DNA of 64,000 bases from an uncultured Methylibium sp. (GTDB taxonomy: Bacteria; Pseudomonadota; Gammaproteobacteria; Burkholderiales; Burkholderiaceae_C). The notes under the pieces are model-generated. The model saw nothing but the letters and a program-made list of their open reading frames with translations. It ran no database searches and was not told where the DNA came from. The stretch is from the NCBI RefSeq assembly GCF_902826655.1, contig NZ_CADEFR010000008.1, positions 43,346 through 107,345 on the forward strand, in the 5' to 3' direction. Shown here in pieces: positions 1 to 64,000 of this stretch (position 1 is the first letter of the stretch; every line of letters starts with the position of its first letter). The position numbers and the translations under genes were made by a program.

Positions 1-82
1 CGACGAGGCCTTCATCCGCGTGCTGGTGCGGCGACTGCACGTCGCGCACGAGGCGCTGGCGCATCCGCGGCGCATCATCTAG
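1..82 (+). CDS. C-terminal end of an unidentified protein
   Basis: Only the last 26 codons lie in the window, read in the second frame from base 2 to a TAG stop at 80-82. The visible tail is basic and rich in Arg, His and Ala (for example LVRRLHVAHEALAHPRRII). This is too little to assign a family. The reading frame is inferred because it is open to the window edge and followed by about 150 bases without a gene before the next well-supported start. No terminator is evident directly after the stop. Confidence 0.45.
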   Translation, partial: DEAFIRVLVRRLHVAHEALAHPRRII

Positions 83-230
83 AGCGTCCCGGCCGACGGG
101 GCTGACGGCAAGCGGACAGCCCTCAACGCTGCCGCCGGCCTGCCGTTGTCGCGCTTGTGGCGCGGGCCGGGCCCGTGCTTCAATGCCCACGGGCAATCAC
201 GCCCTTGGCGAGTCGAACGAAGGAGACCCG

Positions 231-515
231 ATGAAGCACCTGTTCACTGCCCTGGCCCTGGCGGCCGCCGTCGTCAGCGTCCACGCCGCCGACGACAAGA
301 AGCCCACCGCCCAGCAAGGCAAGATGGCGACCTGCAACAAGGACGCCGGCGACAAGAAGGGCGACGAGCGCAAGGCCTTCATGAAGGAATGCCTGTCGGC
401 CAAGAAGGCCACGCAGCAGGACAAGATGAAGACCTGCAATGCCGACGCCAAGGGCAAGACGGGCGACGACCGCAAGGCCTTCATGAAGACCTGCCTGAGC
501 GGCGCCAAGGCCTGA
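231..515 (+). CDS. psiF: PsiF repeat protein, secreted
   Basis: Small secreted protein of 94 residues. An N-terminal signal peptide (MKHLFTALALAAAVVSVHAA) ends near residue 20 and leaves a Lys-rich mature part. That part holds two copies of the PsiF repeat, each with a Cys-Asn/Leu pair and the motif RKAFMKxCL (around residues 46-54 and 80-88). PsiF is named from a phosphate-starvation-inducible E. coli gene; its biochemical role is unknown. The start at 231 is chosen over the upstream in-frame ATG at 183 because an AAGGAGA ribosome site sits just before it and only this start gives a clean signal peptide. A strong terminator follows. Confidence 0.85.
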   Translation: MKHLFTALALAAAVVSVHAADDKKPTAQQGKMATCNKDAGDKKGDERKAFMKECLSAKKATQQDKMKTCNADAKGKTGDDRKAFMKTCLSGAKA

Positions 516-536
516 GGCCCGCTCTTCCGCTCGATG

Positions 537-564
537 AGCCCGGCGCCGCCGGGCTTTTTCTTTT
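537..564 (+). terminator. Rho-independent terminator after psiF
   Basis: An 8-bp perfect stem AGCCCGGC/GCCGGGCT (537-544 and 548-555) with a 3-base loop is followed by TTTTCTTTT on the plus strand. It lies 22 bases after the psiF stop and just before the convergent LysR gene ends. The T tract is on the plus-strand side only, so it serves psiF. Confidence 0.85.
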
Positions 565-575
565 GGCGGCCGGGC

Positions 576-1484
576 TCAGGGGCCGGACCAGTAGGCCTCG
601 TCGCCGTAGGTGTGCTTCAGGAAGTCGATCCACAGCCGCACGCGCAGCGGCAGGTGCTTGCGCTGCGGGAACACCGCGTAGATGCCGTTCGGCGGCGCGG
701 CGAAGTCGTCGAGCACGCTGACGAGGCGGCCGGCGCGCACCTCGTCCTCGACCTCCCAGGTGCTGCGCCACGCGATGCCGTGGCCGGCCAGGCACCAGTC
801 GTGCAGCACCTGGCCGTCCGAGCAGTCGTAGCGGCCGGCCGGCCGCAGGTGCGTGATCTCGCCGTCGACCGTGAAGGCCCAGCCGCGCGCCTGGCTGGCG
901 TTGGAGCTGAGCGTCAGGCACTGGTGGCGCGCCAGTTCGCCGGGGTGCTTCGGTGTGCCGGCGCGCTTCAGGTAGGCCGGCGCGGCGACGCACAGCCGGC
1001 GGTTGTCGGCCAGCCGCAGGCTCACCAGGCTGGAGTCGGGCAGGTCGCCGACGCGCACCGCGCAGTCGTAGCCCTCGTTGACGATGTCCACCACGCGGTC
1101 GCTCAGGTTCAGCGACACCGACACGTCGCGGTGCGCCTCGGCAAAGCGCGGCAGCAGCGGCGCCACGTGGCGGCGCCCGAAGCCGGCCGGCGCGGTGACG
1201 CGCAGGTGGCCGCTGGCCTTGACGCCGCCGGCGCTGACGCTGGCCTCGGCATTGGCCAGGTCGGCCAGCAGGCGCTGGGCGTCCTCGAGGAAGGCGCTGC
1301 CTTCGTGCGTCAGGCTGATGCGGCGGGTGGTGCGCACCAGCAGCTTCACGCCCAGGCGCTCCTCCAGCGCATCGATGCGCCGGCCGATGACCGCGGGCGC
1401 CACGCCCTCGGCGGCGGCGGCGGCGGTCAGGCTGCCCTTGGTGGCGACGGCGGCAAAGGATTCGATCTGCTTCAGGCGGTCCAT
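576..1484 (-). CDS. LysR-family transcriptional regulator (CrgA-like)
   Basis: Protein of 302 residues with the standard LysR layout: a winged helix-turn-helix in about residues 1-60 (GSLTAAAAAEGVAPAVIGRR, then LGVKLL) and an effector-binding domain from about 90 to 295. The text around GHLRVTAPAGFGRRHVAPLL is typical of the CrgA subgroup. It is divergent from the haloacid dehalogenase gene at 1592, which is the usual arrangement for a LysR regulator and its target, but the effector cannot be read from sequence. The start at 1484 (MDRLKQIESF) matches family starts; an in-frame start at 1538 would add 18 atypical residues. Confidence 0.88.
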   Translation of the reverse strand: MDRLKQIESFAAVATKGSLTAAAAAEGVAPAVIGRRIDALEERLGVKLLVRTTRRISLTHEGSAFLEDAQRLLADLANAEASVSAGGVKASGHLRVTAPAGFGRRHVAPLLPRFAEAHRDVSVSLNLSDRVVDIVNEGYDCAVRVGDLPDSSLVSLRLADNRRLCVAAPAYLKRAGTPKHPGELARHQCLTLSSNASQARGWAFTVDGEITHLRPAGRYDCSDGQVLHDWCLAGHGIAWRSTWEVEDEVRAGRLVSVLDDFAAPPNGIYAVFPQRKHLPLRVRLWIDFLKHTYGDEAYWSGP

Positions 1485-1549
1485 CGGTGAAGGGTAGCGC
1501 GTCGGGCGGCGATTAGGGGTTGTTGGGTCAAAGATCAAGCGCTATTCGC

Positions 1550-1561
1550 CCGATTAATCGG
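1550..1561. promoter_or_regulatory. Palindrome in the LysR/haloacid dehalogenase divergent region
   Basis: A perfect 12-bp palindrome CCGATTAATCGG lies in the 107-bp gap between the divergent LysR and dehalogenase genes, with another CGATTA half-element at about 1510-1515. LysR proteins bind dyads in such gaps, so this is a candidate operator. That is inferred from position and symmetry only. Confidence 0.4.
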
Positions 1562-1591
1562 CGCCCAGGTTCGCAATAAAGTCAGGTCACG

Positions 1592-2305
1592 ATGAAGTCC
1601 GCCGGTTCGCTGCCGCCTGTCCAGGCCGTCCTCTTCGACGCCTACGGCACGCTGTTCGACGTCTACAGCGTCGGCACGCTGGCCGAGCAGCTGTTCCCGG
1701 GCCGCGGCGAGGCGCTGGCCGTGCTGTGGCGCGACAAACAGATCGAATACACGCGGCTCACCTCGATGAGCGGCCGCTACCGCCCCTTCTGGGACCTCAC
1801 GCGCGCCGGCCTGCGCTACGCCTGCGCGCGCCTGAAGCTCGAGCTGACGGCCGAGCGCGAGTCGCAGCTGCTCAACCAGTACCGCCACCTCGGGTCCTTC
1901 CCCGAGAACAAGGCCGTGCTGCAGGCGCTCAAGGCGCGCGGCGTGACGACCGGCATCCTCAGCAACGGCGACCCGGACATGCTGTCGGTGGCCGTCAAGA
2001 GCGCCGGCTATGTCGACGACCAGGGCCGCAGCCTGCTCGACCACCTGATCAGCGTCGAGACCGTGCAGCGCTACAAGACCGACCCGGCCACCTACGCGCT
2101 GGGCACGCAGGCGCTGGGCAAGCCGGCACGGCAGGTGCTTTTCGTTTCCAGCAACTGCTGGGACGCGATCGGCGCCACCTGGTTCGGCTACACCACGCTG
2201 TGGGTCAACCGCGGCAAGCTGCCGCTCGAGGCCCTGGACACCGAACCCACGCGCACCGGCAGCAGCCTGCGCGATGTGCTCGACTTCTTTCCCGCCGCGT
2301 CCTGA
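1592..2305 (+). CDS. L-2-haloacid dehalogenase (type II, HAD superfamily)
   Basis: Protein of 237 residues that should hydrolyse L-2-haloalkanoic acids to D-2-hydroxy acids through an aspartyl-ester intermediate. Residues matching the characterised type II enzymes are visible: nucleophile Asp16 and Thr20 in FDAYGTLFD, Arg47 in LWRDKQ, Ser124-Asn125 in ILSNGD, Lys162 in YKTDP, and Ser187-Asn188 and Asp191 in SSNCWDA. Length fits the family. Several HAD proteins with this fold have no known halogenated substrate, so physiological dehalogenation is not certain. It lies 38 bases upstream of malate synthase on the same strand and could be co-transcribed with it. Confidence 0.85.
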   Translation: MKSAGSLPPVQAVLFDAYGTLFDVYSVGTLAEQLFPGRGEALAVLWRDKQIEYTRLTSMSGRYRPFWDLTRAGLRYACARLKLELTAERESQLLNQYRHLGSFPENKAVLQALKARGVTTGILSNGDPDMLSVAVKSAGYVDDQGRSLLDHLISVETVQRYKTDPATYALGTQALGKPARQVLFVSSNCWDAIGATWFGYTTLWVNRGKLPLEALDTEPTRTGSSLRDVLDFFPAAS

Positions 2306-2343
2306 TCCCCGAAACTGAAACTTCCCGTCCCCAGGAGTCCGCC

Positions 2344-3930
2344 ATGACGACCCTTCAAACCCCTGCCGGCATGCAGATCACCGGCGCGATCCAGCCCGGC
2401 TTCGAGACCGTGCTGACGCCCGAGGCGCTGGCCTTCGTGGCCCAGCTGCACCGCGCCTTCGAGCCGCGCCGCCAGGAGCTGCTGGCCGCGCGCGCCGTGC
2501 GCGCCAAGCGCCTGGACGCCGGCGAGCGCCCCGACTTCCTGAAGGAGACGAAGCACATCCGCGACGGCGACTGGAAGATCGCGCCGCTGCCCAAGGCCCT
2601 GCACTGCCGTCGCGTCGAGATCACCGGCCCGGTCGAGGCCAAGATGGTCATCAACGCCTTCAACTCGGGCGCCGACAGCTACATGACCGACTTCGAGGAC
2701 AGCAACTCCCCGAAGTGGAGCAACCAGATCCAGGGCCAGATCAACCTGTCCAAGGCGATCCGCCGCACGCTGACCGTCGGTCAGGCCGGCAAGACCTACA
2801 AGCTCAACGACAAGATCGCGACGCTGCAGGTGCGGCCGCGCGGCTGGCACCTCGACGAGAAGCACGTCACCGTCGACGGGCAACGCGTGTCGGGCGGCAT
2901 CTTCGACTTCGCGCTGTTCTTCTTCCACAACGCGAAGGAGCAGATCGAGCGCGGCGCCGGTCCCTTCTTCTACCTGCCCAAGATGGAGTCGCACCTCGAG
3001 GCGCGGCTGTGGAACGACATCTTCGTGATGGCGCAGAAGGAAGTCGGCCTGCCGCAGGGCACGATCAAGGCCACCGTCCTGATCGAGACCATCCTCGCCG
3101 CCTTCGAGATGGACGAGATCCTGTACGAGCTGCGCGAGCACTCGGCGGGCCTCAATGCCGGCCGCTGGGACTACATCTTCAGCTGCATCAAGAAGTTCAA
3201 GAACGACCGCGACTTCTGCCTGGCCGACCGCGCCAGGGTCACGATGACCGCGCCCTTCATGCGCGCCTACGCGCTGCTGCTGCTGAAGACCTGCCACCAC
3301 CGCAACGCGCCGGCGATCGGCGGCATGAGCGCGCTGATCCCGATCAAGAACGACCCCGAGAAGAACGCCGTCGCGATGGCCGGCATCATCAAGGACAAGC
3401 GCCGCGACGCCAACGACGGCTACGACGGGGGCTGGGTCGCGCACCCGGGCCTGGTCGACGTGGCGATGAAGGAGTTCGTCGACGTGCTGGGCGACAAGCC
3501 CAACCAGATCGAGCGCCAGAAGAAGTACACGCACATCGAGGCCGAGCACCTGCTGGAGTTCAAGCCCGAGGGCCCGATCACCGAGGCCGGCCTGCGCATG
3601 AACATCAACGTCGGCATGTACTACCTGGCGTCCTGGCTGGCGGGCAACGGCTGCGTGCCGATCTACAACCTGATGGAAGACGCGGCCACCGCCGAGATCT
3701 CGCGCTCGCAGGTCTGGCAGTGGATCCGGTCGCCGAAGGGCGTGCTCGACGACGGCCGCAAGGTCACCGAGGCGATGGTGCGCAAGATGGTCGCGGAAGA
3801 ACTCGCGGGCATCAAGGAAGCCGGCTACGAAGGCACGACCGTGGATCGCGCGGCCGAGATCTTCGAGCAGATGAGCACGCAGGAGGCCTTCGCCGAGTTC
3901 CTGACGCTGCCGCTCTACGAGGAACTCTGA
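2344..3930 (+). CDS. aceB: Malate synthase A
   Basis: Glyoxylate-cycle enzyme that condenses glyoxylate with acetyl-CoA to give malate in the cytoplasm. The 528-residue length fits isoform A. The family signature is at residues 264-279 (REHSAGLNAGRWDYIF), and the C-terminal part carries NLMEDAATAEISRSQVWQWI, also characteristic. The start at 2344 is preceded by CCAGGAGTCC, a good ribosome site; the longer open frame upstream only overlaps the dehalogenase gene. Isocitrate lyase, the partner enzyme of the cycle, is not in this window. Confidence 0.96.
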   Translation: MTTLQTPAGMQITGAIQPGFETVLTPEALAFVAQLHRAFEPRRQELLAARAVRAKRLDAGERPDFLKETKHIRDGDWKIAPLPKALHCRRVEITGPVEAKMVINAFNSGADSYMTDFEDSNSPKWSNQIQGQINLSKAIRRTLTVGQAGKTYKLNDKIATLQVRPRGWHLDEKHVTVDGQRVSGGIFDFALFFFHNAKEQIERGAGPFFYLPKMESHLEARLWNDIFVMAQKEVGLPQGTIKATVLIETILAAFEMDEILYELREHSAGLNAGRWDYIFSCIKKFKNDRDFCLADRARVTMTAPFMRAYALLLLKTCHHRNAPAIGGMSALIPIKNDPEKNAVAMAGIIKDKRRDANDGYDGGWVAHPGLVDVAMKEFVDVLGDKPNQIERQKKYTHIEAEHLLEFKPEGPITEAGLRMNINVGMYYLASWLAGNGCVPIYNLMEDAATAEISRSQVWQWIRSPKGVLDDGRKVTEAMVRKMVAEELAGIKEAGYEGTTVDRAAEIFEQMSTQEAFAEFLTLPLYEEL

Positions 3931-3935
3931 GCGCC

Positions 3936-3964
3936 GGCGCGCGAGCGCGCCGTGCGCCTTTTGT
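3936..3964 (+). terminator. Possible terminator after malate synthase
   Basis: A G+C-rich inverted repeat (GGCGCG/CGCGCC, with an alternative outer GGCGC/GCGCC pairing) begins 6 bases after the aceB stop. It runs into a short TTTT at 3959-3962. The T tract is short and the best stem does not abut it under every folding, so the assignment is tentative. Confidence 0.4.
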
Positions 3965-3975
3965 TGCAAGCCGCT

Positions 3976-4002
3976 GCATCCGCCGCGGCGGGATGTCCGT
4001 AG
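3976..4002 (+). promoter_or_regulatory. Predicted ECF (SigK-type) promoter for the DUF4394 lipoprotein
   Basis: GCATCC (3976-3981) and CCGTAG (3997-4002) are separated by 15 bases, 74 bases before the lipoprotein start. The promoter described for mycobacterial SigK is CCATCC then CCGAAT with a 16-17 base spacer, so five of six and four of six bases agree. The same pair with a 16-base spacer lies before the DUF3455 gene at 38427. The sigma factor encoded downstream at 5790 is the natural candidate. Spacer length is slightly short, and no experimental support can be seen from sequence. Confidence 0.5.
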
Positions 4003-4017
4003 TCCCCGACATGCGAA

Positions 4018-4042
4018 CCCGATCGGCCGAAAGGCCGTCGGG
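4018..4042 (+). other. GAAA-capped hairpin in the lipoprotein leader
   Basis: CCCGA(T)CGGCC and GGCCGTCGGG form a 10-bp stem with one bulged T, closed by a GAAA tetraloop at 4029-4032. It would sit about 10 bases from the predicted transcript start and 34 bases before the start codon. No T tract follows, so a role in mRNA stability or translation is more likely than termination. The role is inferred. Confidence 0.5.
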
Positions 4043-4075
4043 CTCTTGTGTCATCGACCACGGAGACTTCCCGCC

Positions 4076-5698
4076 ATGCATCGCAAGACCCTGCTCGCCA
4101 CCGTTGCCGCCTTCGCTCTCGGGGGCCTCGCTGCCTGCGGTGGCGGAGGCGATGCGCCGCCGCCGGCACCGCAACCGGTGGCGGTCGGCGACACCGTCGC
4201 GCTGACCGCCAGCGGCCGCATCGTCTCGTTCAACCGCGCGACGCCGGCCACGCTGGTCGGCGCGGTGTCGGTCACCGGCCTCGCCTCGGGCGAGACGCTG
4301 CTCGGCATCGACATCCGTCCGGCCGACGGCCTGCTGTACGCGCTGGGCAGCGCCGGCAACATCTACACGATCGTGCCGTCGACCGGCGCGGCCACGCTGC
4401 GTGTCGCGCTGCGCGCCGCGGCCGGTGACGACAACCCTTACGCCGCGCTGGTCGGCGACAGCTTCGCCGTCGACTTCAATCCGGCCGCGGACCGCCTGCG
4501 CGTGATCGGCAACCTGGGCCAGAACCTGCGCATCAACGTCGCCACCGGCGACACCATCACCGACGGCCTGATCGCACCGGCCGCCGGCGGCACCGCGACG
4601 GTCAGTGCCGGCGCCTACACCAACAGCTTCGCGGGCACGACGACGACCCAGCTCTTCGACCTGGACGTGGTCGCCGGCACGCTGCACCTGCAGGACCCGC
4701 CGAACAACGGCACGCTGGCCGCCGGCCTGCCGCTGGGCGTGACGGCGACCGCGGCCAACGGCTTCGACATCGACGCGCGCAACAACACCGGCTACGCCGC
4801 ACTGACGGTCGGCGGCACGACCTCGCTGTACACCGTCAACCTCACGACCGGCGCCGCGACCGCCGTGGCCGGCGGCGCGATCGCCGGCGGCGAAGCGATC
4901 CGCGGGCTGGCGCTGGTGCAGCCGGCCGCGCCCACGGCCATCGGCCTGACCGCCGACAACCGCCTGCTGGCCTTCAACCCGGCGGCGCCGAACACCATCA
5001 CCTCCACGACCACCATCACCGGCCTGCAGACCGGCGAAGTGATCCTCGGCATCGACGTGCGGCCGGGTAACGGCCTGCTCTACGCGCTGGCCACCGGCGG
5101 GCGGCTCTACACCGTCGACCCGGCCACCGGCGCGGCGACCTTCCGTGTCGCGCTGGCCGCCGATCCGGCCGACGCGACCGCGCCCTACAGCGGCCTCGCG
5201 AGCAACGCGCTCAGCGTCGACTTCAACCCGGCCGCCGACCGCCTGCGCGTGATCGCCGACAACGGCCAGAGCCTGCGCATCAACGTCGACACCGGCCTCA
5301 CCACGACCGACGGCGACATCAACCGCGTCGGCGTCGCGCCCTCGGTGCTGGCTGCGGCCTACGCCAACAGCTTTGCCGGCACGACGACGACGGTGCTCTA
5401 CGACCTGGAGGCCGCCAGCAACGTGCTGGCGATCCAGAACCCGCCGAACAACGGCACGCTGGTCGACGTCGGCGCGCTCGGCCTCGACATCGCCGGCAGC
5501 GGCGGCTTCGACATCGCGGGCGGCGGCAACGGCCTCGCGCTGGCGGCGCTGCGGGTCGGCACGACCGGCCCGATGTCGCTGTACGCCGTCAACCTGACCA
5601 CCGGGGCCGCGACCTTCTATCGCGGCCTGGCGGCCGACGCGGCGCAGATCGGCGGCGCCGGCGGCGTGCCGCTGGTCGACCTGGCGATCCGCTTCTGA
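4076..5698 (+). CDS. Lipoprotein with two tandem DUF4394 domains
   Basis: Protein of 540 residues. A lipoprotein signal peptide ends at LAAC with Cys21 as the predicted lipidated residue, followed by a Gly/Pro linker. Two DUF4394 units follow at about residues 37-288 and 293-540. Both contain LLGIDIRP/ILGIDVRP, VDFNPAADRLRVI, LRINV, the DPPNNGTL/NPPNNGTL motif and LYxVNLTTGAAT, so they arose by duplication. DUF4394 has no known function; the pattern of short repeated strands suggests a beta-propeller-like fold. The ECF sigma and anti-sigma genes follow directly, and a matching promoter lies upstream, so it is probably a target of that sigma factor. The start at 4076 is chosen for the lipobox. 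Confidence 0.82.
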   Translation: MHRKTLLATVAAFALGGLAACGGGGDAPPPAPQPVAVGDTVALTASGRIVSFNRATPATLVGAVSVTGLASGETLLGIDIRPADGLLYALGSAGNIYTIVPSTGAATLRVALRAAAGDDNPYAALVGDSFAVDFNPAADRLRVIGNLGQNLRINVATGDTITDGLIAPAAGGTATVSAGAYTNSFAGTTTTQLFDLDVVAGTLHLQDPPNNGTLAAGLPLGVTATAANGFDIDARNNTGYAALTVGGTTSLYTVNLTTGAATAVAGGAIAGGEAIRGLALVQPAAPTAIGLTADNRLLAFNPAAPNTITSTTTITGLQTGEVILGIDVRPGNGLLYALATGGRLYTVDPATGAATFRVALAADPADATAPYSGLASNALSVDFNPAADRLRVIADNGQSLRINVDTGLTTTDGDINRVGVAPSVLAAAYANSFAGTTTTVLYDLEAASNVLAIQNPPNNGTLVDVGALGLDIAGSGGFDIAGGGNGLALAALRVGTTGPMSLYAVNLTTGAATFYRGLAADAAQIGGAGGVPLVDLAIRF

Positions 5699-5709
5699 TC
5701 ATGGCGAGG

Positions 5710-5743
5710 CGGCCGACGTGGTCTGCGACGGCCACGTCGGCCG
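5710..5743. other. Perfect 12-bp hairpin between lipoprotein and sigma genes
   Basis: CGGCCGACGTGG (5710-5721) and CCACGTCGGCCG (5732-5743) are exact reverse complements with a 10-base loop, 12 bases after the lipoprotein stop and 46 bases before the sigma start. No T tract flanks it on either side. It could lower read-through or protect the upstream mRNA end, or it could be a protein-binding site. Confidence 0.6.
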
Positions 5744-5789
5744 GGCCGCCGGCTCGGCTAGGATCGCGTCCGACCCGCCCCGCCGCCCC

Positions 5790-6353
5790 ATGCCCAGCCC
5801 GACGAGCACTTCCCCCGATGGCTTCGACTACGAGTCGGCGCTCGAGGCCTGCGCGCGCGGCGAGCGCTACGCGCTGCGCGCCCTCTACGAGCGCGAGTCG
5901 CGCTGGCTGCTGGGCGTGGCGCAGCGCATCGTGCGCGACCGCGACACCGCGCACGACGTGCTGCAGGAGGCCTTCCTGCAGGTCTGGCAGCGCGCATCGA
6001 CCTACCAGCGCGCGCTGGGCTCGGGGCGCGGCTGGATCTACACCGTGGTGCGTCACCGCGCGCTGGACGAGGCGCGCCGCGTGCAGCGCGAGATGCCGGC
6101 CGGCGACGACCTCGAGGCCGTCGCCGATGCGCACGCCGCGCTCGAGCCCGCGCCCGACCTGCCGCACGCCGACGCCGCGGCGCTGGACCGCTGCCTGTCC
6201 GCACTGGAGGAGCGCAAGCGCGACTGCATCGTGCGCGCCTTCGTCGAGGGCTACACGCACGAGCAGATCGCTCGCGAGATCGCCACGCCGGTCGGCACCG
6301 TCAAGTCGTGGATCCGCCGCGGGCTGCTGTCGCTGAAGGAGTGCCTGTCGTGA
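5790..6353 (+). CDS. ECF sigma factor, SigK-like
   Basis: RNA polymerase sigma factor of 187 residues with only regions 2 and 4. Region 2 is at about residues 20-95 (with DTAHDVLQEAFLQVWQRA) and region 4 at about 130-187 (EGYTHEQIAREIATPVGTVK, then SWIRRGL). The overlapping downstream gene is a RskA-type anti-sigma factor, which points to the SigK/ECF19 class. The start at 5790 follows the usual sigma N-terminus; an ATG at 5718 in the same frame would add 24 unrelated residues and run through the hairpin. Its likely targets include the lipoprotein gene just upstream. Confidence 0.88.
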   Translation: MPSPTSTSPDGFDYESALEACARGERYALRALYERESRWLLGVAQRIVRDRDTAHDVLQEAFLQVWQRASTYQRALGSGRGWIYTVVRHRALDEARRVQREMPAGDDLEAVADAHAALEPAPDLPHADAAALDRCLSALEERKRDCIVRAFVEGYTHEQIAREIATPVGTVKSWIRRGLLSLKECLS

Positions 6354-7084
6354 GCCTCGATCAGGATCCGCAGGAACGCAGCGCCACCGCCGGCGAGTAC
6401 GTGCTCGGCACGCTCGATGCCGCGACGCGCGCCGAGGTCGATCGGGCCCTGCCTGCCGACGCGGCGCTGCAGGCCGAGGTCTACCGCTGGCAGGACCGCC
6501 TGCTCGGCCTGACGCGCCGCGTCGCGCCGGCCGAGCCCGACGCCGGCCTGTGGCCCAAGATCGCCGCACGGCTGGGCGCCGCGCCCGCGGCACGACCGGC
6601 CGCCGCGCCCGCCGCCGCCAACGACCCGCTGTGGCAGCGCCTGCGCCGCTGGCAGCTCACCGGCGGCCTGGCGATCGCGGCTTCGATGGTGCTGGCCACG
6701 CTGCTGGTGCTGCGCGCGCCGACCGCGGTCGATGCGCCGGTGCGCTACCTCGCGGTGCTGCAGGCGCCCGACAACCAGACCGCCGGCTGGGTCGTCGAGA
6801 TCACCGCCGGCGACAAGCTGCGCCTGGTGCCGGTGGCGGCGGTCGCGGGGCAGCCGGTGCCCGCCGGCAAGACGCTGCAGTTCTGGACCAAGCCCGAAGG
6901 CGCGGCCGGCCCGACCTCGCTGGGCCTGGTGCGCGCCGGCCAGACCGTCGAGCTGCCGGTCGGCCAGCTGCCGGCGGTCGAGGCCAGGACGCTCTTCGAG
7001 CTGACCCTCGAACCCGAAGGCGGCTCGACGATCGGACGGCCGACGGGGCCGATCCTGTACGTGGGGCGCACCGTCAAGCTCTGA
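6350..7084 (+). CDS. RskA-type anti-sigma factor
   Basis: Membrane anti-sigma factor of 244 residues starting with GTG at 6350, which overlaps the sigma stop by 4 bases (GTGA), a sign of translational coupling. The cytoplasmic N-terminus has the RskA pattern GEYVLGTLDAATRAEV. One membrane segment lies near residues 104-121 (LAIAASMVLATLLVL). The outer C-terminal domain resembles RskA (PF10099) and ends with GRPTGPILYVGRTVKL. It should hold the upstream sigma factor at the membrane until proteolysis releases it. The second anti-sigma protein in this window, at 38533, has the same GxPTGPIL end motif. Confidence 0.85.
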   Translation: MSLDQDPQERSATAGEYVLGTLDAATRAEVDRALPADAALQAEVYRWQDRLLGLTRRVAPAEPDAGLWPKIAARLGAAPAARPAAAPAAANDPLWQRLRRWQLTGGLAIAASMVLATLLVLRAPTAVDAPVRYLAVLQAPDNQTAGWVVEITAGDKLRLVPVAAVAGQPVPAGKTLQFWTKPEGAAGPTSLGLVRAGQTVELPVGQLPAVEARTLFELTLEPEGGSTIGRPTGPILYVGRTVKL

Positions 7085-7144
7085 TTCACCTTGCTTGCTT
7101 GCGCGGCGCGGGCAGCGAAACCGACTGGGGCGCTGTACTGCGCT

Positions 7145-7370
7145 CATGTCCCCCGGGGCGGGCGATGCCCGTCCCTCCTCCTTTACTTCGCTCCGTACAA
7201 CGCCCCAGCCGGCTTCGCTGCTGGCATCGCTCTGGCCGCTCGGAGGCCTGCAATGCTGCGGCGGTGGAAGGTCGAGGGCAGTGGGTGACCGGCGCAGTGA
7301 AGTAAAGGAGGAGGCCGGGCGCAGCCCGGTCGGAGGACATGAACGGAGCCGGTCACCCGCTGTCCTCGAC
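7145..7370. repeat. Compound inverted-repeat region in a 320-bp gene-free gap
   Basis: The gap 7085-7404 has no convincing gene. It holds two related segments in opposite orientation, about 7145-7194 and 7297-7341. They share CATGTCC...GGGC, a GC-rich centre and the 14-base TCCTCCTTTACTTC block, which is read as GAAGTAAAGGAGGA in the second copy. The second copy is enclosed by a 23-bp inverted repeat, 7271-7293 with 7348-7370, with two mismatches, and contains an inner CCGGGC/GCCCGG stem. The layout resembles dispersed REP/BIME-like elements. Copy number elsewhere in the genome cannot be seen here. Confidence 0.6.
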
Positions 7371-7404
7371 CCGCGCGACCGACGTCACACAGTAGCGAGG
7401 AGGC

Positions 7405-7737
7405 TCAAGGCTCCTTCACTTCGACCTTCAACGACGCATACCAGGCCGCCAGCGCCGCGATGTCGGCATCGCTCAGGTACTGGGCGACGACGTTCATCAC
7501 CGGGTGCTGGCGCGCACCGCTGCGGTAGGCCTTGAGCTGGGCCTCGACGTAGATCGCTGGTTGTCCGGCGAGGTTCGGCGCGTCCGGCAACGTCGCCAGG
7601 CCCAGCCGGCCATGGCAGGCGGAGCAGGCGGCCGACTTGGTACGGCCCGCTTCGTTGGCCTGGGCCGCTGGTACCGCGGCGCTGATCAACAGCGCCGCGA
7701 TCCAGCACCAGGTCCTAGCGCTTCGCGTCGCCCACAT
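7405..7737 (-). CDS. Small periplasmic cytochrome c (class I)
   Basis: Protein of 110 residues with an N-terminal signal-like hydrophobic stretch (WCWIAALLISAAVPAAQA) and one haem-binding motif CSACH, followed by a typical distal NVVAQYLSDADIAALAAWYA segment that supplies the class I fold. It overlaps the end of the sugar dehydrogenase gene by 23 bases on the same strand, so the two are probably co-expressed, and it may accept electrons from that enzyme. The start could also be at 7770, which adds 11 residues; 7737 gives the more usual signal peptide, but neither has a clear ribosome site. Confidence 0.78.
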   Translation of the reverse strand: MWATRSARTWCWIAALLISAAVPAAQANEAGRTKSAACSACHGRLGLATLPDAPNLAGQPAIYVEAQLKAYRSGARQHPVMNVVAQYLSDADIAALAAWYASLKVEVKEP

Positions 7738-8992
7738 AGCTGATGCGGTAGATCGCGCCGACGTAGTCATCGGAGACGAGCAGCGAGCCGTCCTTCATCG
7801 TCGCCACGTCGACCGGGCGGCCGCGGAAGGTGCCGGTGTTCTCGTCGAGCCAGCCGCTCGCGAAGACCTCGGTCTTGTCGGCCGTGCCGTCGGCCTTGAG
7901 CGAGGTGAACAGCACCTGCGCGCCGTTGGGCTTGGTGCGGTTCCACGAGCCGTGCTGCGCGCTGAAGAAGCCGCCCTGGTACTTGGCCGGGAAGGACTTG
8001 CCGGTGTAGAAGGCCATGCCCAGGTCGGCCGCATGCGCTTCGGTCAGCACCTGGGCCGCGGTCACGTTGGTCGGCAGCGGGTCCTTGTCGTAGCCGTGGT
8101 CGGTGATGCGGGTCTTGCCCTGGATCCACGGGTAGCCGAAGAACTGGCCCGCCTTGGTGATGCGGTTGATCTCGCCGTTGGGGATGTCGTCGCCCATGCC
8201 GTCGGTCTGGTTGTCGGTGAACCAGAGCGTGCCGTCCTTGGGGTTGAAGTCGTGGCCGACCGAGTTGCGGATGCCGGTGGCGTAGACCTCGCGCTTGCTG
8301 CCGTCGAAGGCGTTCATGCGCACCATGCCGCCGATGCCGACCTCGTTGAAGATCTTGAGCTTGTCGCGCGGCTGCACGTTGAAGGGCTGGCCCAGCGAGA
8401 TGTAGACCATGCCGTCCGGCCCGATCTTGCAGACCCGCGCGCCGTGGTTGAAGGACTCTTCCTCCACCGGGATCAGCTTGCCCTGCGGCACGACCTCGAT
8501 CACCGCGACGTCCGGGCCTTCGTAGAAGAACTCGGCGGCGGGGAAGTTGAGCACGCGGTTGTGCTCGGCCACCAGCAGGAAGCCGTCCTTGGTCCAGCAC
8601 ACGCCGTTGGGCACCTTGAAGTTGAGGCTGGGCGCGAAGGCCTTGACCTCGTCGGCCTCGCCGTCGGAGTTGCGGTCGGTCACGGCCCACACCGTGGTCT
8701 TGCGGGTGCCGACGAAGAGCATGTTGGTGCTGGGCGCCACGGCCATGTGGCGCGCGTCGGGCACCACCGCGAACAGGTCGATGCGAAAGCCCGGCGGCAG
8801 CTTCACGCGCTCGAGGTTCCTGCGGATCGCGTCGGCGTTCTTGCCGGTCTGCGGCACCGGCGGGATGTTGAGGTCCACGCCGGACACCTTGAACTGCTTG
8901 AGCTTCTCGATGTTCTGCTGGGCCAGCGCGGGTCCGGCGGACAGCAGGGCGGCCGCGACGGCCGTCAGCGTGAGGCGGGCGAAGGGATGCAT
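7715..8992 (-). CDS. PQQ-dependent sugar dehydrogenase (sorbosone dehydrogenase-like)
   Basis: Periplasmic protein of 425 residues with a clear signal peptide ending near residue 24 (LLSAGPALA-QQ). The rest matches the glucose/sorbosone dehydrogenase beta-propeller family, including HMAVAPSTNMLFVGTR, a basic NHGARV motif, RNSVGHDFNP, LWFTDNQTDGMGDD and QHGSWNR. Soluble members use PQQ to oxidise sugars, but many relatives have no assigned substrate, so only the general class is safe. The overlapping cytochrome c gene downstream fits a periplasmic electron-transfer pair. A GGAGA ribosome site lies before the start. Confidence 0.83.
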   Translation of the reverse strand: MHPFARLTLTAVAAALLSAGPALAQQNIEKLKQFKVSGVDLNIPPVPQTGKNADAIRRNLERVKLPPGFRIDLFAVVPDARHMAVAPSTNMLFVGTRKTTVWAVTDRNSDGEADEVKAFAPSLNFKVPNGVCWTKDGFLLVAEHNRVLNFPAAEFFYEGPDVAVIEVVPQGKLIPVEEESFNHGARVCKIGPDGMVYISLGQPFNVQPRDKLKIFNEVGIGGMVRMNAFDGSKREVYATGIRNSVGHDFNPKDGTLWFTDNQTDGMGDDIPNGEINRITKAGQFFGYPWIQGKTRITDHGYDKDPLPTNVTAAQVLTEAHAADLGMAFYTGKSFPAKYQGGFFSAQHGSWNRTKPNGAQVLFTSLKADGTADKTEVFASGWLDENTGTFRGRPVDVATMKDGSLLVSDDYVGAIYRISYVGDAKR

Positions 8993-9304
8993 GGGGTGGG
9001 TCTCCTTGAATCGTTCTTGGATAAGGAAGGCGGTGCGGCGGGTGGCCGGTCGCCGGGCGGCTGCCGATCGGTCGGGCGGATGGCAACCGGCTGCCGACTG
9101 TAGGCCGGGGGGCCGGCTCCGGCACGGCCCCCCGGGTTACCCCGGACGCCGGCGCGGGCAGGCGGTGCCCCGTCCATTCCACGCTTTCCGCCGTCCGTCG
9201 CACGGCCCTGCCGACGCCGGGTGGCCGGGCTTTAGAGTGGCGCCCGGCGCCGACCGGTGCCCACCCCACAACGCAAGCGGTCACCGCCGCGAGGAGTCTT
9301 GATC
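8993..9304. other. Divergent gene-free gap with a strong hairpin
   Basis: This 312-bp gap separates the divergent sugar dehydrogenase and M13 peptidase genes and has no credible coding frame. It contains a perfect 10-bp hairpin, CCGGGGGGCC (9105-9114) with GGCCCCCCGG (9126-9135), 11-base loop and no T tract. A TTTAGAGT element near 9231-9238 is a possible -10 for the peptidase gene, without a recognisable -35. Confidence 0.5.
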
Positions 9305-11350
9305 GTGAGTATTTCCTGCAAGCCCCGCCGGGCGCTGGCCCTCGGCGTCGTCGGCGCCGCCGTCGCGCTGGCCGTCCTGGCCCCCGTCCATGCCCAGCCG
9401 GCCGCGTCCGGCGTCGAGCAGGCCAACGTCGACCGCGCCGTGCGCATCCAGGACGACTTCTACCGCCACGTCAACGGCAGCTGGCTCAGGAACACGCCGA
9501 TCCCGGCCGACCGCGCCAGCACCGGCGCCTTCAACCAGATCCACGACGCCATCCAGCCGCAGCTGCTGGGCCTGATCGAGGAGGCGGCGAAGAGCGGCCG
9601 CGACGCCGAGGCGCGCCAGATCGGGGACCTGTACGCCAGCTTCATGGACGAGGCCACCGTCGAGAAGCTGGGCCTCAGGCCGATCGCCGCCGAGCTGGCC
9701 GCGGTCGACGCGCTGACCGACCGCAGGCAGCTCGGCGCGCTGATGGCGCGCTCGGTGCGTGCGGGCATCGGCATGCCGGTGGCCTTCTATGTCGGCCAGG
9801 ACGACAAGGACTCGACGCGCTACGCGACCTTCCTGTCGCAGAGCGGCCTGGGACTGCCCGACCGCGACTACTACCTGAAGGAAGACGACGCGCGCTTCAA
9901 GGACATCCGCGCCAGGTACCTGGACCACCTGCAGAAGATGCTGGCGCTGGCCGGCGACAAGGACGCCGCCGCGTCGGCGGCCGCCGTGCTGGCGCTGGAG
10001 ACCGAGCTGGCCCGCGTGCAGTGGACCAAGGTCGAGAACCGCGACCCGGTGAAGACCTACAACAAGGTCGAAGTCGACGCGCTGCCGAAGCTCGCGCCCG
10101 CGATCGACTGGAACGCCTTCCTCGCCGGCACCGGCGTGGCGGGCAAGGCCGGCTACGTGATCATCGGCCAGCCGAGCTACTTCGAGGGCCTGTCGAAGCT
10201 GGCCGAGACGGCGCCGTTGCCGGCGTGGAAGGCCTACGCCAAGGTGCGTGTGCTGAATGCCTACGCGCCCTTCCTGAACAAGGAGATGGTCGACACGCGC
10301 TTCGCCTTCGCCGGCACCGTGCTGCGCGGCACGCCCGAGAACCTGCCGCGCTGGAAGCGCGGCGTCGCGCTGGTCGAGGACTCGGTCGGCGAGGGCCTGG
10401 GCAAGCTCTACGTCGCGAAGTACTTCCCGCCGTCGCACAAGGCGCGCATGGAGAGCCTGGTCGCCAACCTGATGCTCGCCTACCGGCAGAGCATCGACAA
10501 GCTCGACTGGATGACGCCGGCCACCAAGGCGCAGGCCCAGGCCAAGCTCGCGAAGTTCACCACCAAGATCGGCTACCCGAAGCAGTGGCTGGACTACCGC
10601 TCGCTGAAGATCCAGCGCGACGACCTGGCCGGCAACGTGCGGCGCGCGCGCGAGTTCGCGCACGAGCGCCTGGTCGACAAGCTCGGCAAGCCCATCGACC
10701 GCGACGAGTGGCTGATGACGCCGCAGACGGTCAACGCCTACTACAACCCGGGCCTCAACGAGATCGTGTTCCCGGCCTCGATCCTGCAGCCGCCGTTCTT
10801 CAACGCGGCGGCCGACGAGGCGGTCAACTACGGCGGCATCGGGGCGGTGATCGGCCACGAGATCAGCCACGGCTTCGACGACCAGGGCAGCCAGTACGAC
10901 GGCGACGGCAACCTGCGCAACTGGTGGACCGCCGAGGACCGCGCGCGCTTCGCGGCCAGGACCGAGGTGCTGATCGCGCAGTACGGCGCCTTCGAGCCGG
11001 TGCCCGGCTACAAGCTCAACGGCAAGCAGTCGCTGGGCGAGAACATCGCCGACAACTCCGGCCTCGAGATCGCCTACAAGGCCTACCAGCTGTCGCTGGG
11101 CGGCAAGCCGGCGCCGACGATCGACGGCCTGAGCGGCGACCAGCGCTTCTTCTACGGCTTTGCGCAGATCTGGCGCAGCAAGGAGCGCGAGGCCGCGCTG
11201 ATCGAGCGCGTGAAGGCCGGCGTGCACTCGCCGTCGGAGTTCCGCGCCAACGGCGCGGTGCGCAACCATCCGGCCTTCTACACGACCTTCGACGTGAAGC
11301 CGGGCGACGCGATGTACCTGCCGCCGGCGCAGCGCGTGTCGATCTGGTAG
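9305..11350 (+). CDS. M13-family zinc metallopeptidase (PepO/neprilysin-like)
   Basis: Endopeptidase of 681 residues, the usual size for M13. The zinc site is visible: His518-Glu-Ile-Ser-His522 (VIGHEISHGFDD) and Glu579 in ENIADNSG. The substrate-binding motif NAYYNP is also present. An N-terminal signal peptide (LALGVVGAAVALAVLAPVHA) makes it a secreted or periplasmic oligopeptidase. The GTG start at 9305 is chosen because GAGGAG lies 8 bases before it; TTG at 9299 is too close to that site, and an ATG at 9257 would put a basic extension before the signal. Confidence 0.93.
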   Translation: MSISCKPRRALALGVVGAAVALAVLAPVHAQPAASGVEQANVDRAVRIQDDFYRHVNGSWLRNTPIPADRASTGAFNQIHDAIQPQLLGLIEEAAKSGRDAEARQIGDLYASFMDEATVEKLGLRPIAAELAAVDALTDRRQLGALMARSVRAGIGMPVAFYVGQDDKDSTRYATFLSQSGLGLPDRDYYLKEDDARFKDIRARYLDHLQKMLALAGDKDAAASAAAVLALETELARVQWTKVENRDPVKTYNKVEVDALPKLAPAIDWNAFLAGTGVAGKAGYVIIGQPSYFEGLSKLAETAPLPAWKAYAKVRVLNAYAPFLNKEMVDTRFAFAGTVLRGTPENLPRWKRGVALVEDSVGEGLGKLYVAKYFPPSHKARMESLVANLMLAYRQSIDKLDWMTPATKAQAQAKLAKFTTKIGYPKQWLDYRSLKIQRDDLAGNVRRAREFAHERLVDKLGKPIDRDEWLMTPQTVNAYYNPGLNEIVFPASILQPPFFNAAADEAVNYGGIGAVIGHEISHGFDDQGSQYDGDGNLRNWWTAEDRARFAARTEVLIAQYGAFEPVPGYKLNGKQSLGENIADNSGLEIAYKAYQLSLGGKPAPTIDGLSGDQRFFYGFAQIWRSKEREAALIERVKAGVHSPSEFRANGAVRNHPAFYTTFDVKPGDAMYLPPAQRVSIW

Positions 11351-11390
11351 CCGACAGGGAGGGCGCGCCGATCTGCACAAGAATCGGCGC

Positions 11391-12878
11391 ATGAGCCCCC
11401 CGGTCGACGACGCGCCGCCCCCCGATCCGGACTCGCTGGCCGCGCTGCGCGCGCGCCACGGTCCGCGCTACCGCTGGATGGTGCTGGGCACGGTGATGCT
11501 CGGCACCGTCGCGGCCATCCTGTCGTCGACCATCGTCAACGTCGCGGTGCCCGACCTGAGCCGCCACTTCGGCCTGGGCCAGGAGCGCGCGCAATGGGTC
11601 GCGGCCGGCTTCATGGCGGCGATGACGCTGTCGATGCTGCCGACCTCGTGGCTGCTGGCGCGCTACGGCTACCGCCGCACCTTCGGCGTGGCGGTGTCGC
11701 TGCTGGGCCTGGGCGGTGCGGTCGGCGGCCTGGCCAACGACTACGGCCTGGTGCTGGCGATGCGCGTGCTCGAGGGCCTGGCGGCCGGCGTGCTGCAGCC
11801 CATCCCGGCGATCATCGCGGTGCACGCCTTCGCACCGCACGAGCGCGGCAAGGCGATGGGGCTGTTCGGCTTCGGCGTGGTGCTCGCGCCGGCCATCGGG
11901 CCCAGCGTCGGCGGCGTGCTGGTCGAGCATTTCGGCTGGCGCTCGATCTTCTTCGTCGTGCTGCCCTTCTGCCTGATCGCACTGGCGGCCGGCCAGCGGC
12001 TGCTGCCGACCACCGCGCCCGGCGGCGTGCCGGCCGACCCGACCCGGCGGCTCGACGTCGCGGGCCTGGGCCTGGTGAGCGCGGCGACGCTGGCGCTGCT
12101 GAACGGCCTGGTGCAGCTGCACCACCCGGACCGCCGCGTCGGCCTGGCGCTGCTGGCGCTGGCGGCGCTGCTGACCGTCGGCTTCATCGTGCACCAGCGC
12201 CGCGGCGCGCGCGCCGGCCGGCCGACGCTGCTGGCGCTGCAGCTCTTCGACGCGCGGCCCTTCGCGATGGGCGCGCTGGTCGCCTTCATCTACGGCATGG
12301 GCCTGTTCGGGTCGACCTACCTCGTGCCGGTGTTCATGCAGAGCGGCCTGCACTTCCCGCCGTCGGAGGCGGGCGCGGTGCTGCTGCCGGCCGGCCTGGT
12401 GCTGGCGGTGACCATCCCGCTGGCCGGCCGACTGAGCGACCGCGTTCCGCCGCACCGGCTGGTGGCGATCGGCGTGCTGCTGCTGGCCGTGTCGTTCGCG
12501 CTGATGGCGCTGATCGGCACCGGCACGGCGCTGTGGCTCATCGCCGCGATGGCGGTGGTCGGGCGCATCGGCCTGGGCCTGGTGCTGCCGTCGCTGAACC
12601 TCGGCGCGATGCGCGGCCTGGAGATGGCGATGATCTCGCCGGCGTCGAGCAGCATCAACTTCCTGAGGCAGCTGGGCGGCGCGGTGGGCGTCAGCGTGGT
12701 CGGCATCTTCCTGCAGTGGCGCATCGCGGTGCGCGGCGAGGCCCAGGCGCTGGCGGCCTTCGGCGACACCTTCTGGCTGGTCGCCGCGGTGTGCGCGCTG
12801 GCGACGCTGGCGGCGGTGCGCATGAAGCCGGCGGATGCCGCCAGGGACGCGCCCCGGCACGACGCCCCCGCTTCCTAG
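11391..12878 (+). CDS. DHA2-family MFS efflux transporter (EmrB/QacA-like)
   Basis: Inner-membrane protein of 495 residues with about 14 hydrophobic segments, as in the DHA2 drug:proton antiporters. Family marks include the region around NVAVPDLSRHFGL in the first segment, LLARYGYRRTFG after TM2, the motif C-like GxxxGPSVGGVL (near residues 160-172) and the SPASSSINFLRQLGGAVGVS stretch near the C-terminus. It should export hydrophobic or amphipathic compounds; the substrate cannot be predicted. No HlyD-type adaptor is encoded next to it. Confidence 0.9.
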   Translation: MSPPVDDAPPPDPDSLAALRARHGPRYRWMVLGTVMLGTVAAILSSTIVNVAVPDLSRHFGLGQERAQWVAAGFMAAMTLSMLPTSWLLARYGYRRTFGVAVSLLGLGGAVGGLANDYGLVLAMRVLEGLAAGVLQPIPAIIAVHAFAPHERGKAMGLFGFGVVLAPAIGPSVGGVLVEHFGWRSIFFVVLPFCLIALAAGQRLLPTTAPGGVPADPTRRLDVAGLGLVSAATLALLNGLVQLHHPDRRVGLALLALAALLTVGFIVHQRRGARAGRPTLLALQLFDARPFAMGALVAFIYGMGLFGSTYLVPVFMQSGLHFPPSEAGAVLLPAGLVLAVTIPLAGRLSDRVPPHRLVAIGVLLLAVSFALMALIGTGTALWLIAAMAVVGRIGLGLVLPSLNLGAMRGLEMAMISPASSSINFLRQLGGAVGVSVVGIFLQWRIAVRGEAQALAAFGDTFWLVAAVCALATLAAVRMKPADAARDAPRHDAPAS

Positions 12879-12908
12879 AATGCGGCCCGCGCCCCGCCAA
12901 CGCCTGCC

Positions 12909-14189
12909 ATGGATCCCGTCGCCGCTCCGTCCACGCCCTCGCCCCCGCTGCTGAACCGCCCGCCCGCCGAACTGCCGGCGTCCTGCGAGGTGCTGGTCGT
13001 CGGCGCCGGACCGGCCGGCAGCGCGGCTGCGTGCACGCTGGCGCGCGCCGGCGTCGACGTGGTGCTGGTCGACCAGCAGGCCTTTCCGCGCGACAAGGTC
13101 TGCGGCGACGGCCTCATCCCCGACGCCCACCGGGCGATGGCCCGGCTGGGCGTGCTCGACGAGGTGATGGCGCTGGCGCAGCCGGTGAAGCACGTGCGCT
13201 GCATCGGCCCGCGCGGCGGCTTCATCGACGTGCCCGGCACGCTGGCCGTGCTGCCGCGCCGGCAGCTCGACCTGGTGCTGTGCCGCGCCGCGGCCGAGGC
13301 CGGGGCGCGCATGCACGCGCCGCTGCGCTTCGTCGCACCGATCGAGGAGGCCGGCGTCGTCGTCGGCGCGCGCCTGCAGGCCGGCGAGGCGACGCACGAG
13401 ATCCGCGCGCGCTGGGTCGTGATGGCCGGCGGCGCGGTGCCGCAGGCCGCCATCGCCGCGGGCGTGTGCGAGCGCCGTACGCCCAGCGCGGTGGCGTTGC
13501 GCGGCTACGTGAAGAACGACGCGATGGTCGGCCGCATCACCGAGCTGGAGGTGTTGTGGCACCGCCGCGTCAAGCCCGGCTACGGCTGGATCTTTCCCTG
13601 CCGCGACGGCGTGTTCAACATCGGCGTGGGCGTCGCGCACAGCCACAGCCGCGGCCGCGACGGCCGCAACACCATGCAGGACGTGAACCTGCGCGAGGTC
13701 TTTGCCGCCTTCACCGAGGTGCACCCGCCGGCGCGCGAGCTGATGCAGGGCGGCCAGCTGCTGGGCGAGCTGAAGGGTGCGCCGCTGCGCTGCAGCCTGG
13801 AAGGCGCCGCCTGGTCGCGCCCCGGCCTGCTGGTCACCGGCGAAGCGGCCGGCAGCACCTACGCGCTGACCGGCGAAGGCATCGGCAAGGCCCTGGAGAC
13901 CGGCATCCTGGCCGCCGAGGCGGTGATCGACGGCCGCCGCGCGAGCCACGACGATGCCACCGTGCGCCAGCGCTACGAAGCCGCGCTGCACGCACTGCGC
14001 CCGCGCTTCGCGGTCTACGAGAAAGCCAACAGCGTCAACGCGCGGCCCTGGCTGATCGACCTGCTGGTGTGGAGCGCCCGACGCAGCCCGCGCCGCCTGC
14101 AGCGCATGAGCGGCGTGCTGGAAGAGACGCACACGCCGGGCAACCTGGTCAGCCTGAAGAGCTTCGCGAGGTTGCTGTTCGAGCGGTGA
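12909..14189 (+). CDS. Geranylgeranyl reductase-family FAD oxidoreductase
   Basis: Flavoprotein of 426 residues. The FAD-binding Rossmann motif is at about residues 28-40 (VVGAGPAGSAAACTLA), followed by VDQQAFPRDKVCGDGL, a marker of the geranylgeranyl reductase/FixC-like family, and a second FAD motif GEAAGSTYALTGEGIGKALE. Members reduce isoprenoid double bonds or hydroxylate aromatic or halogenated compounds, so the substrate is open. A TAGAAT element just upstream (12876-12881) may be its -10. It lies 30 bases after the efflux gene on the same strand, so a shared function is possible. Confidence 0.82.
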   Translation: MDPVAAPSTPSPPLLNRPPAELPASCEVLVVGAGPAGSAAACTLARAGVDVVLVDQQAFPRDKVCGDGLIPDAHRAMARLGVLDEVMALAQPVKHVRCIGPRGGFIDVPGTLAVLPRRQLDLVLCRAAAEAGARMHAPLRFVAPIEEAGVVVGARLQAGEATHEIRARWVVMAGGAVPQAAIAAGVCERRTPSAVALRGYVKNDAMVGRITELEVLWHRRVKPGYGWIFPCRDGVFNIGVGVAHSHSRGRDGRNTMQDVNLREVFAAFTEVHPPARELMQGGQLLGELKGAPLRCSLEGAAWSRPGLLVTGEAAGSTYALTGEGIGKALETGILAAEAVIDGRRASHDDATVRQRYEAALHALRPRFAVYEKANSVNARPWLIDLLVWSARRSPRRLQRMSGVLEETHTPGNLVSLKSFARLLFER

Positions 14190-14280
14190 GCGCGTGCGGG
14201 AGCGAGGCGCTGGCTGACTATCATCCCCGGGCCGGCGCGAAGGCTCGACCACCCGGCGTCCACCAACTCGCTGCCCCACG

Positions 14281-14673
14281 ATGACCATCGCCGACGCCTG
14301 CCTCCTGGTCGCCTGCCTCCTGCCCATCGCCTGCGCGTGGATCGCCAAGTCCAGGGGCTTCGGCAAGCCGCGTCGCGAGGGCGGTTTCGACAACCACAAC
14401 CCGCGCCAGTGGCTGGGCAATCTGCAGGGCTGGCAGGCGCGTGCGCACGCGGCACAGATGAACAGCTTCGAGGCGCTGCCGCTCTTCATCGCCGGGGTGC
14501 TGGTGGCCGAGCGCCTGCAGGCCTCGCAGTCGCTGGTCGACGGCCTGGCACTGGCCTTCGTGGCGGCGCGGGTCGGCTACATCGGCGCCTATCTCGCCGA
14601 CCGCGCGAACCTGCGGTCGGTGCTCTGGGCGATCGGGCTCGCGTGCTGCATCGCGATGTTCTTCGCGAAGTAG
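14281..14673 (+). CDS. MAPEG-family membrane protein
   Basis: Protein of 130 residues with four hydrophobic segments. It shows the MAPEG pattern of an N-terminal helix, the motif DNHNPRQW, RAHAAQMNSFEALPLFIAGV after it, and RVGYIGAYLADRANLRSVLW toward the end. Eukaryotic MAPEG proteins act in eicosanoid and glutathione metabolism; bacterial ones are mostly uncharacterised. It stands alone between the flavoprotein and the cupin gene. A TATCAT element (14219-14224) is a possible -10. Confidence 0.87.
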   Translation: MTIADACLLVACLLPIACAWIAKSRGFGKPRREGGFDNHNPRQWLGNLQGWQARAHAAQMNSFEALPLFIAGVLVAERLQASQSLVDGLALAFVAARVGYIGAYLADRANLRSVLWAIGLACCIAMFFAK

Positions 14674-14750
14674 CCGCTCCTGCGGGCGCCACGGCAGGCC
14701 CGGCACCGTCGCATACTCGAACCGATTCCAAGGCTTGCAGGAGACGCGCC

Positions 14751-15161
14751 ATGACCCCCCGCGGATTCGTCGCGACGCATGCGAAGGACGCCCGCTTCGA
14801 GCGCGGGCTCCGGTCCTTCTTCGAGTACCGCGACCTCGGCATCAAGGACGCCACCGACGGGCAGGTGGTGGCCCACGTCATCCGCGCCGCCGCAGGGACC
14901 GAGTTCTCGGGCCAGCCGCATGTTCACGACATCGCCTTCCAGCTGGTCTACGTGCTCAAGGGCTGGATCGAGTTCGAGTACGAAGGGCAAGGCATCGTCC
15001 GGCTGGAAGCCGGCTCGTGCGTGCACCAGCCACCCGGCATCCGTCATCGCGAGATCGGGCACAGCCCGGACGTCGAGATGCTCGAGATCGTGATGCCCGG
15101 CGAGTTCCAGACGCGGGAGGTGGCGGCGGTGGAGCCGTCGGCTGGCGGCACGGCCGCCTGA
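14751..15161 (+). CDS. Cupin-domain protein
   Basis: Small cytoplasmic protein of 136 residues with one cupin beta-barrel. The metal-site histidines are in PHVHDIAFQLVYVLKGW (first cupin motif, about residues 49-65), and the second motif is in GSCVHQPPGIRHREIGH. A GCAGGAGACG ribosome site precedes the start. Small single-cupin proteins bind metals and can be isomerases, dioxygenases or sensors; nothing here decides between these. It is followed after 19 bases by a DUF1801 gene. Confidence 0.8.
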   Translation: MTPRGFVATHAKDARFERGLRSFFEYRDLGIKDATDGQVVAHVIRAAAGTEFSGQPHVHDIAFQLVYVLKGWIEFEYEGQGIVRLEAGSCVHQPPGIRHREIGHSPDVEMLEIVMPGEFQTREVAAVEPSAGGTAA

Positions 15162-15180
15162 GCCCGCCGGACCCGACACG

Positions 15181-15597
15181 ATGATCCTCACGCCCGCCCG
15201 CAGCCCCGACGAGTACATCGCCGCGCTCGCCGGCTGGCAGCGTCGCTATGCCGAGGCGCTGCGCGGCGCCGTCCGCGAGGCCGCGCCCGGCCTGGACGAG
15301 CAGCTGAAGTGGGGCCACCTCGTCTACCTCCGCAGTGGCCCGGTGCTGCTGATCCGGGCCGAGCCCGCGCGCGTGCTGTTCGGCTTCTGGCGCGGCCAGC
15401 GCCTGCGCGACATCGAGCCGCGGCTCAAGCCGGGCGGCAAGTACGAGATGGCGACGCTGGCGATCGGGCCCGACACGCCGCTGAGCCGCGAGACCGTGGT
15501 CGCGCTGGCCGAGGCCGCCGTGGCGCTCGACCGGGCGCTGGGCGATCCGCGGCGGGATGCGCCGACATCGGGCGCCCGGCGCGCACCGGCGGCCTGA
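15181..15597 (+). CDS. DUF1801-domain protein
   Basis: Protein of 138 residues. The central part (DEQLKWGHLVYLRSGPVLL, then FGFWRGQRL and LKPGGKYEMATLAIG) matches the DUF1801 fold, related to the YdhG/YjhX-type alpha-beta proteins that bind small ligands or iron. Function is unknown. Its start at 15181 lies immediately after the cupin gene. The C-terminal 15 residues are low-complexity Ala/Arg-rich. Confidence 0.78.
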   Translation: MILTPARSPDEYIAALAGWQRRYAEALRGAVREAAPGLDEQLKWGHLVYLRSGPVLLIRAEPARVLFGFWRGQRLRDIEPRLKPGGKYEMATLAIGPDTPLSRETVVALAEAAVALDRALGDPRRDAPTSGARRAPAA

Positions 15598-15617
15598 TCG
15601 GCGAGCGGCCCGGCACC

Positions 15618-16001
15618 ATGCGCTCCACCGGCCTCCCGATCGCCTGCCTGGCCGCTGCGCTGCTGGCCGCCGTCGCGCCGGGGGCGGCCGCGGCGAACCC
15701 GGCGCCCGGCAACTGCGACGCGCTGCGCGAGCAGATCGAAGCGAAGATCCGTGCCTCGGGCGTCGCGAGTTTCACGCTCGCCGTCGTCGATGCGGATGCA
15801 CCGGCGGACGGCAAGGTGGTCGGCAGTTGCGACCGCGGCAGCCGCAGGATCGTCTACGCGCGTTCCACCGGCGCCGCGGCCGCAGTCCCGGCCGCCTCGT
15901 CGACATCCCCGCCGGCGTCCGCCCCCGCGCGGCGCGACGCCCCCGTGCTGACCGAGTGCAAGGACGGCACGGTCCGCTACGGCGGCGACTGCCCGCGCTG
16001 A
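15618..16001 (+). CDS. Secreted DUF1161 protein
   Basis: Secreted protein of 127 residues with a signal peptide ending near residue 26 ([13 protein letters not shown]). The mature part begins with [20 protein letters not shown], typical of DUF1161, and contains four cysteines (in NCDAL, GSCDRG, ECKDG and DCPR) that could form disulfides in the periplasm. A Ser/Pro/Ala-rich linker near residues 90-110 joins the two Cys pairs. Function is unknown. The next gene starts 40 bases later. Confidence 0.75.
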
Positions 16002-16041
16002 GGCGCGGCAGGTTCATCCACGCATCGAAGGGAGACGCTCC

Positions 16042-16362
16042 ATGGCCTGGTTGCTGCTGGTGGTGGCCGGATTGTTCGAGGTGGGCTGGGCCATCGGCCT
16101 GAAGTACACCGAGGGCTTCACGCGGCCCTGGCCGACCGCGGCCACGGTGGCGGCGATGATCGTCAGCCTGGGCCTGCTGGGCGAGGCGATGAAGACGCTG
16201 CCGGTGGGCACGTCCTACGCAGTGTGGGTCGGCGTCGGCGCGGTCGGCACGGCGATCCTGGGCATCGTGCTGCTGGGCGAGTCGGCCAGCGCCGGCCGGC
16301 TGCTGAGCCTGGGGCTGATCGTCGCCGGCATCGTCGGCCTGAAGCTCGCGACGCCGGGCTGA
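16042..16362 (+). CDS. gdx: SMR-family guanidinium exporter Gdx (SugE)
   Basis: Inner-membrane protein of 106 residues with four transmembrane helices. Glu13 in [17 protein letters not shown] is the proton/substrate-coupling carboxylate of the small multidrug resistance family, and Gly10 and Trp16 fit the Gdx subtype, whose characterised members export guanidinium ion in exchange for protons and can export some quaternary ammonium compounds. The ribosome site GAAGGGAGA is good. No guanidine riboswitch is recognisable in the 40-base gap upstream. It is convergent with the metallopeptidase gene, with 4 bases between. Confidence 0.87.
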
Positions 16363-16366
16363 GGAT

Positions 16367-17542
16367 TCACTTCGCGCCCTGCACCACCAGGTGCACGAAC
16401 TGCAGCTTGCCGATCGCCGGTCGCGGCAGCACGAAGGGGTAGTAGTCGTGCTGGCCCATGCTGCGCGACAGCTCGTTCAGCACGCTGGTCAGCTCGACCC
16501 AGGCATTGACGAAGCCGACGAACTGCCCGGCCCCCGGGTCGTCGGGGCGCCACAGGGCATCGGACCCGAAGCGGTCGAACTCCAGCTCCAGGTCGTCGGC
16601 GTCGAGGCCGAAGCTGAGCGCGGTGTCCAGCGTGTCGACCATGTGCAGGTAGTGGGCCCAGGTCTCGGCCCAGTCCTCCCACGGGTGGGTGCTGGCGTAG
16701 CTGCTGACGTGGCGCTGCGCCCAGTCGGCGGGCGCGCCGTTCGCGTAGTGCCGCTGCAGCGCGGCCGCGTAGTCGGCGCGCTCGTCGCCGAACAGCGCGC
16801 GGAAGTCGTCCAGCCACGGTGTGCCGGCGACCAGGCGGTCCCAGTAGTAGTGGCCGACCTCGTGGCGGAAGTGACCCAGCAGCGTGCGGTAGGGCTCGTG
16901 CATCTGCGCGCGCACGTGCTCGCGCACCGCGTCGTCGGCTTCCTCGAGGTTGAGCGTGATCAGCCCGCCCGCGTGTCCGGTCAGCACCGGCACGCCACCG
17001 GGCGGCGCGCGCAGCACGTCGAACATCAGCCCGCGCTCGGGGTCCTCGGCGGCCGCGGGCACCTTGGACGCGACCGGCAGCCCCAGCGCGATCAGCTGCG
17101 ACACCAGGCGCCGGCGCGCCACCTCGATGCGGCGCCACAGGTCGGCGTTCTCGGGCACCGACAGGTCGGGGATGGTGCGGCTCAGCCGGCAGGCGCGGCA
17201 CAGCAGCGGCGTCGCCCGGCCCGGCGGCGCCACCGGGATCAGCCAGTTGCAGCCGGCCGGGGTGTCGAGGTTGGCGCAGCGGCGCACGGGGGTGTCGGCG
17301 GCGACGCCGGCGGCGGGGTCGATGCGCCACTCGCCCGCGGCGGGGCCGGGCTCGAGCGGCAGCAGGCGCTGCGAGTCCGGGTCGAAACCCAGCGCCGCGC
17401 CGCAGCGGGTGCAGGCGCTGTTGCGGAAGAACACCGGCCGGCCGCAGCGGCAACGGTAGCTGCGCGTGCCGCGCGCTGGCTCGCGCTGCGGTGCCCGCGC
17501 CCGCTGCAGCAGGGCGCTGACCAGATCGAAGAGTCCCGGCAT
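16367..17542 (-). CDS. Zinc-ribbon metallopeptidase-like protein (PF10005 type)
   Basis: Protein of 391 residues. An N-terminal zinc ribbon has paired cysteines (YRCRCGRPVFF and CTRCGAAL), with a further CANLD/CNWLI and CRACRL set near residues 90-130. The C-terminal half carries a zincin motif, His227-Glu-Val-Gly-His231 (FRHEVGHYYWDRL), followed by WEDWAETWAHYLHM, which supplies further metal ligands. The family is conserved in proteobacteria without a known substrate. The start at 17542 gives the standard short N-terminus before the ribbon. It is divergent from the glutamine amidotransferase gene, with 93 bases between. Confidence 0.82.
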   Translation of the reverse strand: MPGLFDLVSALLQRARAPQREPARGTRSYRCRCGRPVFFRNSACTRCGAALGFDPDSQRLLPLEPGPAAGEWRIDPAAGVAADTPVRRCANLDTPAGCNWLIPVAPPGRATPLLCRACRLSRTIPDLSVPENADLWRRIEVARRRLVSQLIALGLPVASKVPAAAEDPERGLMFDVLRAPPGGVPVLTGHAGGLITLNLEEADDAVREHVRAQMHEPYRTLLGHFRHEVGHYYWDRLVAGTPWLDDFRALFGDERADYAAALQRHYANGAPADWAQRHVSSYASTHPWEDWAETWAHYLHMVDTLDTALSFGLDADDLELEFDRFGSDALWRPDDPGAGQFVGFVNAWVELTSVLNELSRSMGQHDYYPFVLPRPAIGKLQFVHLVVQGAK

Positions 17543-17635
17543 CGCTGTACTCCCTGGGCGACCCCCGGGGCGGTGGGCCGTGGCCGCAGTCTGGCATGCC
17601 GGCCGGCAGAGTCGCGCGCTTGCGATACTGGCCGC

Positions 17636-18394
17636 ATGTGCCAGCTGCTCGGAATGAACGGCAACACGCCGACCGACATCGTCTTCAGCTTCACCGGCTT
17701 TGCCACGCGCGCCGTGGAGCACAAGGACGGCTTCGGCATCGCCTTCTTCGAAGGTCCCGGCGTGCGCTGCTTCGTCGACCATCACAGCGCCGCGAGCTCG
17801 CCGGTGGCGGAGATGGTGCGCCGCTACCCGATCCGCAGCGAGCACGTCATCGCCCACATCCGCAAGGCCACGCAGGGCCGGGTCGCGCTGCAGAACACCC
17901 ACCCCTTCGTGCGCGAGCTGTGGGGCCGCTACTGGGTGTTCGCGCACAACGGCGACCTGAAGGACTTCCATCCCAAGCTGCATGCCGCGTTCCGGCCGGT
18001 GGGCGACACCGACAGCGAGCGCGCCTTCTGCTGGCTGCTGCAGGAGCTGGCGAAGAACCACGCCTCGGTGCCGAGCGTGGGCGACCTGACCGAGACCCTG
18101 CGCGAGCTGGTCGCGCCGGTGGCGAGGCACGGCAGCTTCAACTTCCTGCTGAGCAACGGCGACGCGCTGTGGGCCCATTGCTCGACCGCGCTGCACTGGC
18201 TGCAGCGCCGCCATCCCTTCCGCGAGGCGCGCCTGCAGGACCAGGACCTGACCGTCAACTTCGCCGAGCTGACCACGCCGCAGGACCGCGTGGCCGTCGT
18301 CGTGACCGAGCCGCTGACCACCGACGAGCCCTGGGCCGCCTTCGCGCCGGGCGAGCTGAAGGTCTTCCAGGGCGGCGAGCTGCTGGCGGCCTGA
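17636..18394 (+). CDS. Class II glutamine amidotransferase (YafJ-like)
   Basis: Protein of 252 residues with an N-terminal nucleophile: the sequence begins MCQLLGMN, and Cys2 becomes the catalytic N-terminus after Met removal. Further family marks are HKDGFGIAFFEG, HIRKATQGRVALQNTHPF and the WVFAHNGDL motif. These proteins release ammonia from glutamine, but stand-alone YafJ-type members have no confirmed acceptor. GATACT at 17622-17627 is a possible -10. No synthetase domain is present. Confidence 0.9.
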   Translation: MCQLLGMNGNTPTDIVFSFTGFATRAVEHKDGFGIAFFEGPGVRCFVDHHSAASSPVAEMVRRYPIRSEHVIAHIRKATQGRVALQNTHPFVRELWGRYWVFAHNGDLKDFHPKLHAAFRPVGDTDSERAFCWLLQELAKNHASVPSVGDLTETLRELVAPVARHGSFNFLLSNGDALWAHCSTALHWLQRRHPFREARLQDQDLTVNFAELTTPQDRVAVVVTEPLTTDEPWAAFAPGELKVFQGGELLAA

Positions 18395-18495
18395 GGCCGC
18401 CGTTCATGACGGCGGGCGGGCCGTTCGCGTCGGGCAGGCTGCCGTTCGCCGCGCGCGGCCGGCCACCGGTCTGCGGCCTGCTTAGACTGCGCCCG

Positions 18496-19665
18496 ATGAC
18501 CGTGCCCCTGCCCCTTGCGCACAACCGCTTCCAGCGCTGGTACTTCCGCTGGGCGGCGCCGCACTACGCGCGCATGGCGCCGGAGGTGCGTGCGCAGGCC
18601 GAGGCCATCGACCGGCTGCTCTACAGCCGCCGCGGGCTGTGGGTCTGGCTGGGCGTGGCGCTCGGCGTGGCCGGAGCCGCCGCCGGGCTGGCCGCGGCCG
18701 GCGTTGCCTTCGCGTCGGCCCTGCTGGTGAGCCTGGTGCTGGCCTTCTGCTTCGTCGTCGGCGGGGTCAGCGTGTGGCTGATGCCGCAGCGCTACTCGGG
18801 TCGCCGGCTGTGGCGCATCGCGCTGATCATGATGCTGGGCACCTATGCCGGCGTGTTCGCCTCGGTCATCGGCTCGACCTGGCGCAGCGCGATGTCGGGC
18901 GAGCAGTGGCTGCAGGCCCTGGGCGCGGTGCTGTGGCGTGCCACGCCCTTCCAGCTGCTGGCCGGGCTGGCGCTGATGCTGGTGATGTGGGGCACGGCGG
19001 CGGCGCGGCGCTACGCGCTGCAGCAGGAGCTGGCGCAGTCGCGGCTGGAGCAGGAGCGCGATGCCGCGGCGCGCCAGGCCGCCGAGGCGCGGCTGAAGCT
19101 GCTGCAGGTGCAGATCCAGCCGCACTTCCTGTTCAACACGCTGGCGACGCTGCAGCACTGGGTCGACACCCAGGATGCGCGCGGCGGCCCGCTGCTGAAG
19201 AGCCTGACCAGCTTCCTGCGCCAGTCGGTCGGCCTGCTGGAGAAGGACAGCACGACGCTCGCCCAGGAGGCCGAGCTGGCGCGGACCTACCTGGGCATCA
19301 TGCAGGCGCGCCTGGGGCCGCGGCTGCGCCACGAGATCGCACTGCCGGTCGAGGCGGCCGACATCGTGCTGCCGCCCGGCCTGCTGCTGACGCTGGTCGA
19401 GAACGCGATCGAGCACGGCATCGAGCCGGCCCTGCACGGCGGCCTGCTGCGCATCGAGGCCGAGCGCGGCGACGGCGGCGTCGAGCTGCGCGTGCGCAAC
19501 GGCGGCGTGCCGCTGGCCCTGCCGGTGAGCGAAGGCGTGGGCCTGCGCAACTCGCGCGAGCGGCTGGTCGGCCGCCACGGCGCGCAGGCCCGGCTGGAGT
19601 TGCTGCGCGACCCGCAGGGCGGGACGCTGGCCCGCGTGTGGCTGCCCGACGCGAACGCCCCATGA
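18496..19665 (+). CDS. Sensor histidine kinase, LytS/AlgZ type
   Basis: Membrane kinase of 389 residues. Four hydrophobic segments occupy about residues 50-180. A short coiled coil (residues 180-205) leads to the His_kinase motif QIQPHFLFNTL with phospho-acceptor His210. The ATPase N box is LTLVENAIEHGIEP, and GVGLRNSRERL is the G-box. It overlaps the response regulator by 4 bases (ATGA), so the two form a two-component pair. It resembles AlgZ/FimS of Pseudomonas in layout; the signal is unknown. Confidence 0.9.
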   Translation: MTVPLPLAHNRFQRWYFRWAAPHYARMAPEVRAQAEAIDRLLYSRRGLWVWLGVALGVAGAAAGLAAAGVAFASALLVSLVLAFCFVVGGVSVWLMPQRYSGRRLWRIALIMMLGTYAGVFASVIGSTWRSAMSGEQWLQALGAVLWRATPFQLLAGLALMLVMWGTAAARRYALQQELAQSRLEQERDAAARQAAEARLKLLQVQIQPHFLFNTLATLQHWVDTQDARGGPLLKSLTSFLRQSVGLLEKDSTTLAQEAELARTYLGIMQARLGPRLRHEIALPVEAADIVLPPGLLLTLVENAIEHGIEPALHGGLLRIEAERGDGGVELRVRNGGVPLALPVSEGVGLRNSRERLVGRHGAQARLELLRDPQGGTLARVWLPDANAP

Positions 19666-20423
19666 CGATGGACGCCACGACCCCGACCGCGCTGGTCGCC
19701 GACGACGAAGAGGCCCCGCGCGAGCAGCTGCTCGCCGCGCTGGCGCGCCGCTGGCCGGCGCTGGCCGTCGTCGCCGCGGCGGCCAACGGCAGCGACGCCT
19801 GGGACGCCTTCCTCGAGCACGAGCCGGCGGTCTGCTTCCTCGACGTGCGCATGCCCGGCCTGACCGGCCTGGAGGTCGCGCAGCGCATCCGCGGCCGCGC
19901 GCACGTGGTCTTCGTCACCGCGCACGGCGACCACGCGCTGGAGGCCTTCGATGCCGGCGCGGTGGACTACCTGATGAAGCCGGTCGAGGACGAGCGTCTC
20001 GGCCGCGCGGTCGACCGCCTGCAGCAGCGCCTGAACCAGCCGCCGGCCGACCTGCAGGGCCTGATCGGGTCGCTGCTCGGCGGCCTGCGCAAGCCGGCGC
20101 CGCTGGACGTGATCCAGGCCGGCGTCGGGCGCGAGGTGAAGCTGATCCGCGTCGAGGACGTCGTCTACTTCGAGTCCGATGCGCGCTACACGCGCGTGGT
20201 CCATGCCGACGGCGACGCGCTGATCCGCCTGCCGCTGAAGGAGCTGCTGACGCAGCTGGATGCCGAGCGCTTCTGGCAGATCCACCGCTCGGTGATCGTC
20301 AACCAGCGCTGCATCGCCAGCGCGCTGCGCGTCGACGAAGGCCAGATGGTCGTCACGCTGCGCGGACGCAGCGAGCGGCTGGCGGTGTCGCGGCATTTCC
20401 AGGGCTTGTTCAGGGGTTTGTAG
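19662..20423 (+). CDS. LytTR response regulator (AlgR-like)
   Basis: DNA-binding response regulator of 253 residues. The receiver domain has the acidic pair Asp14-Asp15, phospho-acceptor Asp61 (CFLDVRMPG), Thr86 and Lys106 (YLMKPVED). A LytTR domain follows at about residues 150-250, with VEDVVYFESDARYTRV and FWQIHRSVIVN. LytTR proteins bind direct repeats upstream of target genes. The ATG at 19662 overlaps the kinase stop; a second ATG at 19668 is also possible. The DUF4382 lipoprotein gene starts 115 bases downstream and could be a target, though nothing shows this directly. Confidence 0.92.
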   Translation: MTMDATTPTALVADDEEAPREQLLAALARRWPALAVVAAAANGSDAWDAFLEHEPAVCFLDVRMPGLTGLEVAQRIRGRAHVVFVTAHGDHALEAFDAGAVDYLMKPVEDERLGRAVDRLQQRLNQPPADLQGLIGSLLGGLRKPAPLDVIQAGVGREVKLIRVEDVVYFESDARYTRVVHADGDALIRLPLKELLTQLDAERFWQIHRSVIVNQRCIASALRVDEGQMVVTLRGRSERLAVSRHFQGLFRGL

Positions 20424-20538
20424 CTCCCGCGGCCGCGGGGGTGACGGTTGCAAACGCCTACATGGCTGGCGCCGGACGCCACTAAGCTCCCTGCGCAAGG
20501 CCCAGCCGTCGAAGGGCCCGATACCGAGGAGTCCAGCC

Positions 20539-21744
20539 ATGAGGTCCAGCCAGACACCGAACCGCCCTGCCCGACTCGTCGCGGCCGCCTTGATCGGCGG
20601 CGCCGCCCTGGTGGCCGCCTGTGGCGGCGGCGGAGGCTCCGGCGACAGCGGCACGGGCAGCGTCCGCTTCCACCTGACCGATGCGCCGGCTTGCGGCTAC
20701 GACGAGGTCAACGTCACCGTCGAGCGGGTGCGCGTCCACCGCAGCGCCACGGCCGGCGTCAACGATGCCGGATGGTCGGAGCTGGTGCTGGCACCGGCGC
20801 GCCGTATCGACCTGCTCGACCTGACCAACGGCGTGCTCGAGGAACTCGGCACGCTGTCGCTGCCGGCCGGCAGCTACACCCAGGTGCGCCTGGTGCTGGC
20901 GCCCAACACGGGCGGCAGTCCGCTGGCCAACTCGGTCTGGCCGACCGGCGGCAGCGAACAGCCGCTGACAACGCCGAGCGCGCAACAGAGCGGCAGCAAG
21001 ATCCAGGCGAACTTCAGCGTGGCGGCCAACCAGGTCGCCGACCTGGTGCTGGACTTCGACGCCTGTCGCTCGCTGGTGGTCGCCGGCAACTCGGGGCAGA
21101 TCCTGCTCAAGCCGGTGATCAGCGCGACGCCGGTGTTCGCGGCGGCGGGCAACGCGATCCAGGGCTATGTGGACGCGAGCCTGGTCGGCGCGACGGTATC
21201 GGCTCAGCAGGGCGGGGTGGTGCGACGCTCCACCGTGCCCGACGCGACGGGGCGCTTCGTGCTGTCGCCGCTGGCGGTGGGCAGCTATGACGTCGTGCTG
21301 GGCGCGCAAGGGCGTGCCACCGCCGTCGTCACCGGCGTTCCTGTCACCGAAACCGCACGCACGACCCTCAGCACGACCGGCGCGGCGCTGCCGCTGGCCG
21401 CCGCCAGCGCGCCGGCGAGCGTCACCGGCGTTGTCACCCGTGCCGGAACCACGGCGATTCCCGATGCCACCGTGCACGCCGTGCAGCGCCTGACCGGCGG
21501 GCCGGATGTCGAGATCGGCGCGCGTCAGGTGGACCTGGTGGGGGCCTACAGCCTGAGCCTGCCGGTCGCGGCACCCGGCCGGGCCGCCTATGCGGCATCG
21601 GCGCCCGTGACCTACACCTTCGTGCCCGACGCGCCCGTGGCGGCGCGCTATCGCCTGGAGGCCCGCGCCGAGGGCCTGACGACGCAGAACGCCGACATCG
21701 ACCTCACGGCCGGCAACCTGACACGCGACTTCGTGTTTCCTTGA
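20539..21744 (+). CDS. DUF4382-domain lipoprotein with carboxypeptidase-regulatory-like repeats
   Basis: Protein of 401 residues. The lipobox LVAAC puts the lipidated Cys at about residue 28, followed by a Gly-rich linker. The first domain (about residues 40-200) matches DUF4382 ([40 protein letters not shown]). Two beta-sandwich units resembling carboxypeptidase regulatory-like domains follow ([20 protein letters not shown] and [20 protein letters not shown]). It is likely an outer-membrane or periplasmic lipoprotein, possibly binding carbohydrate; function is unknown. A GAGGAG ribosome site precedes the start. Confidence 0.78.
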
Positions 21745-21823
21745 GGACCGCGACCGCCGCCGACGGGCGGCGCCTGGCGGCGCCGCGCAGAATCGGATCC
21801 ATCGACGCTTCCCAACCCGCCCG

Positions 21824-22339
21824 ATGGACCTGCTGATCAACGGCCAGCCCCGGCCGCTTCCGGACGACGCCGTCGATCCGGCGATGCCCCTGCTGTGGGT
21901 GCTGCGCGATGTGCTCGACCTCACCGGCACCAAGTTCGGCTGCGGCGTGTCGGCCTGCGGTGCCTGCACGGTGCGCGTCGACGGCGAGCCGCTGCGGTCC
22001 TGCGTGACGCCGTTGTCGCAGGTGCAGGGCAAGGCGATCCAGACCATCGAGGGCCTGGGCTCGCCCGAGACGCCGCACGCGCTGCAGCGCGCCTGGATCC
22101 AGCACCAGGTGCCGCAGTGCGGCTACTGCCAGAGCGGCATGCTGATGGCGGCGGCTGCGTTGCTGGAGAGGAACCCGCGTCCCACCGATGCCGACATCGA
22201 CGCGGCCATCACCAACCTGTGCCGCTGCGGCACCTACCCGCGCGTGCGCGCCGCGATCCACGAGGCGGCGCGGGCGCTGCAGAAGAAGGAGGCGCCGCGC
22301 GCGCCGGTGGCCGCACCCGCTGCAAGGAAAGCGACATGA
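21824..22339 (+). CDS. (2Fe-2S) subunit of a molybdenum hydroxylase (IorA-like)
   Basis: Small subunit of 171 residues with two [2Fe-2S] clusters. The plant-type cluster is in [16 protein letters not shown] (about residues 40-60), and the second is in [10 protein letters not shown] and NLCRCGTY. It passes electrons from the large molybdopterin subunit encoded next, whose start overlaps this stop by 4 bases (ATGA). The isoquinoline 1-oxidoreductase type fits because there is no FAD subunit. The last 20 residues are a Lys/Ala-rich extension without known role. Confidence 0.92.
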
Positions 22340-24630
22340 GGCGCCGCACCTGGCTGCTGGGCGCCACGACGGCGGGCGGCGCGCTGCTGGTCGGCTGGGG
22401 GCTGCTGCCGCCGCGCTCGCGCCTGGGTGCCAGGACGCTGATGGCGCTGCAGGCCGGCGAGGTGGCGCTCAATGGCTGGATCAAGGTCGCCACGGACGGC
22501 TCGGTCGCGCTGGCCATGCACCGCAGCGAGATGGGGCAGGGCGTGCACACCGCGCTGGCGATGCTGGTGGCCGAGGAACTGGACATCGGCCTCGACCGGA
22601 TCCGGCTCGAGCAGGCCGGCCACGACAGCATCTACGGCAATGTCGCGATGTTCGTCGCGGCGCTGCCCTTCCATCCGCGCGACAAGGAGCCCGGGCACGA
22701 GACCGACGGCGTGCGCCTCGGCGAGCATCTGGTCGGCAAGCTGGCGCGCGAACTGGGCATCAACGCGACCGGCGCCTCGACCACGATCGCCGATGCCTGG
22801 GAGCCGCTGCGCCTGGCCGCGGCCACGGCGCGCGCGCAGCTGGTGGGCGCGGCCTCGCTGCGCTGGCGCCAGCCGCGCGAGGAGATCACGGTGCAGCGCG
22901 GCGTGATCGCGCATGCGGCCTCGGGGGCCAGCGGGCACTTCGGCGAGTTCGCCGCCGCGGCCGCGGCCACGCCGACCGGCGAGGTGCGGCTCAAGCCGCG
23001 CGAGACCTGGACGCTGATCGGCCGCCCGGCGCCGCGCACCGACGTGCCGGCCAAGACCGACGGCAGCGCGGTGTTCGGCCTCGACGTGCGGCCCGAGGGC
23101 CTGCTGTACGCGGCCGTGCGCATGTGCCCGATGCTGGGTGGCGCGCCGCAGCGCATCACGAACGAGGACGAGGTGCTGAAGCGCCCCGGCGCGCTGCGGC
23201 TGGTGCGCCTGCCGGCGCTGGCGGGCCTGACGGCCGGGGTCGCGGTGGTCGGGCGCAGCAGCTGGCACGCGCAGCAGGCCGTCGACGCGCTGGCCATCGA
23301 CTGGGCGCCGCCGCCGGCCGGCACCGTGGACAGCGTCGCGATCGCCGCGGCACTGGAGACGCGCGCGCGCGAGGCCTTCGCCGACGACGGCGGCCTGCCC
23401 TTCCATGCGCGCGGCGACCTGGCCGCGGCCGAGCAGGCGGCGGCCGGCAGCGGCGCGCGCGCCGTCGAGGCGAGCTACCGCGCGCCCTACCTCGCGCATG
23501 CGGCGCTGGAGCCGATCAACTGCACCGCGCGCGTGAAGGGCGGCCGCGTCGAGGTCTGGGCCTCGACCCAGGTGCCGGGCATCGCGCGGGCGCTGGCGGC
23601 GCGCGCCGCCGGCGTGAAGGAGGAGGCCGTCACCGTGCACGTCACGCTGCTCGGTGGCGGCTTCGGGCGGCGCCTCGATGCCGACTTCGTGACGCAGGCC
23701 GTCGCGGTGGCGCAGGTGACCGGCGGACGGCCGGTGCAGATCCTCTGGTCGCGCAGCGAGGACATGACGCACGACTACTACCGACCGGCCGCCGCGGCCG
23801 TGATGAAGGCCTGGCTCGGCAGCGACGGCAAGCCGCAGACGCTGCGCATTGCCAGCGCCGGCGACGCGATCACGCCGCGCTGGATGGAGCGCGGCCTGCC
23901 GTGGTTGACCGGCCCGGTCGATGCGCCCGACAAGAGCACGGCCGAGGGCCTGTTCGACCTGCCCTACGACGTGCCGCACCAGCGCATCGCGCACGCAGCC
24001 ACGCGCAGCGGCGTGCCGGTCGGCTACTGGCGCGCGGTCGGGCATTCGCACAACGCCTTCTTCAGCGAGGGCTTCGTCGACGAACTGGCGCAGGCCGCGG
24101 GCCAGGATCCGGTGGCCTACCGGCTGTCGCTGCTGGCCGGCATGCCGCGCCATGCGGCGGTGCTGCAACTGGCGGCCGACAAGGCCGGCTGGGGCAAGCC
24201 GCCGCCGGCCGGCCGCGCGCGCGGCGTGGCGCTGCACGAGAGCTTCGGCAGCATCGTCGCGCAGGTCGTCGAGGTGTCGGTGGCGCCGAAGCTGGCCGTG
24301 CACCGCGTGGTCTGCGCGGTCGACTGCGGCACCGTCGTCAACCCGGCGATCGTCGTGCGGCAGATGGAGAGCGGCATCGTCTTCGGCTTGACCGCGGCGC
24401 TGTACGGCCGCATCGACATCGTCGCGAGCGAGGTGCAGCAGAAGAACTATCCCGACCAGAAGCTGCTGACGCTGGCCGAGACGCCCGTGATCGAGACCCA
24501 TCTCGTGCCCAGCCCCCACGCGCCGGCCGGCGTCGGCGAGCCGGGCCTGCCGCCGATCGCCCCGGCGCTGGCGAACGCGCTGTTCGCGCTGACGGGCGTG
24601 AGGCAGCGGGAGCTGCCGCTGAAGCTCTAG
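22336..24630 (+). CDS. Molybdopterin-binding subunit of an aldehyde/isoquinoline oxidoreductase (IorB-like)
   Basis: Catalytic subunit of 764 residues. The N-terminus [15 protein letters not shown] looks like a twin-arginine signal, suggesting periplasmic location, as in other IorB-type enzymes. Cofactor motifs include [27 protein letters not shown] and the C-terminal [18 protein letters not shown] with the base-providing glutamate. These enzymes hydroxylate aldehydes or N-heterocycles with water as oxygen donor. The actual substrate cannot be inferred. A membrane or cytochrome c subunit found in many such operons is not encoded here. Confidence 0.9.
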
Positions 24631-24729
24631 TGTCGCGACGGCCCGCAGGCAGCAGCGAGAGCCGGGAGTGACCGCGCGTGCCTTGCTGCGCAACGGCGGG
24701 CGCGATTCGAGGCCCGTACTGAAGCCGAC

Positions 24730-25482
24730 TCAGTGCCCCCGCTGGTGCTCCGGCGACTCGAGCCGCTTGGCCAGCGTCGACAGCAGCAGCGTCAGCGCCA
24801 GGTAGACGACCGAGATCGCCAGGTAGGGCTCCCAGTAGCGCGAATAGGCCCCGGCGACCGTGCGCGCCGCGAGTGCCAGCTCGGCCAGGCCGATGGCCGA
24901 CACCAGCGAGGAGTCCTTGATCAGCGTGACGGCCTCGTTGACCAGCGGCGGCACCATGCGCCGGAAGGCCTGCGGCAGGATCACGTGGCGCATGCTCTGG
25001 CCGTGCGTCAGGCCCAGGCTGTAGGCGGCCTGGGTCTGGCCGCGGTGGATGCTCTGGATGCCGGCGCGGAAGATCTCGGAGATGTAGGCGCCGGCATTGA
25101 GCGTCAGCGCCAGCGCGCCGGAGAAGAAGGCGCCGTACTCCTGGCGGAACTCGCGCGCCGTCTCGCCGGCCAGCAGCAGGCCGTGGTCGGGATGCACCAG
25201 CGTCGGCATCAGCGCGAAGTGCACCAGCAGGATCTGCACGAACAGCGGCGTGCCGCGGAAGAAGGTGACGTAGGCGATGGTCACCCATTGCGCCAGCTTC
25301 AGCAGCGCCGCCGCCACCGGCGATTGGGGCGGCGGACCGAAGCGCGAACTGCTGACCAGGCCGAGCACGAGGCCGAGCGCGAGCCCGGCCCCGATGGCGA
25401 CGATGGTCAGCTGGATCGTCATCCAGATGCCGGCCGCGAACAGCGGTCCGTAGCCGGCCAGGATCTCCCAGCGCAGGTCCAT
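24730..25482 (-). CDS. Polar amino-acid ABC transporter permease
   Basis: Inner-membrane permease of 250 residues in the HisM/GlnP family. It has about five hydrophobic segments, the ITVAIGAGLALGLVLG-like first helix region, FFRGTPLFVQI and the EAA loop near residues 140-160 (EIFRAGIQSIHRGQTQAAYS), which contacts the ATPase. It lies 26 bases after the binding-protein gene on the same strand, which fits one operon. No ATP-binding gene follows; the next gene is convergent, so the ATPase must come from elsewhere. Confidence 0.9.
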   Translation of the reverse strand: MDLRWEILAGYGPLFAAGIWMTIQLTIVAIGAGLALGLVLGLVSSSRFGPPPQSPVAAALLKLAQWVTIAYVTFFRGTPLFVQILLVHFALMPTLVHPDHGLLLAGETAREFRQEYGAFFSGALALTLNAGAYISEIFRAGIQSIHRGQTQAAYSLGLTHGQSMRHVILPQAFRRMVPPLVNEAVTLIKDSSLVSAIGLAELALAARTVAGAYSRYWEPYLAISVVYLALTLLLSTLAKRLESPEHQRGH

Positions 25483-25508
25483 CGTTCGTCCCGGCGCCGG
25501 TCAGTGCC

Positions 25509-26360
25509 TTACTTGGACGCCGCGGCGGCCGGCGCCGGGGCGGCGCCGAAGGTCTTGGCGTAGATCTGGTCGTAGGCGCCGTCGGCCTTGACGGCGGCCA
25601 GGCCCTTGTTGACCTTGTCCAGCAGCTCGGCGTTGCCCTTCTTGACGGCGATGCCGTACTGCTCGGGCGCGAAGGCCTTGTCGCTGACGGTCTTGAACTT
25701 GGCGGCCGGGTTGTTGGTCACGTAGTTCACGACCACGCCGTTGTCGGCCACGACCGCGTCGACGCCGCCGGCCTCGAGTTCCTTCAGCGCCAGCGGCGTG
25801 GACTCGAAGCGCTTGACGTTGGTGCTGTTCTTGCCCTGCAGCTTGGTCACGGTCTCGTCGCCGGTGGTGCCGGTCTGCACGCCGACCTTGAGCTTCTTCA
25901 GGTCGTCGAACTTCGTGACCTTGCTGGTGGCCTTGACGGCGATCAGCTGGTAGGCGTCGAAGTAGGGCGCCGAGAAGTCCATCGTCTGCTTGCGCTCGTC
26001 GGTGATCGTGATCGACGAGATCAGCAGGTCGCGGTCACCCTGGCCCAGCGAATTGAAGATGCCTTCCCACGGCGTGTTGACGAACTTGATCTCGAAGCCG
26101 CCCTTGGCGGCGACGGCGTTCAGCAGGTCCATGCTGAAGCCGACGATCTCGCCCTTCTCGTTCTGCGACTCGAAGGGGGCGTAGGCGGCATCGGTGCCGA
26201 CCACGTAGACCTTGGCGGGCGCCGGCGCGGGGGCCGAGGCGACAGGGGCCGGGGCGGGGGCCGGCGCGGGCTCCTCCTTCTTGCCGCAAGCGGCCAGCAG
26301 CAGGCCGGCGCCGAGCAGGCCGAGGGTCTGGAGGAAGGGGCGGGTGGAGAGCTGGGTCAT
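25509..26360 (-). CDS. Amino-acid ABC transporter substrate-binding lipoprotein
   Basis: Protein of 283 residues. The lipobox LLLAAC puts the lipidated Cys near residue 22, followed by a Glu/Pro/Ala linker. The solute-binding domain (SBP family 3) shows the hallmark VGTDAAYAPFESQNEKGEIV, DRDLLISSITITDERK and FSAPYFDAYQLI. It should deliver a polar amino acid to the permease encoded downstream. The start at 26360 follows AAAGGA and gives the lipoprotein signal; a much longer frame to 26561 overlaps the porin gene and is rejected. Confidence 0.9.
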   Translation of the reverse strand: MTQLSTRPFLQTLGLLGAGLLLAACGKKEEPAPAPAPAPVASAPAPAPAKVYVVGTDAAYAPFESQNEKGEIVGFSMDLLNAVAAKGGFEIKFVNTPWEGIFNSLGQGDRDLLISSITITDERKQTMDFSAPYFDAYQLIAVKATSKVTKFDDLKKLKVGVQTGTTGDETVTKLQGKNSTNVKRFESTPLALKELEAGGVDAVVADNGVVVNYVTNNPAAKFKTVSDKAFAPEQYGIAVKKGNAELLDKVNKGLAAVKADGAYDQIYAKTFGAAPAPAAAASK

Positions 26361-26410
26361 GACGGGTTCCTTTGTGGGGGCCGGTGGGCGGCGGGGCGCG
26401 AGGGTCGATG

Positions 26411-26436
26411 CGGCGCCACGCGGCGCCACGCGGCGC
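26411..26436. repeat. Short tandem repeat, CGGCGCCACG units
   Basis: Two exact copies of the 10-base unit CGGCGCCACG (26411-26420 and 26421-26430) and a partial third (CGGCGC) lie between the binding-protein gene and the porin terminator. It is in the leader region of the binding-protein gene. No function is apparent. Confidence 0.7.
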
Positions 26437-26444
26437 AAGGATAC

Positions 26445-26469
26445 AAAAAAGCGGCCCGGGGGCCGCTTG
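26445..26469 (-). terminator. Rho-independent terminator after the porin gene
   Basis: On the minus strand AAGCGGCC/GGCCGCTT forms an 8-bp stem with a CCCG loop, followed by TTTTTT (plus-strand A tract at 26445-26450). It begins 19 bases after the porin stop and separates the porin from the ABC genes. Confidence 0.85.
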
Positions 26470-26487
26470 TTCGCAGTGTCGTCGGAC

Positions 26488-27456
26488 TCAGAAGTTATGG
26501 CGAATGCCGAGAGCCGCCAGCGAGCGGAAGTCGCCGCCGTAGAAGCCCGCGGCGCCGTCATCGATCTTGGTGAAGAAGCCGTACACCTTCGTGCGCTTTG
26601 ACAGGTTGTAGTTGATGCCGGCCGTGTACTGCTTGGCCCCGCTGTTGGGCAAACCGTCCCAGGCTTTCGCCTGACCGTAGTTCAGATGGAACTCGGCAGC
26701 ACCTAGCGTATAGATACCGGCAATCCGGCCATAGTCGCGCGAGCCCAGCTGCTGGCCGCCTGCGGCCAGCGTTTCGAAATCGTCCCGCTCGTAGAGCGCC
26801 CCGATCGAGAACGCGCCGAAACTGTAGAAGCCGCTGACGGAGAAGCTCTTGTCCTTGGCCTGCGTCAGGCGGCGTTCGGTTTCCGAATAGCCACCACCGA
26901 CGTGGAGCGGCCCCGCGGAGTAGTTGCCGACCAACTCATAGGTCTTGTCAGTCGTACCCTCACCGGCGGCTACGGTCGCCGTGCCGACGAAGCCACCAAA
27001 ACTGGGCGTCGAGTACTGGACCGCGTTCGTGAGGTCGATCCGATACGCATACAGCACGTCTGACGACGTCCCGGTGTCGTGATTGTGATTGCTGATGTAG
27101 TCGGCGGTTGCGTAGTAGATCGCGCTGAAGAAGCGCCCCATCCTGACCTGCCCGAGCGAAGCGCTCTTCAGCCCGACGTAGGCGTCGCGGCTGAAGCCGC
27201 CGGCCCCGGCGCCGGTGTCGGAACTGAAACCAGATTCCAAACCGAAGAATGCGTTCAGACCTCCGCCAAGATCCTCGCTGCCGCGCAGGCCCCAGCGGGA
27301 GGCGTTGTTCTGCAACACGTACTTCTCGTCTTGGCTGCCTACCTTCTGCACTTCGGCGGAGGTATTGATACGACCATACAGCGTGACGCTGCTTTGCGCG
27401 AAGGCGCTGCCGGTGAAGGCCGCGGCGAGCGCGGCGGCGAGAGCGAGTTTCTTCAT
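26488..27456 (-). CDS. Gram-negative porin (betaproteobacterial type)
   Basis: Outer-membrane protein of 322 residues with a signal peptide cleaved after AFA (MKKLALAAALAAAFTGSAFA). It begins QSSVTLYGRINTSAEV and ends in a beta-strand with C-terminal Phe (ALGIRHNF), as OmpC-like porins of Burkholderiales do. Constriction-loop residues are around SRDAYVGLKSASLGQVRMGR. It probably forms a 16-strand trimeric channel for small solutes. The ribosome site is AAAGGA. Its base composition is less G+C-rich than its neighbours, with more A and T in third positions, which may reflect high-expression codon choice or transfer. Confidence 0.93.
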   Translation of the reverse strand: MKKLALAAALAAAFTGSAFAQSSVTLYGRINTSAEVQKVGSQDEKYVLQNNASRWGLRGSEDLGGGLNAFFGLESGFSSDTGAGAGGFSRDAYVGLKSASLGQVRMGRFFSAIYYATADYISNHNHDTGTSSDVLYAYRIDLTNAVQYSTPSFGGFVGTATVAAGEGTTDKTYELVGNYSAGPLHVGGGYSETERRLTQAKDKSFSVSGFYSFGAFSIGALYERDDFETLAAGGQQLGSRDYGRIAGIYTLGAAEFHLNYGQAKAWDGLPNSGAKQYTAGINYNLSKRTKVYGFFTKIDDGAAGFYGGDFRSLAALGIRHNF

Positions 27457-27570
27457 GAGCGTGTCTTTCCTTTAGTGGGGGAAGGCCTGCGACCGACGTC
27501 TTGATCGAAGACGGGGACCCGGTCGAAGCGTCATCGAAGTTTAATGAAAGGGGCCCCGCCGCCACTGTCT

Positions 27571-27611
27571 CGCCAGCGCTTCGGACCGTCGCTGGCGCAT
27601 TTCTGATGCGC
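27571..27611. other. Two overlapping hairpins upstream of the porin gene
   Basis: CGCCAGCG (27571-27578) pairs with CGCTGGCG (27590-27597), and the overlapping GCGCAT (27595-27600) pairs with ATGCGC (27606-27611) around TTCTG. The two stems are mutually exclusive at 27595-27597. They lie between the EamA gene and the porin. They may end the EamA transcript or belong to porin control; no T tract is present on the minus strand. Confidence 0.4.
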
Positions 27612-27625
27612 CTGCACAACAGGCC

Positions 27626-28543
27626 TCAGGCCGGCCGGTCTGGCTCCAGGGCCGACAGGAGGGCGGCACCCAGGATCAGGCCGCCGCCGAGCAGTGCCTG
27701 GCCGGTCAGTTCCTGGTCGCCCAGCAGCACGGCTGAGCCGGCGGCGAAGACCACCTCGACCAGCATGACCACGGCGGTGACGCTGGCCGGCAGGTGGGAG
27801 GCGCCGTACTGCAGGGCCAGGTTGGCAGCCAGGAAGGCGGCCGCCAGGGCCAGCGCCGGCAGCAGCCAGTCGGGTCGCGGCGCCGGCGGCGGCGCCACGC
27901 CGCCGGTCAGGCCCAGCACCAGGGCCAGCGCGCCAGCCACCAGCATGCCGCCCAGGAACATCGCCAGCGCCCGCGCCTCGCGGGGGCGGGCGGATTCGCG
28001 CTTGAGCATCACGTTGTTGAGCGCGAAGCAGAAGCCCCCGGCGATGCCCAGCCAGTCGGGCAGGCTGGCCGGCACGGGCCAGCCGGCGCCGGCCGGCTTG
28101 AGCACGATGGCCGCACCGGCCAGGGCCAGCAGCACGCGCAATGCCGCCCAGCGCGTCAATCGCTCGTGCAGCAACCAGCGCGCCAGTAGCACCGCCCACA
28201 GCGGCATCAGATAGAAGAGCAGCACCACGCGCACCACGTCGCCGATGCTGACCGCCCAGTTGAAGCCGGCATTCGTGCCGCCGGCTGCCAGCACCAGGAT
28301 CCACAGCACCGGCGTGCGCAGCAGCTGGCCGACCGCTCGCGGCCAGCGCCAGACGATGACGACGACCGCGGCGGCGTAGATCAGCGCCGTGGACCACAGC
28401 GGATGCAGGCCCATGCCCTGCAGGTGCCGCAGCGGCCACCAGGAGACGCCCCAGACGAAGGCGTTCAGCACCAGGGCCAGCAGGGCGAGCGTCGATCCGG
28501 GCGCGGGCAGGCCGGCGCGGCCGGCGGCGGAGTCACCGTGCAT
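27626..28543 (-). CDS. EamA/DMT-family transporter
   Basis: Inner-membrane protein of 305 residues with ten hydrophobic segments arranged as two EamA repeats (about residues 18-150 and 165-300). Marks include NAFVWGVSWWPLRHLQ at the start of the first repeat and GASHLPASVTAVVMLVEVVF before the last helices of the second. DMT carriers export amino acids or other metabolites; the substrate is unknown. It lies 18 bases downstream of the lplT gene on the same strand, so they probably share a transcript. Confidence 0.88.
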   Translation of the reverse strand: MHGDSAAGRAGLPAPGSTLALLALVLNAFVWGVSWWPLRHLQGMGLHPLWSTALIYAAAVVVIVWRWPRAVGQLLRTPVLWILVLAAGGTNAGFNWAVSIGDVVRVVLLFYLMPLWAVLLARWLLHERLTRWAALRVLLALAGAAIVLKPAGAGWPVPASLPDWLGIAGGFCFALNNVMLKRESARPREARALAMFLGGMLVAGALALVLGLTGGVAPPPAPRPDWLLPALALAAAFLAANLALQYGASHLPASVTAVVMLVEVVFAAGSAVLLGDQELTGQALLGGGLILGAALLSALEPDRPA

Positions 28544-28561
28544 GGATCGCGGGCCGGGCGC

Positions 28562-29836
28562 TCAGTGGCGGTCGCTGCGCGCGATGGCCAGCAGGTGGTC
28601 GACCTCGTCCTTGTGGCGCACGGTGTTGTCGCGGTGCCAGCGCCGGATCAGCCACATCACGCCCGCGACCACCAGGCCGAAGATCGTGATCGCGCCGAAG
28701 GCCGACAGGCCGAAGCGCGTCATGCCCGTGTAGAAGGCGCCGAGGCCGAGGATGCAGGCCTGCTCGTTGAAGTTCTGCACCGCGATCGAGCGGCCCGCGC
28801 CCATCAGGTTGTGGCCGCGGTGCTGCAGCAGCGCGTTCATCGGCACGACGAGGAAGCCGCCGAGCCCGCCGAGGATCATCAGGAAGGGCGCCGCGACCCA
28901 GACGTTGGAGATGAAGTTCATGCCGATGACCAGGATGCCCATCGCGATGCCGAGCGGGATCACGGACGTGGCCTGGTCGAGCCGCATGCGCGAGGCCAGC
29001 ACCGCGCCGACCGCGGTGCCGATCGCGACCACGCCCACCAGCGTCGAGGCCTGGGTCGTGCTGTAGCCGAGCGCGGCCGCCGACCACGCCAGCACGATGT
29101 AGCGCAGGTTGCCGCTGACGCCCCAGAACAGCGTGGTCGTGGCCAGCGAGATCTGGCCGAGCTTGTCGTTCCACAGGCGCGCGTTGCAGGCCGAGAAGTC
29201 GCGCACCAAGTAGGCGACGCTCAGCGACAGCGGCTGCAGCGGCGCGTCGGTGCGCGGGATGTAGAGGTTGAACAGCGCCGCGACGACGTACAGCGAGGTG
29301 ATGGCGGCGATCGCCGCCTCGGGGGCGGTGTCGATGCCGGTGTTGATCATCGGCAGGTCGATCGACAGCAGCGCGGGTGCGATCGCGCGACCGACCAGCT
29401 GGCCGCCGAGCAGCACGCCGAGGATGATCGAGCCGATCGTCAGGCCCTCGATCCAGCCGTTGGCCTTGACCAGCTGCGAGGGCGGCAGCAGCTCGGTGAG
29501 GATGCCGTACTTGGCGGGCGAGTAGGCCGCGGCGCCCAGGCCGACCAGCGCATAGGCCAGCAGCGGGTGGGTGCCGAAAAGCATCATCAGGCAGCCGACC
29601 ACCTTGATGGTGTTCGAGACGAACATCACCTTGCCCTTGGGCACGGCGTCGGCGAAGGCGCCGACGAAGGGTGCGAGCACCACGTAGAACAGCGCGAACA
29701 TCGGCACCAGCGCGGCGCGTTGCCATTCGGGCTCGCCGGAGGTCCGGAGCAGCTCGACCGCAGCGACGAACAGGGCGTTGTCGGCCAGCGAGCTGAAGAA
29801 CTGCGCCGACATGATGGTGTAGAAACCTTTTTTCAT
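28562..29836 (-). CDS. lplT: Lysophospholipid transporter LplT
   Basis: Inner-membrane MFS flippase of 424 residues that returns lysophospholipids to the inner leaflet for re-acylation. The N-terminus MKKGFYTIMSAQFFSSLADNALFVAAVELL and SPAKYGILTELLPPSQLVKANG are hallmark LplT text. Twelve hydrophobic segments fit. The acyltransferase Aas that works with it in enterobacteria is not adjacent. It is divergent from alanine racemase, an arrangement I associate with other Burkholderiales. Confidence 0.93.
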   Translation of the reverse strand: MKKGFYTIMSAQFFSSLADNALFVAAVELLRTSGEPEWQRAALVPMFALFYVVLAPFVGAFADAVPKGKVMFVSNTIKVVGCLMMLFGTHPLLAYALVGLGAAAYSPAKYGILTELLPPSQLVKANGWIEGLTIGSIILGVLLGGQLVGRAIAPALLSIDLPMINTGIDTAPEAAIAAITSLYVVAALFNLYIPRTDAPLQPLSLSVAYLVRDFSACNARLWNDKLGQISLATTTLFWGVSGNLRYIVLAWSAAALGYSTTQASTLVGVVAIGTAVGAVLASRMRLDQATSVIPLGIAMGILVIGMNFISNVWVAAPFLMILGGLGGFLVVPMNALLQHRGHNLMGAGRSIAVQNFNEQACILGLGAFYTGMTRFGLSAFGAITIFGLVVAGVMWLIRRWHRDNTVRHKDEVDHLLAIARSDRH

Positions 29837-30019
29837 CGCGTGTCGGCTGCGCCGCCGTCGTGCGGCGGTGGATCGATGCGGTCTCCTCTGCGGCGCGGGT
29901 TATAGCATGGGGGTCTCTCGGGACACCGTGGCGCGCCCCCAGGGATCAGTGGCGCTGATCCTCGATGAAATCGCGAGGGCGAGCCTTGCGGTGCGCGCGG
30001 CGGCAGGCAAACTCGCGCC

Positions 30020-31147
30020 ATGCCTCGCCCGATCGAAGCGCTGGTCCACGCCGACGCCCTGACGCACAACCTCGCGCGTGCGCGCGCTGCCGCGCCCGAT
30101 GCGCGCGTGTGGGCGGTGGTCAAGGCCGCCGCCTACGGCCATGGCATCGCGCGCGCCTACGAGGCGCTGCGCGGCGCGGACGGCTTCGCGCTGCTCGACC
30201 TCGCCGAGGCGCAGCTGCTGCGCGAGCTCGGCTGGCGCGGCCCGATCCTGCTGCTCGAGGGCGCGTTCGAGCCGCGCGACCTGGAACTGTGCTCGCGCCT
30301 GAACCTGTGGCACGTGGTGCACCACGTCGCGCAGATCGACTGGCTGGCGATGCACAAGACGCAGGCGCCGCACCGCGTCTTCCTCAAGATGAACAGCGGC
30401 ATGAACCGGCTCGGCTTCACGCCGACCGCCTACCGCGGTGCCTGGGCGCGGCTGGACGCGCTGCCGCAGGTCGACGAGATCGCGCTGATGACGCACTTCG
30501 CCGACGCGGACGGCGAGCGCGGGATCGCGCGCCAGCTGCAGACCTTCGTCGAGGCGACGCGCGACCTGCCGGGCGAACGCTGCCTGAGCAACAGCGCCGC
30601 GACCCTGCGCCATGCCGCCGATGCGCAGGTGCGGGCCGACTGGGTGCGCGCCGGCATCATGCTGTACGGGTCGGCGCCCGACTTCCCGTCGCACGACGTC
30701 GCGCACTGGGACCTGCGGCCGACGATGACGCTGCGCTCAAGGCTGATCGCGACGCAGCAGCTGGCGGCCGGCGACTGCGTCGGCTACGGCAGCACCTACA
30801 CCGCGACCGGCCCGATGCGCATCGGCATCGTCGCCTGCGGCTATGCCGACGGCTACCCGCGCCACGCGCCGGGGCTGGCGGAGCGCAGCACGCCGGTGCT
30901 GGTGAACGGTCGGCGCACGCGGCTGGTCGGCCGCGTCTCGATGGACATGCTGGCCGTGGACCTGAGCGCGCTGCCGGACGCCGAGGTCGGGGCCGAGGTC
31001 ACGCTGTGGGGCCACGGCCCGCAGGGCAGCACGCTGCCGATCGACGACGTGGCGCACGCGGCCGGCACCATCGGCTACGAGTTGATGTGCGCGCTGGCGC
31101 CGCGGGTGCCGGTCCGGCTGGCCGACGCCGCGCCGGCGGCTCGATGA
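30020..31147 (+). CDS. alr: Alanine racemase
   Basis: PLP enzyme of 375 residues that interconverts L- and D-alanine for peptidoglycan. Lys35 in [11 protein letters not shown] binds PLP, and the second-base tyrosine is in GYGSTY. The conserved [11 protein letters not shown] and RVSMDM motifs are present. The usual VKANAYGHG has Ala in place of Asn at residue 37, a small departure next to the PLP lysine. The start at 30020 gives the normal N-terminus ([18 protein letters not shown]); an upstream in-frame extension has no support. Confidence 0.95.
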
Positions 31148-31217
31148 GCTTCATCACCGCGGCGGTCCGGATGTCTATGATCGGCCGTCCCCTCCACCAT
31201 CCCGCTAGGAGCTTTGC

Positions 31218-31481
31218 ATGGGCATCATCGCCACCATCGTCATCGGACTGATCGTCGGCGCGATCGCGCGCTTCCTGCTGCCGGGCGAGCAGAAGATGGG
31301 CTGGATCATGACCTGCCTGCTGGGCATCGCCGGTTCCTTCGCGGCCGGCTACGCCGGCCAGGCGCTGGGCCTGTACGCGGTCGGGCAGCCGGCCGGCTTC
31401 ATCGGCTCGGTGGTCGGTGCCATCGTGCTGCTGTTCGTGTACAGCAAGGTGGCCGGCGGCAGTTCCTCGTCGGGGAGCTGA
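31218..31481 (+). CDS. GlsB/YeaQ/YmgE-family membrane protein
   Basis: Membrane protein of 87 residues with three hydrophobic segments. The pattern MGIIATIVIGLIVGAIARFL, then GWIMTCLLGIAGSFAAGYAG, and a last VGAIVLLFVYSKV is typical of this family, also called transglycosylase-associated. In other bacteria members respond to envelope or acid stress, without a known biochemical role. The ribosome site is TAGGAG. Two bases separate its stop from the next start. Confidence 0.9.
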   Translation: MGIIATIVIGLIVGAIARFLLPGEQKMGWIMTCLLGIAGSFAAGYAGQALGLYAVGQPAGFIGSVVGAIVLLFVYSKVAGGSSSSGS

Positions 31482-31483
31482 GC

Positions 31484-31984
31484 GTGCTGGCCGGGTCGCG
31501 CGAACCGCGCGCACCCGATGACGCGCTGCTGCGGCACTGCCGGCGGCTGGTGCGCCGGCAGGCGCTGAAGGCCGCCGGCGTGTCGGCGCTGCCGGTGGCC
31601 GGTGTCGACCTGTTCGTCAACGCGCAACTGCTGGCCGGCACGATCGAACGCATCAGCCTCGCGCACGGCCTGTCGCGCGAGCAGATCGAGAAGCTGCCGC
31701 CGGCGTTGCGCACGCGCGTCGACGACCTAGCGCTCGAGATGGGTAGCTACCTCATCGGACGGCTGGTGACCCAGGCGGCGCTGCTGGCGGCCCTGCGGGC
31801 GCTGGGCCTGAGGCTGAGTGCACAGCAGGCCGCCAAGTTCGCGCCGGTGGCGGGGCAGGTGGCGTCGGCCGCGCTGTCGGGCTGGATGTTCAAGCGCCTG
31901 TGCGACCGCCACATCGAGCAGTGCCGCCGCGTGCGCGAGGTCCTGCCGCAGCTGCCGGCGCCGGTCATCGACGTCGTGGCGTGA
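31484..31984 (+). CDS. DUF697-like membrane-associated protein
   Basis: Protein of 166 residues beginning with GTG at 31484, 6 bases after GGGGAG. The middle part, SALPVAGVDLFVNAQLLAGT followed by an ERISLAHGLS segment, resembles the IPIPGVD region of DUF697/YcjF proteins, and the later KFAPVAGQVASAALSGWMFK fits the second half of that domain. Two amphipathic or membrane-dipping helices are likely. Function is unknown. It overlaps arfB by 4 bases (GTGA) and follows the GlsB gene, so all three may be co-transcribed. Confidence 0.6.
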   Translation: MLAGSREPRAPDDALLRHCRRLVRRQALKAAGVSALPVAGVDLFVNAQLLAGTIERISLAHGLSREQIEKLPPALRTRVDDLALEMGSYLIGRLVTQAALLAALRALGLRLSAQQAAKFAPVAGQVASAALSGWMFKRLCDRHIEQCRRVREVLPQLPAPVIDVVA

Positions 31985-32394
31985 ACCGCGAGGCCTTGCT
32001 CGCGCTGCTGGAGCGCGAGTCCGAGTTCACCGCGGTGCGCGCGCAGGGCGCCGGCGGGCAGAACGTCAACAAGGTGTCGAGCGCCGTGCACCTGCGCTTC
32101 GACGTGCCGGCCTCGTCGCTGGGCGAGGCCCACAAGGCGCGGCTGCTGGCGCTGCGCGACCAGCGCCTCACCGACGAAGGCGTGATCGTCATCAAGGCGC
32201 AGGAGCAGCGCACGCAGGCGCGCAATCGCGAGGACGGGCTGCAGCGCTTGCTGGAGTTGGTGGCGAGCGTGGCGACGCCGCCGCGCAAGCGCGTTGCCAC
32301 GAAGCCCAGCCTCGGAGCCAAGCGGCGCCGGCTCGAAGGCAAGAGCGCACGCGGCGAGGTCAAGCGGGCCCGGGCCAAGGTCACCGGGGACTAG
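31981..32394 (+). CDS. arfB: Ribosome-rescue peptidyl-tRNA hydrolase ArfB
   Basis: Protein of 137 residues (YaeJ family). The catalytic GGQ is at residues 25-27 in QGAGGQNVNKVSSAVHL, and the C-terminal tail is very basic (KRRRLEGKSARGEVKRARAK), as needed to enter the empty mRNA channel of stalled ribosomes. It hydrolyses peptidyl-tRNA on non-stop complexes. The GTG start at 31981 overlaps the preceding stop. It is followed after 16 bases by radA. Confidence 0.93.
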   Translation: MNREALLALLERESEFTAVRAQGAGGQNVNKVSSAVHLRFDVPASSLGEAHKARLLALRDQRLTDEGVIVIKAQEQRTQARNREDGLQRLLELVASVATPPRKRVATKPSLGAKRRRLEGKSARGEVKRARAKVTGD

Positions 32395-32410
32395 CACGCA
32401 CAATCTCCGC

Positions 32411-33772
32411 ATGGCCAAAGAGAGGACCGTCTACACCTGCAGCGACTGCGGCGGCACCAGTCCCAAGTGGCTGGGCAAGTGCCCGGCCTGCGGGGCCTGG
32501 AACACGCTGGAGGAGGGCGTTGCCGAGGCCGCGTCGGCCACGCGCCACCGCTTCCAGTCGCTCGCAAAGACCCAGCTGGTGACGACGCTGTCGGAGATCG
32601 ACGCCGCCGATGTGGCGCGCACGCCGACCGGGCTCGAGGAACTGGACCGCGTGCTGGGCGGCGGCATCGTCGCCGGCGGCGTGGTGCTGATCGGCGGCGA
32701 CCCGGGCATCGGCAAGAGCACGCTGCTGCTGCAGGCCGCCGAGTCGCTGTCGGCAACCCTGTCGGTGCTGTACGTGACCGGCGAGGAGAGCGCCGCGCAG
32801 GTCGCCTTGCGCGCGCGGCGGCTCGGGCTGGAGGGCGCGCGGGTGCGGGTGCTGGCGGAGATCCAGCTCGAGCGCATCCAGGCCACGCTCGACGCCGAGC
32901 GTCCGGCCTTCTGCGTGATCGACTCGATCCAGACGCTCTACTCGGATCAGCTGACTTCGGCGCCGGGCTCGGTGGCCCAGGTGCGCGAGTGCGCGGCGCA
33001 GCTGACGCGCACCGCCAAGGCCAGCGGCACGACCATCGTGCTGGTCGGCCACGTCACCAAGGAAGGCGCGATCGCCGGGCCGCGCGTGCTGGAACACATC
33101 GTCGACACGGTGCTGTATTTCGAGGGCGATACGCACTCGAGCTTCCGCCTCGTGCGAGCGATCAAGAACCGCTACGGCGCCGTCAACGAGATCGGCGTGT
33201 TCGCGATGACCGAACGCGGCCTCAAGGGCGTCGCCAATCCGAGCGCGATCTTCCTGTCGACGCATGCCGAGCCGGTGCCGGGGTCCTGCGTGATGGTCAC
33301 CCTCGAGGGCACGCGGCCGTTGCTGGTCGAGGTCCAGGCGCTGGTCGACAGCGGCGGGCCGAGCCCGCGACGCTTGTCGGTCGGGCTCGAACGCGACCGG
33401 CTGGCGATGCTGCTGGCAGTGCTGCACCGCCATGCCGGCATCGCCTGCATGGACCAGGACGTGTTCGTCAACGCGGTCGGTGGCGTGCACATCAGCGAGC
33501 CGGCGGCCGACCTGGCGGTGATGCTGGCGATCCAGAGCTCGCTGCGCGCGCGGGCGCTGCCGCGCGGCTTCATCGCCTTCGGCGAGGTCGGCCTGGCCGG
33601 CGAGGTGCGGCCGGCGCCGCGCGGCCAGGAGCGCCTGAAGGAGGCGGCCAAGCTCGGCTTCAGCGTCGCGGTCGTGCCCAAGGCCAATGCGCCGAGGAAG
33701 GCCATCGAAGGGCTGACGATCCATGCGGTCGACCGGGTCGAGCAGGCGGTCGAGCTGCTGCGGGGCTTGTGA
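32411..33772 (+). CDS. radA: DNA repair protein RadA
   Basis: RecA-like helicase and branch-migration factor of 453 residues. The N-terminal C4 zinc finger is YTCSDCGGTSPKWLGKCPAC (from residue 8). The Walker A motif GGDPGIGKST has Lys102, and the RadA-specific KNRYG is in RAIKNRYGAVNEIG. The C-terminal Lon-protease-like domain ends the protein. All expected regions are present at normal length. Confidence 0.97.
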   Translation: MAKERTVYTCSDCGGTSPKWLGKCPACGAWNTLEEGVAEAASATRHRFQSLAKTQLVTTLSEIDAADVARTPTGLEELDRVLGGGIVAGGVVLIGGDPGIGKSTLLLQAAESLSATLSVLYVTGEESAAQVALRARRLGLEGARVRVLAEIQLERIQATLDAERPAFCVIDSIQTLYSDQLTSAPGSVAQVRECAAQLTRTAKASGTTIVLVGHVTKEGAIAGPRVLEHIVDTVLYFEGDTHSSFRLVRAIKNRYGAVNEIGVFAMTERGLKGVANPSAIFLSTHAEPVPGSCVMVTLEGTRPLLVEVQALVDSGGPSPRRLSVGLERDRLAMLLAVLHRHAGIACMDQDVFVNAVGGVHISEPAADLAVMLAIQSSLRARALPRGFIAFGEVGLAGEVRPAPRGQERLKEAAKLGFSVAVVPKANAPRKAIEGLTIHAVDRVEQAVELLRGL

Positions 33773-33785
33773 TGCCGGGATCGCC

Positions 33786-34598
33786 ATGCGCGTAGCCGCG
33801 CTGTCCGACATCCACGGCAACCTGCCGGCGCTGGAGGCCGTGCTGGCCGAGGTGGCGCGCCTGGGTGCCGACGTCGTCGTCAACCTCGGCGACATCGTCA
33901 GCGGTCCGCTGTGGCCGCGCGAGACGGCGCAGCGGCTGATGGCGCTGGACCTGCCGACCATCGCCGGCAACCACGAGCGCCAGCTGCTGACGACGCCGCG
34001 CGAGCGGCAGTCTGCGAGCGACGCTCACGCTGCAGCCGCGCTGGGCGAGTCAGAGCGCGGCTGGCTGCGCGGCCTGCCGGCGGCATGCCGCCCTGCCGAC
34101 GACGTGGCCTGTTGCCACGGCACGCCGGCGAGCGACCTGCACTACCTGCTGGAGACGGTGACGGCCGGCTTCGGCATCGAGGGGTCGCGCGGCGTGCGTG
34201 CGGCGAGCCTCGACGAGGTGACGGCGCGCTGCGCCGGCGTCGACGCCGGCCTGCTGCTGTGTGGGCACAGCCATGTACCGCGTGCGCTGCGGCTGGCGGG
34301 CGGGATGCTCGTCGTCAACCCGGGCAGCGTCGGGCTGCAGGCCTACGACGACGACCAGCCGGCGGAGCACTGGGTCGAGATCGGCAGCCCGCATGCACGC
34401 TGGGCGCTGATCGAGCGCCCGCGACCCGGTGCCGACTGGAACGTGGCGCTGATGGCCACCGCCTACGACTGGGAAGCTGCGGCGCGGCAGGCCGAGCGCA
34501 ACGCGCGCGGCGACTGGGCCGATGCCCTGCGGACCGGCCGCGTCGGGCGGACCGGGCGCGAGGCGCGCGCCACGCAGGCAGGGGCCGCACCGGCATGA
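33786..34598 (+). CDS. Metallophosphoesterase (YfcE/MJ0936-like)
   Basis: Protein of 270 residues with the binuclear-metal phosphoesterase motifs in order: SDIHGN (residues 7-12), NLGDIVSGP, AGNHERQLL, CCHGTP and CGHSHVPRAL, followed by VNPGSVGLQAY. It is likely a cytoplasmic phosphodiesterase; some relatives act on cyclic nucleotides or nucleotide alarmones. The C-terminal 30 residues are Arg/Ala-rich and probably disordered. It overlaps the next gene by 4 bases (ATGA). Confidence 0.87.
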   Translation: MRVAALSDIHGNLPALEAVLAEVARLGADVVVNLGDIVSGPLWPRETAQRLMALDLPTIAGNHERQLLTTPRERQSASDAHAAAALGESERGWLRGLPAACRPADDVACCHGTPASDLHYLLETVTAGFGIEGSRGVRAASLDEVTARCAGVDAGLLLCGHSHVPRALRLAGGMLVVNPGSVGLQAYDDDQPAEHWVEIGSPHARWALIERPRPGADWNVALMATAYDWEAAARQAERNARGDWADALRTGRVGRTGREARATQAGAAPA

Positions 34599-35014
34599 GC
34601 CGCGGCTGGATCGCCTGGGTGCTGGCGGTGGCGGCGATCGGCGCGGGTCACGCGTCGTATGGCTGGCCGGGTGTCGCGCTGGCCGGGACCGTGATCGTGT
34701 TCTGGCTGCTGCTCGACTTCAGCCGCGCGATGCGTGCGATGCGGCGCGCCGCGACGGCACCCAAGGGCAGCGTGCCGAGCGCCGTGATGCTGGCGGCCCG
34801 CTTGCGACCCGGCATGACGATGGTCGACGTGCTGCCGCTGGCGGGCAGCCTGGGCGAGCCGGTGAGCGGGGTCGCCGGGGAGCACTACCGCTGGACGGAT
34901 GCCGGTGGCAGTGCGGTCGTCGCGATCTTCGGCGGCGCGCGTCTGCAGTCCTGGGACTTGCAGCGCCCTGAAACGAACGAAGGACCCGATGAGGGCCCTT
35001 CGCGGACGGCTTGA
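34595..35014 (+). CDS. Small membrane protein with a BamE/SmpA-like tail
   Basis: Protein of 139 residues that I do not recognise as a named family. Two hydrophobic segments occupy about residues 5-45. The C-terminal part, LRPGMTMVDVLPLAGSLGEP followed by YRWTDAGGSAVVAIFGGARL, has the spacing of SmpA/BamE-like domains (a GMT...V...LG.P start, an aromatic-D-GG strand and a final W). This may mean an outward-facing domain of that fold. It overlaps the phosphoesterase gene and is likely co-expressed with it. Confidence 0.6.
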   Translation: MSRGWIAWVLAVAAIGAGHASYGWPGVALAGTVIVFWLLLDFSRAMRAMRRAATAPKGSVPSAVMLAARLRPGMTMVDVLPLAGSLGEPVSGVAGEHYRWTDAGGSAVVAIFGGARLQSWDLQRPETNEGPDEGPSRTA

Positions 35015-35030
35015 GTGGAGGCGACTCGCG

Positions 35031-35423
35031 CTACTGTCCGCTGCGGCGCCGTGCCATGAAGCCGACCACGCCCAGCCCGGCGAGGATCAGGGCGTAGGTG
35101 TGCAGTTCCGGCACGGGTGACGTGCTGGCCTCGAAGGCGACACCCTCGCTCGCGTCGTCGCCAGGGAGGACCGCGGCGCCCTGGAGACTGAGCATCCGGA
35201 AGGAGCCCATCGCATCCGCAGAGACCGGGGTCGTTGTCGAGAAGGGCGAACGGCCGGCATCGACATCGGTCGGCGTCGCGGAGCGGAGCTCGGCCGTACC
35301 AGCGAAGCTGTCGACGCCCATCCAGGACGGCGTCGGGGCCGCGGCTTCGGGTTGCGCCTGAACCAGGCCGACGAACAGCAGGTTCGACAGCAGGCTCAGC
35401 AGGATCTTGGGCAGAGGCTTCAT
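35031..35423 (-). CDS. Secreted PEP-CTERM-like protein with a PEL variant
   Basis: Protein of 130 residues. A signal peptide (LLSLLSNLLFVGLVQA) starts at the ATG at 35423. The C-terminus has the layout of a PEP-CTERM sorting signal: VPELHTYALILAGLGVVGF, then MARRRSGQ. The usual Pro-Glu-Pro is Pro-Glu-Leu here, while the hydrophobic helix and basic tail are intact. The body is Ser/Thr/Ala-rich without a known domain. Such proteins are processed by exosortase in species making exopolysaccharide; no exosortase gene is in this window. No strong ribosome site is visible. Confidence 0.7.
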   Translation of the reverse strand: MKPLPKILLSLLSNLLFVGLVQAQPEAAAPTPSWMGVDSFAGTAELRSATPTDVDAGRSPFSTTTPVSADAMGSFRMLSLQGAAVLPGDDASEGVAFEASTSPVPELHTYALILAGLGVVGFMARRRSGQ

Positions 35424-35630
35424 GGGCGAGAAGGAGCGTCCGGTCGGACTGGCATCCAGCAGCACGGGTGGCTGCGGAGGAGGTGAACTTATGCGCCGCC
35501 ATGCGCCGCAGCAATCCCCCATCGGGGTCCAACCCCCGCGATCCGGGGGGCGCCGACGGGCAGGCTGTGACCGGCAGGCCACAGTCCGCGGACTCGTAGA
35601 ATTTGCGCTCTTTCGAACCGGGGAACTGCG

Positions 35631-36566
35631 ATGTCGATGTCCGACCGTGACGGCAAGATCTGGATGGACGGCGAGCTCGTCGACTGGCGCGACGCCAAGA
35701 TCCACGTGCTGAGCCATACGCTGCACTACGGCTGTGGCGCCTTCGAGGGAGTGCGCGCTTACAACACGGTCAAGGGCACGGCGATCTTCCGCTTGCGCGA
35801 GCACACCGAGCGCCTGTTCAACAGCGCCAAGATCCTGCGCATGAAGATTCCCTTCTCGCTGGAGCAGGTGATGGACGCCCAGCGCGCGGTGGTCAGGGCC
35901 AACCAGCTGGAGAGCTGCTACCTGCGTCCGCTGACCTGGATCGGCGACCAGAAGCTGGGGGTCAGCCCCAAGGGCAACACCATCCACCTGATGGTCGCGG
36001 CCTGGGCCTGGGGCGCCTACCTCGGCGAAGAGGGCCTGAAGCGCGGCATCCGCGTCAAGACCAGCAGCTACACCCGCCACCACGTCAACATCACGATGAC
36101 GCAGGCCAAGGCGGTCAGCAACTACACCAATTCCATCCTCGCCAACATGGAAGCCACCGACGACGGCTACGACGAGGCCCTGCTGCTGGACGCATCGGGT
36201 TTCGTCTCCGAAGGCGCGGGCGAGAACCTGTTCGTCATCAAGAACGGCGTGGTCTACACCCCCGACCTGTCGGCCGGCGCGCTGAACGGCATCACGCGCA
36301 ACACCGTGTTCGCGATCTGCCAGGACCTGGGCCTCAAGCTGGTCGAGAAGCGCATCACCCGCGACGAGGTCTACATCTGCGACGAGGCCTTCTTCACCGG
36401 CACGGCTGCGGAAGTGACGCCGATCCGCGAGCTGGACCGCATCGAGCTGGGCGCCGGCTCCTACGTGGGCACACGCGGCCCGATCACCGAGAAGATCCAG
36501 TCGGCCTTCTTCGACATCGTCAACGGCCGCAACCCCAAGTACGCCGAATGGCTGACCGCGGTCTGA
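35631..36566 (+). CDS. ilvE: Branched-chain amino-acid aminotransferase
   Basis: Class IV PLP aminotransferase of 311 residues for the last step of leucine, isoleucine and valine synthesis and the first of their breakdown. Lys160 in QAKAVSNYTNS is the PLP-binding lysine, at the same number as in E. coli IlvE. Other marks are HYGCGAFEGVRAY, YLRPL and FFTGTAAEVTPI. A TAGAAT element (35597-35602) is a likely -10, 29 bases before the start. The zinc-finger gene follows after 5 bases. Confidence 0.96.
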   Translation: MSMSDRDGKIWMDGELVDWRDAKIHVLSHTLHYGCGAFEGVRAYNTVKGTAIFRLREHTERLFNSAKILRMKIPFSLEQVMDAQRAVVRANQLESCYLRPLTWIGDQKLGVSPKGNTIHLMVAAWAWGAYLGEEGLKRGIRVKTSSYTRHHVNITMTQAKAVSNYTNSILANMEATDDGYDEALLLDASGFVSEGAGENLFVIKNGVVYTPDLSAGALNGITRNTVFAICQDLGLKLVEKRITRDEVYICDEAFFTGTAAEVTPIRELDRIELGAGSYVGTRGPITEKIQSAFFDIVNGRNPKYAEWLTAV

Positions 36567-36571
36567 GCGCC

Positions 36572-36772
36572 ATGAACGAACCCAAGGCCGTCGTCGAGGT
36601 CACTGCCGCGGACCTGCAAGGTCCGGGCGTGGTGTTCTGCCCGAACCCGAAGATGCCGCTGTGGAGCAACCACCCGCGCGTCTTCATCGCCGTCGCCGAT
36701 GGCGAGGGCAAGTGCCCGTACTGCGGCACGGTCTATCGCCTCCAGGCCGGCGAGAAGCTGCACGCGCATTGA
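36572..36772 (+). CDS. Zinc-finger protein, zf-CHCC type
   Basis: Protein of 66 residues with the CHCC zinc finger: Cys in VVFCPNP, His in SNHPRVFI, and the Cys pair in KCPYCGTVYRL. The family is related to the NDUFS6 subunit of complex I. In Burkholderiales it commonly follows ilvE. The start at 36572 is preceded by the ilvE stop; a longer frame from 36548 overlaps ilvE and lacks a ribosome site. Function in bacteria is unknown. Confidence 0.88.
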   Translation: MNEPKAVVEVTAADLQGPGVVFCPNPKMPLWSNHPRVFIAVADGEGKCPYCGTVYRLQAGEKLHAH

Positions 36773-36812
36773 TGCGCCTGCGCTGACGCCCCCGCCCGGC
36801 CGCGTCGCTGCG

Positions 36813-37847
36813 ATGACCCGCTCGCTCGTCATCGCGCCGCAATGGATCGGCGATGCCGTGATGGCCGAGCCCCTGCTGGCGGCGCTGGCCGCACGCGGCG
36901 AGCAGCTCACGGTCGCGGCCCTGCCGTGGGTGGCCCCGGTGCTGCGCGCGATGCCGCAGGTCGGCGCCGTGATCGACGTGCCTTTCGCGCATGGCAAGCT
37001 CGACTGGGCGGCTCGCCGCGCGCTCGCCCGCACGTTGAAGGATCGCTTCGACGCGGCCTACGTGCTGCCGAACTCGCTGAAGTCCGCGCTGGTGCCGTGG
37101 CTCGCGCGCGTGCCGCGCCGGGTCGGCTACCAGGGCGAGGGCCGCTTCGTGCTGCTGAACGAGCGCACCGCCAACCCGGTCGGCAAGCCGCCGATGGTGG
37201 ACTTCTACGGCGCCCTGGCCGGTGGGCTGCCGGCCGGCGCACGGCCCCGGCTGCAGATGGCGGCGTCGGCCATCACGACGGCGCTCGGTCGTCTGGACCT
37301 CGAACCCGGCAGCTACTGGGTGTTCGCCCCCGGCGCCGAGTACGGCGCGGCCAAGCGCTGGCCGGCGCCGCACTACGCCGCGCTGGCGCGGCAGCTCCAG
37401 GAACTCCATGGGCTGCCGGTGCTCTTGCTCGGTTCGGCCAAGGAGGCGCCGATCTGCGAGGAGATCGCCGCCCTGGCGCCCGGCGCCTGCCGCGTGCTGG
37501 CGGGCCGCACCTCGCTCGACGACGCGATGGCGCTGATCGCTGCGGCACGCGGCGTGGTCAGCAACGATTCCGGCCTCATGCACGTGGCGGCCGCCTTCGG
37601 CAAGCCGCAGGCGGCCGTGTTCGGATCCACCAGTCCGCAGCACACGCCGCCGCTCAATCCGCGCGCGCGCGTGCTGTGGCTCAAGACGATGCGGGGCGAG
37701 GCCGAGCTGGACTGCCAGCCCTGCTTCGAGCGCGACTGTCGCTACGGCCATCTGCGCTGCCTGGTCGACATCCGGCCCGAGCGCGTCGACGCCGCGCTAG
37801 GCGACGCGCTCGCGAAGGCGGCCAGCGAGACGCCTGCCGCGATCTGA
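36813..37847 (+). CDS. waaF: LPS heptosyltransferase II
   Basis: Glycosyltransferase (GT9) of 344 residues that adds the second heptose to the lipopolysaccharide inner core at the inner membrane. Marks are VIAPQWIGDAVMAEPLL at the N-terminus, FAPGAEYGAAKRWP, and the ADP-heptose-binding SNDSGLMHVAAAFGKP. The C-terminal CQPCFERDCRYGHLRCL cluster is typical of WaaF. The start at 36813 is the family start; the open frame upstream overlaps the zinc-finger gene. Confidence 0.93.
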   Translation: MTRSLVIAPQWIGDAVMAEPLLAALAARGEQLTVAALPWVAPVLRAMPQVGAVIDVPFAHGKLDWAARRALARTLKDRFDAAYVLPNSLKSALVPWLARVPRRVGYQGEGRFVLLNERTANPVGKPPMVDFYGALAGGLPAGARPRLQMAASAITTALGRLDLEPGSYWVFAPGAEYGAAKRWPAPHYAALARQLQELHGLPVLLLGSAKEAPICEEIAALAPGACRVLAGRTSLDDAMALIAAARGVVSNDSGLMHVAAAFGKPQAAVFGSTSPQHTPPLNPRARVLWLKTMRGEAELDCQPCFERDCRYGHLRCLVDIRPERVDAALGDALAKAASETPAAI

Positions 37848-37872
37848 GACCCGGGCCGGGGTCGGACGTCGA

Positions 37873-38427
37873 TCAGCGACCGTAGAACACGTAGTCGGCG
37901 GCGTAGCTGACGATCTTCTTCTCGCCCTTGTTGGCCTCGGCGCAGGCCTGGGCGGGTGCGACACCGCCGACGGTCTTCAGGCGCTGGATGTAGCTCACGC
38001 CCTGCATCACGCCGTTGCCGGTCGCCGGGTCGGCCTTCACCAGTTGCAGCGGAATGCTGCCCGGCGTGCCCGCGTTGGGCGCCACCGCGACCTGCTTGCC
38101 GACGACGCGCGAACCGTCGCTGGAGACCCAGGTGGCCGGCGGACCGAAGTAGCTGCCGACCTCCTTGCCGCTCGCGTCCTTGAGCTTCGCGACCGGGCCG
38201 ACGAAGACCCATTCGTGCTGGCCGGCCATGTCCTTCTTGTCGCGGCATTCGTAGGTGATCTGGCCGGCGTCGGTGGTGGTCCACAGCTTCTGGCTTTCGC
38301 CGGCCGGGACGCGCACGGCTTCGGGCAGGGCGGCGTTGTCGACCTTCATCGATGCCGTCGGCATGCCGCTGCAGGCGGCGAGGCCCAGGGCCAGGGCAGC
38401 GGTGCCCAGCGTCAGGGGGGTGTGCAT
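37873..38427 (-). CDS. DUF3455 lipoprotein or secreted protein
   Basis: Protein of 184 residues. A lipoprotein signal with LAAC places the lipidated Cys at residue 19. The mature part is a DUF3455 domain (VPAGESQKLWTTTDAGQITY, GSYFGPPATWVSSDGSRVVG, GVSYIQRLKTVGGVAP). Function is unknown; fungal and bacterial relatives are secreted. It follows the sigma/anti-sigma genes on the same strand, 105 bases downstream. Its leader carries the same predicted promoter as the DUF4394 lipoprotein gene, so it is probably a target of a SigK-like factor. AAGGAG precedes the start. Confidence 0.85.
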   Translation of the reverse strand: MHTPLTLGTAALALGLAACSGMPTASMKVDNAALPEAVRVPAGESQKLWTTTDAGQITYECRDKKDMAGQHEWVFVGPVAKLKDASGKEVGSYFGPPATWVSSDGSRVVGKQVAVAPNAGTPGSIPLQLVKADPATGNGVMQGVSYIQRLKTVGGVAPAQACAEANKGEKKIVSYAADYVFYGR

Positions 38428-38479
38428 AGCGAGTTCTCCTTGGATGACTTGCGCGAAGGCCCATGCCTTCTGCCATCCA

Positions 38480-38507
38480 CTACGGGACGGACCGCCCGCG
38501 CGGATGC
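38480..38507 (-). promoter_or_regulatory. Predicted ECF (SigK-type) promoter for the DUF3455 gene
   Basis: On the minus strand GCATCC (38507-38502) and CCGTAG (38485-38480) are separated by 16 bases, 52 bases before the DUF3455 start. It matches the element at 3976-4002, including a shared TGCATCCGC at the -35 and CCGTAGT at the -10. The resemblance to the SigK consensus makes the sigma factor at 39223-39843 or the one at 5790 the candidate. Confidence 0.5.
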
Positions 38508-38532
38508 ACCCCTGGAGGCACGCCGATCGAGA

Positions 38533-39219
38533 TCAGATCTGCAGCTTGCCGACCGACAGGATCGGCCCGGTCGGCGCGCCGGTCGGCGAGCCGCCGCTCG
38601 GCTCGAGGCTCACCGCGAAGGCCGCGGTGTCCTTCAGCAGCAGCGCGCGCTGCACCGTGGTCGCCTGCTGGCCGGAGACCAGGCCCAGCGAGCGCGGCGC
38701 CCCCTGCGGCGGCACCGCCCACAGCTCGAAGGCGCGTCCCGCACCGGGCGCGACCGCCTGGATCGGCTGCAGCACCAGCGCCCGGCCGTCGCGCGTGAGG
38801 CCGGCCGCGAAGCCGGCCTGCAGCACGCCGGCGGCTTCGGGGTTGGGGGCGATCACGATCACGATCGGCGGCTGGACCGGTTGCGGCTGCGACAGCACCA
38901 GGCCGAAAGCCAGCGCCGCCACCGTCGCGAACGCCGACACGCCCTGCCACAGACCCAGCTTCTGCCACCAGCGCAGCGGCGCGGCTGCGCTGGCGAACAG
39001 CCGTTGCTCGACCCGCGACCACACCGTGGCCGACGGCTGCACCGGCGTCACTGCCGCACTCAGCGGGATCAGCCGCGCCTGCCAGGCCGCCACGGCGGCG
39101 CGCAGGGCCGGGTGGGCCGGCAGCAGCGACTCGAAGCGGCGCCGCGCCGGTCCGCGCAGCGTGCCGAGCACGTGCTCGGCCGCCAGGCGGTCGACGAGGG
39201 AAGGGCGGCCGTAGTCCAT
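38533..39219 (-). CDS. RskA-type anti-sigma factor (second copy)
   Basis: Membrane anti-sigma factor of 228 residues. The cytoplasmic part has LAAEHVLGTLRGPARRRFESLL, a membrane segment lies near residues 93-109 (FATVAALAFGLVL), and the outer domain ends in GAPTGPILSVGKLQI. It is a paralogue of the protein at 6350-7084, with the same order and ending but low identity elsewhere. It starts 3 bases after the sigma stop, which implies coupled translation with its sigma partner. Confidence 0.85.
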   Translation of the reverse strand: MDYGRPSLVDRLAAEHVLGTLRGPARRRFESLLPAHPALRAAVAAWQARLIPLSAAVTPVQPSATVWSRVEQRLFASAAAPLRWWQKLGLWQGVSAFATVAALAFGLVLSQPQPVQPPIVIVIAPNPEAAGVLQAGFAAGLTRDGRALVLQPIQAVAPGAGRAFELWAVPPQGAPRSLGLVSGQQATTVQRALLLKDTAAFAVSLEPSGGSPTGAPTGPILSVGKLQI

Positions 39220-39222
39220 GCT

Positions 39223-39843
39223 TCAGGTTGCGGTGCCGTGGGCCCGCTCCAGGCAGCCCCTCAGCGAGATCAATGCCCGCCGCACCCAGCTCTTCACGGT
39301 GCCGAGCGGCTGCTTCAGGTGGTCGGCCACCTCGGCGTGCGACAGGCCCTGGTAGAAGGCCAGCGCGAGACTCTGCTGCTGCTCGCCGCTCAGGGCCTTC
39401 ATGCAGCCCTGAAGCGCGCGCGCATCCGCGGCCTGGCCCAGCAGGTCGAGCGGGCCGGCATCGGGGGAAGCGAAGTCCTGCAGCATGTCGTGTTCGTCGT
39501 CGTCGCCCAGGCCCACCGAGGTGCTGACGGTCTGCGGCTCGCTCTGGCGCCGGCGCAGGCTGTCGATCGCCCGGTTGCGGGCAATGCTGGTCAGCCAAGT
39601 GAGAGGCTGGCTCAGCGTGGCATCGAAGCCCTGCGCGGCGCGCCAGACGTTCACGTAGACCTCCTGCAGCACGTCCTCGGCCTGGGCCCGGTCTTTCTGG
39701 ATACGCAGCACGACGCCCAGCAGATGCGAGCTGGTGCGCTGGTAGAGCGTGGCAAATGCCGCACGATCGCCGAGTGCCACACGCGACAGCACCGCGGCGA
39801 GTTCGCGGCTGCGTTCGGTCCAGTCCTGGGGCGAGGTGGCCAT
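39223..39843 (-). CDS. ECF sigma factor, SigK-like (second copy)
   Basis: Sigma factor of 206 residues with region 2 (KDRAQAEDVLQEVYVNVWRA, about residues 55-75) and region 4 (QGLSHAEVADHLKQPLGTVK, then SWVRRALISL). It is a paralogue of the sigma factor at 5790. Region 4 differs enough that promoter recognition could be overlapping but not identical. The start at 39843 is preceded by a TAGAAT (39856-39861 on the minus strand), a possible housekeeping -10. An anti-sigma gene and the DUF3455 gene follow on the same strand. Confidence 0.9.
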   Translation of the reverse strand: MATSPQDWTERSRELAAVLSRVALGDRAAFATLYQRTSSHLLGVVLRIQKDRAQAEDVLQEVYVNVWRAAQGFDATLSQPLTWLTSIARNRAIDSLRRRQSEPQTVSTSVGLGDDDEHDMLQDFASPDAGPLDLLGQAADARALQGCMKALSGEQQQSLALAFYQGLSHAEVADHLKQPLGTVKSWVRRALISLRGCLERAHGTAT

Positions 39844-39960
39844 GGGTTGCGGATTCTAGTGAGCGATAGGGTCGCGTGCGATGCAAGCCCGCGATCCTGC
39901 GTCGCGCCGAGGGCACGCTCCTTACAATCCACCGGCTGTCGAAGACCGCCCCGCATCCGC

Positions 39961-40401
39961 ATGTCGCCCAAGCCCAAGGCCCCACCCTCTTCGCCCGACG
40001 ACATCGAGGCGCAGTTCTACGAGGCCTTGCAGCAGGCCGACATCGACAAGCTGATGGCCGTCTGGTCCGACGACGAGGACATCGCCTGCGTGCACCCCGG
40101 CGGGCCGCGCATGGTCGGTGCCGGCGCGATCCGCGCTGCCTTCGAGGCCATCTTCTCCAACGGCGCGATCGACGTGCAGCCCGAGAAGGTCCGCCGCCTG
40201 CACACGCATGCCAGCGCGATCCATCACGTGCTCGAGCAGGTGCAGGTGATGGGCGACGAAGGACCGCAGAAGGCCTACGCCATCGTCACCAACGTCTACA
40301 TCCTGACGCCGCAGGGCTGGCGCATGGTGCTGCACCACGCGAGCCCGGGCATGGCGCGCGAGTTGCAGGAGATCTCCGAAGCGCCCGCCACGCTGCACTG
40401 A
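39961..40401 (+). CDS. NTF2-like (SnoaL/DUF4440-type) protein
   Basis: Protein of 146 residues with the NTF2-like alpha+beta cone: YEALQQADIDKLMAVWSDDE at the first helices, then CVHPGGPRMVGAGAIRAAFE and a C-terminal GWRMVLHHASP strand. Relatives include ketosteroid-isomerase-like and YybH proteins, often of unknown role. A TACAAT at 39924-39929 may be its -10. The alpha/beta hydrolase follows 11 bases downstream. Confidence 0.8.
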   Translation: MSPKPKAPPSSPDDIEAQFYEALQQADIDKLMAVWSDDEDIACVHPGGPRMVGAGAIRAAFEAIFSNGAIDVQPEKVRRLHTHASAIHHVLEQVQVMGDEGPQKAYAIVTNVYILTPQGWRMVLHHASPGMARELQEISEAPATLH

Positions 40402-40412
40402 ACGCGGTGCGG

Positions 40413-41417
40413 ATGTCGGCCGTCCTCGAACCCGTGACGCCGAACGCCGCGCAGTGGGCCGCCCCGTGGTGGCTGCCCGGCGGCAACGCGCAGACCATCT
40501 GGCCGGCGCTGTTCTCGCGCCGCCGCGCCGGGCCGCCGCTGGCGTTCCGGCGCGAGCGCTGGACGACGCCGGACGCCGACTTCATCGACGTCGACTTTCT
40601 CGATGCGCCGCCGGCAGCTCCGCTGCTGGTGCTGTTCCACGGCCTCGAGGGCTCGTCGGGCAGCCACTACGCGCAGGCCTTCGCCGACTGGGCGCGTGCG
40701 CAGGGCTGGCGCTTCGCGCTGCCGCACTTTCGCGGCTGCTCCGGGGAGCTCAACCTCGGGCCGCGCGCCTACCACTCGGGCGATCACGAGGAGATCGGCT
40801 GGATCCTCGATCGCCTGCGTGCGCAGCACGGCGCACCGCTGCTCGCGGCCGGCGTCTCGCTCGGCGGCAACGCGCTGCTGCGCTGGGCCGAGGAGGCCGA
40901 GACCAGCGCCGCGGCGACGGCCCGCGCGGTGTGCGCGATCTCGTCGCCCATCGACCTGGCCGCCGGCGGCCGGGCCATCTGCCGCGGCTTCAACCGGCAG
41001 GTCTACAACCGCATGTTCCTGCGCTCGATGAAGCCCAAGGCCCTGGCGAAGCTGCGCCAGCACCCCGGGCTCTTCGACCGCGAGCGGCTCGTCGCCGCGC
41101 GCGACCTCTACGAGTTCGACGATGTCTTCACCGGTCCGCTGCACGGATTTGCCGGTACCGACGACTACTGGGCGCGCGGCTCGGCCAAGCCGCATCTCGC
41201 GCGCATCCGCATCCCGGCGCTGGTGCTCAATGCGCGCAACGACCCCTTCGTGCCGGCCGCCTGCCTGCCGGGCGTGCACGAGGTCGGCCGCCACGTCACG
41301 CTGTGGCAACCGGCGCACGGTGGGCATGTCGGCTTCCCGGGCGGCGGTTTCCCCGGCGAGGTGCTGGGCCTGCCGCAGGCCGTGATGTCCTGGATGCGCG
41401 CCGCCGCCGGCGTCTGA
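40413..41417 (+). CDS. YheT-family alpha/beta hydrolase
   Basis: Hydrolase of 334 residues. The N-terminal PWWLPGGNAQTIWPALF is the marker of the YheT group. The nucleophile elbow is GVSLGGNAL with the catalytic Ser, and the last His is in HGGHVGFPGG; the Asp is in LNARNDPF. Oxyanion residues come from LFHGLEGSSGSHY. It is cytoplasmic with unknown substrate, probably an esterase. The start at 40413 gives the usual family N-terminus. Confidence 0.9.
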   Translation: MSAVLEPVTPNAAQWAAPWWLPGGNAQTIWPALFSRRRAGPPLAFRRERWTTPDADFIDVDFLDAPPAAPLLVLFHGLEGSSGSHYAQAFADWARAQGWRFALPHFRGCSGELNLGPRAYHSGDHEEIGWILDRLRAQHGAPLLAAGVSLGGNALLRWAEEAETSAAATARAVCAISSPIDLAAGGRAICRGFNRQVYNRMFLRSMKPKALAKLRQHPGLFDRERLVAARDLYEFDDVFTGPLHGFAGTDDYWARGSAKPHLARIRIPALVLNARNDPFVPAACLPGVHEVGRHVTLWQPAHGGHVGFPGGGFPGEVLGLPQAVMSWMRAAAGV

Positions 41418-41450
41418 GCTTCGGCCGGCCCGCAAGCTCACAATGCCCGC

Positions 41451-41987
41451 ATGGATGAGATCGTCCGTGCCGCGCTGAAGAAGTGGCCGCAGGTGCCGGC
41501 CTGCCACGGCTGGCTCGGCCTCGATGCGCGCGGCGACTGGTACATGCGTGACGACCGCGTGCAGGCCGCCGGCCCCTTTCCGCAGGTCAAGGGCAGCCGG
41601 CTGCTGCACCGCAAGCTGTGCGACTTCATCGCCCGCAACTACGAGGCCGACGCGGACGGTGCCTGGTTCTTCCAGAACGGCCCGCAGCGCGTCTACGTCG
41701 AGCTCGAGGCGGCGCCGCTGGTGCTGGGCGTGCAGCACGGCGCCGACGGCTACGCGGTGCGCACGCACGTCGACGGCGACGCCGGCGCGGTCCGCAGCGC
41801 CTGGGTCGACGAGCACGGCCGGCTCTTCCTCGACACCGCGGCCGGCTTCGGCCTGCTGCGATCGCTGGACATGGACGCTGCCGCCGACGCGGTGACGGAG
41901 GGCCTGTGGCAGCCCGCCGAGATCGCCTTCGCCGAGCTGCCGCGCCGCTTCGGCTACCGGCTCAGCCCGCAGCGCGACCTGGCCTGA
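41451..41987 (+). CDS. Conserved betaproteobacterial protein (DUF2946-type)
   Basis: Cytoplasmic protein of 178 residues with no signal or membrane segment. Characteristic text is KKWPQVPACHGWLGLDARGD, WYMRDDRVQ and GAWFFQNGPQRVYVELEAAP. I recall this as a conserved DUF in Burkholderiales, probably DUF2946, but the name is from memory and function is unknown. Its start lies 33 bases after the hydrolase stop. Confidence 0.72.
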   Translation: MDEIVRAALKKWPQVPACHGWLGLDARGDWYMRDDRVQAAGPFPQVKGSRLLHRKLCDFIARNYEADADGAWFFQNGPQRVYVELEAAPLVLGVQHGADGYAVRTHVDGDAGAVRSAWVDEHGRLFLDTAAGFGLLRSLDMDAAADAVTEGLWQPAEIAFAELPRRFGYRLSPQRDLA

Positions 41988-42012
41988 GCGCAAGCCGCGC
42001 CGAGCCGCGCGC

Positions 42013-42040
42013 AAGAAAAAGCCGGTCGCGCGGACCGGCT
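42013..42040 (-). terminator. Rho-independent terminator after the cytochrome c5 gene
   Basis: Read on the minus strand, AGCCGGTC/GACCGGCT forms an 8-bp stem around CGCGC (42020-42027 with 42033-42040), followed by TTTTTCTTG. It lies 21 bases after the cytochrome gene stop and faces the convergent gene ending at 41987. Confidence 0.85.
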
Positions 42041-42061
42041 CGTGTCGATGGTGCGGGGCGC

Positions 42062-42604
42062 TTACTGCGGCGCGCTGGCCGGCGTCGCCGCGACCTTGGG
42101 TTCCTCGAACTTCGCACCGCCGGCATTGGCCATGTGAACGACCGCACGCGCGATCTCCACGTCGCTGAAGTCGCCGCCGCCCTGCGCACCCATCGCGCCC
42201 TTGCCCTTGAGCGCGGACGTCAGCAGCGTCTCGTAGCCGGTCGCGATGCGCGGGCCCCAGGCCGCGGCGTCGCCGAGCTTGGGTGCGTTGGCCACGCCGG
42301 CCGCATGGCAGGCGGCGCAGACGGCCGTGTAGACCTCGGTGCCGCTCTTGAGCGCGCTGGTGTCCGAAGCATCCTTCACCGTCACCTGGCCGACCGGCGC
42401 GATGCGCGCCGCCGTGGCCTGCGGGCCGAGGCCGTCGCTGCCGGCCGAGGGCTTGGTGCTGGACGACACGTAGCCGGCCAGCAGCACGATGATCGTGATC
42501 GGCACCACGAAGGCCAGGATCACCGCGACGATCAGCTGCTTCGGTGTGCGGATCGGGCCTTCGTGGTTGGCCTCGTAGTGGTCGTCGTGGTGCGCGTCGC
42601 TCAT
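42062..42604 (-). CDS. Membrane-anchored cytochrome c5
   Basis: Protein of 180 residues. A His/Asp-rich N-terminus (MSDAHHDDHYEANHEGP) is followed by a membrane anchor at about residues 26-47 (VILAFVVPITIIVLLAGY). The haem motif CAACH is in YTAVCAACHAAGVANAPKLG, with a distal Met in MGAQGGGDFSDVEIARAVVHMA. It should pass electrons in the periplasm, facing outward. AGGACCCC precedes the start. The C-terminal tail is Ala/Pro-rich. Confidence 0.88.
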   Translation of the reverse strand: MSDAHHDDHYEANHEGPIRTPKQLIVAVILAFVVPITIIVLLAGYVSSSTKPSAGSDGLGPQATAARIAPVGQVTVKDASDTSALKSGTEVYTAVCAACHAAGVANAPKLGDAAAWGPRIATGYETLLTSALKGKGAMGAQGGGDFSDVEIARAVVHMANAGGAKFEEPKVAATPASAPQ

Positions 42605-42757
42605 GGGGTCCTCGGGCTATCGGTGCGGGGCGCGGCCGCTGCGTCGAGCGGCCGCCGTCAAGGGCGCGCGATTATATGAGCCGCCCCCCTGCGACCCACT
42701 CGCAAACGCCTGCACATGGGGCTGCACACGGGACCCCGCTGATAGAATCAGAGCGCT

Positions 42758-42833
42758 GCGTCCGTAGCTCAATGGATAGAGTACTGCCCTCCGAAGGCAG
42801 GGGTTGCTGGTTCGATCCCAGCCGGGCGCGCCA
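42758..42833 (+). tRNA. tRNA-Arg (anticodon CCG)
   Basis: A full 76-base cloverleaf including an encoded CCA. The acceptor stem is GCGTCCG with CGGGCGC, the anticodon arm CTGCC-CTCCGAA-GGCAG places CCG at 42791-42793, and GTTCGAT marks the T arm. It reads the CGG codon, common in this G+C-rich genome. A TAGAAT at 42743-42748 is a plausible -10. Confidence 0.96.
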
Positions 42834-42863
42834 CCCCTCGCAGCAGCTTCACTCCCCCTGGAT

Positions 42864-43064
42864 TCACAACACCGGCGTCGGCGGATAGTCCGCCTCGCGC
42901 AGCGCTCGCTCGACCTGGGCGCGCGGCATCGTCGTCTCGACGCGCACGCGGTGCGTCGGCAACTCGGCCTGCACCTTGGCCGCCGGGTCGAGCGCGGCGA
43001 TGGTGCGGGTGATCGCCTGGACGCAGTGGCCGCAGCTCATGGCCGGGATCTCGAACTCGAGCAT
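42864..43064 (-). CDS. copZ: CopZ-like copper chaperone (HMA domain)
   Basis: Cytoplasmic protein of 66 residues made of a single heavy-metal-associated domain. The metal-binding CxxC is Cys11-Gly-His-Cys14 ([10 protein letters not shown]). It should carry Cu(I) to the CopA pump encoded divergently 138 bases away. The start at 43064 has GGAG just upstream; in-frame ATGs at 43085 and 43130 would place extra residues over the predicted promoter. Its promoter shows a CueR-type dyad. Confidence 0.9.
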
Positions 43065-43095
43065 CGGAATCTCCGTGGAATGCATGGATGCACGC

Positions 43096-43126
43096 AGCAT
43101 CGTCCCTGCCATGGTGGCAAGGTCAA
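43096..43126 (-). promoter_or_regulatory. CueR/MerR-type promoter for copZ
   Basis: On the minus strand the -35 TTGACC (43126-43121) and the -10 GATGCT (43101-43096) have a 19-bp spacer, the long spacing typical of MerR-family promoters. A 9-3-9 dyad, ACCTTGCCA with TGGCAGGGA (43123-43115 and 43111-43103), overlaps the -35 end and most of the spacer. The core matches the copper-responsive ACCTTGCCA box. Confidence 0.75.
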
Positions 43127-43163
43127 GCACGCCCTGCCTTGCTCAGGGTCAAGCCCCGGGGCC

Positions 43164-43194
43164 TTGACTTTGACATGATGGCAAGGTCGAGACT
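43164..43194 (+). promoter_or_regulatory. CueR/MerR-type promoter for copA
   Basis: TTGACT (43164-43169) and GAGACT (43189-43194) have a 19-bp spacer. A 9-3-9 dyad, ACTTTGACA (43167-43175) and TGGCAAGGT (43179-43187), overlaps the -35 end and most of the spacer, with two mismatches. The copA start follows 8 bases after the -10, so the leader must be extremely short or the start codon nearly leaderless. The dyad centre is 64 bp from that of the copZ promoter. Confidence 0.75.
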
Positions 43195-43201
43195 GCCCGC
43201 C

Positions 43202-45409
43202 ATGAACACCCTCGCCGCTGCCCCGCTGACCCTGGCCATCGAGGGCATGACCTGCGCCTCCTGCGTGCTGCGCGTCGAGAAGGCGCTGAAGAAGGTGCCG
43301 GGCGTGACCGACGCCGCGGTGAACCTGGCCACCGAGACGGCCAGCGTCCAGGCGGCCCCGGGCACGCTGCCCAGCGACCTGGAGGCCGCGGTCCAGGCGG
43401 CCGGCTACGCCGCCCACCTGCAGGCCGCCGACGCGCCCGCGGCCGCGCGCGCGCCGTCCGAGGCAGCGCTGGGCTGGCCGGTCGCGGTGGCGGCCCTGCT
43501 GACGCTGCCGCTGGCCCTGCCGATGGTCGCGCTGCTGTGGGGTGCGCACTGGATGCTGCCCGGCTGGCTGCAGTGGCTGCTGGCCACCCCCGTTCAGTTC
43601 TGGGCCGGCGCGCGCTTCTACCGCCATGGCTGGGCTGCGCTGCGCGCCGGCAGCGGCAACATGGACCTGCTGGTGGCGCTGGGCACCAGTGCCGCCTACG
43701 GCCTGAGCGTCTGGCTGCTGTTCGTGCATGCCGGCCACGAGGGCGCGCCGCACCTGTACTTCGAGGCCTCCGCGGCCGTCATCACGCTGGTGCTGCTGGG
43801 CAAGTGGCTGGAGGCGCGCGCCAGGCGCCAGACCACCGAGGCCATCCGCGCGCTGCAGGCGCTGCGGCCCGAGACCGCGCGCGTGCTGCGCGACGGCGTC
43901 GAGTCCACGTTGCCGATCGGTGAGCTGACCCGCGGCGATGTCGTGATCGTGCGCCCCGGCGAGCGCCTGCCGGTCGACGGCACGATCGCCGAAGGCGCCA
44001 GCCATGTCGACGAATCGCTGCTCACCGGCGAGAGCCTGCCGGTCGCGCGCGGCGTCGGCGAGCGCGTCATCGGCGGCTCGCTCAACGGCGAGGGCCTGCT
44101 GCAGGTGCGCGCCACCGCGCTCGGGGCCGAATCGACGCTCGCGCGCATCGTGCGCCTGGTCGAGACGGCACAGGCCGCCAAGGCGCCGATCCAGCAGACC
44201 GTCGACAAGGTGAGCGCGGTCTTCGTGCCCGTCGTCGTTGCGATCGCCTTCGTCACCTGGCTGGGCTGGGGCCTCGCGGTGGGCGACTGGTCGGCGGCGA
44301 CGCTCAACGCCGTCGCGGTGCTGGTCATCGCCTGCCCCTGCGCGCTGGGACTGGCCACGCCCGCCGCGCTGATGGCCGGCACCGGCGTGGCCGCGCGCCA
44401 CGGCATCCTGGTCAAGGACGCGGCGGCGCTGGAGGCCGCGCACGCTCTGCGCGTCGTTGCCTTCGACAAGACCGGCACCTTGACCGTCGGCCGCCCGACG
44501 CTGGCCGAACTGCGGCCCGCCGCCGGGACGACGCGCGACCAGGCCCTCGCGCTGGCCGCCGCGCTGCAGGCCGGCAGCGAGCACCCGCTGGCGCGCGCCG
44601 TGCGGCAGGCCGGCGTGGGTCTGGCCCTGTCGCCCGCGACCGAGGTGCAGGCCGTCGCCGGCCGCGGCGTCCAGGGCCGGGTCGACGGGCGCGCGCTGCG
44701 GCTCGGCAGCACGCGCTGGATGCAGGAGCTGGGTGTCGACCTCGCACCGCTGCAGCCGCAGGCCGACGCGCACGCGCAGCAGGGCCGCAGCATCTCGTGG
44801 CTGGCCGAGACCGGTGGAGCCGCACCGCGCCTGCTGGCCCTGCTGGCCTTCGGCGACGAACTCAAGCTCGACGCGCGGGCCGCCGTCGACCGCCTGCACG
44901 CGCTGGGCGTGCGCACCGTGCTCGTCAGCGGCGACCACCGCGGCGCGGCCGGCGCGATCGCCGCGCGGCTCGGCATCGCCGACGTGCGTGCCGAGGTGCT
45001 GCCGGCCGACAAGGCCGCCGTGATCGCCGGCCTGCGTCACGGCGCCGGCGGCCCGGTCGCGATGGTCGGCGACGGGCTCAACGACGCGCCGGCGCTCGCC
45101 GCGGCCGACGTCGGCATCGCGATGGCCAACCCGGACGGAGGCGGCACCGACGTCGCCATGCACGCCGCCGGCATCACGCTGATGCGCGGCGAGCCCGCGC
45201 TGGTGGCCGACGCGATCGCGATCTCGCGCCGCACCACGCGCAAGATCCACCAGAACCTGTTCTGGGCCTTCGTCTACAACGTGGTCGGCATCCCGCTCGC
45301 CGCCTTCGGGCTGCTGAACCCGGTGGTGGCCGGCGCCGCGATGGCGCTGTCCAGCGTCAGCGTGCTGGGCAATGCGCTGCTGCTGAAGCGCTGGCGGCCG
45401 GGCGACTGA
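43202..45409 (+). CDS. copA: Copper-exporting P-type ATPase CopA
   Basis: Inner-membrane P1B-type ATPase of 735 residues that pumps Cu(I) out of the cytoplasm. One HMA domain holds Cys18-Ala-Ser-Cys21 (GMTCASC). The membrane CPC motif is Cys378-Pro-Cys380, the phosphorylated Asp is Asp422 in DKTGT, and SEHPLA and [12 protein letters not shown] complete the ATPase. The start at 43202 follows the predicted promoter; in-frame ATGs upstream (such as 43088) would lie across that promoter. It is divergent from copZ; no cueR gene is next to either. Confidence 0.95.
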
Positions 45410-45439
45410 GGCCGGCGCTTTCCCGTCGGCCGGAACCAC

Positions 45440-45500
45440 CCGTTCGCGGTGAGCTTGTCGAACCGCCGGCGCAGGGCTTCGACGAGCTCAGCCCGAACGG
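45440..45500. repeat. REP-like inverted repeat
   Basis: Two 25-base arms, 45440-45464 and 45476-45500, are inverted with a few mismatches and an 11-base loop. The arms contain GAGCTTGTCGAA and TTCGACGAGCTCAG, flanked by CCGTTCG and CGAACGG. This core recurs as intergenic palindromes in many high-G+C proteobacteria. It lies between copA and hyi. It may also act as a transcript-end structure for copA. There is no T tract. Confidence 0.7.
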
Positions 45501-45531
45501 CATCGAGCAAGCTCTGGCAGCATTCGCTGCC

Positions 45532-46305
45532 ATGCCCCGCCTTGCCGCCAACCTGTCGATGCTCTACACCGAGCATCCCTTCCTCGAACGTGCGGCCGCC
45601 GCCGCACGCGACGGCTTCGAGGCCGTCGAGTGGCAGTTCGCCTACGAGCACGCGCCGGCCGCGCTGCGCAGCGCGCTGGGCGGCCTGCCGCTGGTGCTCA
45701 TGAACGCGCCGCCCGGCGATGCGGCCGCCGGCGAGCGCGGCCTCGCCGCGCTGCCGGGGCGCGAAGAAGACTTCCGCCGCAGCATCGCGCAGGCGCTCGA
45801 CCTCGCCGAGGCGCTGCGCTGCCCGCGCGTGCACGTGCTGGCCGGGCGCATGCCGCCCGGCACCGAGCGCGCCGCGCTGCAGCCCACCTTCGTGGCCAAC
45901 CTGGCCTGGGCCGCGCCGCGCGCCGCCGCCGCCGGCGTCACGCTGCTGATCGAGCCGATCAACGGCCGCGACATCCCCGGCTACTTCCTCAACCGCCAGG
46001 ACCACGCCCACGAGATCGTGGCCGCGGTCGGCGCGCCCAACCTGAAGGTGCAGATGGACCTCTACCACTGCCAGGTCGTCGAGGGCGACGTCGCCACCAA
46101 GCTGCGCAGCTACCTGCCGACCGGCCGCGTCGGTCATCTGCAGGTGGCCGGCGTGCCCGAGCGCCAGGAGCCCGACGTCGGCGAGCTGAACTGTCGCTAC
46201 CTGTTCGACGTGATCGACGAGCTCGGCTGGGATGGCTGGATCGGGTGCGAGTATCGGCCGCGGGGGAGCACGAGCGAAGGGCTGGGCTGGCGCTCGACGC
46301 GCTAG
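45532..46305 (+). CDS. hyi: Hydroxypyruvate isomerase
   Basis: TIM-barrel (AP endonuclease 2 family) enzyme of 257 residues that interconverts hydroxypyruvate and tartronate semialdehyde. Probable metal-site residues are Glu141 ([10 protein letters not shown]), Asp176 (QMDLYH), His202 ([15 protein letters not shown]) and Glu240 (IGCEYRPRG). The N-terminus [20 protein letters not shown] is typical. In other bacteria it accompanies gcl and glxR in glyoxylate use, but neither is here. Related 2-oxo-tetronate isomerases (OtnI) are close, so specificity is not certain. Confidence 0.85.
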
Positions 46306-46318
46306 GGAGTCCTTGCGC

Positions 46319-46960
46319 CTAGCGGGCGTCGACCAGCGCGATTCCCGTCACCGCCTGCAACGCCGCGAAGTCCAGCCCCTCGACCACATCGATGACCCGC
46401 GCGCCGTCCGGCCCCAGATCGATCACCGCCAGGTCCGTGTAGACCCGGCTGACGCAGCCGATGCCGGTCAGCGGATAGGTGCAGCGCTCGACCAGCTTGC
46501 TCTCGCCGGACTTGGTCAGGTGCTCCATCATCACGAAGGTCTTCTTCGCGCCGATCGCCAGGTCCATCGCGCCGCCGACGGCGGGGATGGCGTCGGGCGC
46601 GCCGGTGTGCCAGTTGGCGAGGTCGCCGTTGGCGGCGACCTGGAAGGCGCCGAGCACGCAGACGTCGAGGTGGCCGCCGCGCATCATCCCGAAGCTGTCG
46701 GCGTGGTGGAAGTAGCAGCCGCCGGCCCGCAGCGTCACGGGCTGCTTGCCGGCGTTGATGAGGTCGTAGTCCTCGGCGCCGGGCGCGGGCGCCGGGCCCA
46801 TGCCGAGCACGCCGTTCTCGGAGTGCAGCACCACCTCGCGGTCGGCGGGGATGTGGTTGGCCACCAGCGTGGGCAGGCCGATGCCGAGGTTGACGACCAT
46901 GCCGTCGGCGATGTCGCGGGCCACGCGTTGCGCCATCTGGTCGCGGGTCCAGCGCTTCAT
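46319..46960 (-). CDS. pcaJ: 3-oxoadipate CoA-transferase subunit B
   Basis: Subunit of 213 residues of the succinyl-CoA:3-oxoadipate CoA-transferase. Glu48 in HSENGVLGMGP forms the CoA thioester. GIGLPTLVANHIPAD and GGAMDLAIGAKKTFVMMEHL are typical. It overlaps the A-subunit gene by 4 bases (ATGA). The same family includes acetoacetate CoA-transferase (ScoB); the neighbouring pca genes favour the 3-oxoadipate role. Confidence 0.88.
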   Translation of the reverse strand: MKRWTRDQMAQRVARDIADGMVVNLGIGLPTLVANHIPADREVVLHSENGVLGMGPAPAPGAEDYDLINAGKQPVTLRAGGCYFHHADSFGMMRGGHLDVCVLGAFQVAANGDLANWHTGAPDAIPAVGGAMDLAIGAKKTFVMMEHLTKSGESKLVERCTYPLTGIGCVSRVYTDLAVIDLGPDGARVIDVVEGLDFAALQAVTGIALVDAR

Positions 46961-47676
46961 GCGGCACCTCGCTCGGTCTTGCCCGCGGCAAACCCACCCG
47001 CCTGCGTCACGCTGCGCTCGACCTTCACCACGCGCTGCACGAAGAGGCCCGGCGTCACCACCGTCTCCGGATCGAGCGCGCCCAGCGCCACGATCTCCGG
47101 CACCTCGACCACGGTGCACTTGGCGGCGGTCGCCATCACCGGGCCGAAGTTGCGCGCGGTCATGCGGTAGCTCAGGTTGCCCCAGCGGTCGGCGCGCTCG
47201 GCCTTGATCAGCGCGAAGTCGGCGTGGATCGGATGCTCCAGCACGTACGGGCGACCATCGATCTCGCGCGTCTCTTTTCCCTTCGCCAGCTCGGTCCCGT
47301 AGCCGGTGGGCGTGAAGAAGGCGCCGATGCCGGCGCCGGCAGCACGGATGCGCTCGGCCAGGTTGCCCTGCGGCACCAGCTCCAGCTCGATCTTTCCCGC
47401 GCGGTAGAGCGCGTCGAAGACCTGCGAGTCGGCCTGGCGCGGAAAGCTGCAGATGATCTTGCGCACGCGGCCGGCCTTCAGCAGCGCGGCCAGACCGGTC
47501 TCGCCGTTGCCGGCGTTGTTGTTGACGACGGTGAGCCCTTTCGCGCCCTGCGCGATCAGGCCGTCGATCAGCTGCGTCGGGATGCCGGCGGTGCCGAAGC
47601 CGCCGATCATCACCGTGGCGCCGTCGGGCACGTCGGCGAGCGCGGCTTCGACGCTGGGGCAGATCTTGTCGATCAT
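46957..47676 (-). CDS. pcaI: 3-oxoadipate CoA-transferase subunit A
   Basis: Subunit of 239 residues. Marks are VMIGGFGTAGIPTQLIDGL, LTVVNNNAGNGETGLAALL and FFTPTGYGTELAKGKE. With PcaJ it moves CoA from succinyl-CoA to 3-oxoadipate, giving 3-oxoadipyl-CoA. The pcaF thiolase that would finish the pathway is absent from the window. It lies downstream of a DUF456 gene inserted between the pca genes. Confidence 0.9.
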   Translation of the reverse strand: MIDKICPSVEAALADVPDGATVMIGGFGTAGIPTQLIDGLIAQGAKGLTVVNNNAGNGETGLAALLKAGRVRKIICSFPRQADSQVFDALYRAGKIELELVPQGNLAERIRAAGAGIGAFFTPTGYGTELAKGKETREIDGRPYVLEHPIHADFALIKAERADRWGNLSYRMTARNFGPVMATAAKCTVVEVPEIVALGALDPETVVTPGLFVQRVVKVERSVTQAGGFAAGKTERGAA

Positions 47677-47693
47677 CGCGGCTCACCTGGTCC

Positions 47694-48236
47694 TCACTTC
47701 ACCAGCAGCGCGGCGACGAACACGCCGATCATCAGGAACACCAGCGCGATCTTCACTGCGGTGCCGACCAGCATGCCGATCCAGGTCGCGGTGCCGACCT
47801 TCAGCGCCTGCTGGGTCGCATAGGCGCCCGCAGTGGTCGCCTGCTCGCGCCGCGCGTACAGCTCGCCGGCCACCGCGCCGACGAAGGGCATGAAGAGCAC
47901 GCCGACCAGGCCCATGAAGAGCCCGAGCAGCGTGCCCAGCGCGGCGCCGATCAGCGCCCAGCGGCTGGCCCCCACCTTCCTGGCGCCCAGCAGCGCGGCC
48001 ACGTAGTCGGTGGCCCACGCCAACACCGCGAGTGCCGCGATGACGGCGAGCGACCAGCCGCCCACCTTGGCGAAGCCGTCGATCCACGCGCCGACGAACA
48101 GCCCGCCCAGCACCAGCAGCGTGCCGGGCAGCACCGGCAGGATGGTGCCGGCCAGGCCGGTCAGCACCATGCCGGCGGCGAGCAGCCACCACACGAGCGG
48201 CGGGATGCCGGGGATCAGGGCGGTGAGGGCTTCCAT
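47694..48236 (-). CDS. DUF456 membrane protein inside the pca cluster
   Basis: Membrane protein of 180 residues with about five hydrophobic segments. Marks of DUF456 are AGTILPVLPGTLLVLGGLFV, AWATDYVAALLGARKVGAS, GLFMGLVGVLFMPFVGAVAG and the ELYARRE loop. The family has no known function. It sits between the PcaC-PcaD fusion and pcaI on the same strand, with 17 to 19 bases on each side, so it is probably on the same transcript. A part in uptake or membrane protection during aromatic catabolism is possible but unsupported. Confidence 0.87.
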   Translation of the reverse strand: MEALTALIPGIPPLVWWLLAAGMVLTGLAGTILPVLPGTLLVLGGLFVGAWIDGFAKVGGWSLAVIAALAVLAWATDYVAALLGARKVGASRWALIGAALGTLLGLFMGLVGVLFMPFVGAVAGELYARREQATTAGAYATQQALKVGTATWIGMLVGTAVKIALVFLMIGVFVAALLVK

Positions 48237-48255
48237 GCGGCAGTGGGATCCTTGG

Positions 48256-49542
48256 TCAGTTCAGAGCATCGATGAAGTCGCGCAGCGCGGCGCCGAAGAC
48301 CTCGGGCTGCTCCAGCACGCTCAGGTGCGCCGCATCGTCGATGACGACCAGGCGGGCGCCGGGCAGGTTCTCGACGATGGTCTGAGACATGGCGACGGGC
48401 GTGCCCAGATCAAGGCCCCCGGCGATCACCAGCGTCGGCAGCTTCAGCTGCGGCAGGCGCGCGGTGGCGTCGTGCGCGGCCACGGCGTGGCAGGCCGCGA
48501 TGTAGCCGGTCGCCGTGTTGCTGACGACGCGGCGCCGCCAGCGCGCCACGGCGGCCGGTTGCGCGGCGCGAAAGCTCTCGCTGAACCAGCGCTGCATCGC
48601 GCCGTCGGCGATCGCCTCCAGCCCGCCGGACTCGATCGCCGCGATGCGCTGGACCCAGGCCTCGCGGCCGGCCGTGTCGTAGCCCGAGGTGGAGTTGGCG
48701 ATGACCAGCGCCTTCAGCAGATCGGGCCGCGCGAGCGCCAGCTCCTGGCCGACCATGCCGCCGAGCGAGAGGCCGACCCAGACCACCGGTCCGCTGTTTG
48801 TCAGCGCCTTCAGTTCGTCCAGCAGCCGCGCCGCGTCGTCGGCCATCGCGGTCATGGAGTACGGGCCGGCCGGCGCGTCGGAGTCGCCGTGACCGCGGTG
48901 GTCGAAGCAGATCACGCGGTGATCGGCGGCCAGCGCGTTGGCGACCGGGTCCCACATGCTCACGTCGCAGCCGAGCGCGTGGCTGAAGACGATCGTGTGC
49001 TTCGCAAGGCCGCTGCGCGCCTCGCGCACCGTGTAGTGCAGCGCCGGCGTGCCGGCCGAGCGGAACGAGCGGCCGCTGCCGGTGTGCGCCACCTCGGTGG
49101 CCGGCAGCGGCGGCAGCGCGTGGCCCAGCTCGCGCAGCAGCTTCGCCGCGATCGCCATGCCGGTGTTGGCGGCCGGCACGCCGGCGTAGATGGCGGCCTG
49201 CATCAGCACTTCCTTCACCTCGTCGGGCGTCAGCGCGGTGCTCGCGTCGTCGCCGGCGCCCAGGCTGGCACCGGAGCCGCCGGCCAGCGCGGCGCGCAGG
49301 TGCAGCTCGAACTCCTCCCAGCGGCCCAGCGCGCAGGTGATCGCCAGCACGATGACGCGGCGCGTCTTCGCGGGCAGGCCGGGCCGGCCCCAGACCTCGT
49401 GCCAGGCGTAGCGGGTGATGAAGTTCTGGAAGTCGGCGCTGAAGGCGTTCGCGTTGGCGACCGACTTGTCGACCCAGGCGTCGCCGAGGATGGCGCGGCG
49501 GTTGCGCAGGCCGCGTTCGAGGTCGTGGTCGTAGGGATCCAT
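48256..49542 (-). CDS. Fused PcaC-PcaD: 4-carboxymuconolactone decarboxylase and enol-lactone hydrolase
   Basis: Bifunctional protein of 428 residues. Residues 1-140 form the CMD-type decarboxylase (ITRYAWHEVWGRPGL, TCALGRWEEFELHLRAAL). About residues 165-428 are an alpha/beta hydrolase with nucleophile Ser259 in VGLSLGGMVGQ and the final His in DDAAHLSVLEQP. It should convert 4-carboxymuconolactone to 3-oxoadipate in two steps. The order is decarboxylase first; the actinobacterial PcaL I know is described with the hydrolase first. It ends 4 bases from the pcaB stop, so the genes are tightly coupled. Confidence 0.9.
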   Translation of the reverse strand: MDPYDHDLERGLRNRRAILGDAWVDKSVANANAFSADFQNFITRYAWHEVWGRPGLPAKTRRVIVLAITCALGRWEEFELHLRAALAGGSGASLGAGDDASTALTPDEVKEVLMQAAIYAGVPAANTGMAIAAKLLRELGHALPPLPATEVAHTGSGRSFRSAGTPALHYTVREARSGLAKHTIVFSHALGCDVSMWDPVANALAADHRVICFDHRGHGDSDAPAGPYSMTAMADDAARLLDELKALTNSGPVVWVGLSLGGMVGQELALARPDLLKALVIANSTSGYDTAGREAWVQRIAAIESGGLEAIADGAMQRWFSESFRAAQPAAVARWRRRVVSNTATGYIAACHAVAAHDATARLPQLKLPTLVIAGGLDLGTPVAMSQTIVENLPGARLVVIDDAAHLSVLEQPEVFGAALRDFIDALN

Positions 49543-49546
49543 GGGT

Positions 49547-50776
49547 TCAGTCTGCAACAGGGTCGGCGGCCGACCAGGGCGCGGCCGGCATCGCCGCGAG
49601 TGTCGCGCGAAGCCCGGGCAGGCGCTCGCGCGCCAGCGCGGCGGCCGGTGCCGCGGCCTCGTCGGGTTGCAGCGCGTCGGCGAAGGCCGGGCCGCCGACC
49701 TCGACGACGTTGCGGCGCATGCGTGCGTCATCGACCTCGAGCCCCGCAAAGGCTTCGGCCAGCGCGCGCGCGGCGGCGCAGGCCCCGGTGAAGAGCCCGG
49801 GCCATTCGGCCAGCTCGGCCTGCCAGTTGCCCAGGCCGCGCTCGTGCTGCTGCGGCATCGCGGCCAGCAACGCGGCGGCGCGCTGCGGCGCGCGCTGCGC
49901 GGCGGCCAGCGCGGTCAGCGCGGCGACCGGATTGCGCTTGTGCGGCATCGCGGTCGACCCGCCGCGGCCGGGCGCCGCCGGCTCGGCCAGCTCGGCCACC
50001 TCGCCCTGCGCCATCAGCGCCAGGTCGGTGGCGATCTTGCCCAGGCTGCCGGTCAGCACCGCGGCTTCCAGGCCCAGGCGCACCCAGTCGTCGCGCTGCG
50101 TGTGCCAGGGCGCCGGCGGCAAGGCCAGGCCCAGCGCATCGGCCATGCGGCGCGCGACGGCCGGGCCGCGGCCGTCCATCGCCGACAGCGTGCCGATCGC
50201 GCCGCCGAGCTGCAGCGCGAGGCCACGCGCTGCCGCCTCGCGCAGCCGCAGCCGCGCGCGCAGCAGCGGCGCGAGCCAGTTCGCGCACTTGAGGCCGAAG
50301 CTCGTCACCGCCGCGGGCTGCATCAGCGTGCGGGCCAGCACCGGCGTGGCGGCATGCGCCTCGGCCAGCGCGAGCAGCGACTCGCAGAGCTGCGCCAGCT
50401 CGGCGTCGATCAGCGCGAGCGCGCGCCGCGTCGCCAGCGCCAGCGCGGTGTCGATCGCGTCCTGGCTGGTGCTGCCGAAGTGCACGCAGGCAGCGGCCGG
50501 CGCGTCGAACAGCGCGACCGTCTTCTTCAGCTCCGCCACCAGCGGGATCGCCAGGCTGCCGGCGCGCGCGCTGGCCGCGACCAGTGCGTCCAGGTCGTGC
50601 AGCTCGGCCTTGCACACGCCGGCGATCGCCTGCGCGGCCGCGGCCGGGATCAGGCCCTCGGCGGCCTGCGCGCGTGCCAGCGCCGCCTCGAAGTCGAACA
50701 TCGCCTGCGCGATGGCCGGCGCGTCGAACAGCGCGGCGACGTCGCGCGGGATCAGGAAGCCGTCGAAGGCGGACAT
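49547..50776 (-). CDS. pcaB: 3-carboxy-cis,cis-muconate cycloisomerase
   Basis: Fumarase/aspartase-superfamily enzyme of 409 residues that turns 3-carboxymuconate into 4-carboxymuconolactone. The superfamily signature is GRGGSTAMPHKRNPVAAL, and CVHFGSTSQDAIDTALAL gives the second conserved region. It is shorter and more Ala-rich than average but has all three helical regions. The start at 50776 (MSAFDGFLIP) is chosen; a TTG at 50789-50791 in frame would add five residues. Confidence 0.92.
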   Translation of the reverse strand: MSAFDGFLIPRDVAALFDAPAIAQAMFDFEAALARAQAAEGLIPAAAAQAIAGVCKAELHDLDALVAASARAGSLAIPLVAELKKTVALFDAPAAACVHFGSTSQDAIDTALALATRRALALIDAELAQLCESLLALAEAHAATPVLARTLMQPAAVTSFGLKCANWLAPLLRARLRLREAAARGLALQLGGAIGTLSAMDGRGPAVARRMADALGLALPPAPWHTQRDDWVRLGLEAAVLTGSLGKIATDLALMAQGEVAELAEPAAPGRGGSTAMPHKRNPVAALTALAAAQRAPQRAAALLAAMPQQHERGLGNWQAELAEWPGLFTGACAAARALAEAFAGLEVDDARMRRNVVEVGGPAFADALQPDEAAAPAAALARERLPGLRATLAAMPAAPWSAADPVAD

Positions 50777-50791
50777 GGGGGTGAGGCGCAA

Positions 50792-51262
50792 CTACGCGGG
50801 ATCGAAGAACACGGTTTCCTGCGGGCCTTGCAGATGCAGGTCCCAGCGGTAGCGGCCCTCGACCTCCGCCAGCGCCAGCAGCGTGGCACGGCGCGCGACC
50901 GGTACCTGGGCCAGCAGCGGCGACGACGCCAGGCCGGCGTCGTCGGCGAGGAAGACCGCGGTGAACTGATGCCGCAGCAGACCGCGCGCGAACACGACGA
51001 GGTGCGCGAGCGGCTCGCCCGGCGCCGGACGCGACGCGAAGGCGAGGCGGAAGGCGCCTTGCTCGTCGGTCGGCACGCGCAGGAAGTGCGTGCGCTCGGC
51101 GCCGCTCGGCCAGGCCTCGACGACGGCATCGCCGACCGGCTGGCCGTCGCCGTCGAGCACGCGGCCGTCCAGCAGCAACGCGCCTTCGCCGCCGTCGAAG
51201 GCCCAGCGCCAGCCCTCGTGAGGAAACGGGCCGATGGTCTGTGAAGGGGTGGGTCCGCTCAT
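50792..51262 (-). CDS. pcaG: Protocatechuate 3,4-dioxygenase alpha subunit (short form)
   Basis: Alpha subunit of 156 residues. The start PTPSQTIGPFPHEGW matches the family, as does the end LQGPQETVFFDP. Compared with the roughly 200-residue alpha chain of Pseudomonas, the stretch after VVEAWPSG is about 20 residues shorter, removing the loop that usually follows EVWQ. As expected for this subunit, iron ligands are absent. It lies 2 bases downstream of pcaH, so the two are expressed together. Confidence 0.87.
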   Translation of the reverse strand: MSGPTPSQTIGPFPHEGWRWAFDGGEGALLLDGRVLDGDGQPVGDAVVEAWPSGAERTHFLRVPTDEQGAFRLAFASRPAPGEPLAHLVVFARGLLRHQFTAVFLADDAGLASSPLLAQVPVARRATLLALAEVEGRYRWDLHLQGPQETVFFDPA

Positions 51263-51264
51263 GA

Positions 51265-51957
51265 TCACAGTCCGAAAGGCGTGGCGCCCCGGCCCCGCAG
51301 CACGATGTCGAAGCGCCAGCCCAGCATCTCGGCGCCGACGGTCGCGTCCATGTCGAGGTGGGCGTCGAGCCGCGTGCGCGCCGTCGCGTCGGGGATGCTC
51401 TGCACGATCGGGTCCAGCGCCAGCAGCGGATCGCCCGCGAAATACATCTGTGTCACCAGCCTCTGCGCCAGCACGTTGCCGAACAGCGAGAAGTGGATGT
51501 GCGCCGGCCGCCAGGCCTTGTCGTGATTGCCCCAGGGGTAGGGGCCGGGCTTGATGGTGACGAAGCGGAAGCGCCCGTCGCCGTCGGTGAAGCACTTGCC
51601 GAAGCCGAAGAAGTTGGGGTCCAGCGGCGCGTCGTGCTGGTCCTTGGCGTGCCAGTAGCGGCCGGCCGCGTTGCACTGCCAGACCTCGATCAGCGAGTCG
51701 CGCACCGGCCGGCCGTCCTCGTCGACGACGCGGCCGACGACGGCGATCTTCTCGCCCAGCGGGGCCGAGGCGCCGCGCGCCGTCAGGTCGGCGTCGCGGG
51801 GCAGCAGCAACGACGGCGGCAGTGCGAGGCCGGCCTCGGTGGCGGCCGGCAGGCGCACGCGCAGCGGCGGCTGGCGCGGGCCGCGCCGGGCGGTCGACCG
51901 GTAGGCCGGGTGCAGCAGGTCCGCATCGGTTCCGGCAGGCAGGGGCTGGAAGTCCAT
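51265..51957 (-). CDS. pcaH: Protocatechuate 3,4-dioxygenase beta subunit
   Basis: Catalytic subunit of 230 residues with all four Fe(III) ligands: Tyr101 (AAGRYWHAK), Tyr140 (KPGPYPWGN), His153 and His155 (WRPAHIHFSL). Their spacing (39, 13 and 2) equals that in the Pseudomonas putida enzyme. It performs intradiol cleavage of protocatechuate to 3-carboxy-cis,cis-muconate. The start at 51957 has a GGAGACACC-type site upstream. It is divergent from the IclR regulator, and both share a control region with inverted repeats. Confidence 0.95.
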   Translation of the reverse strand: MDFQPLPAGTDADLLHPAYRSTARRGPRQPPLRVRLPAATEAGLALPPSLLLPRDADLTARGASAPLGEKIAVVGRVVDEDGRPVRDSLIEVWQCNAAGRYWHAKDQHDAPLDPNFFGFGKCFTDGDGRFRFVTIKPGPYPWGNHDKAWRPAHIHFSLFGNVLAQRLVTQMYFAGDPLLALDPIVQSIPDATARTRLDAHLDMDATVGAEMLGWRFDIVLRGRGATPFGL

Positions 51958-51981
51958 CGCAGGTGTCTCCTCGCCCGGTTT

Positions 51982-54126
<2,145 letters not shown>

Positions 54127-54242
54127 ACACAGCAGCCTCCCCAGTTTGAAGCGCACGGAAGCGCGGGTGGTGATGGTGGCGCCGGCACGGCTCTGCTAGC
54201 TTGGACGTGCCCGCCCTGTACGGGCGAACCGAGGAGTGCACC

Positions 54243-54929
54243 ATGCCATCACTGAACCAGTTCGCGTGGGTGAGCGGAACGTCGACCTACCGCTACGGTC
54301 ACCGCTCGATCCCCAACATCCCGATCACCGGTGCGCCGGCCGACGCCAACCTGGCGCGCTGGGCCATGCTTCACGACGGCACGACCTACCGCTTCTACTG
54401 CTTCCGCGGCAGCAGCAGCGACACGCTGTACCAGTTCGGCTTCAACGGCGCGTCCTACGCCTTCGGCCACAACTCCATTCCGATCCTGACGCTCGCCGGT
54501 TTTCCGGCCGACACCGATGCCAGCAGCTTCCAGATGCTGCACGACGGCGCCGACTACCGGCTCTACATGCGCCGCCTGGGCGACCGCCGCACGCTCTACC
54601 AGGCGGCCTGGGTGGCCGGCAGCACGACCTACCGCCACGGCCATCACTCCCTGCCCGTCATCCCGGTGACCGGCTTCCCGCCCGACACCGACTGGTCGCG
54701 CTGGGGCATGCTGCACGACGGACTGGCCTACCGGATCTATGCCTTCAGGCTCGGCAGCAACACCGAGTTCTATCAAGGTTCGTTCAACCGCGCGGCCAAT
54801 GCCTACCAGTACGCCTTCAACTCGATCCCCATGCTGACCCTGGTGGGCACGCCGGCCAACAGCGACCTGTCGGCGTTCGGCATGCTGCACGACAACCTGG
54901 ACTACCGGTTCTACCTGCAGACCCTGTAG
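54243..54929 (+). CDS. Unrecognised protein of four internal repeats
   Basis: Protein of 228 residues without signal peptide or membrane segment. It consists of four repeats of about 54-58 residues (approximate starts 4, 61, 117 and 175). Each has an aromatic start (LYQFGF), an F/H-N/R-SIPxxxxxGxP segment, a D-T-D or similar turn and then the highly conserved MLHDGxxYRxY. Repeats 1 and 3 share WVxGSTTYRxGH, while 2 and 4 share NSIPxLTL, so the pattern is an alternating A-B-A-B. This could form a small beta-propeller or lectin-like fold. I know no family with this motif. GAGGAG precedes the start. Confidence 0.8.
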
Positions 54930-54964
54930 CGCCCGTGGCGGCCCGGCCGCGGCATCATGCGTCC

Positions 54965-55810
54965 ATGCTGAAGGTCACCGAACTGAGGCAGGGCGCGATC
55001 GCGGTCAGCGAGTACCGCTGCAGCGCCGGCCCCGACGACCGCCCCGAGACCGAGCTGCACGGCGGCGATGCCGTGTCCTACGTGCGGCGCGGCGGCTTCG
55101 GCTACCGCAGCCGCGGTCGGTCCTACGAGCTGGTGGCCGGCTCGGTGCTGGCGGGCCGCGCCGGCGACGAGTTCGTCTGCAGCCACGAACACCACTGCTG
55201 CGGCGACGAATGCCTGTCGTTCCGGCTGGCGCCCGAGGTGATCGACTCGGTCGGCGGCGATCGCGGGCGCTGGCGCAGCACCGCGCTGCCGCCGCTGCCC
55301 GAGCTGATGGTGCTGGGCGAGCTGGCCCAGGCGGCGGCCGACGGCCGCAGCGAGATCGGCCTCGACGAGGCCGGTCTGCTGCTGGCGCGCCGCTACGTCG
55401 AGCTGATGACCGGCGCCGACAAGCCGCCGCTGCACGCGAGCGCGCAGGACCGCGGCCGCGCCGCGCGCACCGCGCTGTGGATCGACGCGCACGCCGACCA
55501 GCCCATCGACCTGGAGGCCGCGGCGCGCGAGGCCGGGCTCAGCCCCTATCACTTCCTGCGCGTGTTCGGCCGCGCGCTCGGCGTCACGCCGCACCAGTAC
55601 CTGGTGCGGGCCCGGCTGCGCCGCGCCGCGCGCCTGCTGGCCGAGGATGCCGGTCCGGTGACCGAGATCGCGCTCGACGTCGGTTTCGCCGACCTGTCGA
55701 ACTTCGTGCGCAGCTTCCGTCGTGCGGCCGGCCTGTCGCCGCGGCAGTTCACGCGGCTGTCGCGCGGCGAGCGCAATTTTCTCCAAGAACGCCTGGCCGA
55801 CCCTGCCTAG
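54965..55810 (+). CDS. AraC-family transcriptional regulator
   Basis: Regulator of 281 residues. The N-terminus is a cupin-like sensor with several cysteines and histidines ([15 protein letters not shown] near residues 79-93), suggesting metal or redox sensing, though this is inferred. The C-terminal 100 residues carry two HTH motifs ([20 protein letters not shown] and [20 protein letters not shown]). It stands 26 bases upstream of the VOC gene, which it may control. Confidence 0.9.
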
Positions 55811-55836
55811 CATCGTCTCCACTCAAGGAGACGAGC

Positions 55837-56196
55837 ATGTACGACCACCTCGGATTGAAAGTCGGCAACCTCGACGCCAGCGTGCGTTTCTACGAGGCCG
55901 CGCTGTCGGCGCTGGGCCACGAGCTGGCCTCGCGCGACGACGACGGCGCGGGCCTCGGCCCGCCGGGCGCGCCGGCGCTGTGGCTCTACCGCAGCAAGGC
56001 GCCGGGCCGCGGCACGCACGTGGCCTTCAGCGCCCCGGACCGCGCCGCGGTCGATCGCTTCCATGCCCTGGGCCTGAAAGCCGGCGGCAGCGACAACGGC
56101 AAGCCCGGCCTGCGCAGCGACTACAGCCCGCAGTACTACGCGGCCTTCCTGATCGATCCCGACGGCAACAACGTCGAGGCGGTCTGCCTGCGCTAG
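55837..56196 (+). CDS. VOC-family (glyoxalase-like) protein
   Basis: Protein of 119 residues with the vicinal oxygen chelate fold: the start MYDHLGLKVGNLDASVRFYE, HVAFSAPDRAAVDRFHA in the middle and FLIDPDGNNVEAV at the end. Metal-site positions are His4, His61-region and Glu near the C-terminus. Members are glyoxalases, dioxygenases or resistance proteins; substrate unknown. A CAAGGAGACG ribosome site precedes the start. It is likely co-expressed with the upstream AraC gene. Confidence 0.87.
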   Translation: MYDHLGLKVGNLDASVRFYEAALSALGHELASRDDDGAGLGPPGAPALWLYRSKAPGRGTHVAFSAPDRAAVDRFHALGLKAGGSDNGKPGLRSDYSPQYYAAFLIDPDGNNVEAVCLR

Positions 56197-56338
56197 GGCC
56201 TGGAGCGTCGCTGTTGCCAACTGCATCACGCCGCGAGCACCGACCCCCCCGTTCGACCTAGCTCATCCGGTGGATGGCGACAGCCGGCTTCGTCGCCGAA
56301 GCTTCGTTCACGGCGAAGCGACGATCGGGGAGAGCACG

Positions 56339-56605
56339 ATGAGACTCTGGGAACGAAACGGCAGCGGCAGCGCACGGCGCGCACACCGGCTCGTCGAGGC
56401 CTATCGCGGCGACCGCCAGCTGGCCCCGGCGATCCAGGCCGCCATCGAGGCCGCGGTGGCCGACAAGCTGGCCTGGGGCGTGCTGCCGGCGCTGGACGAT
56501 CACCTGCGCGCGACGGTCGACCTCTATGCGGTGGCCGACCTGCCCGAGGTCGAGATCCGGCCGCTCGCGCCGCAGGCCTGGCGGATCGCGCCGCTGGCGG
56601 CCTGA
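56339..56605 (+). CDS. Small hypothetical protein
   Basis: Protein of 88 residues without a recognised family. It is soluble, begins MRLWERNGSGSARRAHRLVE and has two probable helices (residues 14-30 and 32-60) and a C-terminal strand-rich end. GGGGAGAG lies before the start, and codon use fits the neighbours, which favours a real gene. It is isolated: the VOC gene ends 142 bases upstream, and the livF gene is convergent. Confidence 0.55.
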   Translation: MRLWERNGSGSARRAHRLVEAYRGDRQLAPAIQAAIEAAVADKLAWGVLPALDDHLRATVDLYAVADLPEVEIRPLAPQAWRIAPLAA

Positions 56606-56609
56606 GGCC

Positions 56610-57337
<728 letters not shown>

Positions 57338-57338
<1 letters not shown>

Positions 57339-59143
57339 CAGTGTTCCGTCCCCAAGTAGGCGGCGCGGACCGCCGGGCTGGCCTGCACCTCGGCCGGCGT
57401 GCCTTCCATCAGCAGCGTGCCGAACTCCATCACGACGATGCGGTCCACGAGGCCCATCACGAAGTCCATGTCGTGCTCGACGAGCAGGATCGAAAGACCC
57501 TCGGCCTTGAGCTGCCGCAGCACCGCGGCCAGCGCCTGCTTCTCCTTCAGGCGCAGGCCGGCGGCCGGCTCGTCCAGCAGCAGCAGCGCCGGGTCGGTGG
57601 CCAGCGCGCGCGCGATCTCGACCAGGCGCTGCGGGCCGAGCGCCAGGTTGCCGGCCAGCTCGTGCCCCTGCGCGCCCAGGCCGATGCGCGCGAGCTGGGT
57701 CTCGGCCTCGCGGAACAGCTGGCGCTCCTCGGCGCGGTCCAGGCGCAGCATCGCCGCGAGCGTGCCCTTGCGGCTGCGCAGGTGGCCGCCGAGGGCGACG
57801 TTCTCGAGCACCGTCATCTCGGGGATCAGCTTGACGTGCTGGAAGGTGCGCGACATGCCGCGCTCGGCGATCTGCCGCGAGCCGAGCGCGCCGACCGGCT
57901 GGCCGCGGAAGCGCACCGCGCCGCGCGTCAGCGGCAGCACGCCGGAGACGAGGTTGAAGGTGGTGGACTTGCCGGCGCCGTTGGGTCCGATCAGGCCGAC
58001 GATCTGTCCGGCGCGCACCTGGAAGCTGACGTCGTTGACGGCGACCAGGCCGCCGAACTCCTTGCGCACCGCCTGCGCGTCGAGCAGCAGCTCGCCGGGC
58101 GTCGGCTTGCTGCGCGCCGGCAGCGGCGGTGCATCGGCCCAGTCGCGCGCGCGTTCGCGCGCCGGCACGCGGCGGCGCAGCGCCTTCACCGCCATCGGCC
58201 ACAGGCCGTCGGGCGCGTACTTCAGCGCCAGCACCAGCACGATGCCGAAGACGATGATCTCGTAGCTGCCGCTGCCGCCCAGCAGGGCCGGCAGCCAGAC
58301 CTGCAGCTGCTCCTCGATCAGCTTGACGATGGCCGCGCCGGCGAAGGCGCCGCCGACCTGGCCGACGCCGCCGACCACCGCCATGAAGAGGTACTCGATG
58401 CCCATCTTCAGGCTGAAGGGCGAGGGGTTCACCGTGCGCTGGAAATGCGCGAACAGCCAGCCCGACACGGCGGCGAACAGCGCCGCGATGACGAAGATCA
58501 CGACCTTGCAGCGGAAGCTCGACACCCCCATCGCCTCGGCCATCACCGCGCTGCCGCCCGGGCCGGCCTTGCTGGCGCGGATCGCGCGGCCGACGCGCGA
58601 GTCGAGCAAGCGCGTCAGCGCCAGCGCCCCCAGCAGCGCCAGGCCCCAGATCAGGTAGTAGATGCTGCGGCCCTGGTTGAAGTCGATGCCGCCGAGCGAC
58701 AGCGCCGGCACGCCCAGCAGGCCGTCGTACTTGCCGAGCGCCTCGCTGGTGCCCATCAGGTAGTAGATCGACAGGCCCCAGGCGATGGTCGCGAGCGGCA
58801 GGTAGTGGCCCGACATGCGCAGCGTCAGCCAGGCCAGCACCAGCGCAGCCAGCAGCGTGAGGCCCAGGCCGACCCACAGCGCGAGCCACGGCGAGACGCC
58901 CGTCTGCGTGCTGAGCCAGGCCGTCGTGTAGGCGCCGATGCCGACGAAGGCCGCCTGGCCGAAGGAGGTGAGCCCGCCGACGCCGGTCAGCAGCACCAGG
59001 CCCAGCACCACCAGCGCGTACAGGCCGATGTAGTTGAGCTGGGTGATCCAGAACTCGGGCACCGGCAGCAGCGGCAGGGCCGCGACGATGGCGAGGAAGG
59101 CCAGCAGGGGCCAGCGCGTGCGCAGCATCGAACTACTCTTCAT
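57338..59143 (-). CDS. Fused LivM permease and LivG ATPase
   Basis: Protein of 601 residues combining two Liv components. Residues 1 to about 330 are the LivM permease ([20 protein letters not shown], several membrane segments, ending in an inner loop). From about residue 353 it is the LivG ATPase ([20 protein letters not shown]), with Walker A at 386-394 (Lys392), [15 protein letters not shown] as the signature region and [11 protein letters not shown] as Walker B. Fusion places permease and ATPase in one chain. The start overlaps the LivH gene by 11 bases. Confidence 0.93.
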
Positions 59144-60170
59144 CGGAGTGGCGGTCGCGCAGCGAGCGCCACAGCAGCACCGGCAGGATCGCGGTGAAGA
59201 CGATGACTTCCTTGTAGGCGCTGGCCCAGAAGGAGCCGAAGCTCTCGAGCAGCCCGACGCCGAGCGCGCCGACGAAGGCCAGCGGGTAGCTCGCCAGCCC
59301 GGCGAAGACCGCGGCGACGAAGCCCTTCAGGCCGATCAGGAAGCCGCTGTCGTAGACCATCGTCAGGTTGGGCCCGATCAGCAGGCCCGAGAGCGCGCCG
59401 ATGAAGGCGGCCATCGTGAACGACAGGCGACCGGCCGTGTCGCTGGAGATGCCCATCAGCCGGGCGCCCAGCCGGTTGACCGCGGTGGCGCGCAGCGCCT
59501 TGCCCTGCAGCGAGCGCTCGAAGTACAGGAACAGCAGCACGATCAGCGCCGCCGAGACGCCGAAGATGATGACGGTCTGGCCGCTGATCGCCAGCGGCCC
59601 GAGCGCGAAGCGCGCGTCCCAGAAGCTGGGGTTGCGCGAGCCCTCGGCACCGAAGGCGACGAGGCCGATGCCGGTCAGCGCGAAGTGCACGCCGACCGAG
59701 ACGATCAGCAGCACCAGCACGCTGGCGCCAGCCAGCGACTGGTAGGCCAGGCGATAGACCAGCGGCCCCATCGGCGTGATCAGCGCCAGCGTCAGCAGCG
59801 CCTGCAGCATCAGCGGCGGCTGCTGCGGCGCCAGCCAGATCGACAGCGCCGCGGCCGGCAGCGGCACGGCCAGCGTGCGCAGCGCACCGAGCGCGAGGCG
59901 CCGCGGCGCCGCGCCGCGGCGCCAGCCGGCGACGGCGTCGAGCACGACCACCGCCGCGGCCATCGCCAGCAGCAGCCACACCGTGCCCGGCACCTTGCCG
60001 AGCTGGAACACGCCGACGGTCAGCGCCGCGAAGGCGACGAACTCGCCCTGCGGAATGAAGATCACGCGCGTCACCGCGAACACCAGCACCGTGGCCAGCG
60101 CCAGCAGCGCGTAGACGGCGCCGTTGGTCAGGCCGTCGAGGGCCAGGATGCTGGCGATGGTGAGGTCCAT
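59133..60170 (-). CDS. livH: Branched-chain-type ABC transporter permease LivH
   Basis: Inner-membrane permease of 345 residues with about eight hydrophobic segments. Marks are [33 protein letters not shown] and [20 protein letters not shown]. It is longer than the usual LivH (about 300 residues) because of an extra loop and helices near residues 75-130. It heads a three-gene unit. The substrate-binding protein (LivJ/K) expected for such a system is not in this window. Confidence 0.92.
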
Positions 60171-60281
60171 GGAGGCGGGGTCGGTTGGCGGCGCCGCAGG
60201 CGCGGGCGGATGATGCCGCAGCCGCGCGGGGCTTCGGCACCGGACACACCCGCAGGCGCGGCCTCGGGTATGGTGCGCGCC

Positions 60282-61217
60282 ATGCGAATGTTCGTGAGCG
60301 TGTCGCATCGCGCCCTGGCCGTGCTGGGCGCTGCGCTGATCGCCGGCTGCGCATCCGGGCCGAAGTCGCCGGCGCCGCTGCCCGGCCGCGACGGCCCGGC
60401 CGCCGAGATCCCGGCCGACCTGGCCCGCGTGCCCGACGCCGAACCGCGCGTCGAGCCGATCCGCAGCGGCGGGCCCAACAAGCCCTACGAGGTGCTGGGC
60501 CGCAGCTACACGCCGCTGGCGCGCGACGTGCCGCTCCGGGAGAAGGGCCTGGCCTCGTGGTACGGCCGCAAGTTCCACGGTCGCAAGACCGCCAGCGGCG
60601 AGATCTACGACATGCACGCGATGACGGCGGCCCACAAGACCATGCCGCTGCCCAGCTATGCGCGCGTGCGCAATCCGGCCAACGGCCGCGAGATCATCGT
60701 GCGCGTCAACGACCGCGGGCCCTTCGTCGCCGGCCGCATCATCGACCTGAGCTACACCGCGGCGCTCAAGCTCGACCTGCTGCGCGGCGTGGCGCCGGTC
60801 GAGGTCGAGCGCCTGCGCTTCGACGAGATCCGCAGCGGTGCGTGGCGGCGCGACGGACCGCCGCGGCCGGTCGAGCCGGCGCCGGCCGAGGTGGCCGTCG
60901 CGCCGCCCGCCATCGAATTGCCGCGCACGCCGGACACGGCCGAGGCCGGCGACGGCGGACCGCCCGCCGCGACGCCGCCCGCGCGCGGCTTCTGGGTGCA
61001 GCTGGGCGCCTTCCGCGAACGCGGCGGGGCCGAGGACTTCCAGCAGCGCGTCGCGGTCGAGCTGGACTGGCTGGCGCCGCGCATGGCGGTCTTCAGCGAC
61101 GCGCCGCTGTTCCGCCTGCAGGCGGGACCCTATGCCTCGCGCGACGAGGCCCAGGGCGCCGCGCAGCGCGTGCGCGAGGCGCTGCAGCTGGTGCCGGTGA
61201 TCGTCGAGCGGCGCTAG
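60282..61217 (+). CDS. rlpA: RlpA-family septal-ring lytic transglycosylase
   Basis: Outer-membrane lipoprotein of 311 residues with lipobox LIAGC near residue 21. The double-psi beta-barrel holds His118 (MTAAHKTMP) and Asp144 (VNDRGPF), whose 26-residue spacing equals that of the catalytic pair in Pseudomonas RlpA. A SPOR domain ends the protein ([20 protein letters not shown] onward), which binds denuded glycan at division sites. The start at 60282 is chosen for the lipoprotein signal; an ATG at 60270 would add four residues. Confidence 0.93.
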
Positions 61218-61226
61218 GCTCGCGCG

Positions 61227-61994
61227 CTAGCGGCCGCCGGCGACGTCGAGCACCGCGCCGGTCACGTAGCTCGCCTCGTCCGACAGCAGCCAGACGATGC
61301 TGCGTGCCACTTCGTCGGCGGTGCCGGCGCGCTGCATCGGCAGCTGCGGCGCCAGCTCGCGGGCCCGATCGGGCTGGCCGCCGGACGCGTGGATGTCGGT
61401 CTCGATGATGCCGGGCCGCACCGCGTTGACGCGCACGCCCTCGGCCGCCACCTCGCGCGCGAGGCCGAGCGTGAAGGTGTCGATCGCGGCCTTGGCCGCG
61501 GCGTAGTCGACGTACTGCCCCGGCGAGCCCAGGCGCGCCGCGGCCGACGAGACGTTGACGATCGCGCCGCCCGCGCCGCCGTGGCGCGTGCTCAGGCGCC
61601 GCACGGCCTCGCGCGCGCAGGCGAAGCTGCCAAAGACGTTGACCGCGAACATGCGCTGCAGGCGCGCGGCGTCCATCTCGTCGACGCGCGCGGCGACGTC
61701 GACGACGCCGGCGTTGTTGACCAGGCCGCGCAGGCGCGAGCGCCCGTCGGGCCCGGCGCCGAAGTGCGCGTCGACCGTGGCGAACAGGCGCACCACGGCC
61801 GCGTCGTCGGCGACGTCGGCGCGGAAGGCCGCGGTCTCGGCGCCGGCGGCGCGCAGGCGCTCGACCAGCGCCGCGGCGGCGCGCTCGTCGCGGGCATAGT
61901 TCAGGGCCACGGCCCAGCCGCGGGCCGCGGCGAGTTCGGCGACGGCGCGACCGATGCCGCGGCTGGCGCCGGTGACGAGCAACACGGGTTTCAT
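61227..61994 (-). CDS. SDR-family oxidoreductase
   Basis: Short-chain dehydrogenase of 255 residues. The NAD(P) motif is TGASRGIG (residues 8-15), followed by NNAGV, the catalytic serine in VNVSSAAAR, Tyr and Lys in YVDYAAAKAAID, and VRPGIIETDIHASGG. The sequence is close to 3-oxoacyl-ACP reductase-like (FabG-type) members, with unknown substrate. It is divergent from the PhoX gene by 36 bases. Confidence 0.9.
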   Translation of the reverse strand: MKPVLLVTGASRGIGRAVAELAAARGWAVALNYARDERAAAALVERLRAAGAETAAFRADVADDAAVVRLFATVDAHFGAGPDGRSRLRGLVNNAGVVDVAARVDEMDAARLQRMFAVNVFGSFACAREAVRRLSTRHGGAGGAIVNVSSAAARLGSPGQYVDYAAAKAAIDTFTLGLAREVAAEGVRVNAVRPGIIETDIHASGGQPDRARELAPQLPMQRAGTADEVARSIVWLLSDEASYVTGAVLDVAGGR

Positions 61995-62030
61995 GGCCGC
62001 GAGGGTAGCGCGGCCGACGACGGAGCGGCG

Positions 62031-63950
62031 ATGCCCAAGGACTTTGCGTCGATGGAGGATTCGAATCCGTCGACCGCGCCCGACCTCCACGCGCTGAGCG
62101 ATCCGGCGCGCCGCGTCGTCGTGGGCGGCGGTCTGGCGGCGGCGCTGCGGCGCGTGCTGGCGCCGCTGGCCGGGCTGGCGTCGGCCGGCGCCGTGGCGGC
62201 TCGCCGGCGGCCCCTGCTGGGCTTCGACTCGGTGCCGACGTCCGTCGCCGACACGGTCGTCGTGCCGCCCGGCTACGTGGCCGAGGTGCTGATCGCCTGG
62301 GGCGACCCGATCGGCGCAGCGGCCGGTCAGCCGGCCTTCGCGTCCGACGCGAGCCAGGGCGCCGACGAGCAGGCGCTGCAGTCGGGCATGCACCACGACG
62401 GCATGCACTTCTTTCCGGTCTCGGCCACGCGCGGCCTGCTGGTGACCAACCACGAGTACGTCGACGACGGCCTGCTGCACGCCGACGGCCTGGCGAACTG
62501 GAGCGCCGACAAGGTGCGCAAGTCGCAGGCGGCGCACGGCGTGTCGGTGATCGAGATCGTGCGCAGGCGCGGCGGGCGCTGGCACGTGCTGCGGCCTTCG
62601 CGCCACGCGCGCCGCATCACCGCGACGACGCCGATGCGCATCGCCGGCCCGGCCGCCGGCCACGCGCTGATGCAGACCGCACTCGACCCCGGCGGCACGC
62701 AGGTGCTGGGGACGTTCAACAACTGCGCCCACGGCGTCACGCCCTGGGGCACCTACCTCGCCTGCGAGGAGAACTTCGTCGACTACTTCCGCGCGCCCGA
62801 GCCGCTCGATGCGCACCAGCGCCGCTGGGGTTTGCGCGCCAGCAGCGGCGGCTGGTACCGCTGGCACGAGCACGACGAGCGCTTCGATGCGCGCCGCCAT
62901 CCGAACGAGTTCAACCGCCACGGCTGGGTCGTCGAGATCGATCCCTTCGATCCGGACAGCACGCCGGTCAAGCGCACCGCGCTCGGCCGCGCCGCGCACG
63001 AGGGGGCCTGGGTCGCGCAGGCGCCCGACGGCCGCGTCGCCGTCTACATGGGCGAGGACGCGCGCTTCGAGTACCTCTACAAGTTCGTCTCGCGCGACGC
63101 GGTGCGGCCCGGTGGCTACGCCGCCAATCGCACGCTGCTGGATCACGGCACGCTCCATGTCGCGCGCTTCGACGCCGACGGGCGCGGCGAGTGGATCCCG
63201 CTGGTCGCCGGGCAGGGCGGGCTCGATGCCGAGGCCGGCTTCGGCAGCCAGGGCGAGCTGCTGGTGAAGACGCGCCAGGCCGCCGACCGCGTCGGCGCGA
63301 CGCGCCTGGACCGGCCCGAGTGGACGGCCGGCGATCCGCGCACCGGCGAGGTCTACTGCAGCCTCACCAACAACCGCGCGCGCGGCCAGGCCGGCCAGCC
63401 GCCGGTCGATGCCGCCAACCCGCGCGCCGGCAACAGCATGGGCCAGATCCTGCGCTGGAAGGAAGACGGCGGCTTCGCCGGCACGCGCTTCACCTGGGAG
63501 CACTTCGTGCTGGCCGGCGACCCGGCCAACGAACGGCCCGAGGCGCGCGGCAACGTGCGCGGCGATGCCTTCGGCAGCCCCGACGGCCTGTACGTCGACC
63601 CGCGCGGCGTGCTGTGGATCCAGACCGACGCCTCGAGCACCGCGCTCGGCCGCGGTGACTACGCGCGCCTGGGCAACAACATGATGCTGGCGGCCGACCC
63701 GGTGAGCGGCGAAGTGCGGCGCTTCCTGACCGGGCCGGTGGGTAGCGAGATCGCCGGCGCGGTGATGACCCCCGACCTGCGCACGCTGTTCGTCAACATC
63801 CAGCACCCGGGCGAGTCGCCGGGTGATCGCAGCGATCCGGGAGCGCCGACGCGGCACTCGAGCTGGCCGCAGGAGCATGGCGCGGGCGGCCGGCCGCGGT
63901 CGGCGACGCTGGTGGTGCGGAGGCGGGACGGGGGGGTGATCGGGAGCTAG
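62031..63950 (+). CDS. PhoX-family phosphatase-like protein (DUF839)
   Basis: Protein of 639 residues. The family text includes FFPVSATRGLLVTNHEYVDD, GTYLACEENFVDYF, VAVYMGEDARFEYLYKFVSR and SSTALGRGDYARLGNN. PhoX enzymes are Ca/Fe alkaline phosphatases exported by Tat. Here the N-terminus has ARRVVVGGGLAAALRRVL near residues 26-43, a Tat-like Arg pair with a weak hydrophobic core, so export is likely but not certain. The last 30 residues are basic. No phosphate-regulon box is recognisable upstream. Confidence 0.87.
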   Translation: MPKDFASMEDSNPSTAPDLHALSDPARRVVVGGGLAAALRRVLAPLAGLASAGAVAARRRPLLGFDSVPTSVADTVVVPPGYVAEVLIAWGDPIGAAAGQPAFASDASQGADEQALQSGMHHDGMHFFPVSATRGLLVTNHEYVDDGLLHADGLANWSADKVRKSQAAHGVSVIEIVRRRGGRWHVLRPSRHARRITATTPMRIAGPAAGHALMQTALDPGGTQVLGTFNNCAHGVTPWGTYLACEENFVDYFRAPEPLDAHQRRWGLRASSGGWYRWHEHDERFDARRHPNEFNRHGWVVEIDPFDPDSTPVKRTALGRAAHEGAWVAQAPDGRVAVYMGEDARFEYLYKFVSRDAVRPGGYAANRTLLDHGTLHVARFDADGRGEWIPLVAGQGGLDAEAGFGSQGELLVKTRQAADRVGATRLDRPEWTAGDPRTGEVYCSLTNNRARGQAGQPPVDAANPRAGNSMGQILRWKEDGGFAGTRFTWEHFVLAGDPANERPEARGNVRGDAFGSPDGLYVDPRGVLWIQTDASSTALGRGDYARLGNNMMLAADPVSGEVRRFLTGPVGSEIAGAVMTPDLRTLFVNIQHPGESPGDRSDPGAPTRHSSWPQEHGAGGRPRSATLVVRRRDGGVIGS

Positions 63951-64000
63951 CTGTGACGTTCCGATAGGTTGTTCATCCGTTCCTGATTTGGGAAGCTGGG

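What the first reader, a model, noticed from the sequence alone, without database searches (positions are those of the whole stretch)
3976..39843. Twin SigK/RskA modules, each with a lipoprotein gene carrying the same ECF-type promoter
Two ECF sigma/anti-sigma pairs (5790-7084 plus strand; 39843-38533 minus strand) are paralogous. Each anti-sigma ends with GxPTGPIL. Each pair adjoins a gene for an uncharacterised lipoprotein (DUF4394 at 4076, DUF3455 at 38427). Both lipoprotein leaders contain GCATCC, a 15/16-base spacer and CCGTAG (3976-4002; 38507-38480). This resembles the mycobacterial SigK promoter (CCATCC-N16/17-CCGAAT). The motif, positions and spacing are seen. The SigK comparison is known. 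The claim that the two sigmas share a small lipoprotein regulon, possibly cross-talking, is inference.
Basis: partly seen in the sequence, partly recalled or inferred. Interest (0 to 1): 0.72.

Follow-up and report, generated by a model that had tools for sequence, protein, structure and literature searches.

The report
Lipoprotein promoters of twin SigK-like switches

Summary
GCATCC-N15-CCGTAGT and GCATCC-N16-CCGTAGT begin 100 and 80 bases before a DUF4394 and a DUF3455 lipoprotein gene. The strict pattern occurs twice in this (by inference Methylibium) genome, at these two places. A relaxed form gave 13 hits against 0 control hits in six genomes of the genus; 10 of 13 precede sigA, DUF4394-sigA or DUF3455. 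An unbiased dyad count before 80 DUF3455 genes of named genomes put ATCC-N16-CGTA first, in 50 of 80. 61 of those 80 lie within 4 kb of a gene of such a sigma/anti-sigma pair. The plan of the first module equals the known mpt83-sigK-rskA cassette with another cargo; fasciclin genes of these genomes carry the motif no more often than shuffled DNA (2 of 30 fetched). The two sigmas belong to separate clades, so they are not a recent duplicate. The sigA operon looks autoregulated. DUF3455 beside sigB has an A-type -10, so sigA may drive it; sharing or cross-talk is suggested, not shown.

The parts
3976..3981 (+). -35 box GCATCC of the putative DUF4394-sigA-anti-sigA operon promoter
   Evidence: similar boxes before DUF4394-sigA in G011 and G038
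3997..4003 (+). -10 box CCGTAGT, 15 bases after the -35 box
4076..5698 (+). lipoprotein gene with two DUF4394 domains; first gene of the putative operon
   Evidence: PF14339, 462 bits, 2 stretches; lipobox by reading
5790..6353 (+). sigA: SigK-like ECF sigma factor, clade A
   Evidence: (4nqw Mtb SigK best, E 4.8e-22)
6350..7084 (+). anti-sigA: RskA_C anti-sigma factor; GTG start overlapping the sigA stop (start by reading)
   Evidence: PF10099 75.4 bits
39223..39843 (-). sigB: SigK-like ECF sigma factor, clade B
   Evidence: (4nqw best, E 2.1e-31)
38533..39219 (-). anti-sigB: RskA_C anti-sigma factor
   Evidence: PF10099 73.4 bits
38502..38507 (-). -35 box GCATCC between anti-sigB and the DUF3455 gene
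38479..38485 (-). -10 box CCGTAGT, 16 bases after the -35 box
37873..38427 (-). DUF3455 lipoprotein gene; AlphaFold2 model rich in beta strands, barrel-like by its matches
   Evidence: PF11937 111 bits; Cys19 invariant in 40 of 40 aligned; mean pLDDT 90.3

Best explanation
These are two SigK-like ECF sigma/RskA-like anti-sigma switches whose targets are envelope lipoproteins of the DUF4394 and DUF3455 families instead of the fasciclin lipoprotein of the mycobacterial and Yersinia cassettes. G(C/A)ATCC-N15/16-(C/G)CGTA is their promoter (shown as a conserved, positioned motif; transcription not shown). Normally the membrane anti-sigma holds its sigma factor. An envelope signal, probably with a thiol redox input through the conserved cysteine pair, frees it by regulated proteolysis (inferred from SigK/RskA). 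Freed sigA transcribes its own operon from the promoter before DUF4394 (or directly before sigA where no DUF4394 gene precedes it), so lipoprotein and switch rise together; sigA and/or sigB also transcribes DUF3455 from the promoter between anti-sigB and DUF3455.
For: Strict pattern: 2 hits in the genome, both here, 0 control. Genus: 13 against 0 control hits in 6 genomes: 4 before sigA, 1 before DUF4394-sigA, 5 before DUF3455, 2 before homologous nSTAND1-type genes, 1 before a Crp-like gene. The genus genome without RskA_C and DUF3455 matches (G002, a 540-contig assembly) has 0 hits. Dyad count: ATCC-N16-CGTA first, 50 of 80; best dyad in one shuffled set 10 of 80; 32 of 80 upstream regions within 2 mismatches of the window consensus against 1 reversed, 3 opposite strand, 0.65 per shuffled set. 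With a neighbouring clade-A pair 23 of 24 rows have the motif, clade B 20 of 20, divergent (clade C) 19 of 31, shuffled 5.3%. Where DUF4394 or DUF3455 precedes sigA the motif precedes the lipoprotein gene and not sigA; where sigA is first it precedes sigA. RskA_C co-occurs with DUF3455 (29 of 34 genomes against 16 of 66, p 7e-9) and DUF4394 (21 of 26 against 24 of 74, p 2e-5). Cys pair in 92 of 93 sigmas. Fasciclin genes: motif 2 of 30, shuffled 6.7%.
Against: No transcript start or binding was measured. The loose pattern is not enriched in the genome (7 against 11) and allowing 2 mismatches gives mixed results (N15 121 against 71; N16 54 against 180). Outside the genus the strict variant is not enriched (18 hits against 17 control over 94 genomes). 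Of 31 divergent rows 12 lack the motif at my threshold. Of fetched DUF4394 loci away from a sigma gene 7 of 19 carry it where RskA_C is in the genome and 2 of 5 where it is not; the loci of the other five genus genomes (L012, L013, L018, L021, L025) do not. Among DUF3455 loci with a sigma gene within 1.5 kb 11 of 14 carry it by the stricter window. Counts are rows; some rows are the same or close genomes, and the Fisher tests ignore kinship apart from a one-per-genus version.
Confidence: 0.85

Rival explanations
1. Insulated twins: sigA acts only on its own operon and sigB only on DUF3455; the promoters look alike because SigK-like factors of this order keep a similar -35/-10 preference.
For: Rows of each clade share the core ATCC-N16-CGTA; DUF3455 sits next to clade B, C or A pairs in different genomes; sigA and sigB differ in region 2.
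Against: In the genus both modules have CCGTAGT (DUF3455: 6 of 6 rows, 5 genomes), whereas clade B rows elsewhere end in GTAGT in 5 of 14 and divergent clade C rows in 0 of 19. sigB has no motif before its own gene here.
Confidence: 0.35
2. sigA alone reads both promoters; DUF3455 is a sigA target that happens to lie beside sigB, and sigB has other targets.
For: CCGTAGT before DUF3455 in all five genus genomes that have both modules; in other genera DUF3455 precedes a sigA-type gene (14 of 80 loci); sigB upstream lacks the motif.
Against: A locus named Methylibium rhizosphaerae (L197, contig too short to show a sigma gene) has CCGTATG, not CCGTAGT.
Confidence: 0.25
3. The two boxes are an operator for an ordinary transcription factor, not an ECF promoter, or a chance resemblance.
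For: No transcript start is known; the loose pattern is not enriched.
Against: Fixed orientation, 15/16-base spacing, place before the first gene of the operon including the sigma gene itself, copies before both the sigma gene and DUF3455 in many divergent loci, and 0 hits in the genus genome where the system was not found (G002).
Confidence: 0.04

Closest known systems
mpt83-sigK-rskA cassette of mycobacteria and Yersinia enterocolitica (Veyrier et al. 2020, PMC7509140; abstract and passages seen)
   Same: Lipoprotein gene, SigK-like sigma gene and RskA-like anti-sigma gene in one row with the sigma site before the lipoprotein gene; conserved cysteine pair in the sigma; RskA_C domain in the anti-sigma; best solved relative of both sigmas is Mtb SigK.
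[quoted passage not shown] PMC7509140)
   Same: RskA-type anti-sigma beside an ECF sigma factor with the cysteine pair.
   Different: Group assignment was not testable here; the curated NCBIfam SigK cut-off is not reached.

Membership tests
SigK/RskA switches (ECF18/19 kind) | ECF sigma factor of two domains, sigma2 and sigma4 | tested here: met
SigK/RskA switches (ECF18/19 kind) | anti-sigma gene next door with RskA_C domain over its cut-off | tested here: met
   75.4 and 73.4 bits, cut-off 29.4
SigK/RskA switches (ECF18/19 kind) | cysteine pair at the positions of Mtb SigK Cys133 and Cys183 | tested here: met
   alignments to 4nqw; 92 of 93 relatives; numbering from PMC7509140
SigK proper (NCBIfam PRK09646 subfamily) | score over the curated cut-off 226 | tested here: not met
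   sigA 120.5, sigB 160.3 bits
NCBIfam NF052375 anti-sigma factor | score over the curated cut-off 100 | tested here: not met
   93.7 and 99.2 bits, both just under
mpt83-sigK-rskA cassette | lipoprotein-sigma-anti-sigma order with promoter before the lipoprotein gene | tested here: met
   first module; the second module has sigma-anti-sigma-lipoprotein order
mpt83-sigK-rskA cassette | fasciclin-domain cargo | tested here: not met
   (DUF4394, DUF3455); 30 fetched fasciclin loci of the relatives carry the motif in 2 and have one weak sigma-like neighbour
SigK/RskA switches (ECF18/19 kind) | release by regulated intramembrane proteolysis and redox control | not testable with these tools
   needs experiment
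ECF19 group | membership by the ECF classification models | not tested
   models not on hand; the 2021 classification paper is not held

The most novel reading that the evidence does not exclude
Two anciently separate SigK-like factors have converged on one promoter sequence in this genus, so that two anti-sigma sensors feed one lipoprotein regulon (a two-input OR gate) in which DUF3455 beside sigB is switched mainly by sigA, and the order-wide regulon is a cargo-swapped SigK cassette for oxidative or halogen stress at the envelope, as hinted by DUF3455 domains fused to vanadium-chloroperoxidase-like proteins.
Probability: 0.28. Interest if true: 0.62.

Novelty: new variant of a known kind. 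Interest (0 to 1): 0.5.

Why it matters
It gives two protein families of unknown function (DUF3455, and less firmly DUF4394) a likely regulator, a promoter and a test, in an order where RskA_C anti-sigma factors are common (45 of 100 relatives) and for which no study stood out in the papers listed by my searches. It suggests that the SigK cassette keeps its wiring while the lipoprotein it controls is exchanged, and offers a natural case for asking how two related sigma factors in one cell keep apart or share a promoter.

Tried and rejected
Strict pattern over 100 relatives: enriched only in the genus (8 against 0), 18 against 17 elsewhere, of which one (G011) is a DUF4394-sigA leader. Local duplication of the two modules: rejected by the tree (midpoint root; the tool warns that the long branches of L165 and L161 may join clade A falsely). 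Rows dropped before that tree: 7 of 97 (four fragments under 180 residues, three second copies). Fasciclin as the cargo: rejected for these genomes (two of 30 loci, L303 and L304, do carry a good motif). Positions used were checked. GxPTGPIL as a link between the two pairs: family trait. Structure search for DUF3455: no PDB match at E 0.001 or better; the best are small beta-barrel cyclases at about 3e-3 with TM-scores up to about 0.43, so no function is claimed. Kinase and Crp-like genes with a near-perfect motif in the own genome: conservation not tested. Shuffles keep base composition only, those keep dinucleotides; the dyad control is one shuffled set. In one search four rows with a neighbouring sigma or anti-sigma gene (L048, L061, L064, L195) had been left in the class 'no sigma near' (64 rows, 37 with the motif). 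Literature: DUF4394 in 0 papers of the held library; DUF3455 in 9, eight of them on fungi by title; a search for the SigK promoter sequence found no paper holding it.
Full report
WHAT IS THERE. The window lies in a 4.22 Mb draft genome. The first module reads promoter, DUF4394 lipoprotein, sigA, anti-sigA, all on the + strand; the second reads sigB, anti-sigB, promoter, DUF3455 lipoprotein on the - strand. The coordinates of the finding are right. A third SigK-like sigma/RskA_C pair lies elsewhere in the genome (C1, L072:4946-6270).

IS THE MOTIF MORE THAN CHANCE. The strict form GCATCC-N15/16-CCGTAGT occurs twice in the genome, both times here, with 0 control hits. In the six genomes held for the genus the form GCATCY-N15/16-SCGTAGT gives 13 hits against 0 control. 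I placed all 13: 4 directly before sigA (G001, G003, G004, G005), 1 before DUF4394-sigA (own genome), 5 before DUF3455 (own, G001, G003, G004, G005), 2 before homologous genes (G004, G005; 69% identical; nSTAND1 domain tested in one), 1 before a Crp-like gene (own genome). The one genus genome without RskA_C and DUF3455 matches, G002, has none. Outside the genus the strict form is not enriched: 18 hits against 17 control in 94 genomes.

UNBIASED TEST. Counting all pairs of four-base words 13-20 bases apart in the 80 upstream regions, ATCC-N16-CGTA (that is, xxATCC-N15-xCGTA) came first, in 50 of 80; the best pair in one dinucleotide-shuffled set reached 10. Mismatch counts to the window consensus: 32 of 80 within two mismatches, against 1 of 80 reversed, 3 of 80 on the opposite strand and 0.65 per shuffled set.

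ARRANGEMENTS. In those 80 loci the DUF3455 gene has a sigma or anti-sigma gene of this kind in the stretch held (up to 4 kb each side) in 61: divergent in 31, after sigma-anti-sigma in 12, before a sigA-type gene in 14, before a sigB-type pair in 4; 19 have none (some loci are cut by contig ends). The tree of 90 sigma sequences splits them: clade A (sigA of the genus and of G011 and G038) with its sister clade of DUF3455-sigA operons; clade B with sigB; clade C, mostly Comamonadaceae factors of the divergent loci. Clade A with its sister stands apart on a long, well supported branch (100/99), and clade B is supported on its own, so sigA and sigB are old separate lines. The root is only a midpoint, and the tool warns that two long rows (L165, L161) may join clade A falsely.

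PROMOTER BY CLADE (rows, not independent genomes). Clade A neighbours: motif in 23 of 24, -35 GCATCC (22) or GCATCT (1), ending GTAGT in 18 of 23. Clade B in the genus: 6 of 6 rows (5 genomes), all CCGTAGT. Shuffled: 5.3%. A contrary row: the locus named Methylibium rhizosphaerae (L197, contig too short to show neighbours) has CCGTATG. The sigma gene's own upstream region carries the motif in 3 of 6 clade A rows (the other three have DUF4394 first), 0 of 18 of the DUF3455-sigA clade (DUF3455 is first), 5 of 24 clade B rows (4 without upstream DNA) and 31 of 49 others. So the motif marks the first gene of the operon, as autoregulation predicts, and sigB of this genome is not visibly autoregulated. 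DUF4394 and DUF3455 genes of one genome, though unlinked, can show the same variant (G016: GCATCC-N15-GCGTAGG in both; G058: N16 in both, though a second DUF4394 gene there lacks the motif; G038: GCATCT-N16 in both).

CO-OCCURRENCE AND CONTROL CARGO. Over 100 relatives RskA_C is present in 29 of 34 genomes with DUF3455 and 16 of 66 without (p 7e-9), and in 21 of 26 with DUF4394 and 24 of 74 without (p 2e-5); with one genome for the own genus p is 9e-8 and 1e-4. Kinship is not otherwise corrected. Of the fetched loci, DUF3455 genes without a sigma gene within 1.5 kb carry the motif in 8 of 13 where the genome has RskA_C and 1 of 4 where it has not; DUF4394 genes in 7 of 19 and 2 of 5. So for unlinked DUF4394 genes the tie is weak, and the fetched DUF4394 loci of the other five genus genomes lack the motif: in the genus the DUF4394 link rests on this genome, supported by G011 and G038 where DUF4394 also precedes sigA (3 of 3). 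Fasciclin genes, the cargo of the known SigK cassettes, carry the motif in 2 of 30 fetched loci (shuffled 6.7%) and have one weak sigma-like neighbour in 30.

MECHANISM. Both sigmas have M. tuberculosis SigK (4nqw) as best solved relative and keep the cysteine pair that PMC7509140 reports as redox-responsive and needed for activity (passages); 92 of 93 relatives keep it. The sigma4 helix that should meet the -35 box is nearly the same in sigA and sigB (PVGTVKSWIRR and PLGTVKSWVRR), the sigma2 part differs more, in line with a shared -35 and a clade-dependent -10. Proteolytic release, the signal and the redox input are inferred from SigK/RskA. What the lipoproteins do is unknown. Clues: DUF3455 is predicted with confidence as an all-beta fold (mean pLDDT 90.3) without a convincing solved relative; longer proteins fuse DUF3455 to a vanadium-chloroperoxidase-like part (VCPO_2nd) in 3 of 3 that I tested, one in this genome, and these lack the motif; two DUF3455 genes of Delftia acidovorans were 20-fold higher on soybean roots at day 7 than at day 2 (PMC7725335, passage; their neighbours were not looked at).

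COMPARISON. PMC7509140 describes an mpt83-sigK-rskA minimal cassette with a SigK site before the lipoprotein gene, also in Yersinia (passages). The first module here has the same plan with another lipoprotein; the second has the lipoprotein last with its own promoter. Neither sigma reaches the curated SigK cut-off, so I call them SigK-like. In the held library no paper holds the term DUF4394 and none of the 9 holding DUF3455 is on its regulation by title; the main ECF classification paper is not held, and it may list this context and motif.

VERDICT. Observation confirmed; promoter and lipoprotein regulon strongly supported by comparison for DUF3455 and sigA, more narrowly for DUF4394; sharing of the regulon by the two sigmas plausible and testable, not shown.

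Noticed in passing
L071:2436-4076 (own genome, C34): A second DUF3455 domain is fused to a vanadium-chloroperoxidase-like protein (VCPO_2nd); the same fusion in L055 and L068. These forms lack the motif.
   Followed up: partly
L072:4946-6270 (own genome, C1): A third SigK-like sigma/RskA_C pair; long branch near clade B; no such motif before it.
   Followed up: partly
window 5711-5742: A 13-bp hairpin with a 6-base loop and no T run between DUF4394 and sigA; might lower sigA relative to the lipoprotein. Folding z-score of the stretch only -1.65.
   Followed up: partly
L103 (G000:C9:14484) and L102 (G000:C8:42030, 1.3 kb before the window): Motif with one base off CCGTAGT before a Crp-like gene and before a protein kinase gene that also has a cyclic-nucleotide-binding domain; conservation not tested.
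   Followed up: no
L191 and L096: Motif before homologous nSTAND1-type genes in two species of the genus; the gene was not found in the other four genomes.
   Followed up: partly
L303 (G044) and L304 (G048): Two fasciclin genes do carry a good motif (GAATCC-N16-CCGTATT, GCATCC-N15-GCGTACA), possibly relics of the fasciclin cassette.
   Followed up: no
L015 and L048 (G038): Both modules of this genome share the rarer GCATCT and 16-base spacer, as if the two promoters drifted together.
   Followed up: no
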